Origin: Ruminococcus sp.
GTDB lineage: Bacteria; Bacillota; Clostridia; Oscillospirales; Acutalibacteraceae
Reading direction: 5' to 3'
Assembly: GCA_017404665.1 (NCBI GenBank)
Contig: JAFRBX010000021.1
Coordinates: 1-34,114, forward strand
Length of the DNA: 34,114 bases
The position numbers and the translations under genes are program-made. Below the pieces are notes generated by a model. The model was not told the origin of the DNA and ran no database searches. It worked only from the letters and a program-made list of their open reading frames with translations. Below are positions 1 to 34,114 of the stretch, piece by piece (position 1 is the first letter of the stretch; each line of letters starts with the position of its first letter).

Positions 1-2
1 GG

Positions 3-272
3 GGTTCAGGCTCCCTTTCCTAAGGGAGCTGTCGCGAAGCGACTGAGGGTTCAGGCTCCCTTTCCTGAGGGAGCTGTCGCGAAGCGACTGAGGGGTCAGG
101 CTCCCTTTCCTAAGGGAGCTGTCACGGAGTGACTGAGGGTTCAGGCTCCCTTTCCTGAGGGAGCTGTCACGGAGTGACTGAGGGTTCAGGCTCCCTTTCC
201 TAAGGGAGCTGTCGCGGAGTGACTGAGGGTTCAGGCTCCCTTTCCTAAGGGAGCTGTCGCGAAGCGACTGAG
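3..272. repeat. six tandem 45-bp double-hairpin (REP-like) units
   Basis: Six head-to-tail copies with an exact 45-bp period start at 3, 48, 93, 138, 183 and 228. Each copy carries two dyads: CTCCCTT/AAGGGAG around a 4-nt loop, and GTCGC/GCGAC around a 3-nt loop. Copies differ by a few substitutions, some of them compensatory-looking in the second dyad (GTCGCGAAGCGAC versus GTCACGGAGTGAC). No coding frame is evident. The function is unknown; the structure fits an amplified REP/palindromic intergenic element. Confidence 0.93.
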
Positions 273-300
273 GGTTGTATCTAACCCACCTGGACGGCAA

Positions 301-353
301 CCCTCCGCCCCTTGACACGCGTGTCAGGGGCACCTCCCTTAGGAAAGGGAGGC
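301..353 (-). repeat. inverted relative of the REP-like unit
   Basis: Read on the minus strand, this segment starts with the same CCTCCCTTTCCTAAGGGAGG dyad as the 45-bp array. Its second hairpin is replaced by a longer one centred on a TGACACGCGTGTCA palindrome at 313-326. A similar ACACGCGTGT palindrome lies in the acn-icd spacer. The nearest apparent TTGACA (312-317) lacks a matching -10, so I do not call a promoter. The rest of 273-507 shows only the heptamer array and the ribosome binding site of the next gene. Confidence 0.75.
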
Positions 354-369
354 TCTCATGTGTGCTGCT

Positions 370-439
370 CACCGGTCACCGGTCACTGGTCACTGGTCAC
401 TGGTCACTAACCACTGGTCACTAACCACCGGTCACTAAC
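370..439. repeat. ten in-register 7-bp repeats
   Basis: Ten consecutive heptamers in perfect register are drawn from CACCGGT, CACTGGT and CACTAAC. Related heptamer arrays occur at 27588-27619 and 29739-29766 in this window. No coding role is visible. Such arrays may be prone to copy-number change by slippage, which is inference. Confidence 0.9.
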
Positions 440-507
440 CCGTCCGCTCTGCTTACGCGTCCGGCTTCTGCCGAACCGCTTTCTGCAGCAACAAAGGAGG
501 AAACCTT

Positions 508-3500
508 ATGAAACAAAAATGTTCGTTTATCCTCAAGTCGAGTATCGCGCTGATACTCTGCTTCCTCATGCTCTTCGGCACGATGACGACCTCGCTCGCC
601 GCTGTCGTTGAGAATGCCGACACCGGCGCAGAGGCAGATGTTGCTGAAACTGGTTGGAGTAACTTTACTGTTCGAGGCAGTTGGAATGGCTTTAATGATC
701 AGTACAGCAGTTGGACATCTATGAATGGAACACTAATAGTTGATTTGACTAATTATGTTGGTCAAACTGTTGATTTCTATTATAAGTTGGATAGTGACTG
801 TGTAGGTGCGTATAACGGCGGAAATAATAATGGTTCTGGAGCGTGGACTAATCAGAGCGGCTTCACTTTTGGTGACGCTACATCAAGTGCACAGTCTTAC
901 GATATCACGTCGGGCAACCGCTACAATGGTTGGGGTGTTCTTGACGCTACTTATGGTCATTTCCATTATCAGGTACGACGTGGTGTTTTAAAATTTGTTG
1001 CGCATCAATCTAATGATTATGTCACAATTAAAGATGAATGGCCCACTTATACACTTATGAATGGTACTTCTTCGGTTGGTTCTATGACACAAAATGGTTC
1101 TGACACCAGCGCTTATTGGACAAAGAGTGTTAACTTGACCTATGGAACTAATGCAAATTTATGGGTTAAAACGTCAATTAATAATTCAGAAAGAAGATAC
1201 CTTAATAACGGAGGTACTATTTCACCTAGTTCGACGAACAATGATGTTTCTTGTGATATTTATGGTTATGATACAGGTAACACAGCAACAGATTATATTG
1301 CTGTAACGCCTGATGTAACCGGTTCTTATACTGTTTCATTTAGGCGTATTGCTTCTGGTGAAACGGGCGCTACCAACCACGGTACATTCACTGTGACTTA
1401 TCCTACTCAGAGTGTATCTGTTTCAGCGGGTACCGGTGGTACTGTAGATAAAGAAAGCGTTTCTGTCAGACATACTAAAGGCGCATCTGTGACAGCTACA
1501 GCCAGCACAGGTTATACTTTCGACAGTTGGACGGCGACTTCGCCTGCTGCTGTGAGCTATAGCAATACAGCAACCACTACTGTTACAACGACAGCTACCG
1601 GAGGTTCAGTAGAGGCTTCTTTCACGCCTAAAACTTCAGCTTTGACATTTGATCTCAATGGAGGCTCCGGCACAGCTGCGACAGGGCTGATTGCGACGTA
1701 TGACGCAGATATGCCTACCTATGATCAGAGCGCTCCCACTAAGACCGGCTATACGCTCGACGGTTGGTATACCGCTACTGTTACCAATGGTAATATCACG
1801 GCGTGGGGCACGAAGTATTATAATGCTGATTTGACGAGTGCGAGGACGTGGAATGTTAACACCACCTCCGGCACCACTCTGTACGCTAAGTGGACACTCA
1901 ATAAATACAATGTCAAAAAGACCGAGACCGGCGGCACCGGTACCGTTACGATTGGTTCTACCACGGTCACGACTACGGACCAAGAGGTCGATTACGGTAC
2001 GGATTATACCATCACGGTTACCGCTCCGTCCGGCAAGAATGTCAGCGCGATCACCGGCGCTACCGGCTTCACCGGTATCGGCACCGGTACGGCGACTTTG
2101 ACCGGTTACACTCTATCGGATGATCTGAATCTTGAGATCACCTATGTTTCCGCTACCTCTCCCGGTATTACGGTAGAGGTGGATGAATCCTCCGGTAACA
2201 TTGGCGATTCCTTTGTTGTTACCGCGACCAAGACCCATCCTTCCGGTTCTGCCGGCGCGATCACTTATTCCGTGACGAAGGATGGCTCTGCTGCTACAGC
2301 AGATACCGACTATACGGTATCTACATCCGGCACCAGCCCGATGACGATCACCATCGTTCCGTTGAAGGCAGGCGAATTTGAGGTTACAGCCGGTTACACC
2401 GATACCGGTAATCCCTCTAACTCAGCTAGGTTCACCGTCAACCCCCCGACGATCTCGGTTGGCAACAACAGTACCGTCAAGGTCGGCGGCACCTATACCG
2501 TTTCGGCTACTACGACGAATCCCTCCAATTCTTCTTCTCTGCCGAGCGGATGGACGATCACTTATACCAGAAAGAGCGGCTCTACCGCTTCGATCAGCGG
2601 TACGACTATCACTGCCGATAACTACGGTTCTGCTACTACCTTTACCGCTAGCTTGAAGTATAATAATGTTGAAAAGGCTTCCTGTGATTTCACCGTCACT
2701 CCCGTGACCCCCACAGTCAGCTTCAGCGATTACAGCAGTATCGGCATTGGCGAGACCTCCGCCAACGGTTCCGTCACCGCGACCAATTGCGAAAGCCTGA
2801 CCAAGTCCTTCTCGATCACCTCCGGTTCCGATTACGCGACGATCGACGCCTCTTCCGGTACGGTCACCGGCGTGAAGCCCGGCACTGCTACCGTGACCGT
2901 ATATTATAAGAAGGGCAGCACAACGATCATTTCCGATACCGCTACCGTCGAGGTCACCGCTCCCACCGTTACCATCACCTCTGCCGATACCGCTCTTGTG
3001 GACTCGACTACGAATTTTGCCGCCACTTCCTCCGGCGCGACCACGAATCCGTCCTATAGTTGGAGCATTACGAACGGTTCCGGCACAGGCGAGGTAGTAG
3101 GGAACGGTCAACAGCTGAAAGCGCTGACTCCCGGCACTCTGACCGTCAATGTTTCGGCAACATATAACGCAAGCTATACTGCTACCACGACTCAGACGTT
3201 CACTATTACCGCACCCACCGTATCGATGGCTGATCAGACCGTAGCAAAGGGCGACGCGGTAACCTTCTCCGCGACCACCTCGAACCCCTCCGGCTTGACG
3301 ATCGCTTACTCGCTCAAGAGCGCTGTCACCGGCGTGAGCATCTCCGGCGCGACCGTATCGGTTGCAGATGACTGCTCCGCTTCTTCCGCGACTATCGTTG
3401 CCTCCGCGAAGAACTCCGCGGGTACTGAAGTCGCGACAGAAGAAGCGACCCTCACGATCGAGGATCCCACGCTGACGATCACAGATACCGCGAACGCGAG

Positions 3501-6500
3501 CACCAAGTACCTCACAGTAGGCACTAATTACGAGAAAGCGCTCACCAATAACTTCGGCGGCTCCTATACTGTTGATTCCTCTAACACAAGTGTTGCTACC
3601 GTATCCGAGTCTTCCGGCACCCTGACGGTCGTACCCGTCGCCAAGGGTACCGCGACTATCACCGTCACCGCTACTAAGGGCGGCAACGCGGCGCAGTCAC
3701 CCTCTTCGCTGATCAACAAGCTCGCCCTCGCCGCCACCGGCGCCGAAGTCGGCGACAGCCTGATCGGCACCGGCATCACCGCATCTCAGACCTTTACCGT
3801 GAATGTCGCGGCAGCGGATACCGACGTAGTTGTTTACCTCAACGACTTTACCTATAATAACGGCGACGGTTGGGGCACTGCTTACATCCACGCTTGGGGT
3901 GATAGTGGTGATTTAGCTACAAGACAAGCTATGACGAAGATCGGTACAAATGAGTACGGTCGCAGTGTATACGCATATAAGTTCTCTGCTGCTGATTGGG
4001 CAAATGTAAAACATATCGTATTCTTACATTCCAACGCTGACAGCGCTTGGAATGATCAGTGGGAACACACCGAAGATAAGTTCAACGGTACTCACGCCGA
4101 TACACGTGGTTTCTACTTGCAGTCAACTTCAAATGGTTCTGCACGTGAGTTAGGTACTTACACTCCTGCTATCAACGTACCTCAGGTTGTTATCGACGAT
4201 GCATCTACTCCTCTCGGTGTTAATTACACCCTGACCGCAACAAAGGTTAACGAAGCAACTGTCGGCAAGTATAAGTGGGCTTCCGCTACTACTTCCGTAG
4301 CCACCGTTACCGCTGATACTAATACAACCGCATCTACTACTGTTACTCCTGTAGACGCGGGAACCTCAGAGATCACTGTACAGGCGTTCGCCGCCAACCC
4401 CACTAACTGGAACCTGACCTACAGTGACACCACCTTACCTTTCATCGGTTCCACCGACACCGCGACCATCACCGTCACCGCTGACCCGAGAACCGTCACC
4501 TTCGCCAACAAAGCTTCCAACAACGGCACCGATTATGATACCCTGACCGCTACCGGCGCGGGTACCGTCACCGCCGTTGACGGCGACAACAACGCTGTGA
4601 CCTCCGGCTCCACCGTCGCTCACGGTACCAACGTCACCTTCACTGCTGCCGCAAACGCGGGCTACAAGCACGTCGGCTGGCGCATTGTAGTAGGGGAGAC
4701 CACCACTACCTCTACCGATTCTACCCTGACCCAGCGCATTTCCGCCAATACCACCGTTTATGCGCTGTTCGACAAGGGTGTTAACGTCACCTTCAACGAC
4801 AGCTCCACCTTCAGCTCTACCACGCTGAAGGTTGCTACCTTCACCTATGACGGCGCTGTTCCTGTGGCTCCCGCCGATCCGTCCCATGACGGCTACACCT
4901 TTACCGGTTGGTCGGCTGACGGCGGTACGACTACCTACACTACTGCGAATCTCCCCGTGCTGAGCAACCCCACTGCCGCGATCACCTATGTCGCCCAGTA
5001 CACACACATCGACTATTCCGTCAGCGGTTCCGTTAAGGTCACCACAGACGGCACAACCTATACCACAAGCTCCGACGCGGGTACCCTCGCGATCACCAAC
5101 ACCGACGGCTCCGCAATCAGCGATCCTTCTCACCTCACCTATGACGACAAGGTCAAGATCGTCGCGACCGAGAAGCCCGGTTATACCTTCGTCGGCATCT
5201 ACAGAGTCCGCACCGGCGGTACTGAGGAGCTGGTCACCACCGCCTCAGGCACCACAGAAGTTGACGGTCAGACCGTCGCTACCGCGACCTGCAACGAATA
5301 CACGCTGAACACCGACAGCGAGCCCGCCTATGTTTTTGAGGCACGCTTCAAGAAGCAGCTCTACATCACGCTCTACAACTCTTATGAGTATAAGAACAAC
5401 AAGTGGGTCTTTGTAGCTGCTCCGCCTAAGAAGGTTGAGATTTACGCTAACTCTTCCGCAACTACGGCTCTCCGTACCTACACCTATTCCTCCGGTACTG
5501 CTGAACAGCGCGGTGAGGAACATATCAAGACCGAGACCGGCACCTACTACGAGGGCAACAAGCTGCTCGTGTATCCCGGTGAGAAGATCGTCCTGACCTA
5601 TGCGGGTCTGGCTTCGTCCGACTTCATCAAGGGCGCGTTCTATAACAATTCGCTCCGTTATACCGTTGAGACCGAGGGAGACAACTACTATGTCAACCGT
5701 TCTCATGAAAACCAGAACGGTACTCCGGACGGCGACGGTAACTATGAGCACGGTGACGATGACTTCGGTTCCGAAGACAGGCCGTACACCTTCACCACAG
5801 ACACCACCCTCTATGCTTATTCTTCCTACTATACCAACTACTATGGACAGGATAAGTCGAATACCATTTTCACAAATCAGCCGAGCTACGCCGCGACGAT
5901 CAACCAGAACAATCACACCATCACGATTGCGTCTGCTGCGAGCGATTATCTGAACGTCGATATCGAGCTGAGCAATAAGTATCAGATCCATATCAACGGC
6001 GATAACTGGGACGGTCTGACGATCGAGAATATGAACGACGAAGGCTACTACTATGAAAATGAGCCGTTTAACGCCGCTTTCAAGATCAGCCTCGACAACA
6101 TCACCGACACTACCGGCACCTACAGCTGGAACGCTCTCGGCGCAGAAGTCTCGATGGATCCCGATCATCCCGAGCCGCCTTCCGGTTTAGCTGTTACCGC
6201 AAAGAAGTCTGACGGTTCCGACGCCTCCACTGTAGGCGAGATCAGCTACTTCCTCGTCAGCGGTAATATGACATCTGCGGATCTCTACATCACTCTGCCG
6301 CTCGTCAAGACTTACAAGATGCGTCTCGCGAATATCGTTGTAGCTGATGCTGCTCAGCACAGGACGATGATCACCGAGGGTAATTCTTCCACCGACACTA
6401 CCAACTATGTCGGCAATATCACCGCTGTTCCGAAAAAAGGCGAAACTACGGGATCCGATATCTCCTCCGACGGCACCTATTATACATGGAACGCTCAGGA

Positions 6501-9500
6501 CGGCAATTCCTCAAATACCCATAACCGTCCCGAGTATGTCAGAGCATTTACAGAAAGTAGCGAAAACAAAAAACTCAACGGCGGCGTCAACAGAGGCGGT
6601 TCCGATGTTGAGGATGGTTATTCGGTCACATATACCTATACTCCTACCGACAGCTTTGGTGTAGACTACAGCTTTGTCGGTTGGTTTGAGGGTTCATTTG
6701 ACGGTACCGATAAATTTACCGTAGATTACAGCAAGAAGCTCTCCGGTAAGACCAGCTTCACCTACACGCCTACCAAGAACACAGTCATCATCGCGGTCGC
6801 TACTCGGGACCTCTACCTCGGCGGTAACTTCACCTCTGACGGAACATATACGACTACCTCTGCCAACCAGACTTGGTCATCCGGTCGTATCATGATGGAG
6901 TTCGACCCGACCTATGATAAGGGTGACGGTGACGCGACTCATAAGGGTCGCTACTACTATACGTTCGACACCGTGACAGCGAATACGGAGTATAAGTTCA
7001 GAGCGTATGACAAGGTTGCCGGTAACTCCGACACCGATAGCCTGAATGTATGGAACACATGGACCGGTACCGAATCTTACGGCGAGGATAACGACGACAT
7101 TCTCTTTGCAAGAGAGAAGTACAGCGGCGGTTCTGTCGGCGGCTTCATGTACAAGACCAATACTGAATCCGCTACCATTGCGAATAATACAAAGACATCA
7201 ACCAAGAACCACGATTCGCTCGGATATGCTGCTCCTGTTACCGTTTACTTCTATGCTTACGACGGCGGTATTACCGTCAAATCCACCTACCAGTGGTCGA
7301 GAGCCTACGTATCCGAGGGGCGCGGTATCGACGCGACTGCGGTAGAAGAAGGTGACTCGAATTCGGATAACACCACTTTCAACACCCCGACCGCGACTGT
7401 CAACAACAAGACCGTCAATAATCAGGATGTTGTTGTTACCACTGAGGCTTCCAAGTACGGCAACGGCGGAAAATATGAGAAAATCTATGAGTGCTTAGTC
7501 AAGGAGAAGGATGGTCAGATCGTTGTCAACGCGAAGCCGAATGACGCGAATCTAGAGCTTGACGCGTTCCTCGTCTATAACATTGAGACGAAGGCGAGCG
7601 AGGCGGTCAAGACCTTTACGACCTCCGGTTCCGGCGCTGACATCACTTACACCGGCAACATTACCATCCCCAACAACAGCAAGATCTACGTAGTCCCGAT
7701 CTATAAGTTCACTCAGGCGTTTATCACGGCACAGAACCTTGAGACCCACATGGTTTACGTCCGCGCGGCTGAGATCGATAAGGACGACTGGGGCGGTTTG
7801 GTATCCATGTACTCATGGGGTACCGACGCTCGCTATGACAGCGGCAGATGGCCCGGTCAGCTGATGGTTCCGTCCGATGACGGTCAATCCTTCTACGCTC
7901 CCCTGACCTTTATGAAGAACGGTCTCGCAGGCGTAACCTTCAATAACTACGCTCAGGTATGGGGTAGCAATTACATTAACTTTGTTGGTACCTATAAGGA
8001 TAACGGCGTCAGCGATGTGGATTACTCCAGCTACACCGGTACCTCTACGCATTATATCCATCAGGTATTCGACTATCGCGAGCCGATCTCCATCATCGAC
8101 AATATCAACGAGAAGAACCCGAGCGTCTACGATAGTGAAGACATGGACATGGTCTTCGCCCTCAAGCCCGGTAATAAGACAGCCGCTACCGTCGGCAATG
8201 GCGCGTATAATGCATCGTTCAACTACGAGTACCTCTCCGACAGCTCGGGCAAGTACAGAGTAGACCTCAACGGCAACAAGATCTCTACTAACCCGACCGC
8301 TACCTACTATGTCGTATGTAACTATACTGAAAACTACGCATCCGGCGGTTCTGAGTCATATGACTTTAAGGAAGGTACCCGCGACGGTACATCCACCCAC
8401 AACAGGTATTCCATCGATTGGAACGTCTACGATATCAACGGTACTAAGATCACAGGAGCTACTAAGCTCTCGGCTACCTACACCGACGTCTACAAGAGCG
8501 AGATGCTCACCGATATTGCGAAACTCCTGATCGATCAGGACTATCCGGTATCCGGTAAAGCGGTCAAGATCGCTTATGAGAACCCGAAGATCAGCTCCTC
8601 TGATAATACGGAGGCTGTCCGTTACTCCGGTCAGTGGTATGCCGATGGTATCAACACGCTGATCGAGGGTAATGTAAGAGTCGGTATCTACTCCGACGGC
8701 GCATGGCTGCCCTCTGACAGCAACGCTCCCGGCTACGCTACCGCGACTGTCAGCATCGCTGATGCCGATTCTACGATCGGTGAAGGTACCTCGACAGAAA
8801 CCGGTTGCTCCGGCGCTTCACTCGCTAAGGTCACGAAGACCCACGCTACCAACGGTAAGGTCAGCTTTACTGTTAATACCACCAATAACTTCCTCGGATG
8901 GTATCGTGACGACGGCGAAGGCGGCTATGAGCCTGTCGGTTCGAACTATAAGAACCAGACTATCACCCCGACCTTCAACAACGACATTACCTACTACGCG
9001 TTCTACTCCGCTTCCGCTTCTTATCGCTTCAGATATAAGGGACGCTTTGACAGCCCCGCTGATAACAACCAGTGGCATTACTACACTGCGAAGGGTTCTG
9101 ACCTGACTGACGCTGAGCTTGCTGCTAACGGTACACTGGATCCTGCAACCAGAAGCTATGATGTCCAATCAAAGTTAGCTAAGATCACAGATATCAGAGT
9201 ATTCAATCATACACTGACCTACGAGTTGAACTCTGCTGATACCAGCTCACCGTATATGATCACATATACAGCCGGCGACACAGTGGATGAATATACTCTG
9301 ACTGTCAAGGCTTATAACAGCAGCGGTTCTCTTGAAAAAATCGGCAGCGTGACAGGAACATGGAGCACCCCGCTGGATGTTACGACACATGCAGACCTCG
9401 GTAACGGTAATTCGCTCGTTACCAACAAACCTTCCGGTAAAAAGGATAAGGTCTTTATCGGTTGGAAAAAGTCAGGTACAGATGATAGTGCAATTATCTC

Positions 9501-10092
9501 TACACAGGCAAACTTTGGTTACAGTATCACACAGAATACCACGATCGAACCTGTATTCGGCGATGCAAGGATCACCGCTGAAACATGGTCAGCCGGCATT
9601 GATAAGAATGTTGTAACTCAGGAACTGACAAATGCCACCACCGGAAAGATCTACAACGATACGCTTGTCAACTTCCGCTACGCGAAGGCAACCGGCGAAC
9701 AGTTTGACATAGAGAATAACAAATGCGGCGTTGTGATCCTGTTCCAGGATGAAGCCTCAAAGGATACTTACGGCAATGCTTTCACCACAATGACTGACGA
9801 AATAGCAGAAGGCTTCGCTAAGAAGATGATCGACAAGGAAATTCCTTCAGACAAGAATACGATTGCCGCGAAACTGAGCGCAACTACCTACGGTACAGCT
9901 TACGCGTACCGCATTGAAGCAACCAGCCTTTCCCGCCTGAACCGTGCAGACTTGTATATGAGCGTTGACTACGCCAAGTACAGCGGAGGTAACTACAAGG
10001 TCATCGCCTATACCAAGATCGGCGATGATTATACCTACAGCGCGGTAATTACCGACACTTTTACAATGGGACAGAGATTCCCTAAACCTTGA
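508..10092 (+). CDS. giant secreted multi-repeat protein (InlB/Flg_new and Ig-like repeats)
   Basis: A 3194-aa exported protein with a strong AGGAGG at 495-500 ahead of the ATG. Residues 1-32 are a signal peptide with a Lys start, a hydrophobic core and a TTSLAA cleavage region. Domains in order: an N-terminal beta-rich region (about 45-300); a divergent InlB repeat (about 310-370); an InlB/Flg_new repeat with the GYTLDGWYT and LYAKWT marks (about 375-465); a string of bacterial Ig-like repeats (about 550-1090); an inserted module (about 1100-1225); more InlB-type repeats (about 1330-1500); and a long region shared with the second giant protein. That region includes a WPG-containing segment near 2426-2455 that resembles CBM26-type starch-binding modules. 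The last ~165 residues, from WSAGIDKNVVTQELTNA, are nearly the same in both giants. There is no LPXTG, SLH or dockerin. Likely role: surface adhesion or carbohydrate binding, by inference. No catalytic domain is recognised. Confidence 0.9.
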   Translation: MKQKCSFILKSSIALILCFLMLFGTMTTSLAAVVENADTGAEADVAETGWSNFTVRGSWNGFNDQYSSWTSMNGTLIVDLTNYVGQTVDFYYKLDSDCVGAYNGGNNNGSGAWTNQSGFTFGDATSSAQSYDITSGNRYNGWGVLDATYGHFHYQVRRGVLKFVAHQSNDYVTIKDEWPTYTLMNGTSSVGSMTQNGSDTSAYWTKSVNLTYGTNANLWVKTSINNSERRYLNNGGTISPSSTNNDVSCDIYGYDTGNTATDYIAVTPDVTGSYTVSFRRIASGETGATNHGTFTVTYPTQSVSVSAGTGGTVDKESVSVRHTKGASVTATASTGYTFDSWTATSPAAVSYSNTATTTVTTTATGGSVEASFTPKTSALTFDLNGGSGTAATGLIATYDADMPTYDQSAPTKTGYTLDGWYTATVTNGNITAWGTKYYNADLTSARTWNVNTTSGTTLYAKWTLNKYNVKKTETGGTGTVTIGSTTVTTTDQEVDYGTDYTITVTAPSGKNVSAITGATGFTGIGTGTATLTGYTLSDDLNLEITYVSATSPGITVEVDESSGNIGDSFVVTATKTHPSGSAGAITYSVTKDGSAATADTDYTVSTSGTSPMTITIVPLKAGEFEVTAGYTDTGNPSNSARFTVNPPTISVGNNSTVKVGGTYTVSATTTNPSNSSSLPSGWTITYTRKSGSTASISGTTITADNYGSATTFTASLKYNNVEKASCDFTVTPVTPTVSFSDYSSIGIGETSANGSVTATNCESLTKSFSITSGSDYATIDASSGTVTGVKPGTATVTVYYKKGSTTIISDTATVEVTAPTVTITSADTALVDSTTNFAATSSGATTNPSYSWSITNGSGTGEVVGNGQQLKALTPGTLTVNVSATYNASYTATTTQTFTITAPTVSMADQTVAKGDAVTFSATTSNPSGLTIAYSLKSAVTGVSISGATVSVADDCSASSATIVASAKNSAGTEVATEEATLTIEDPTLTITDTANASTKYLTVGTNYEKALTNNFGGSYTVDSSNTSVATVSESSGTLTVVPVAKGTATITVTATKGGNAAQSPSSLINKLALAATGAEVGDSLIGTGITASQTFTVNVAAADTDVVVYLNDFTYNNGDGWGTAYIHAWGDSGDLATRQAMTKIGTNEYGRSVYAYKFSAADWANVKHIVFLHSNADSAWNDQWEHTEDKFNGTHADTRGFYLQSTSNGSARELGTYTPAINVPQVVIDDASTPLGVNYTLTATKVNEATVGKYKWASATTSVATVTADTNTTASTTVTPVDAGTSEITVQAFAANPTNWNLTYSDTTLPFIGSTDTATITVTADPRTVTFANKASNNGTDYDTLTATGAGTVTAVDGDNNAVTSGSTVAHGTNVTFTAAANAGYKHVGWRIVVGETTTTSTDSTLTQRISANTTVYALFDKGVNVTFNDSSTFSSTTLKVATFTYDGAVPVAPADPSHDGYTFTGWSADGGTTTYTTANLPVLSNPTAAITYVAQYTHIDYSVSGSVKVTTDGTTYTTSSDAGTLAITNTDGSAISDPSHLTYDDKVKIVATEKPGYTFVGIYRVRTGGTEELVTTASGTTEVDGQTVATATCNEYTLNTDSEPAYVFEARFKKQLYITLYNSYEYKNNKWVFVAAPPKKVEIYANSSATTALRTYTYSSGTAEQRGEEHIKTETGTYYEGNKLLVYPGEKIVLTYAGLASSDFIKGAFYNNSLRYTVETEGDNYYVNRSHENQNGTPDGDGNYEHGDDDFGSEDRPYTFTTDTTLYAYSSYYTNYYGQDKSNTIFTNQPSYAATINQNNHTITIASAASDYLNVDIELSNKYQIHINGDNWDGLTIENMNDEGYYYENEPFNAAFKISLDNITDTTGTYSWNALGAEVSMDPDHPEPPSGLAVTAKKSDGSDASTVGEISYFLVSGNMTSADLYITLPLVKTYKMRLANIVVADAAQHRTMITEGNSSTDTTNYVGNITAVPKKGETTGSDISSDGTYYTWNAQDGNSSNTHNRPEYVRAFTESSENKKLNGGVNRGGSDVEDGYSVTYTYTPTDSFGVDYSFVGWFEGSFDGTDKFTVDYSKKLSGKTSFTYTPTKNTVIIAVATRDLYLGGNFTSDGTYTTTSANQTWSSGRIMMEFDPTYDKGDGDATHKGRYYYTFDTVTANTEYKFRAYDKVAGNSDTDSLNVWNTWTGTESYGEDNDDILFAREKYSGGSVGGFMYKTNTESATIANNTKTSTKNHDSLGYAAPVTVYFYAYDGGITVKSTYQWSRAYVSEGRGIDATAVEEGDSNSDNTTFNTPTATVNNKTVNNQDVVVTTEASKYGNGGKYEKIYECLVKEKDGQIVVNAKPNDANLELDAFLVYNIETKASEAVKTFTTSGSGADITYTGNITIPNNSKIYVVPIYKFTQAFITAQNLETHMVYVRAAEIDKDDWGGLVSMYSWGTDARYDSGRWPGQLMVPSDDGQSFYAPLTFMKNGLAGVTFNNYAQVWGSNYINFVGTYKDNGVSDVDYSSYTGTSTHYIHQVFDYREPISIIDNINEKNPSVYDSEDMDMVFALKPGNKTAATVGNGAYNASFNYEYLSDSSGKYRVDLNGNKISTNPTATYYVVCNYTENYASGGSESYDFKEGTRDGTSTHNRYSIDWNVYDINGTKITGATKLSATYTDVYKSEMLTDIAKLLIDQDYPVSGKAVKIAYENPKISSSDNTEAVRYSGQWYADGINTLIEGNVRVGIYSDGAWLPSDSNAPGYATATVSIADADSTIGEGTSTETGCSGASLAKVTKTHATNGKVSFTVNTTNNFLGWYRDDGEGGYEPVGSNYKNQTITPTFNNDITYYAFYSASASYRFRYKGRFDSPADNNQWHYYTAKGSDLTDAELAANGTLDPATRSYDVQSKLAKITDIRVFNHTLTYELNSADTSSPYMITYTAGDTVDEYTLTVKAYNSSGSLEKIGSVTGTWSTPLDVTTHADLGNGNSLVTNKPSGKKDKVFIGWKKSGTDDSAIISTQANFGYSITQNTTIEPVFGDARITAETWSAGIDKNVVTQELTNATTGKIYNDTLVNFRYAKATGEQFDIENNKCGVVILFQDEASKDTYGNAFTTMTDEIAEGFAKKMIDKEIPSDKNTIAAKLSATTYGTAYAYRIEATSLSRLNRADLYMSVDYAKYSGGNYKVIAYTKIGDDYTYSAVITDTFTMGQRFPKP

Positions 10093-10110
10093 TCTGACTA
10101 AGGAGGATTG

Positions 10111-10266
10111 ATGAAAATGAAAAATTTATATGTATCCCCTGAGATCGAAATTGTCAGATATACCTTCAGGGACGTGATCCTGACCAGCCCCACCGAGGGC
10201 AGTATACCCGAGCAGGGCGGAGAATTTGATCCGGATAATCCCGGTTCGGAACTCCCCGAACTCTAA
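10111..10266 (+). CDS. short TS-motif peptide 1 (putative precursor peptide)
   Basis: A 51-aa peptide that begins 18 nt after the giant protein gene, with AGGAGG at 10101-10106. ATG 10111 and ATG 10117 are both possible; the second has the better spacing. Residues 7-27 form the block shared by all four peptides here: Tyr, then YxxPxI, then DVILTSP. The tail after TSP is rich in Gly, Pro, Asp and Glu and has no Cys. It has no signal peptide or membrane helix. The YxxPxI start resembles the RRE-bound leader motif of lasso precursors, and a PqqD-like protein is encoded nearby. I infer a leader-plus-core precursor recognised by that operon. Alternatively it could be a small co-factor of the upstream secreted protein. 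Confidence 0.78.
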   Translation: MKMKNLYVSPEIEIVRYTFRDVILTSPTEGSIPEQGGEFDPDNPGSELPEL

Positions 10267-10293
10267 ACGCTGTTACACAGATAAGTGAACGCA

Positions 10294-10325
10294 AATATGC
10301 CGCAGTGTAACAGCTGCGGCATATT
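10294..10325 (+). terminator. terminator-like hairpin after peptide 1
   Basis: A perfect 12-bp stem, AATATGCCGCAG (10294-10305) with CTGCGGCATATT (10314-10325), has an 8-nt loop. The downstream T-run is weak. A related CCGCAG/CTGCGG hairpin follows peptide 3, so the whole 3' region is duplicated together with the peptide gene. Confidence 0.75.
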
Positions 10326-10350
10326 ATGCTTTATAGTCATTGCAGCTCAA

Positions 10351-10394
10351 AGCCTCCCTTTCCTAAGGAAGGTGCCGCGAAGCGGCGGAGGGTT
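10351..10394 (+). repeat. single REP-like unit
   Basis: This is a diverged single copy of the 45-bp element found at the start of the window: CCTCCCTTTCCTAAGGAAGG, then a GCCGCGAAGCGGC hairpin, then GGAGGGTT. It is followed by a short TGTGGCAATCTC fragment that also occurs in the acn-icd spacer element. Confidence 0.8.
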
Positions 10395-10459
10395 GCGTTA
10401 GGCTGTGGCAATCTCAACCGATTATCGTTTGCTCGCATTATTGTGAAAGGATACCGCTT

Positions 10460-12079
10460 ATGAAACGAATACTATCGATTATACTGTCGATCCTGCTGAT
10501 TTTTGCTGTTTCTGCCGGCGCGTTTGCCGCTGACGTTGAAATCACCGAGACCGCCGACGGCGTCATCTTCATATTCGGAGACTGGGCATATCAGCCTGTC
10601 GGAAACTACGGTTATAAGATCAACGAATATCTCGGCAACGCGGCTGACGCCGAGCTGCCCTACAGCTTTGCGAAACAGTATGTCACCTCGATCGGCGACT
10701 ACGCCTTTTATGCGAATACCTCTCTGAATTCTGTGAAGCTCACTGAGTTCGTAGAGAAGATCGACGACTATGCCTTTAACGGCTGCTCTAATCTTGATAC
10801 GATTGCCTTCTATCCGTCGATCACCTCAATCGGCATGGGCTGCTTCTATGGATGCTCCGCTTTGACAAACGTCAATCTGGAGGATACCGCCGTGACCTAT
10901 GTTTCGGACTATTGCTTCGCGGACACCGGTCTCACCGACGTGACGCTGCCCGATACCTGTACCGCGATCGGACCGTACGCGTTCTATAACTGCGCTTCGC
11001 TGTCGAAGATCGTGATCCCCGCGTCTGTCACCGAGATCGCCGATAACGCGTTCCTGAACTGCTCCCAGCTGACGATCTGCTGCTACAGAGATTCCGCTGC
11101 ACATGCATATGCTGTGGAAAAGGGGATCCCGTATATCCTGATCGATGATATGGATTTAGAAATCTCTTTCCCCAGCCATTCGATCTCCCTCAACGGCGAT
11201 ATCGTCATCAACTACTATGTCGCTCTTCCGGACGAATATGTGACCTCCGGCAGAGCTGCTGTCGTGTTCTCATGGCTCGTTGACGGTCAGAAGAAGACGC
11301 GTACCGTCACCTTGACCCCGGACGACAAATACGATATCGGCTATAAGGCGTCATGTCCTGTAGCTGTCGCTGAAATGACCTACGACGTGACAGCATCCGT
11401 CATGATCGACGGCGTGCTGAAATGCCTGCCCGATAACTATTCTGTTCGCAGATATGCAAAGGAGATTTTGACCGACGCCGGATTCGCGGCAAGGTATACT
11501 GCCGCCGAGAACGATAGGGGAAACAACGGCGCCGAAAGGCTCGCTCAGCTTCGCACTCTCGTCAAGACGATGCTGGACTACGGCACAAAGGCGCAGATCC
11601 GCTTTGACCGCAACACCGGCAAGCTCGCGAACGGCGGTACGGATTACTTCACTTCAGATGAAACGATCCCGAGCAGAGCGGGCGATATGGATGCAGCCCT
11701 TTCCGAGTGCGGTCTGGAGTATGTCGGCACCTCGGTCGTCTACCTCTCACAGACCACGCTGCGTCATTATTATGCGATCGTCGATTCCTCCAAGTTTACA
11801 GCGGAGATCAAGAGCGGCGTCACCTTTGACGGCGAAGCTGTCGACTACGGCACCAGAGACGATCTGATCTACTTCGATAAGACGGATATCGCCGCGTCTA
11901 AGCTCGACACAGAGTATGTGCTGAGCATCAACGGACACGATTATCAGTATTCTGCATTGGATTATTCTGCGCTATCATACAGCTCAGACGAATCGCCCTA
12001 TGACACGAGTATTTCAAAACAGCTCGCGGCGGCGGTTTATCGCTACAACTCAGCCGCGAATGTTTATTTCAACGACTGA
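10460..12079 (+). CDS. secreted BspA-like leucine-rich repeat protein
   Basis: A 539-aa exported protein. The signal peptide spans residues 1-23 (AGAFA/AD), and GAAAGGA upstream is the ribosome binding site. Residues ~60-235 hold LRR_5/BspA-type repeats (IGDYAFYANTSL, IDDYAFNGCSNL, IGPYAFYNCASL, IADNAFLNCSQL). They end in the usual BspA capping sequence, CCYRDSAAHAYAVEKGIPY. Residues ~240-539 form a beta-rich C-terminal region without an assigned function. There is no LPXTG or dockerin. BspA-type repeats commonly mediate binding to host or matrix ligands; the ligand here is unknown. The stop codon is 13 nt from the next short peptide gene, so the two are very likely co-transcribed. Confidence 0.9.
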   Translation: MKRILSIILSILLIFAVSAGAFAADVEITETADGVIFIFGDWAYQPVGNYGYKINEYLGNAADAELPYSFAKQYVTSIGDYAFYANTSLNSVKLTEFVEKIDDYAFNGCSNLDTIAFYPSITSIGMGCFYGCSALTNVNLEDTAVTYVSDYCFADTGLTDVTLPDTCTAIGPYAFYNCASLSKIVIPASVTEIADNAFLNCSQLTICCYRDSAAHAYAVEKGIPYILIDDMDLEISFPSHSISLNGDIVINYYVALPDEYVTSGRAAVVFSWLVDGQKKTRTVTLTPDDKYDIGYKASCPVAVAEMTYDVTASVMIDGVLKCLPDNYSVRRYAKEILTDAGFAARYTAAENDRGNNGAERLAQLRTLVKTMLDYGTKAQIRFDRNTGKLANGGTDYFTSDETIPSRAGDMDAALSECGLEYVGTSVVYLSQTTLRHYYAIVDSSKFTAEIKSGVTFDGEAVDYGTRDDLIYFDKTDIAASKLDTEYVLSINGHDYQYSALDYSALSYSSDESPYDTSISKQLAAAVYRYNSAANVYFND

Positions 12080-12092
12080 GGAGGCTGCAGTG

Positions 12093-12239
12093 ATGAAAAA
12101 GGATAAATACGAACGCACCGCGCTGGAGATCACCGAGTTTTTGAGAGAAGACGTCATAGCGACCTCAGGAGACTCGGGACAGGAGTCGTCGAGACGGCTG
12201 CAAGAGTATGAGGATACCATTTTGAGATCAACCAGATGA
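12093..12239 (+). CDS. short TS-motif peptide 2 (putative precursor peptide)
   Basis: A 48-aa peptide starting 13 nt after the leucine-rich repeat gene. GAGGAGG overlapping that gene's stop region (12079-12085) serves as its ribosome binding site. Residues 6-26 fit the shared block (Tyr, LEI, Phe, then EDVIATSG). The tail is polar and charged (SGQESSRRLQEYED) with no Cys, unlike the acidic Gly/Pro tails of peptides 1 and 3. There is no signal peptide. A conserved N-terminal half with a divergent C-terminal half is typical of precursor peptides. A nearby in-frame ATG (12000) inside the upstream gene would give a longer product, but it lacks a good binding site. Confidence 0.78.
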   Translation: MKKDKYERTALEITEFLREDVIATSGDSGQESSRRLQEYEDTILRSTR

Positions 12240-12266
12240 TCAAACTATCATAAACACACATATTGC

Positions 12267-12310
12267 ACAGCCGACAGAGCTTTCTTTGAGAGAGTTCTGT
12301 CGGCTGTTTT
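12267..12310 (+). terminator. strong intrinsic terminator after peptide 2
   Basis: ACAGCCGACAGA (12267-12278) pairs perfectly with TCTGTCGGCTGT (12296-12307). Further pairing continues inside the loop, and a TTTTCTTT run follows. It closes the leucine-rich repeat/peptide 2 transcription unit. Confidence 0.92.
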
Positions 12311-12350
12311 CTTTGCCGAAAAAAATTAATCATTTTGTCCAGTTTTTCTA

Positions 12351-12379
12351 TTGATTTTTGTGAAAAACTCTTATATAAT
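12351..12379 (+). promoter_or_regulatory. sigma-A type promoter for the second giant protein
   Basis: TTGATT (12351-12356), a 17-nt spacer, then TATAAT (12374-12379). It lies between a terminator and the next gene. Predicted transcription starts near 12386, which leaves a leader of about 260 nt. Confidence 0.82.
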
Positions 12380-12385
12380 AAACTA

Positions 12386-12644
12386 AATAGGTGTATTGCG
12401 CCTTGTCGGCGTAACGGATAGCCGTTTTTTCAGTATTATGACCGATCGGCGCGCATGTCACCATACAAAATGAGTTGCCCTGCGTACCCTTTCGGCTGAT
12501 TTCAGCCACAGCACAGGAAATGCGCGTGGTCAGAGCGTGTCGGTCAGGTGGACTCTTTCCTTTTCCATTGCAAATCGAATAACGAAACTGACGCGATCGC
12601 GACGCGTCATCTTTCAACGAATAATTCTTTGGAGGAATGATAGA
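12386..12644 (+). promoter_or_regulatory. long structured 5' leader, possible attenuator
   Basis: The leader holds an early short hairpin, AACGG/CCGTT (12413-12426), directly followed by a T-run to 12430, which resembles a weak attenuator. A nested long-range fold follows: GACCGA (12440-12445) with TCGGTC (12540-12545), CGCGCAT (12450-12456) with ATGCGCG (12520-12526), and an internal GGCTG/CAGCC hairpin near 12494-12507. I recognise no riboswitch class. The pairings are read by eye and their regulation is inference. Confidence 0.5.
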
Positions 12645-15600
12645 ATGAAACATATGAAACTTACGCACATTCTCCGCGCTCTCACCGCAATGGTGTTAGC
12701 TTTGATTCTCATGCTCGGCACCGTGACCACGACCCTTGCAGCAGTGGTGGATGATAATGCTGAAACAGGAGCAGTTTCCTTTTCTGTCAAGAAAGGCATG
12801 ACCATCTATCTTGATATCACAAGGAACGTTAATAATGATGCGAATAATAATTTTTTAACAAACAGTCAAACGCCACGTTTTCGCTTCAACACGTCTGCAA
12901 GTGATACCGACGCTGTTGAATGTACTGTTGATAACGGTTTGGTGAAGCTGGCTAAGGACGGTAGCGGCTCTAATGTCGCAGGTCTCTACTATGCAGAAGT
13001 TCCCGCTGACGGCTATAACTATGTCAATGTCGACCGTTACAGCGGCGGATACAATGCTTCCGGTTGGAAACAAATCACCGGTGCACAGACAAATACACTG
13101 ATATTTAAAACAGACTGGAGTTATGATGGTCTGCAATTACCATATAATGACGGCTCCGGCAACAAATCCGGCGGTTACGGTCATATCTACTTTGATAACA
13201 CCACAACCAACTGGACGATCGACGCTACCAATAACCTGTATTTCGTCATCGGTCGTGATAATTATCAGGCGATGTATGAAATGAGTGCAGTCAATAACAC
13301 TGACCAACTGTATTACCTCGCCTCAAATACGAATTGGAATGACTACACCTTCTTTGGATTTGCCGTAGCAACATCCGCTCACACAGGCAGCTATGGTCCT
13401 AACGACAGCTCAAACGGCGTTTTGAATGTTGCATCTGCCTATACGACCTTTGCCAGTATGTATGAGCTTGCAGGTCAGAACAAATCTTTTCTCGGCACCG
13501 GTTTGAACAGCGGCAATGTATCTGCGCTGGATATCCTATGGATCAGTGATAATCAGGTCGGAAGTTCTTCCGGCTCTCATGAGAATGAGTATCTTAATCG
13601 CGGTCAGAAGCTGACCGTGACCGGTCGCGGCTCCGCAACTATCAGCGGCTATAAGGCGACGGCAGTCGGTTCCTCCGGCGTAACTGCACAGAGCGCGACC
13701 ACTGTCAGCAGTAACAGTGATTCTACTGTATACTACGCACGCAGCTCGACCGTGACCCTCAGCGGTATCACTCCGAACGCCGGATATGAACTGACTGGTT
13801 TGACCGTTAACGGCACAGATGTTCTCAGTGCATATAACAACGGCGGCGGCAGCTATACCTATACTGTCCCCGGCGGCGACGATAATGACAGCTCGGATAT
13901 TCCGGTAAACGTTACCTTCACCAAGACCGGTGCAACAGATGTATTCCTTTTGGGCCTATGGGAAACCGGAAAGGCAACAAAAACGGTATGGGAAGCTAAC
14001 AGCACCAATAACTCCGACAGATTGATGAACTATGCTTCTTCTTTGACTGTTGGTAATGAAACACTCACTAACGTCTATTATCTTGATATGGTGCTGACAG
14101 GGAATAAGACATATTCATCCTCGGAAAGTGAGACCGTTGATGGTACTGATATACAGAACGGCTTCAAAATCTATGATGCGGATCTCGACAATCCTTGGCT
14201 GAGCAATTCGGGTACCTATACATCCGGTCAGAGCTGGTGGAGCTTGTCCGATACATCCAACTGTGCACTTACAACGATCACACCTACAGGCAGCGCGACC
14301 TATCGCTTTGTATATGATCCCAACCATTCAATCGACAATACCACTAAGCCCTGCGTAAAGGTCTACTATCCCCAGATTGTTACTTATAACAATAACGAGT
14401 CTACCGCTGTTTCAGGTGGTACGACGAGCGCAGACACGACCTCTCAGCTGATCGTTACCTACGGCGGTACCGCTAAGAACATCACGCCCGTCCGTGATGG
14501 CTATGCTTTCGGCGGCTGGTATGATGACAGAGCCTGTACGACAGCGCATGACTTCACCGCGGCGGTTACCGGTGCTGTCACCGTATATGCGAAGTGGACG
14601 GTGAATACTGTCAACGTCAAGGTTCACGGTACCCAGAACGGCGTGGATATGAACGACGCTGTGACAAAGACCGTCAACGGTATCACGGGTACACAGATCA
14701 ATGCGAATGCTGCCGCTTCCGGCTATGTATTCCGCGGCTGGGTCGTTTCCGGCTCGATGGCGTCCCACATCAAGCTGTATACCGATTCCGCATGCACCAC
14801 TGTCTATACCGCGGGAACTGCTGTCAATCAGCTTTATGTTAAGACCGACGGCGCGAGCGGTATCACGGTCGACAACGCGATCATTACCGCTATCTATGTG
14901 ACCAATAATACGGTCAAGGTTGATGATGGTAAAACTGCCAAATCTACCGCTGAAGAATACTACACATCGATCAGCGGTAAAACGACCAATTCGCAGAACT
15001 TTGACTTTGGTTCGGCGATCACGGTCGCATTTGATGACCTGCCCGCCGGCTTCGGTATCGAGAGCGTGACCTTTGCCGACGGCGAAAGTGTTGAATATAC
15101 CAACTACGGTCACTATATCGCGTTCGATATGCCCGCGCATAATGTGACCATTACTGATATGACTGTCACACCCTTTACCTGTCGCATTACGGTCAAGAAC
15201 TCTGATACCATTGATATCGACGGATTATCGTCTTCCGGCTACTACTCCACCGGCGCTGACGTTCATACCATCACGATCAAAGGCTCCGATGACTACTACG
15301 GCACCAGCGTTCTGAATTCGCTGACCGTTAAGTATATCGGCGGTACCGCGATCACGGTCAGTTCATCAAACACTACCGCTTCCACTACTTTCGACGGCTC
15401 GACGCTGAACGTTGTTTATGATGATGCTACTCACACCGCCACCATCACCGGCCATATCGGCGGCAACGTTGTTTTGACGCCCGAGTGTTCGACCCAGTAT
15501 AACGTCAACATTACCTCTAAGGTCATGTCCGATGTCAGCTCGAAGTATATCACCTATAACAAGAAAACTACCACCGCCGACGGTACGGTTGAATCCGTTA

Positions 15601-18600
15601 CAGTTGCCGACCTGAAGGCGTATATCAAGCTCAACAGCGCTCCGGGCAGTAAAGAAGCCGCTGAAGCAGCAGATGTGAAATGGCCTCTTGAATCCACTAC
15701 CTACAACGGGAACACCTATTACCTGATCGAAGCTGACGAAGACGGCGACTATATCGGTAAGTTTGACGCCGACAGCAAGATCCTCTTAAAGACCGAGAAT
15801 CTCAACAGCAACTATACCTTTATCGGCTGGTTCGGCGGTTCCTCTACCGGTCCCGAGCTGACTGCGGCGAAGTCTACCAACGTTGCCTATGAGTACACGC
15901 TCGGCGAATCGTCCTTCCTCTACGGTGTTGTTACCCGCGATATCTATATCGGCGGTCAGGGTCCGTCCGGCAATTCCGGATTTAATGTGTCTTGGAGCAA
16001 TGCATCGAAGATGACCTATGACGAGAAGAATCAGGTCTACTATTATGAGACCGGTTCTCTTTGGAGCAGCGATAACAACGCAAATAATTATTATTTCAAG
16101 ATTTTCGATCAAGCTTCTACAGGCAACAGCAGCGATAGCGGTACTTCCAATCAGGCGGTATGGTATAACGCGGCTAAGACGATCGCCTATAACCAAGATT
16201 ATGGCGTCAGGTTGTCCGGACATACGTCTACGGGCACGAATGAAAAAGCGACTTTCCAGTTGTATCACAGTGACTCTGCCTATCAGAACATCGATTCCGA
16301 TAAGGTTCGTATCTACTACAAGCCTTCGTCTCAGGAAGTCTATATCATTCCGGTATTTAATAGTAACTATCATGAAGTATATCTCAGCAACGGTCGTATC
16401 GACGGTATGACAAAGCTGGGGCTGACGCTGACCACACCGACTCAGGCGTTCACGACGCCGTCCTCCGGCACCTCTACCGGCACAACTGTTAACAACGGTC
16501 AGACCGAGAACTATACCTATTATAAATTCACCAATTCTACGACGGTTGATTTTAAAGTTACGATCGACGGAACGAGTGCCTCAGATGTCAAGGTTGCAGG
16601 CTTTGTTGTTTACAATATGGATAGTGGTTCTGCCTCTACTGTTACAGCGACAAAGAGCGGCAATGTATACAGCGGTTCGGCGACGATCAGCGCCAATACC
16701 TTCATCTGTCCTGTTTATGAGCTGACGGATTCCTATATCAGCTCCAACAGCATCCAGGCGTTCGAAGTGTTCGTTAACGCAGCTGACGTTGACACCGCCG
16801 TATGGGGCGACCTCGTATCTATGTACGTATTCGGCGGTTCCGGTCAGGCGCGCGACTACAACGGCGCGTGGCCCGGTCAGCTGATGCTCCCCGAAGGCAA
16901 GACCTTCTCCGGAACCATCTATAAGAAGTCCGGCGAGGACCTCAGCGGTATCGTATTTGAGAACTACAACTCATACGGCAGCTTTTTCGGCAAGTTCGGC
17001 AAGCGCTTCAACTATCCCGACTGGGCGCAGACCTACGACTACCTCGAGCCCATCACCCTGATGGGCGACGGTTCGAATGCTGATACCACGATGCTCTCCT
17101 TCTCCTTAAAACAGAATAACGACGGTTATCGCGGCGAGTATTATACTTCGAGATCCAAGAAGCAGGGCCCCTACTACCTCGATGTTTACAACGAGGAGAA
17201 CAATGAAGCTAAACCCGGCGTCGTCTATTCCTATTATGATGAAGGACTCGGCGAGACCCAGACCCTTTTTGATAATTACACCTTCGAGTATCTGACCGAT
17301 AAGGACGGCAAGAACCGTCTGAACCTCTATGGCGATTCGGTCGGCTCCGCTTCGGCAGGCTACTATGTCATTTGCGTCGGCGACACCGACTATCTGAATA
17401 ATACCACACAAAACGGAAAAACCTATGATCCGGCGACATCCTACAACGGTGAATATTCGGTAGAGTGGTATGTTTATGATTCAGATGGTGTGTTCCTGCT
17501 GCATACCCTCTCCGATGCGCTGTACGGCAGAAATGACGCCAGCGAGAATTCCTATATCGTCGATAAGCTGCTCGCAAGCGGTCTGATCAAGAACCCGACG
17601 ACCCTGAAAGAAAAGTCTGTCAAGATTTCTTACGAAGCGCCTAACAAGCGTGATGACGCGACCCGCTTCTCCGGTCAGTGGTACGCGAACTCCACCAACG
17701 AAAAGGTTACGGTTTATGCCGGCGTCGGCATGATCACAGACGGCGGCATGGTGATCGTCCCCGAGAACCCTCAGAGCAGCGCGAGCTACGGCTCCGCCGC
17801 GATCAGCTTCACTTCGGCTGCGGTCACGAACGGCGCGACACAGGGTACGGTAACCGGTCTGAACTGGGGTTCCCTGACGCTTTCCGACGCCTCCAAGGGC
17901 TCTACCACACTGACTGCGACCATCCCGTCGACCAGTACCTTCAAGGGTTGGTACAGCTACAACGAGACGACCGATTCTTACACCAAGGTCAGCGACGGTA
18001 CTGCAAGCGGTACGACAAATACCTACAGCCCGAAGTTCGGTACTGAATCCCGCTTCTTTGCGATGTTCTCCGCACAGGCGACCTACTACTTCACCTATCC
18101 CGGCAGAAAAGGCACCGTGACATATTCCGTTAAAGCGTCGCTTGACCCAAAGTCAGGCGAGATGTCCAGCGGCGGCTATTTGGATCTGACCGACAGCGAT
18201 AGAGTTGCAGACATCCAAGCGCAGCTAACTAACCTGAACAAGATCCACGTGTTTAACCATAACGTCACGTTTAATTTGAACGAAACTGCCAATATGGATA
18301 ATTCCAGCCCTTATGAGATCACGGTGGAGGGAACCTCACAAGAAGCAACATATGCTCTGACAGTATACAGCTATAACAGTCAAGGTACGCTGGAACTGAA
18401 AGGAACCGTAACCGGCACATTCAGCACAGAACTGAATGTCACGACACACGCAAGCCTCGGTAACGGCACTCCTTTGACGGAAAATAAGCCTTCTGACAAA
18501 CCTAACGGTGTGTTCCTCGGATGGAAGAAGTATGTACCCGGCTCGGGCGGCGGCGTTACCGGCGACTACCTCTCCACACAGGCTAATTTCGGCTACAGTA

Positions 18601-19199
18601 TCTGCGAAAATCTCACGATCGCTCCTGTATTCGGTACAGCAGCAGAGCGGACAGCGATTGTCAGCGGTGGTACTTGGCGGGCAGGCATCGACAAAAACGT
18701 CGTTACGCAGGAGCTGACGAACGCCAGCACCGGTACGATCTATTGCGATACTCTCGCTAACTTCCGCAATACCGGCGCCACCGGCACACGGTTCGATACT
18801 TCTACTAATGAATGCGGTGTTGTTTACTTCTTCCAGACAGCTGAAGCAACAGCCAACTCCACAGCGTCAACTGCTTTTGGTAACATTAGCGAGGAGACGC
18901 TCCAAGGCTTAGTCAGCACGATGTCGAGTAGAGATTTGGGAACAGCTAAATTGAAAGAATCAACTTATAACTGCGGTGAAGCCTATGCCTATCGTGTGAA
19001 AGCGACGGAGCTTTCAGCCTTGAACCGTGCCGACTTCGTTTTGAACGCTGGCTACGGCAAATTCGTCGGCGCAAACTACAAGGTCATCGCCTACACCAAG
19101 ATCGTCAGCGGCGAAAACGTTGCATACACCTACAGCACGATCGTATCCAACACCTTCACACATGGACAAAAATTCCCTGTACTGTCTAACACACCTTGA
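12645..19199 (+). CDS. giant secreted multi-repeat protein, paralogue of the first
   Basis: I choose ATG 12645, which has GGAGG at 12631-12635 and yields a proper signal peptide (MKHMKL start, LILMLGTVTTTLAA). An upstream in-frame start at 12537 would put a charged extension before the signal and lies in the leader. The product is 2184 aa. It contains an N-terminal beta-rich region, an InlB/Flg_new repeat near residues 590-660 (GYAFGGWYD, VYAKWT), divergent InlB repeats and a WPG segment near 1382-1415 that resembles CBM26-type starch-binding modules. A ~170-residue C-terminal domain beginning WRAGIDKNVVTQELTNA matches the first giant. From about residue 1100 onward the order of segments parallels the other giant. 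There is no sorting motif. It is likely a surface or secreted binding protein with an unknown ligand. Confidence 0.9.
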   Translation: MKHMKLTHILRALTAMVLALILMLGTVTTTLAAVVDDNAETGAVSFSVKKGMTIYLDITRNVNNDANNNFLTNSQTPRFRFNTSASDTDAVECTVDNGLVKLAKDGSGSNVAGLYYAEVPADGYNYVNVDRYSGGYNASGWKQITGAQTNTLIFKTDWSYDGLQLPYNDGSGNKSGGYGHIYFDNTTTNWTIDATNNLYFVIGRDNYQAMYEMSAVNNTDQLYYLASNTNWNDYTFFGFAVATSAHTGSYGPNDSSNGVLNVASAYTTFASMYELAGQNKSFLGTGLNSGNVSALDILWISDNQVGSSSGSHENEYLNRGQKLTVTGRGSATISGYKATAVGSSGVTAQSATTVSSNSDSTVYYARSSTVTLSGITPNAGYELTGLTVNGTDVLSAYNNGGGSYTYTVPGGDDNDSSDIPVNVTFTKTGATDVFLLGLWETGKATKTVWEANSTNNSDRLMNYASSLTVGNETLTNVYYLDMVLTGNKTYSSSESETVDGTDIQNGFKIYDADLDNPWLSNSGTYTSGQSWWSLSDTSNCALTTITPTGSATYRFVYDPNHSIDNTTKPCVKVYYPQIVTYNNNESTAVSGGTTSADTTSQLIVTYGGTAKNITPVRDGYAFGGWYDDRACTTAHDFTAAVTGAVTVYAKWTVNTVNVKVHGTQNGVDMNDAVTKTVNGITGTQINANAAASGYVFRGWVVSGSMASHIKLYTDSACTTVYTAGTAVNQLYVKTDGASGITVDNAIITAIYVTNNTVKVDDGKTAKSTAEEYYTSISGKTTNSQNFDFGSAITVAFDDLPAGFGIESVTFADGESVEYTNYGHYIAFDMPAHNVTITDMTVTPFTCRITVKNSDTIDIDGLSSSGYYSTGADVHTITIKGSDDYYGTSVLNSLTVKYIGGTAITVSSSNTTASTTFDGSTLNVVYDDATHTATITGHIGGNVVLTPECSTQYNVNITSKVMSDVSSKYITYNKKTTTADGTVESVTVADLKAYIKLNSAPGSKEAAEAADVKWPLESTTYNGNTYYLIEADEDGDYIGKFDADSKILLKTENLNSNYTFIGWFGGSSTGPELTAAKSTNVAYEYTLGESSFLYGVVTRDIYIGGQGPSGNSGFNVSWSNASKMTYDEKNQVYYYETGSLWSSDNNANNYYFKIFDQASTGNSSDSGTSNQAVWYNAAKTIAYNQDYGVRLSGHTSTGTNEKATFQLYHSDSAYQNIDSDKVRIYYKPSSQEVYIIPVFNSNYHEVYLSNGRIDGMTKLGLTLTTPTQAFTTPSSGTSTGTTVNNGQTENYTYYKFTNSTTVDFKVTIDGTSASDVKVAGFVVYNMDSGSASTVTATKSGNVYSGSATISANTFICPVYELTDSYISSNSIQAFEVFVNAADVDTAVWGDLVSMYVFGGSGQARDYNGAWPGQLMLPEGKTFSGTIYKKSGEDLSGIVFENYNSYGSFFGKFGKRFNYPDWAQTYDYLEPITLMGDGSNADTTMLSFSLKQNNDGYRGEYYTSRSKKQGPYYLDVYNEENNEAKPGVVYSYYDEGLGETQTLFDNYTFEYLTDKDGKNRLNLYGDSVGSASAGYYVICVGDTDYLNNTTQNGKTYDPATSYNGEYSVEWYVYDSDGVFLLHTLSDALYGRNDASENSYIVDKLLASGLIKNPTTLKEKSVKISYEAPNKRDDATRFSGQWYANSTNEKVTVYAGVGMITDGGMVIVPENPQSSASYGSAAISFTSAAVTNGATQGTVTGLNWGSLTLSDASKGSTTLTATIPSTSTFKGWYSYNETTDSYTKVSDGTASGTTNTYSPKFGTESRFFAMFSAQATYYFTYPGRKGTVTYSVKASLDPKSGEMSSGGYLDLTDSDRVADIQAQLTNLNKIHVFNHNVTFNLNETANMDNSSPYEITVEGTSQEATYALTVYSYNSQGTLELKGTVTGTFSTELNVTTHASLGNGTPLTENKPSDKPNGVFLGWKKYVPGSGGGVTGDYLSTQANFGYSICENLTIAPVFGTAAERTAIVSGGTWRAGIDKNVVTQELTNASTGTIYCDTLANFRNTGATGTRFDTSTNECGVVYFFQTAEATANSTASTAFGNISEETLQGLVSTMSSRDLGTAKLKESTYNCGEAYAYRVKATELSALNRADFVLNAGYGKFVGANYKVIAYTKIVSGENVAYTYSTIVSNTFTHGQKFPVLSNTP

Positions 19200-19217
19200 T
19201 CTGAATAAGGAGGATTG

Positions 19218-19376
19218 ATGAAAATGAAAAATGATTATGTATCCCCTGAGATTGAGATCGTAAGGTACACCTTCAGAGACGTGATTCTGACCAGCCCCAC
19301 CGAGGGCAGTATACCCGAGCAGGGCGGAGAATTTGATCCCGATAATCCTGATTTGCCTGTGCTCCCCGATCTTTAA
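19218..19376 (+). CDS. short TS-motif peptide 3, near-duplicate of peptide 1
   Basis: A 52-aa peptide 18 nt after the second giant gene, the same spacing as peptide 1, with AGGAGG just upstream. ATG 19218 and ATG 19224 are both possible. It shares YVSPEIEIVRYTFRDVILTS and the following TEGSIPEQGGEFDPDNP with peptide 1 and differs at residue 6 and in the last few residues. A 53-nt stretch (19287-19339) is identical at DNA level to 10180-10232, while the leader-coding part has several synonymous changes. It is the peptide closest to the PqqD/peptidase/ABC operon, whose promoter begins about 125 nt downstream. It has no Cys and no signal peptide. Confidence 0.8.
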   Translation: MKMKNDYVSPEIEIVRYTFRDVILTSPTEGSIPEQGGEFDPDNPDLPVLPDL

Positions 19377-19410
19377 GCGTTGTTACACAGAAAAGTGATA
19401 GCAAAATATG

Positions 19411-19463
19411 CCGCAGCTCAGCTGCGGATACGGAAACGGCAGTCCTTATCGACTGCCGTTTCT
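19411..19463 (+). terminator. double hairpin terminator after peptide 3
   Basis: A CCGCAG/CTGCGG hairpin (19411-19426) is followed by an 11-bp stem, AAACGGCAGTC (19434-19444) with GACTGCCGTTT (19451-19461), loop 6 nt. The T-run after it is short. It separates the peptide 3 unit from the promoter of the next operon. Confidence 0.75.
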
Positions 19464-19501
19464 TGGTAATCAACTTGATTTCAAACGAGCCGAATTGCCA
19501 C

Positions 19502-19530
19502 TTGCAAAAAGCGTCATGATAGGCTATAAT
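19502..19530 (+). promoter_or_regulatory. promoter of the PqqD/peptidase/ABC operon
   Basis: TTGCAA (19502-19507), a 17-nt spacer, then TATAAT (19525-19530). Transcription is expected near 19537, about 13 nt before ATG 19550. The mRNA would therefore have a very short leader with only a GGTGGTG-type binding site. Confidence 0.8.
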
Positions 19531-19549
19531 TCTCTTGGTGGTGCATCAT

Positions 19550-19813
19550 ATGAAGATAAAAAGTAATTTTATTCTGAAAAAGATAGCCGGCACTTATATG
19601 GTGGTTCCGATTCGTACCAGAGCGGTGGATTTTTCAGGTGTCATCAAGCTCTCCGAGAGCGGAGCGTTTCTTTGGAGCTTACTCGAAAAGGACGCTGAAA
19701 GAGACGACCTGATCGCGAGAATGCTCGAAGAATATGACGTGGATGAAGCGACAGCCGCAGCGGATATCGATCGGTTTATAGCTAAGCTCAGAGAGGCTGA
19801 TTTGCTTGAGTGA
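19550..19813 (+). CDS. PqqD-family peptide-binding protein (RRE-like)
   Basis: An 87-aa product from ATG 19550. In-frame TTG and GTG codons just upstream lie at or before the predicted transcription start, so they are unlikely starts. The family signature is clear: an N-terminal beta region (FILKKIAGTYMVVPI), then LSESGAFLWSLLEKDAERDDLIARML, then EEYDVDEATAAADIDRFIAKLREADLL. This is the classic PqqD pattern of a Trp-Xn helix, an acidic DVD segment and a final leucine-rich helix. PqqD-like proteins bind leader peptides and present them to modifying or cleaving enzymes. First gene of a five-gene operon, it overlaps the peptidase gene by 8 nt. I infer that its partners are the YxxPxI/DVIxTS peptides encoded upstream. 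Confidence 0.9.
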   Translation: MKIKSNFILKKIAGTYMVVPIRTRAVDFSGVIKLSESGAFLWSLLEKDAERDDLIARMLEEYDVDEATAAADIDRFIAKLREADLLE

Positions 19814-20267
19814 GTTCATTTCTCCCGATGATTTTGTCGCGGTGATGCATGAGAGCTTTGAGAGAGGTCAGGATTTGATATTCACTCCCTCCGGCAGCAG
19901 CATGCTCCCGATGCTCGACGGAAAAACAGATAAGGTGACATTTTCTCCCAAAGTGGATAAGCTGAAAAAATATGACGTCGCGTTTTATGTGCGCCGTAAA
20001 ACAAATCAGCTCGTATTGCACCGTGTGATCGGTTTTACGAAGAGCGGAGACTATATTTTTTGCGGCGACAACCAGTATTCTTATGAATACGATATATCGG
20101 ATGAAGATGTGTTGGCGCTGATGACCTCTTTTACGCATCAAGGAAAAACATATCGGACGGATGCTTTGTCCTATCGCGTTTACATCCGTTTGATGATGAT
20201 AAAAAAACACTTTCGCCGTTTCTCCGGAAAAGTGTATCATCGGATCACTGATCCGTTAAATCAATAA
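19806..20267 (+). CDS. S24/S26-type (SipW-like, Ser/His) peptidase
   Basis: A 153-aa product starting at TTG 19806, with GAGAGG at 19791-19796, overlapping the PqqD gene. Visible motifs are PSGSSMLPML with candidate nucleophile Ser32 (S-M-x-P), LVLHRVIGF with His72, and a CGDN box near residue 86. All three are typical of S26 signal peptidases. The general-base position is His, as in SipW/eukaryotic-type enzymes, rather than the Lys of classical type I enzymes. No clear N-terminal membrane anchor is present, so it may be cytosolic or depend on a partner. In this operon it is the best candidate for cleaving the short peptides, perhaps at the conserved TS. That role is inference. Confidence 0.85.
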   Translation: MSEFISPDDFVAVMHESFERGQDLIFTPSGSSMLPMLDGKTDKVTFSPKVDKLKKYDVAFYVRRKTNQLVLHRVIGFTKSGDYIFCGDNQYSYEYDISDEDVLALMTSFTHQGKTYRTDALSYRVYIRLMMIKKHFRRFSGKVYHRITDPLNQ

Positions 20268-20330
20268 ACTTCAAGGCAGCGCTGCGCGTGTTGCCGTTTT
20301 GTTCTACCACATGAATCACGGAGTATCATT

Positions 20331-21002
20331 ATGGCTTTGTACCGAATTTCTGACTTGAATGTTGAGATCAAAACACATTCACCTTCGCTTGCCGATAACA
20401 TCAAGCGTTATGAGGTGACCTATCAGGCTGACCCAAACGTCACTCTTGAGATGAGCGACGATCGGCTGCTCGAAATGATGGAGGAGTATGAGGGGATGAC
20501 CGCCGACGCGGTAGAATCCCTCTTCATGGCGACTCTCTATTCGTGGGCTATTTTCGATTTCAACGGCTTTCCCATCCGTGCGGTCGGTGTAGAGAACGAC
20601 GGCGAATGTACGTTATTTGCTGCGCCCGAAGACCCTACGGTGGATCTGATCACGGGGCTCCCGCAAAGCAAGGCGTTTGTCTACCGGTATCCCGGCATCC
20701 GTATGCAGGATGACGACTACTATGTATTCGATACCCCCTTCGGCGAATACGGTCATCTATCCGTAACCGGCAAAAAGCTGAAGCTCAAATCGATTGTTTT
20801 TGTCGATCGGCAGCGTTTTGATTCGCTAAGAGCGATCGAGGCAAAGGATTTTGTACCGCTGTTCATGCGCGCGGTATCGCAGAATGTCCGTCAGGAGCGC
20901 ACCAAGCATACGCTGTTCATCTTAGAGCGCGTGATGCACCGCGTGAAGTTTTTCGGCGTCGGCGATATCAATGATCTTGATTTCATTTTAGAGAGAGTTT
21001 AA
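20331..21002 (+). CDS. HPr-kinase-like protein lacking a canonical P-loop
   Basis: A 223-aa protein whose middle resembles HprK-like proteins of peptide clusters. It has a hydrophobic GFPIRAVGVENDGECTLFAAP strand-turn at the place of the usual pre-P-loop strand, then DDDYYVFDTPFGEYG and LKLKSIVFVDR, matching the DD-x-TPW-x-G and LKAIVFL features of that family. The expected GxSGxGKST is replaced by PEDPTVDLI (about residues 99-107), so ATP binding is doubtful. HprK-like enzymes phosphorylate some lasso peptides; this copy may be a pseudoenzyme acting as a scaffold or binding factor. It lies between the peptidase and ABC genes with a GGAG binding site. The family assignment rests on pattern similarity and needs structural confirmation. 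Confidence 0.62.
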   Translation: MALYRISDLNVEIKTHSPSLADNIKRYEVTYQADPNVTLEMSDDRLLEMMEEYEGMTADAVESLFMATLYSWAIFDFNGFPIRAVGVENDGECTLFAAPEDPTVDLITGLPQSKAFVYRYPGIRMQDDDYYVFDTPFGEYGHLSVTGKKLKLKSIVFVDRQRFDSLRAIEAKDFVPLFMRAVSQNVRQERTKHTLFILERVMHRVKFFGVGDINDLDFILERV

Positions 21003-21019
21003 TCATATCGGAGGGACTT

Positions 21020-22708
21020 GTGTCCAAACATCAAAAAGGAGCCTTGAGCTGGATCGTAAACAGCTCAAGGCCTCAGTTGATCAACATCATCATATTAGCG
21101 GTCGTTTACGGGGTCAACGCGTTTATCGGGGTGTACAACACCGTCTATGCGCGCGATCTGGTAGATGCTGCCGTCAGGGGCGTAAGCGGCGGTTCTTTCA
21201 GCGAAGTGATCCGCTATGGCTCGCTGTATCTGGGCGTAACGGTCGTGCAGATTGTTACGCTGATTTTGGCGCGCAACTACGGCTTCAAGGTCAGTGCGCG
21301 GCTTGATATGGCCATCAAGTCCAAGCTCTTCTACTCGATGATGACGAAGGAATATGCCGATATCTCAGCCTATCATTCGGGTGAACTGATGAACCGTCTG
21401 ACCAATGACGTCGGCGTGGTGACCTCGGCAATTGTTTCCATTATCCCGAGTTTAGTATTCTTTATTGTAAAGATCATCGGCATCTTTTATGTGCTGGTGC
21501 GGATCGATATGATTTTCGCGCTGGTTTTTGTGGTCGGCGGCGCTCTGGTGTTTGTCGTGTCTACGCTATTCAAGCCAATGACCAAACGTTTGCATAAGGA
21601 TGTACAGGCAAAGGAGGGCAAGGTCCGTTCGTTTATGCAGGAGGGCTTGGGCTCGCTGCTGATGATCAAGACCTTCGGCGCGCAGGAAAAGATGCAGGCT
21701 TCGGCGTATGAACTGCAGGAGGACTGCTACCGCGCCCAGCGCAAGCGCAATATCTTTTCGATCGTTACCGGCACCGGTATGACGGCGCTGTTTTCCTTTG
21801 CGTATGTATGGGGGCTCGGCTGGGGCGCTTATATGCTGTTTTACGGCGCGATCTCCTACGGCGTGCTCATGCAGATCACCTCGCTGATCGGTCAGATCCG
21901 AACGCCGATCCAGGGGATGGCGAACATTTTCCCGACTTATTTCAACGCGCTGGCGTCTGCGGAGAGAATTCTGGAAATCGAGAACATGCCTGCTGAGCAG
22001 GAGCTGCACAGCAACGTCGATACAGATGAATTGTACCGTGATATGGACGCGATTTGTTTTGACGATATCAGCTTCGCATTCGACCGCGATATTATTCTCG
22101 AAAACACTTCTTTGACGATCAAAAAAGGGGAGTTCGTGGCAATCGAGGGTATTTCCGGCATCGGCAAATCGACCTTGATGAAGCTGCTGCTCAGCGTGTA
22201 TCAGCCGAAGAAGGGCAGGATCTATCTGCGTACCCCGAAGGAGGAATATAACGTCGATAAAAGCCTGCGAAAGCTATTTGCGTATGTACCGCAAGGCAAT
22301 TTCCTGCTTTCCGGTACGCTGAGGGAGAACATCGCCTTTGTTGCACCCGACGCAACTCAGGACGATATCCTGAACGCGGCGCGGATCGCCTGTGCCGAGG
22401 AGTTCATCAAGGAGCTCCCGCAGGGGCTGGATACCGTGATCGCGGAGCATGGGGGAGGGCTGAGCGAAGGGCAGGTGCAGCGTGTCGCGATTGCGCGCGC
22501 GCTGTTGACCAAATCGCCGGTCATCCTGCTCGATGAAGCGACCTCCGCGCTGGATGAAGCAACAGAAAAACAGCTGCTTCATAACCTGCGTGAGCTTCAG
22601 GACAAGACCTGCGTCATCATTACGCACAAAAAAGCCGCCTTGGCGATATGCGACAAGACGGTAACGATAGCGGACAAGAAAATCATGATCAACGGTGATA
22701 TCGGATGA
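21020..22708 (+). CDS. ABC transporter, fused permease and ATPase (peptide exporter type)
   Basis: A 562-aa half-transporter starting at GTG 21020 with GGAGG at 21010-21014. Residues ~15-320 form a six-helix ABC exporter membrane domain, and ~345-560 the ATPase. The nucleotide-binding site is complete: Walker A GISGIGKST (377-385), Q-loop Gln425, signature LSEGQ (481-485), Walker B VILLDE (501-506) and H-loop His536. There is no N-terminal C39 peptidase domain, consistent with cleavage by a separate enzyme such as the S26-type protein two genes upstream. It would act as a homodimer in the cytoplasmic membrane. The substrate is inferred to be the short TS-motif peptides or their processed cores, but this is not shown by sequence alone. 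Confidence 0.93.
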   Translation: MSKHQKGALSWIVNSSRPQLINIIILAVVYGVNAFIGVYNTVYARDLVDAAVRGVSGGSFSEVIRYGSLYLGVTVVQIVTLILARNYGFKVSARLDMAIKSKLFYSMMTKEYADISAYHSGELMNRLTNDVGVVTSAIVSIIPSLVFFIVKIIGIFYVLVRIDMIFALVFVVGGALVFVVSTLFKPMTKRLHKDVQAKEGKVRSFMQEGLGSLLMIKTFGAQEKMQASAYELQEDCYRAQRKRNIFSIVTGTGMTALFSFAYVWGLGWGAYMLFYGAISYGVLMQITSLIGQIRTPIQGMANIFPTYFNALASAERILEIENMPAEQELHSNVDTDELYRDMDAICFDDISFAFDRDIILENTSLTIKKGEFVAIEGISGIGKSTLMKLLLSVYQPKKGRIYLRTPKEEYNVDKSLRKLFAYVPQGNFLLSGTLRENIAFVAPDATQDDILNAARIACAEEFIKELPQGLDTVIAEHGGGLSEGQVQRVAIARALLTKSPVILLDEATSALDEATEKQLLHNLRELQDKTCVIITHKKAALAICDKTVTIADKKIMINGDIG

Positions 22709-23514
22709 TGAGCTTGAATTATCCGATTTTGATGGTTCACGGTATGGGATACCGTGACGGCAAATGCATCGGCTATTGGGGCAGGATCCCAAAGGCGCTG
22801 GAGAATGAAGGCTGTCGGGTATTTTTCGGGAATCAGGACAGCAACGGTACGATCGAGAGCAACGGAGCGTTTTTGGCCGATCGGATTCGTGAGATCCTTC
22901 GGCAAAGCGACGCTGAGAAGCTGAACGTTATCGCCCATTCCAAAGGCGGCTTGGATATGCGCTATGCGATTTCCTCGCTGGGAATGGACAAATATATCGC
23001 TTCGCTGTCGACGATCAGCACGCCGCACAACGGCTCGTACACGATGGATAAGATCATGAAGCTGCCACGATTTGCTGTCAGATTTATAGCCGCCTGCTCC
23101 AATCTGAATCTGCGGATATTCGGGGATAAGCATCCCGACGCTTACCGTGTGTTTGAGTCCTTTACCACCGGTCACGCGGAACGCTTTAATCAGCAGAATC
23201 CCGATTCACCGGACGTTTACTATCAAAGCTACGCGTTTACCTTCTCTACGCCATTCAGCGATATGATCGAGTGGTTTCCTCATTTTGTGGTGAAATGCAT
23301 TGAGGGAGAGAACGACGGATTGCTGACGCCGCGAGCGGTCGCGTGGGGCAACTTCAGAGGCGTATATACCGGTGCGACTCACCGCGGAATCTCGCATGTG
23401 GATGAGATCGATCTGCGGCGCAGGGCATTGACCAAAAAGCGCGGAGACGGTATCTCCGATATCGTCGATTTTTATCTCGAATTGGTTCGGGAATTACAAG
23501 AAAAAGGTTTTTAA
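22705..23514 (+). CDS. alpha/beta-hydrolase, lipase-like
   Basis: A 269-aa protein overlapping the ABC gene by 4 nt (ATGA), which indicates translational coupling. Lipase family marks are the oxyanion segment MVHGMGY (10-16), the nucleophile elbow AHSKGG with Ser79, the acid region GENDGLLTP with Asp204, and His231 in GISHVDEID. STISTPHNG (102-110) is typical of bacterial triacylglycerol lipases and related esterases. There is no signal peptide, so it is intracellular or exported by other means. It is the last gene of the operon before a strong hairpin. Its part in peptide maturation is unclear; it could hydrolyse an ester or act on a lipid. Confidence 0.85.
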   Translation: MMSLNYPILMVHGMGYRDGKCIGYWGRIPKALENEGCRVFFGNQDSNGTIESNGAFLADRIREILRQSDAEKLNVIAHSKGGLDMRYAISSLGMDKYIASLSTISTPHNGSYTMDKIMKLPRFAVRFIAACSNLNLRIFGDKHPDAYRVFESFTTGHAERFNQQNPDSPDVYYQSYAFTFSTPFSDMIEWFPHFVVKCIEGENDGLLTPRAVAWGNFRGVYTGATHRGISHVDEIDLRRRALTKKRGDGISDIVDFYLELVRELQEKGF

Positions 23515-23525
23515 ATATAAAGCTA

Positions 23526-23553
23526 CAGCCGATTCGTGACTGCGAATCGGCTG
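23526..23553. terminator. bidirectional terminator between convergent genes
   Basis: CAGCCGATTCG (23526-23536) pairs with CGAATCGGCTG (23543-23553) over a 6-nt loop. It lies between the end of the lipase-like gene (+) and the end of rex (-) and can serve both. Confidence 0.85.
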
Positions 23554-23558
23554 AATGA

Positions 23559-24200
23559 TTATGTGTCTGTATTCTTTTCATTGATGCGGTAGCACAGCGT
23601 CATCAGGCTGTCGCTGAGGTGAACATTTTCCACTATGACGTCGTCGTAGACTTTTGCAATGTCATAGTGACTGAAGTTCCAGTAGCTGCGGATACCGCAG
23701 GAGTAGAGCTTATCAATCATCTTACTGACCGCGTCTTTCGGCATCGCGAGTACTGCGGTATCGACGTCGTTCTTCTTGACATAGTCCTCGATCGCGTCAT
23801 CCGTCATCACCCTGACGCCACGCAGCATAGTGCCGATGAGCCGTTCGTCCTTTTCGAAGATCGCGGTCAGATGAAAGCCGAGCTGTTCAAAATTCAGATG
23901 CGTCGCGATCGCTCTGCCGAGGTTGCCCGCGCCGATCAGAATCATGTTATGCGTCCGATCGAGCCCGAGGATCCTGCCGATCTCTTCTCTGAGCCCCGCG
24001 ACAGCATAGCCGTAGCCCTGCTGACCGAAGCCGCCGAAGCAGTTCAGATCCTGCCGGATCTGTGACGCCGTAGAGTTCATGACAGCGGCAAGCTTGTTGG
24101 AGGATATCTTTTCCACGCCTTGTGATTCCAGTTCTGAAAGGTATCGGTAGTAGCGGGGAAGTCTTCTGATGACTTGTATGGAAACGCCTTCTTTTGGCAT
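23559..24200 (-). CDS. rex: redox-sensing transcriptional repressor Rex
   Basis: A 213-aa protein of normal Rex length. Residues 1-80 form the winged helix with the family block TASQIRQDLNCFGGFGQQGYGY (44-65). A Rossmann domain follows with the GAGNLG dinucleotide motif (90-95) and acidic IFEKD after the second strand, which selects NAD(H). The C-terminal swap helix contains NVHLSDSL. Rex senses the NADH/NAD+ ratio and usually represses fermentative and respiratory genes when NADH is low. It is 13 nt downstream of icd with an AGGAG binding site, so it belongs to the acn-icd-rex unit. That links redox sensing to 2-oxoglutarate supply. Confidence 0.96.
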   Translation of the reverse strand: MPKEGVSIQVIRRLPRYYRYLSELESQGVEKISSNKLAAVMNSTASQIRQDLNCFGGFGQQGYGYAVAGLREEIGRILGLDRTHNMILIGAGNLGRAIATHLNFEQLGFHLTAIFEKDERLIGTMLRGVRVMTDDAIEDYVKKNDVDTAVLAMPKDAVSKMIDKLYSCGIRSYWNFSHYDIAKVYDDVIVENVHLSDSLMTLCYRINEKNTDT

Positions 24201-24213
24201 ATGAGATTACTCC

Positions 24214-25425
24214 TTACGCAATTTCAGTAAGCTTATCGTGGATAGCGTCGAGGAACGCCTCGGTGTTGACCTTCTGCTTGTTTTCGAGCGTGCTCAGCAG
24301 GTAAAGGTCGCCTGTCATGATACCGCTCTCGATGGTGTCGATGGTCGCTTTTTCAAGCTTGTCGGCAAAGCTGACCAGCTCCGGGATTTCGTCGAGCTCG
24401 CCGCGCTTTCTCAAAGCTCCCGACCACGCGAAAATGGTCGCAACCGAGTTGGTGGAGGTCTCCTCGCCCTTCAGATGCTTGTAGTAATGGCGCTGTACGG
24501 TGCCGTGCGCCGCTTCGTATTCATAGACGCCCGTGGGGGAGACCAGCACGCTGGTCATCATCGCGAGAGAGCCGAACGCGGTGGCGATCATATCGCTCAT
24601 AACGTCGCCGTCATAGTTCTTGCACGCCCAGATGTAGCCGCCGCTGCTGCGGATGACGCGCGCGACAGCGTCGTCGATCAGGGTGTAGAAGTAAGTAATA
24701 CCTGCGGCTTCAAATTTTTCTTTGTATTCTTCATCAAAAATCTTCTGGAAGATATCCTTGAAGGTGTGGTCGTATTTCTTAGAGATCGTGTCCTTGGTCG
24801 CGAACCAGATATCCAGCTTCTGGTCGAGCGCGTAGTTGAAGCAGGCTCTCGCGAAGGAGCTGATGGAGCTGTCAAGGTTGTGGATGCCCTGGATGATGCC
24901 GTCGCTCTTTTCAAAGTCGAAGATCAGCTGACGGGTCTCTTCGCCGTTTTCGTCGGTGACGCAAAGCTCCGCCCTGGAGCCCTTTTTCACGACCATTTCA
25001 GTGTTTTTGTATACGTCGCCGTAGGCGTGACGGGCGATGCAGATGGGCTTTGTCCATGTGGGGATATAGGGGGTGATGCCTTTGACGAGGATCGGCTGAC
25101 GGAATACCGTGCCGTCTAAGATCGCACGGATCGTGCCGTTGGGGCTTTTCCACATTTCTTTGAGGTTGTACTCGTCCATGCGTGCGGCGTTCGGGGTGAT
25201 GGTCGCGCATTTGACCGCTACGCCGTACTTTTTAGTCGCTTCAGCGGAATCAACGGTGATCTGGTCGTTGGTTTCGTTGCGCTTTTCGAGACCGAGATCA
25301 TAGTATTCGCTCTTGAGATCGACAAAGGGGAGAATGAGTTTATCTTTCAGCATTTGCCAGATCACTCTGGTCATTTCGTCGCCGTCCATTTCGACGAGCG
25401 GCGTTTTCATTTGTATTTTAGCCAT
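24214..25425 (-). CDS. icd: NADP-dependent isocitrate dehydrogenase
   Basis: A 403-aa enzyme of the homodimeric (eukaryote-like, type II) class. It converts isocitrate to 2-oxoglutarate and CO2 with reduction of NADP. The substrate loop SPNGTIR is at 94-100, conserved Arg residues lie in the DGTVFRQPI region and [10 protein letters not shown], and metal-binding Asp residues sit in NYDGDVMSD near residue 270. [12 protein letters not shown] is typical of NADP-specific members. It sits between acn and rex on the same strand and provides 2-oxoglutarate for glutamate synthesis plus NADPH. The acn-icd spacer carries a dispersed repeat. Confidence 0.96.
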
Positions 25426-25450
25426 TGTTACCTCCGGTTATAGTATAAAT

Positions 25451-25573
25451 CGTCATTGCGAGGGAGCGAACACGCGTGTTCAGCGACCGTGGCAATCTCC
25501 CTGTCGGAAAAGTCGTTTTATGTAATAGAAAGGAACTGTAATCCTTTGCGGGATTGCCACGCCCTAATGACAG
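25451..25573. repeat. dispersed palindromic repeat in the acn-icd spacer
   Basis: The segment starts with CGTCATTGCGAGGGAGCG and includes the 14-bp palindrome GAACACGCGTGTTC (25468-25481). GTGGCAATC near 25489 pairs with GATTGCCAC near 25552-25561, and ATGACAG closes it opposite the initial CGTCAT. The outer inverted repeat enclosing about 120 bp resembles a small non-autonomous palindromic element. It lies within the acn-icd-rex transcript and would be transcribed as a hairpin. Confidence 0.75.
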
Positions 25574-25580
25574 TCATTTT

Positions 25581-27509
25581 TTATTTTGACATCGTGTAAT
25601 TGAGCAGACCGCCCGCGAGGATGATATCCTTCTGACGCTCGGTCAAGGCACAGTTAGTCTTGATCTCAACATTCTTGCTCTTGTTGATGACGGTGATGCC
25701 GTCTCCTGCAGCGATCTGACCGCGGATATCCTCAATAAAGAGGTTATCGCCAAGGTCGATATTGTTATAGTCGTTCTCGTCAGCGAATTCCAGCGGGATG
25801 ATGCCGGCGTTGATCAGATTCGCTCTGTGGATGCGGGCGAAGCTCTTGACCAGTACCGCCTTGACGCCCAGATACAGCGGCGCCAGCGCGGCGTGCTCGC
25901 GTGAACTGCCCTGACCGTAGTTGGAGCCGCCGACGATAATCGAAGAACCAAGCTCTTTCGCTCTCTTCGGGAACTCGGTATCGCAAACGGTGAAGCAGTA
26001 TTCGGAGATCGCGGGGATATTGGAGCGCAGGGGCAGGATCTTCGCGCCCGCGGGCATGATGTGGTCGGTGGTGATGTTGTCCTCGACCTTTAAGGAGCAG
26101 GAAGCGCTGATATCCTCAGCTAAAGCGGTCGTTTTCGGGAATTCCTTGATGTTCGGACCGCGCAGGACCTCGATCTTGTCCATTTCGTCGACAGACGCGG
26201 GCTCGATGACCATGTTGTCGTTGATCAGGAAGTGCTCGGGCAGCTCGACCTTGTAGCCGTCTGCGTACTTTCTCGGGTCAGTCATTACGCCTGTCAGAGC
26301 GGAAACTGCCGCTACCTCGGGAGATACCAGATAGATCTCAGCGTCCTTTGTTCCGCTTCTGCCTAAGAAGTTGCGGTTGAAGGTGCGCAGGGAAACGCCC
26401 TTGCTGTTCGGGGACTGCCCCATGCCGATGCAGGGACCGCAGGCACTCTCTAGAATTCTCGCGCCCGCGTCGATCAGATCACTCAGCGCGCCGTTCTGCG
26501 CCAGCATATTGAGTACCTGCTTGGAGCCGGGAGCGATCGCCAGCGATACGCCGTCGGCGACCGTCTTGCCCTTTAAAATGTGCGCGACCTTCATCAGATC
26601 GGCGTAGCTCGAGTTGGTGCACGAGCCGATGCATACCTGATTGACAACCATGCCTTCTAATTCTGCTACGGTTTTAACCGCATCGGGGGAGTGAGGGCAG
26701 GCTGCCAAGGGGGTCAGCGCGGAGAGGTCGATGACGATGTGCTCGTCATATTCGGCGTCGTCGTCAGCCTTCAGCTCGGTATAAGCGTCCGCTCTGTCCT
26801 GCGCCTGCAGGAACGCGAGGGTGTTTTCGTCGGACGGGAAGATGGAGGTGGTGGCGCCCAGCTCTGCGCCCATGTTGGTGATGGTTGCTCTCTGCGGGAC
26901 ACTGAGTGTTTTGATGCCTTCACCGGTATATTCAATGATTTTACCCACGCCGCCCTTGACAGACATAATGCGCAGCACCTCAAGAATGATATCCTTCGCG
27001 GAGACATTCTCCTGCAGCTCTCCCTTGAGCTCGACGTTGACGATCTTCGGCATGGTGATGTAATACTCGCCGCCGCCCATCGCGACCGCTACGTCCAAGC
27101 CGCCCGCGCCGATCGCGAGCATGCCGATGCCGCCGCCTGTGGGAGTGTGGGAGTCGGAGCCGATCAGAGTCTTGCCCGGAATGCCGAAGCGCTCCAGGTG
27201 CACCTGATGACAGATGCCGTTGCCGGGACGGGAGAAGTAAATGCCGTGTTTTTTGCAGACGGTCTGGATGAAGCGGTGATCGTCCGCATTCTCAAAGCCG
27301 GTCTGGAGGGTGTTGTGATCGATGTAAGCGACAGAGCGCTCGGTGCGTACACGGTCGATGCCCATCGCCTCAAATTCCAGATATGCCATTGTGCCAGTGG
27401 CGTCTTGTGTCAAAGTCTGGTCGATGCGGATACCGATATCGGTTCCCTTTTCCATCTCACCGGTAACAAGGTGAGCCTTAATGATCTTTTCTGCTAACGT
27501 TAATCCCAT
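25581..27509 (-). CDS. acn: aconitate hydratase
   Basis: A 642-aa aconitase of the shorter class found in many Clostridia. It interconverts citrate and isocitrate via cis-aconitate. The [4Fe-4S] ligands are Cys297 (in CIGSCTNSS) and Cys357/Cys360 (CGPCIG). Substrate-site motifs SDSHTPTGGG (118-127) and GQGSSREHA (532-540) are intact, with the swivel domain C-terminal. AGGAGG lies just before the ATG. It is the first gene of the minus-strand acn-icd-rex unit, with a predicted promoter about 165 nt upstream. Confidence 0.96.
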   Translation of the reverse strand: MGLTLAEKIIKAHLVTGEMEKGTDIGIRIDQTLTQDATGTMAYLEFEAMGIDRVRTERSVAYIDHNTLQTGFENADDHRFIQTVCKKHGIYFSRPGNGICHQVHLERFGIPGKTLIGSDSHTPTGGGIGMLAIGAGGLDVAVAMGGGEYYITMPKIVNVELKGELQENVSAKDIILEVLRIMSVKGGVGKIIEYTGEGIKTLSVPQRATITNMGAELGATTSIFPSDENTLAFLQAQDRADAYTELKADDDAEYDEHIVIDLSALTPLAACPHSPDAVKTVAELEGMVVNQVCIGSCTNSSYADLMKVAHILKGKTVADGVSLAIAPGSKQVLNMLAQNGALSDLIDAGARILESACGPCIGMGQSPNSKGVSLRTFNRNFLGRSGTKDAEIYLVSPEVAAVSALTGVMTDPRKYADGYKVELPEHFLINDNMVIEPASVDEMDKIEVLRGPNIKEFPKTTALAEDISASCSLKVEDNITTDHIMPAGAKILPLRSNIPAISEYCFTVCDTEFPKRAKELGSSIIVGGSNYGQGSSREHAALAPLYLGVKAVLVKSFARIHRANLINAGIIPLEFADENDYNNIDLGDNLFIEDIRGQIAAGDGITVINKSKNVEIKTNCALTERQKDIILAGGLLNYTMSK

Positions 27510-27551
27510 AATGTACCTCCTGTAGAGTTGATGTATCTATGTGGTAAGGCA

Positions 27552-27586
27552 GGCTGAGGGTAGCGACCGTCAGTCAGCCGTTTTTT
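27552..27586 (+). terminator. terminator-like hairpin in the acn leader
   Basis: GGCTGA (27552-27557) pairs with TCAGCC (27574-27579), with an inner GGT/ACC pairing, and is followed by GTTTTTT in the + direction. No + strand gene lies upstream. On the minus strand it forms a hairpin in the acn 5' leader. Confidence 0.5.
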
Positions 27587-27587
27587 A

Positions 27588-27619
27588 GTGACAAGTGACC
27601 GGTGACGAGTGACCAGTGG
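27588..27619. repeat. 7-bp repeat array in the acn leader
   Basis: Four and a half heptamers (GTGACAA, GTGACCG, GTGACGA, GTGACCA, GTGG) are the reverse-strand equivalent of the CACTGGT heptamers at 370-439. Confidence 0.8.
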
Positions 27620-27672
27620 AAAGTCCGCTCGCACCGCAGAGAATTATTGTCAATCTTTTCACATATACAATT

Positions 27673-27701
27673 ATTATACTACGTTTCGGCGACAAAGTAA
27701 A
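27673..27701 (-). promoter_or_regulatory. predicted promoter of acn-icd-rex
   Basis: On the minus strand TTTACT (27701-27696), a 17-nt spacer, then TATAAT (27678-27673). It leaves a leader of about 155 nt to the acn start. I see no clear TTGTGAA-N4-TTCACAA Rex operator beside it. Confidence 0.65.
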
Positions 27702-27720
27702 GGGCGCGTGCGCCTTTTTT
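27699..27720 (+). terminator. GC-rich hairpin with T6 on the + strand
   Basis: AAGGGCG pairs with CGCCTTT over a CGTG loop and a T6 run follows (27715-27720). It overlaps the acn -35 and has no + strand gene upstream, so it may stop transcription running antisense from acn. Confidence 0.5.
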
Positions 27721-27803
27721 CTCATATGATGACGCTGATCTTCCTGTAACACCAAACTGCTTAAGTAAAGCACATAATATTCGACGATGTGATATCTTTT
27801 TCG

Positions 27804-27845
27804 GTGAATTTTCACATAGCAATTACCGCAGGATAATGATATAAT
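27804..27845 (+). promoter_or_regulatory. extended -10 promoter of typA with upstream dyad
   Basis: TGATATAAT (27837-27845) is an extended -10; no good -35 is present. A GTGAATTTTCAC dyad (27804-27815) sits just upstream of the -35 position and could be an operator. The leader to the typA start is about 70 nt and contains a CGCTTG/CAAGCG hairpin. The rest of 27510-27919 holds the acn promoter, two hairpins and a heptamer array described separately. Confidence 0.6.
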
Positions 27846-27919
27846 ATAGGTTGTAAAATAAGGAAGTGTGCGCTTGTACATTTAAAAGCAAGCGTTGATG
27901 AAAAAACCAAGGTGATTGT

Positions 27920-29740
27920 ATGGCTAAAAGAGAAAACCTGCGCAATATCGCGATCATTGCGCATGTAGACCACGGTAAGACCACGCTGGTAGACCAGCTG
28001 CTGCGCCAGTCGGGTATTTTCCGCTCGAACGAGGTTGTCAACGAACGCGTCATGGACTCGAACGATCTCGAACGCGAGCGCGGCATCACGATCCTGTCCA
28101 AAAACACCTCCGTTATGTACGGAGATACCAAGATCAATATCGTCGATACGCCCGGACATGCCGATTTCGGCGGCGAGGTGGAGCGCATTCTGATGATGGT
28201 CGACGGCGTTCTGCTGCTCGTCGACGCCTTTGAGGGCTGTATGCCGCAGACGCGCTTTGTGCTGAAAAAGGCGCTGGGACTGGGCAAAAAGCCGCTGGTG
28301 GTAGTCAACAAGATCGACCGCGACGGCGCAAGACCCGAGGAGGTCATCGACGAGGTGCTCGACCTGTTTATCGAGCTCGGCGCTGATGACGATCAGCTCG
28401 AATTCCCTGTTGTCTACGCTTCGGCGCGCGAGGGTGTATCCTCGCTCGACCCGTACGCAATGACGCCGGATATGAAGTCGCTGTTTGAGGCGATCATCCG
28501 CGAAATCCCCGCGCCCGATGGCGAGGTCGACGCGCCGCTGCAGCTGCTGGTGTCCAATATCGAAGCGGACGAGTACGTCGGACGCATCGGCATCGGCAGA
28601 GTCGAGCGAGGCAGGGTGAAATCCGGTCAGCAGGCAGTGCTGTGCCATCAGGACGGTACCACCACCAACGTCAAGGTCAGCAAGCTCTATGAGTTCGACG
28701 GCTTGAAGCGTGTCGAATGTGAAGAAGCCGAGATGGGCGATATCGTATGCGTATCCGGTATCGCGGACATCAACATCGGCGAGACTATCTGCACTCCCGA
28801 TAATATCGAACCGCTGCCGTTCGTCAAGATCGACGAGCCGACCGTTTCGATGAACTTTATCGTCAATAATTCTCCCTTCGCGGGCAGAGAGGGCAAGTAT
28901 GTCACCTCCCGCAATATCCGCGACAGACTGTTCAAGGAAGTCGAAACGAATGTAGCGCTCCGCGTCGAGGAGACTGATTCCGCCGACACCTTCAAGGTCA
29001 GCGGCAGAGGAGAGCTGCATCTTTCCATTCTGATCGAGACCATGCGCCGCGAGGGCTATGAGTTTCAGGTCAGCCGTCCGCAGGTCATCACCAAGATGAT
29101 CGACGGCGTGCTGCATGAGCCGATCGAATACCTGATGATCGAGGTGCCCGAGAACTATGTCGGCGCCGTGATGGAAAAGCTCGGCTCCCGCAAGGCGGAG
29201 CTGATCAACATGGGTGCGCGCGAGGGCGGCGCAACGCACATCGAGTTCCGCATCCCGTCCCGCGGACTGATGGGCTACCGTCCCGAGTTTTTGACCGATA
29301 CCAACGGCAACGGCATCATGAACCACGTTTTCGACTCCTATGAGCCGTATAAGGGCGATATCGTGACCCGCCATCAGGGTTCTTTGATCGCGTTCGAGAC
29401 CGGCGAAACCGTCACCTACGGTCTGTTTGCGGCACAGGAACGCGGCAGACTCTTCGTTGGTCCGGGCGTAGAGGTCTATGAAGGTATGATCGTCGGCGCC
29501 TGTCCGAAGAACGAGGACATCACCGTCAACGTCTGCAAGAAGAAGCATATTACGAACACCCGTGCGTCCGGCTCCGACGACGCTCTGAAGCTGATCCCGC
29601 CGTCGGTGCTTTCGCTGGAACAGTGCCTCGAGTTCATCGCCGACGACGAGCTGGTCGAGGTCACGCCTGTCAGCATCCGTATGCGCAAGCAGATCCTGAG
29701 CAAGGAGCTGCGCATGAAGCACCAGTTTCGTAATAAGTGA
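27920..29740 (+). CDS. typA: ribosome-associated GTPase TypA/BipA
   Basis: A 606-aa translational GTPase of normal family length. The G domain shows P-loop AHVDHGKTT (14-22), switch I ERERGITI (51-58), DTPGH (76-80) and NKID (130-133). EF-G-like domains II, III and V follow, then the BipA-specific C-terminal domain ([41 protein letters not shown]). TypA acts on the 50S subunit in assembly and stress adaptation, notably at low temperature. AAGGTG before the ATG is the binding site; a five-codon ORF (27898-27915) overlaps it. A heptamer array begins at its stop codon. Confidence 0.97.
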
Positions 29741-29787
29741 TCAGTGATTAGTGGTCAGTGGTCAGTTGGGACGAGCATTGCTCGTCC
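29739..29787. repeat. heptamer array plus 8-bp hairpin between typA and exonuclease
   Basis: Four heptamers (GATCAGT, GATTAGT, GGTCAGT, GGTCAGT; 29739-29766) begin within the typA stop codon. They are followed by GGACGAGC (29769-29776) and GCTCGTCC (29780-29787) around a 3-nt loop. No T-run follows, so it is probably not a terminator. It may shape translation of the next gene, whose start is only 7 nt away. Confidence 0.7.
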
Positions 29788-29793
29788 GTATAA

Positions 29794-30687
29794 ATGGTAA
29801 ACTATATGGAATACATCATCCTCGATCTGGAATTCAACGGTACCTATTCGAAGCACCGTCACAAATTTGTGAACGAGATCATCGAATTCGGCGCTGTGAA
29901 ATGCGACGAACAAATGAATATCATCGATACCTTCTCGGAATTGATCGCGCCGCAGATCGCCAAAAAGCTCAATCCGCATGTGACCGCGCTGACGCATATC
30001 ACACTGGACGAGCTCAAGGAAAGCCGCAACACTTTCTCAAAGGTCGTATCTAAGTTCCGTAAGTTTCTGGGGGATGGGGTGCTGCTGACATGGAGCAACA
30101 GTGATATTTTAGTTCTAATGGAGAATTATCACTACTTTTTCGGCAACGATAAGCTATCCTTCCTAAAGTATTATGTGAACCTGCAAAAGTACTGTGAGAG
30201 AGCGCTCGGCTACAGCGACAAAGCACATCAGCTCGGTCTGTCCGCCTGCGCGGAAACGCTGGGGATCACCTTTGAGGACGACAGCCTGCACCGCGCCTAT
30301 AACGACGCGGAGCTCAGCGCCCTGTGCTTCAAGGCGCTGTATGATTCTGAGCTGTTGAAACAATATCTGTATGTCTGCGACAATGATTTCTATCGCCGCG
30401 TGACCTTCAAGAACTACAACATCTGTGATCTGAAGGATCCCGGCATCGATAAGCGGGAGATGTACTTCAACTGTGAGGTCTGCGGCAGGCGCGCCCTGCG
30501 CCGTTCCAAATGGCGGCTGAAGAACCGTTCCTTCCGCGCGAACTTCCGCTGCCTGCGCTGTCATAAGGATTTTGAGGGACGCATCACCTTCAAGCAGTGC
30601 TACGATCATGTGAGCGTTACGAAGAAGATTGCCGAGCTGCCCCCGAAAAAGCCCAATCACACCGAACAGCATGGTAATGAACAGTAA
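29794..30687 (+). CDS. DEDDh 3'-5' exonuclease with C-terminal zinc ribbon
   Basis: A 297-aa protein. The exonuclease fold spans residues ~6-190 with Exo I Asp11/Glu13 (LDLEFN), Exo II Asp104 (WSNSDILVL) and Exo III His166/Asp171 (HRAYNDAEL). This is the full DnaQ/RNase T-like DEDDh set. Residues 227-256 carry two Cys pairs (C227/C230 and C253/C256), forming a likely zinc ribbon rich in Arg/Lys that would bind nucleic acid. The start is ATG 29794 or ATG 29806; neither has a clear Shine-Dalgarno because a hairpin occupies that position. The substrate (DNA or RNA) cannot be decided. It probably shares a transcript with typA. Confidence 0.85.
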   Translation: MVNYMEYIILDLEFNGTYSKHRHKFVNEIIEFGAVKCDEQMNIIDTFSELIAPQIAKKLNPHVTALTHITLDELKESRNTFSKVVSKFRKFLGDGVLLTWSNSDILVLMENYHYFFGNDKLSFLKYYVNLQKYCERALGYSDKAHQLGLSACAETLGITFEDDSLHRAYNDAELSALCFKALYDSELLKQYLYVCDNDFYRRVTFKNYNICDLKDPGIDKREMYFNCEVCGRRALRRSKWRLKNRSFRANFRCLRCHKDFEGRITFKQCYDHVSVTKKIAELPPKKPNHTEQHGNEQ

Positions 30688-30730
30688 ATGCTTGTCTGTT
30701 AGAAAAAACAAGATCGGCTAGGTTACAGAC

Positions 30731-30776
30731 TTCCTCCGGAATGATCATCAGGATTATTCCGGGGGAGGTTCTATTT
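30731..30776 (+). terminator. intrinsic terminator after the exonuclease gene
   Basis: CCTCCGGAAT (30733-30742) pairs with ATTCC (30756-30760) and GGAGG (30764-30768), with a three-G bulge. CTATTTTA follows. Confidence 0.8.
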
Positions 30777-30816
30777 TACGGTTTTACTGCTTCTACTGTT
30801 GAGCAAAACTTTTTTG

Positions 30817-30845
30817 TTGACTTTATTGCTTTTGTATAGTAGAAT
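30817..30845 (+). promoter_or_regulatory. promoter of the lipoprotein/dockerin/peptide 4 unit
   Basis: TTGACT (30817-30822), a 17-nt spacer, then TAGAAT (30840-30845). Transcription near 30852 leaves a leader of about 175 nt. It contains AACTC/GAGTT (near 30853-30867) and TGCTTTG/CAAAGCA hairpins. No riboswitch class is recognised. Confidence 0.8.
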
Positions 30846-31027
30846 AAACATAACTCTATATGAGTTGAAGTGTGCTTTGTGACAGTGCTGTTATTCAAAG
30901 CATACGCGGAGTATATAAATACTTCGTTCAGGCTCCGGAAGTGAAGCGTGTTTTGTTTTGATACTGCTTGCTGTTTAGCTTGACAATAGTATTTCAAACT
31001 GTGGTTTTTCGGTCAAGGTGAAAGAAT

Positions 31028-31486
31028 TTGTCTAAGATGAAAATATTATTCGCCATATTGCTTGTTGCTTTCGCTTTGTGCCTGTCAGCTTGCGGAAATA
31101 ATAAAGATTCGGCTGCAGCGTCTTCAAAAGACAGTGTGAAACAGCTGGTCGCTTCTCAGATACAGGAAACATCCCCCTCTGCCGATGCACCTGAAAACGG
31201 CGCCGACGTTGATGTCCCGTCAGAGAGCAGCGTCGATAAGGGGCGGCAGTCAGTCGTTAGCGACAGTGCGGGAGAGCAAGAAAACGATCCTGTCGACTCC
31301 GGCACCCCGTTGAGAGAGCGCGCTTCTTCACAAAAAAGCGCTGATTCCGGGTTGCAAAACAGCGGTAACGCCGCAAGCCGAAGCGGTGACAGTCAGACTT
31401 ATGAACAGGAAGCCGCCTCATCTGCGGCAGTTCCCCAAGGTCCCGGGGAGATCGATAACGCTGAGGTAAATATCAATGACCTTTAG
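31028..31486 (+). CDS. Ser-rich lipoprotein of unknown function
   Basis: A 152-aa product from TTG 31028, spaced 7 nt from AAGGTG; ATG 31037 is an alternative. A signal peptide ends in a lipobox, LSAC, with Cys22 as the lipidated residue. The remainder is low-complexity, rich in Ser, Ala, Asp, Glu and Gln, and looks unfolded, like a wall-spanning linker. No domain is recognised. Its 3' end overlaps the dockerin gene by 11 nt, so the two products are probably made together. Confidence 0.78.
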   Translation: MSKMKILFAILLVAFALCLSACGNNKDSAAASSKDSVKQLVASQIQETSPSADAPENGADVDVPSESSVDKGRQSVVSDSAGEQENDPVDSGTPLRERASSQKSADSGLQNSGNAASRSGDSQTYEQEAASSAAVPQGPGEIDNAEVNINDL

Positions 31487-31841
31487 ACTGTGCAAAATAA
31501 TCCCGGCGCTGCTGTGTGCCGCCGTGCTGTTCTCGGTCTGCTCTGTATGCGCCGCCGCTGGAAATCTGCCCGGTGACGCCGATGGGGACGGATCGGTCAC
31601 GTTGACCGACGCGACCTGCGTCCAAAGAAAGCTTGCGGGGCTGCGTACGGACGGCAGCTTTTCCGAAACGGTAGCAGACGTCGACGGTAACGGCTTGGTC
31701 GAGATCGCGGATGCTACCTTGATTCAACGGTGGCTGGCGGGGATGGAACCGCCTTATCCGATTGGGCCGCAGCCCACACAGGCGCCCACCCAGATGCCGA
31801 CGGATGAAGAAGGATGGGGGACTATCATTTTTCGCCCATGA
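31476..31841 (+). CDS. small secreted dockerin protein
   Basis: A 121-aa protein with a signal peptide (MTFRLCKII start, cleavage near CAAA/G at 28-29). A type I dockerin follows almost at once. Calcium loop 1 is D34-A-D36-G-D38-G with D45, and loop 2 is D68-V-D70-G-N72-G with D79. The helices are ATCVQRKLAGL and ATLIQRWLAGM. The C-terminal ~30 residues are Pro/Thr/Gln-rich. No catalytic or binding domain is attached, so the dockerin is essentially the whole protein. Dockerins bind cohesins of cellulosome-like complexes; no cohesin is visible in this window. Confidence 0.88.
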   Translation: MTFRLCKIIPALLCAAVLFSVCSVCAAAGNLPGDADGDGSVTLTDATCVQRKLAGLRTDGSFSETVADVDGNGLVEIADATLIQRWLAGMEPPYPIGPQPTQAPTQMPTDEEGWGTIIFRP

Positions 31842-31882
31842 CACGGTCGGCGAACAATCATAGAATTTTAGGAGGATGTCAG

Positions 31883-32056
31883 ATGAAATCTTTATATGAA
31901 CGCACAAGCTTAGTGATAACTGCGTTTGAAACGGATGATGTAATCGTGACATCCGGTGAAACGAGCCATGAGACGCTGAAAATGGAAAGAGAGAACGCTT
32001 ACGGATCTTTCGGCAGTTTTCAGAGTCCGCAAAATGCACCGGGCAGCTGGTTCTGA
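31883..32056 (+). CDS. short TS-motif peptide 4 (putative precursor peptide)
   Basis: A 57-aa peptide with GGAGG at 31871-31875 before ATG 31883. A longer in-frame start at 31814 would overlap the dockerin gene and lacks such a site. Residues 5-25 fit the shared block (Tyr, LVI, Phe, DDVIVTSG). The tail differs from the other three: GETSHETLKMEREN, then GSFGSFQSPQNAPGSWF, an aromatic Gly/Ser-rich end. No Cys, no signal peptide. As with the other copies, it lies directly downstream of an exported protein gene (41 nt). This copy is more than 8 kb from the PqqD/ABC operon, so any shared machinery would act in trans. Confidence 0.76.
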   Translation: MKSLYERTSLVITAFETDDVIVTSGETSHETLKMERENAYGSFGSFQSPQNAPGSWF

Positions 32057-32067
32057 AATTGACATGC

Positions 32068-32097
32068 AAGGGCGGACGAAGTGTTTCGCCCTTTGTT
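32068..32097 (+). terminator. terminator after peptide 4
   Basis: AAGGGCG (32068-32074) pairs with CGCCCTT (32087-32093), followed by TGTTTG. A weaker GCGC hairpin with TTTCTTTTT follows near 32119-32142. Confidence 0.7.
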
Positions 32098-32250
32098 TGT
32101 ATGTTGGGGCGATAAAATGCGCGTGATATGCGCTTTCTTTTTGCGGGAGACCGCGTGATGCTAAGGGTGACGTGTTTGGTTTATCTATCCGGACGCTGTT
32201 TGTGATCTGCGCGAGCGCCGCAATGTTTACTATATCTCAGTTCTTTTGAG

Positions 32251-32958
32251 GTGGAAGTGTATGAAAAAAAGCTGACGCCGAAGTGGTTTGTCATCATGCT
32301 GACAGGTTTGCTGTTCTCAGCGTATGCCGCATATAATGTGTTTATTCTTATCAGAGACGTTCCCCGAGGGCTGTCCTCTGTGGGAATCCTGATCAGTGCG
32401 CTGGTAGCGGCGATGTTCTTCTTGCTGGCGGGCTACGCGCTGACGTTCGCTGTAAATGTGAAAAAGAAAAGAATCCTGTTCGTGGTTGTGCGCAGAGCAA
32501 TGCTCATCATCGCGCTGTTCGTTTTATTTGCACTCAAGCTGCGTATGATAGATCGGGTCATCGCGTATCTGCAGCCGCCCGATCTGTATTCCGGCGTTGA
32601 GTTTAATACCGTTCTTTACGGCGTTTCTTACTTCCTGACGTTGACGGCTATGCTGATCTTGCTCGTCTATTGTCTCTTCATCCGCAGACGTTATTTGCTG
32701 TTTCCGAAGGCGTTTGTCAGGATGCCGGCGATCACTTTGATCTTGTTCCTGTGCAGTTTTGTTATGGATATGATCCTGCTCTATGGCTACGGGATCCCGC
32801 TGGAAGCGAGTATGCTGCGGACTGCGGTGATGCGTCCGATATTCTATCTCGGCTTTATCGGCTTATGTGTGTATTATCTGCTCCCGATGTTTCCGGTTTC
32901 ATCTTCACTGCAGTCTGATTCAGATGAAGAAGCATCTTCACAGGATTCGGCAACTTGA
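32251..32958 (+). CDS. six-helix membrane protein of unknown function
   Basis: About 235 aa from GTG 32251. GTG 32257 is equally plausible because the GAGGTGG binding site overlaps the first GTG. Six hydrophobic segments are visible: around FVIMLTGLLFSAYAAYNVF, ILISALVAAMFFLLAGYAL, AMLIIALFVLFAL, SYFLTLTAMLILLVYCLFI, ITLILFLCSFVMDMILLYG and FYLGFIGLCVYYLL. The tail is acidic and Ser-rich (SDSDEEASSQDSAT). I recognise no family. It is flanked by terminators and appears to be its own unit. Confidence 0.8.
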   Translation: MEVYEKKLTPKWFVIMLTGLLFSAYAAYNVFILIRDVPRGLSSVGILISALVAAMFFLLAGYALTFAVNVKKKRILFVVVRRAMLIIALFVLFALKLRMIDRVIAYLQPPDLYSGVEFNTVLYGVSYFLTLTAMLILLVYCLFIRRRYLLFPKAFVRMPAITLILFLCSFVMDMILLYGYGIPLEASMLRTAVMRPIFYLGFIGLCVYYLLPMFPVSSSLQSDSDEEASSQDSAT

Positions 32959-32981
32959 CACTCAATAACAAGCGTTTGTAT

Positions 32982-33018
32982 CGGCGCTTCCGTTATCTCA
33001 CGGAGGCGTCGATTTTTT
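32982..33018 (+). terminator. intrinsic terminator after the membrane protein gene
   Basis: An 11-bp stem with two G-U pairs, CGGCGCTTCCG (32982-32992) with CGGAGGCGTCG (33001-33011), is followed by ATTTTTT. The rest of the 320-bp gap to 33278 holds the next promoter and a leader. Confidence 0.9.
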
Positions 33019-33135
33019 GCGCTTGAGATATTTTGCGCAGAAGGGTATCGGTTAACATTTTATGAAAACAGAAGTGTTGCTTACAGTTCGTTTAATGATG
33101 CAGGATGAAAAATAGAACAAATATTCGAAAAATCC

Positions 33136-33164
33136 TTGATTTTCGGACTGATACCTGTTATAAT
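33136..33164 (+). promoter_or_regulatory. promoter of the coiled-coil/sigma-like gene pair
   Basis: TTGATT (33136-33141), a 17-nt spacer, then TATAAT (33159-33164), the same hexamers and spacing as upstream of the second giant gene. The ~105-nt leader contains GAAAGCG/CGCTTTC and TGAGCG/CGCTCA hairpins. Confidence 0.8.
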
Positions 33165-33278
33165 ATAATTATGAAAGCGGTGATGCTACGCTTTCTGTGG
33201 ATGTATTGAGCGGTCAACGCTCAGATCGAATACGTTCTTTTTGTGCACAATTATGAAGTTTATCGAAAGGAAAAGTAA

Positions 33279-33497
33279 ATGAATTATTGTGAATGGGCGG
33301 CCGAGTATCGGGAAAATGCCGGTCGCGTACGGAGAGTTATCGAGAAGAAAAAGGCTCTTTTGAATGACAAGAAGCTGACGAAGGATGAGCGAAAATCGAT
33401 CAGCGACGCAATCAACGCCTACCGCGCGATCTACCGCGAGCTGTTGAAGACTGCCGATCATCTGAGTCAGCGGGGCGAGCGTTACCATGAGGCGTGA
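33279..33497 (+). CDS. small coiled-coil protein of unknown function
   Basis: A 72-aa, highly charged and largely helical protein (RVRRVIEKKKALLNDKKLTKDERKSISDAINAYRAIYREL) with an AAAGGA binding site. It has no signal peptide or membrane segment and I recognise no family. Its end overlaps the next gene by 11 nt, so it is translationally coupled to a sigma-region-4-like protein. It may be a partner or modulator of it, which is inference. Confidence 0.75.
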   Translation: MNYCEWAAEYRENAGRVRRVIEKKKALLNDKKLTKDERKSISDAINAYRAIYRELLKTADHLSQRGERYHEA

Positions 33498-33783
33498 GCG
33501 GATGTTTCTGGATGACGAGAACAGCGATCTGATCGCGTACTCGTTATATCTGCACGGCTCCGATAACCGCCCCGAGCGCGAGAGGATGAAGCGAATCCTG
33601 ACCCGCGCGATCAAGCACGAGTTGACCCAGCGTCAGCGAGACTGCGTGACTATGTATTATCTGGAAGGTATGAAGATGAAGGAGATCGCCGATGCGATGA
33701 ACCTGTCAAAATCCACGGTCACTCGACATATACAGTCGGCAACGCGAAAGCTGCGCAAGGTCGCCTCGTACTACGAAAAGTAA
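33487..33783 (+). CDS. sigma-70 region 4-like DNA-binding protein
   Basis: A 98-aa protein. Residues ~46-92 form a sigma region 4/LuxR-like helix-turn-helix: LTQRQRDCVTMYYLEGMKMKEIADAMNLSKSTVTRHIQSATRKLRKV. No region 2 is present, so it is not a complete sigma factor. Such small region 4-only proteins regulate transcription in Clostridia, often in mobile elements. It overlaps the coiled-coil gene by 11 nt and is closed by a strong terminator. Confidence 0.85.
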   Translation: MRRERMFLDDENSDLIAYSLYLHGSDNRPERERMKRILTRAIKHELTQRQRDCVTMYYLEGMKMKEIADAMNLSKSTVTRHIQSATRKLRKVASYYEK

Positions 33784-33800
33784 AACCGAATACTAAAAGG

Positions 33801-33835
33801 AAAAGCGCCGCGTTTGCATACGGCGCTTTTCTTTA
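33801..33835 (+). terminator. strong intrinsic terminator
   Basis: AAAAGCGCCG (33801-33810) pairs perfectly with CGGCGCTTTT (33821-33830) over a 10-nt loop, followed by CTTTA. Beyond it, 33836-33987 is AT-rich and I see no gene. Confidence 0.93.
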
Positions 33836-33987
33836 TGTCGGCAATATAATCACTATAAAATAAGCATATGTGCAGACGCTGTAATGCTGTAATTATGATT
33901 GTTGCCGATTGTTTTTTTTATATTGCATTTTTTGGTTTGTTGTGGTATGATGACAATGCTACAACATTTTCATTTTAATAACCAAAT

Positions 33988-34114
33988 TAGGGTATAATTC
34001 CCCGCTGCTTGCAGCGAAAGAGTCTTTCGAGTATAATGTACTCGAAAGGACGGATTACAGTGGGGGAGAGTAGTTACGTATATTTATCACACAATGTGAG
34101 TAATCTTGTTTACC
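33988..34114 (+). mobile_element. left end of an IS200/IS605-type insertion sequence (partial)
   Basis: Two subterminal palindromes precede the transposase start: CGCTGC/GCAGCG (34003-34016) and CTTTCGAGTA/TACTCGAAAG (34024-34048, 5-nt loop). Hairpins at the left end are a hallmark of IS200/IS605 elements, whose Y1 transposases recognise them in single-stranded form. The exact left boundary is uncertain. The element continues past the window. Confidence 0.72.
34060..34114 (+). CDS. tnpA: IS200-like transposase, N-terminal fragment
   Basis: Only 18 codons are in the window, starting at GTG 34060: MGESSYVYLSHNVSNLVY. The SHNVSNLVY segment resembles the first strand of IS200/IS605 Y1 transposases, normally followed by the H-x-V-x-x-x-KYR block. 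The window ends before any catalytic residue, so the call rests on this short match and on the hairpins upstream. Confidence 0.68.
   Translation, partial: MGESSYVYLSHNVSNLVY

Follow-up and report, generated by a model that had tools for sequence, protein, structure and literature searches.

The window, i.e. the whole analysed stretch of 34,114 nt, encodes four members of a family of short peptides that share an N-terminal block, differ in their tails and mostly follow genes of surface-type proteins. Both halves of the peptides are under purifying selection, and the family co-occurs and is linked with a subfamily of PqqD proteins. On balance it seems somewhat probable that the peptides are precursors that would be recognised in trans by PqqD and cut by an S26-type peptidase, the exported tail acting together with the co-expressed surface protein.

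The peptide family and its partner genes

The relevant genes of the window are the following.

508..10092, + strand: large surface-type protein, 3194 aa, partner of peptide 1 (Pfam Flg_new_2, Big_2 and Flg_new; InlB-type and Big_2 repeats)
10111..10266, + strand: peptide 1, 51 aa, leader block and acidic Pro/Gly tail (alignment, family searches)
10460..12079, + strand: BspA-type leucine-rich-repeat protein, 539 aa, with a signal-like start, partner of peptide 2 (Pfam LRR_5, 4.8e-37)
12093..12239, + strand: peptide 2, 48 aa, YERT leader variant and charged tail (alignment, profile search)
12645..19199, + strand: large surface-type protein paired with peptide 3, 2184 aa when read from the ATG at 12645 (Pfam Flg_new, 1.1e-11)
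19218..19376, + strand: peptide 3, 52 aa, nearly a copy of peptide 1 (alignment)
19550..19813, + strand: PqqD-family RRE protein, 87 aa (Pfam PqqD, 2.5e-18)
19806..20267, + strand: S26-type peptidase, no N-terminal membrane helix evident (NCBIfam signal peptidase I at 1.1e-5, under the cut-off)
20331..21002, + strand: HPr-kinase-like protein without the Walker A motif that relatives keep (alignments with relatives)
21020..22708, + strand: ABC exporter, 562 aa (Pfam ABC_membrane and ABC_tran)
22705..23514, + strand: lipase-like protein, overlapping the ABC gene (single weak NCBIfam lipase match)
31028..31486, + strand: small lipoprotein-like gene, located ahead of the dockerin gene that precedes peptide 4 (homologue at locus L086)
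31476..31841, + strand: dockerin-only protein, 121 aa, partner of peptide 4 (Pfam Dockerin_1, 4e-9)
31883..32056, + strand: peptide 4, 57 aa, with a tail ending in PGSWF (alignment)
32251..32958, + strand: membrane-type protein after peptide 4 (gene order)

All four peptide genes start 13-41 nt past the stop of a longer ORF and are preceded by an AGGAGG-like match (6/6 bases). The initial annotation had described these four ORFs, with the starts and ends given here, and their existence, the gap-free alignment across the common block and the absence of cysteine from all four were confirmed. Its statement that the tails diverge completely does not apply to peptides 1 and 3, where TEGSIPEQGGEFDPDNP is common to both tails and the differences are confined to the final 7-8 residues (13 synonymous and 7 non-synonymous changes between the two genes). 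The YxxP leader noted there is present in two of the window peptides, while the remaining two have YERT. Thioether classes had been excluded for lack of cysteine, which is not so for the family as a whole: one locus, in genome G003, encodes a three-Cys peptide along with a radical SAM protein, so that thioether chemistry may occur in the family.

Peptides 1-3 have no match in Pfam or NCBIfam; two Pfam rows for peptide 4 (E 0.11 and 0.29) were dismissed as chance. The N-terminus of the 508..10092 protein looks signal-like by eye. In the ORF listing, an alternative GTG start at 12537 would lengthen the 12645..19199 ORF. The lipoprotein-like product has no Pfam match, and its homologue (36% identity, E 1e-12) occupies the equivalent position beside another peptide of the same genome (L086). 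The membrane-type protein after peptide 4 also has no Pfam match, and a gene similar to it by eye follows the L086 unit (5335-5964).

The similarity of the peptides is beyond chance, as further copies in the same genome were recovered both by single-sequence and by profile searches. Peptide 1 as a single query found itself, peptide 3 and, on other contigs, two copies with E 8.2e-6 and 0.0035, and a six-row profile found seven extra copies with E at most 1.2e-4, none of them rows of the model. In total, at least 13 copies were found in the genome, on 9 contigs. Of 247 genomes sampled from the order, 53 carry the family, and these represent 38 genera; in a phylum-wide sample of 299 genomes it was found at E at most 1e-3 in two, the source genome and G053. 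A peptide row in G460 is probably spurious, as its frame is 348 aa long and its locus (L187) yielded no peptide. No earlier description of the family was found in the parts of the literature covered by the search.

The common block of about 20 residues has the form Y-x-x-[P/T]-E-[L/I]-E-[I/V]..F...D-V-I-x-[T/A]-S. Among 120 members, the tyrosine is present in 113 and L/I at +5 in 86, and the YxxP position is occupied by proline in 68 and by threonine in 23. The block is followed by T/A (92/120) and S (100/120), a pair that sits three residues later than the lasso spacing (PMC10368454); in lasso leaders the threonine is the penultimate residue. The tails have a median length of 21 residues, are acidic with much Gly, Asp, Glu and Pro, and sort by eye into recurring classes; tails like that of peptide 4 recur as well, again by eye. 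In two relatives (L036 and L217) the tail units are duplicated. A Shine-Dalgarno match of 5 or 6 bases precedes 95 of the 120 copies. In 32 overlapping pairs of 68-99.5% identity, pN/pS was 0.18 for the leader and 0.39 for the tail.

In the source genome a longer ORF (at least 121 aa) ends within 50 nt upstream of all 13 copies, mostly encoding large surface-type proteins. Coupling was analysed for 120 of 124 collected peptides (E at most 1e-3, under 90 aa), 113 of which have 460 nt of upstream sequence, and was defined as an upstream ORF of at least 150 aa whose stop lies -5 to 70 nt from the peptide. By this rule 82 of the 113 copies are coupled and 31 are not, compared with 26 of 293 SD-bearing control ORFs; the median gap in the coupled copies is 14.5 nt. 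When a simple hydrophobicity rule is applied to the complete upstream ORFs, 40 of 44 appear to be secreted, compared with 104 of 215 other long genes. Tail similarity follows partner similarity (88 peptides; partial correlation 0.128, p 5e-4). However, the leader gives an equivalent value of 0.135, and thus joint inheritance alone may explain the correlation; co-evolution of tails and partners is accordingly not claimed.

In R. bromii ATCC 27255 the unit consists of a surface protein, the peptide, an LRR-dockerin protein and an HPr-kinase-like protein with an intact GVGKS. Ruminococcaceae bacterium P7 is another cultured carrier. A word search found no mention of this locus in the portion of PMC5814915 that it covered. 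The peptide matches lie at the same contig place in this genome (G580) and in the same-genus genome G032, which points to kinship of the source genome to R. bromii. We take the genus of the source genome to be Ruminococcus_E.

PqqD and the adjacent candidate peptidase

The PqqD protein of the window scores 66.6 bits against PF05402 (cut-off 23.4). The best solved relatives of its subfamily profile in the PDB are the lasso B1 proteins TbiB1 (1.3e-10) and TfuB1 (2.7e-7), whereas against the NCBIfam lasso PqqD models the window protein reaches 33 bits, below the cut-offs of 70 and 80. The initial annotation had asked whether the peptides co-occur with PqqD-type operons, and for PqqD they do: this lasso-B1-like subfamily is present in 51 of 53 peptide genomes and in 26 of 194 others (p 9e-31, uncorrected for phylogeny). 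Within the family of the source organism the counts are 9 of 9 and 6 of 20 (p 5e-4), and all 38 peptide genera have PqqD. Sixteen peptide-PqqD pairs lie within 3 kb, compared with 0.84 expected by chance. There are exceptions on both sides, as 2 of the 53 peptide genomes have no PqqD match, and in 26 of 77 genomes with PqqD no peptide was matched at the threshold used; two of these 26 (G438 and G515) contain weaker family members about 1 kb from PqqD. These genomic data suggest that PqqD probably recognises the peptide leader.

PqqD loci from named records cover 80 of 211 relatives, and their counts hold among the matches listed. A peptide is near PqqD in 5 of these 80 loci, and in 4 of 40 full-length loci. 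In 73 of the 80 loci (80 of 211 relatives) an S26-type peptidase is encoded no more than 600 nt from PqqD, and two of the other seven loci lie at contig ends. Such loci sometimes also encode an HPr-kinase-like protein, a nucleotidyltransferase and an ABC exporter. The source genome has three PqqD-peptidase loci, and the S26 protein of another of its PqqDs is fused to NTP_transf_5.

Ser/His-type S26 peptidases are characterised by the serine of GxSMxP, the histidine of HR and the aspartate of GDN. Judged by alignment, the 19806..20267 product has this residue pattern, with Ser32, His72 and Asp88 invariant in 33 of 33 aligned sequences. Its best profile match in the PDB is signal peptidase I (4nv4, E 0.0014); it has no match in Pfam, and family models match it only below cut-off.

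The HPr-kinase-like protein of the window has no match in Pfam or NCBIfam, and its profile has no meaningful match in the PDB. A GxGKS-type motif is present in 8 of 16 aligned kinase-like proteins and gone in the window protein and seven close homologues; it is also missing in those of L088 and L091. The alignment thus indicates loss of the ATP-binding motif in the window lineage. An ABC protein is encoded in 27 of the 80 PqqD loci (80 of 211 relatives), nine times within 600 nt, and so export through a linked ABC protein is not general. The lipase-like gene was not found behind the ABC gene in L088 and L091 and therefore is probably accessory.

The suggestion of a precursor layout with lasso-like recognition agrees with the co-occurrence and linkage of PqqD, but a lasso product is not indicated, as the B2 transglutaminase-like protease (PF13471) has no match in the source genome and no Asn-synthetase-like cyclase was found among the scanned operon proteins. 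For the former reason, membership in a lasso pathway is not claimed. Over the cut-off, PF13471 occurs in 9 of 247 genomes, two of them peptide-bearing (G043 and G578). The leader itself is similar to lasso leaders from the rumen, for example MTYNKPSFEKISSFKESTM (PMC7533575). Most copies are located behind surface-type genes rather than in a biosynthetic cluster.

Possible fates of the peptides

The favoured reading is as follows. The precursors would each be co-produced with a particular surface-type or dockerin protein, and their first 20 or so residues would be a lasso-type recognition leader bound by free-standing PqqD. PqqD may pass the peptide to the adjoining soluble Ser/His-type S26 peptidase, a stand-in for the lasso B2 protease, which would remove the leader near D-V-I-x-T-S. 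The tail would exit the cell, via the ABC exporter where one is encoded, and the released tail may work at the surface with its co-expressed protein. A few PqqD-peptidase loci, such as the three of the source genome, would serve all scattered peptides in trans. Signal peptidases dislike proline at +1. In two of the four window peptides proline directly follows TS, and hence cleavage may be elsewhere. Candidate sites are behind the serine and behind D-V-I, the latter in line with the lasso spacing.

One possibility is that the peptides are precursors of ordinary RiPP natural products, bacteriocins or signals, and that their position behind surface genes is incidental. This would account for the leader/tail layout, for the duplicated tail units and for the set of PqqD, HPr-kinase-like, NTP_transf_5 and ABC proteins, with a radical SAM protein in one relative. 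However, the placement is systematic, as the control ORFs show, the 13 copies are scattered over the contigs, no modifying enzyme was recognised in the window operon and B2 was not found in the source genome; we consider a natural product rather improbable. Another unlikely possibility is that the peptides remain uncut and are small cytosolic partners which, jointly with PqqD, chaperone or regulate the co-translated surface protein. PqqD usually sits next to a peptidase-like protein with a complete Ser/His/Asp set, and the T/A-S pair behind the binding block is conserved, both of which argue against this reading, although the close spacing of the coupled genes, the lack of a Sec-type signal by eye and the frequent absence of a linked ABC exporter are in its favour.

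The tails could also be docking or attachment tags, bound or joined to a surface assembly after export, with co-encoded dockerin and lipoprotein-like proteins sharing the same type of C-terminal tag. In four genomes, picked as known carriers of the system, a pattern coding for ELPFIP occurs eight times, with no occurrence in a reversed control. Seven of these sites end a gene of these loci (one peptide, four dockerin and two lipoprotein-like genes), and the eighth continues the frame of a dockerin gene beyond its stop. A looser motif has 25 hits in 5488 ORFs, where shuffling leaves 4.2. The hits comprise 8 peptides, 11 longer ORFs from peptide loci (5 with dockerin) and 6 others. On the other hand, the exact motif is missing from most peptides, including all four of the window, in one dockerin gene the stop stands ahead of it, and no ligase or receptor was identified; we regard such tags as quite unlikely. 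Finally, the frames are short and match no database family, as untranslated chance or attenuator frames behind surface genes would. This very improbable reading is already contradicted by pN/pS well below 1 in both halves, the Shine-Dalgarno matches and recurrence across 38 genera.

Related systems and biological meaning

The proposed route of PqqD recognition and S26 cleavage is closest to discrete-B1 lasso pathways of the paeninodin, pseudomycoidin and Bradymonas bsf type, which have a free-standing PqqD-like RRE and a YxxPx[L/I]-type leader, and whose HPr-kinase homologue, nucleotidyltransferase and ABC exporter are found in relatives (PMC8498205 and PMC10368454). In some lasso clusters B2 is fused to a nucleotidyltransferase (PMC8498205), a counterpart of the peptidase-nucleotidyltransferase fusion in the source genome. 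The differences are the S26-type peptidase in place of the B2 protease, the lack of a recognised cyclase, the dispersal of the 13 substrates, all of which follow a longer gene, and the loss of the kinase motif in the window lineage. Kinase-like proteins of two relatives match ScmC of the SynChlorMet cassette weakly (2.1e-6 and 2.2e-5; 27 and 24 bits, the cut-off being 125), but here only a generic radical SAM match was seen, in one relative. As in the amylosome of R. bromii and cellulosome-type assemblies, dockerin and large surface proteins are involved, being co-encoded with the peptides; the peptides, however, contain neither cohesin nor dockerin. Prochlorosins are a multi-precursor RiPP system, where one enzyme set serves many scattered precursors with a conserved leader and a variable tail. 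The arrangement here is similar, but the peptides are operon partners of surface-type proteins, and those of the window have no cysteine.

A bolder version, to which we give little weight, is that lasso-type machinery without a cyclase forms a house-keeping route giving each surface protein its own short peptide, some of whose ends share an ELPFIP-type docking motif with dockerin and lipoprotein-like proteins. If the processing machinery reads the tag, the 13 short tagged peptides would be a previously unrecognised family of processed surface-associated peptides. RiPP-style leader recognition would then serve a genome-wide, multi-substrate route linked to surface-protein expression and not a secondary metabolite. 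The bacteria using it would be inhabitants of gut and rumen, among them R. bromii, a keystone species for starch. Genome mining would call for caution, as some PqqD loci called lasso-like may be something else, and the common gene pair of PqqD and S26-type peptidase would gain a role, testable in cultured strains.

The peptide family and the genes upstream

The initial annotation had described four short peptides with a conserved leader-like half and variable tails, and proposed them as ribosomally made precursors. All four ORFs were found where it had placed them, and they align over the leader block as it described.

10111-10266: peptide 1
12093-12239: peptide 2
19218-19376: peptide 3
31883-32056: peptide 4

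The family is real and larger than was reported there. With peptide 1 alone as a query, two copies were found on other contigs of the same assembly (2.47 Mb, 79 contigs), besides peptide 3. A profile search of this genome yielded 13 copies at E <= 1.2e-4 and one further doubtful match (E 0.086); an enlarged profile gave 13 copies at E <= 1e-3. Pfam and NCBIfam scans of the peptides produced no family match at a meaningful score. In ten genomes searched, 12 peptides are present in strain P7, five in Lachnoclostridium MSJ-17 and none in three, Ruminococcus sp. FMBCY1 among them. R. bromii ATCC 27255 has one, in a unit of surface protein, peptide, LRR-dockerin protein and HPr-kinase-like protein. 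This hit matches the one in G032, which belongs to the same genus as the genome of the window, and so places the latter in the genus of R. bromii. Three peptide matches with the same score each lie about 3 kb apart on contig 20 of genome G012 (34355-40504, locus L213), a spacing that suggests recent tandem duplication of the unit.

All 13 copies in the own genome are preceded by an ORF of 121 aa or longer that stops at most 50 nt upstream. Two of these ORFs encode small dockerin proteins; the rest encode large proteins, of InlB type or with LRRs, or are other long ORFs. In the wider set an ORF of at least 150 aa is coupled to 82 of 113 copies (median gap 14.5 nt), compared to 26 of 293 control ORFs with Shine-Dalgarno boxes from the same loci. 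By a simple rule, a signal-like start is present in 40 of 44 complete partner proteins and in 104 of 215 background genes. At positions 2-276 of the window a 45-base unit is repeated in tandem (6.1 copies, 94% matches), and a single copy related to it by eye lies at about 10340-10400, in the gap that separates peptide 1 from the following gene.

Leader block and tails

In 120 family members, the block starts with Y (113/120), followed by two variable positions, P (68) or T (23), E (67), L/I (86), E (67) and I/V (99). After two further variable positions come F/L/Y (114/120), three variable residues, D (109), V/I (105) and I/L (104); the block ends with a variable residue, T/A (92/120) and S (100/120), the next residue being G in 44. 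The tails of these members have a median length of 21 residues and a mean charge of -3.8, with abundant Gly, Asp, Glu and Pro; six of the 120 contain Cys. By eye, they group into several classes, among them acidic YEDDE tails (mostly behind LRR-type proteins), ENxYG..PGSWF tails (mostly close to dockerin genes) and ELP[FVI][IV]P tails. The unit YEGWNP occurs twice in the peptide tails at L036 1381-1575 and L217 4185-4355, as in a two-core precursor. In 32 related pairs, which overlap and are not independent, the leader has a pN/pS of 0.18 and the tail one of 0.39, and thus both halves are under selection.

C-termini of a loose ELP[FVI][IV] type were found in 25 of 5488 locus ORFs, compared to 4.2 after shuffling; eight of the 25 are peptides, 11 are longer ORFs from the same loci (five with dockerin) and six are others. 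The coding pattern of ELPFIP has eight sites in four genomes, picked as known carriers of the system, and none in the reversed control; seven form the end of a gene for a peptide, a dockerin protein or a lipoprotein-like protein. At the eighth (L361 3984-6851, contig 10 of the own genome), the stop of a 955-aa dockerin protein is directly followed by in-frame ELPFIPA and a second stop. The window peptides do not contain exact ELPFIP; peptide 1 ends with SELPEL and peptide 3 with LPVLPDL.

Association with PqqD loci

Co-occurrence with PqqD operons had been named as a check of the precursor proposal, and it was observed. Among 247 sampled genomes of the order, the peptide is present in 53 and the PqqD subfamily in 77; 51 have both, two only the peptide (G425, G460), 26 only PqqD and 168 neither. 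Hence 51 of 53 peptide genomes contain PqqD, as do 38 of 38 genera that bear the peptide. In the first set (59 relatives), peptide and PqqD are no more than 3 kb apart in 16 pairs, with 0.84 expected for 2.0-Mb genomes. The peptide is near PqqD in just five of 80 named-record loci (best 80 of 211), as would be expected of one machine with scattered substrates; this figure also limits the linkage argument. A pattern scan for the subfamily gave mostly Ruminococcus, Ruminococcaceae, Clostridiales and Clostridia records, including three R. bromii strains among the matches listed.

The own genome has two small PqqD genes besides that of the window. Its PqqD loci are as follows.

Window, downstream of peptide 3: PqqD (19550-19813), S26-type peptidase (19806-20267), HPr-kinase-like protein (20331-21002), ABC exporter (21020-22708), lipase-like gene (22705-23514)
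Contig 41: peptide, PqqD, S26 peptidase-NTP_transf_5 fusion, membrane-type protein, dockerin protein, lipoprotein-like protein
Contig 55: PqqD, S26, dockerin protein; no peptide found

Neighbour counts in the named-record loci (best 80 of 211) are lower bounds, since contig ends cut the loci. Within 600 nt of PqqD, S26 is present in at least 73 of 80, NTP_transf in at least 19, HPr-kinase-like proteins in at least 15 and ABC proteins in at least nine; for whole fetched loci the counts are at least 73, 25, 16 and 27, respectively. Ser32, His72 and Asp88 are kept in all 33 of 33 S26 proteins. The GxGKS motif is present in eight of 16 aligned HPr-kinase-like proteins and is intact in R. bromii ATCC 27255; it is absent from the window protein and from seven homologues 66-88% identical to it. 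The window protein thus lacks Walker A, yet is well conserved in near relatives, and is predicted to be a retained pseudo-kinase.

In genome G003 (L093 7121-11739), genes for a peptide, HPr-kinase-like protein, PqqD, S26, NTP_transf_5 and a radical SAM protein occur together. A second family peptide of this locus, on the opposite strand, has three Cys and is possibly a modified family member. In R. bromii ATCC 27255 (L281 5899-9958), PqqD, S26 and NTP_transf are directly downstream of groES-like and groEL-like genes; no peptide gene was found in this 16-kb locus.

Proposed processing and comparison with lasso pathways

Among solved structures, lasso B1 proteins are the best relatives of the PqqD profile, and the peptide leader shares the lasso-type YxxPx[L/I] motif. 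According to PMC12710340, other RiPP classes use this motif as well. HPr-kinase and nucleotidyltransferase genes are described in lasso clusters, in some cases with the nucleotidyltransferase fused to the leader protease B2 (PMC8498205), and ruminal lasso leaders similar in form to the peptide leaders are described in PMC7533575. Here, the place of B2 is taken by S26, with a nucleotidyltransferase-family fusion in one locus. From the likeness to B1, the leader motif, the parallels with lasso clusters and the position of S26 we infer that PqqD would bind the leader and S26 would remove it. The system as a whole is not read as a lasso pathway, because B2 was not found in this genome.

Signal-peptidase-like cleavage follows a small-residue rule at the cut site. 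One candidate site, S at +19 after T/A, would be consistent with this rule. Lasso spacing, with Tyr at -17 (PMC10368454), would place another candidate site after D-V-I, so that the conserved Ser would become core residue 3; the same paper describes phosphorylation of core residue 3 in the Bradymonas pathway. Phosphorylation by the linked kinase-like protein is not the sole role of this Ser, as it is kept in the window peptides, where the kinase-like protein lacks Walker A.

At the level of gene association the precursor proposal is well supported; processing of the peptides is a predicted step.
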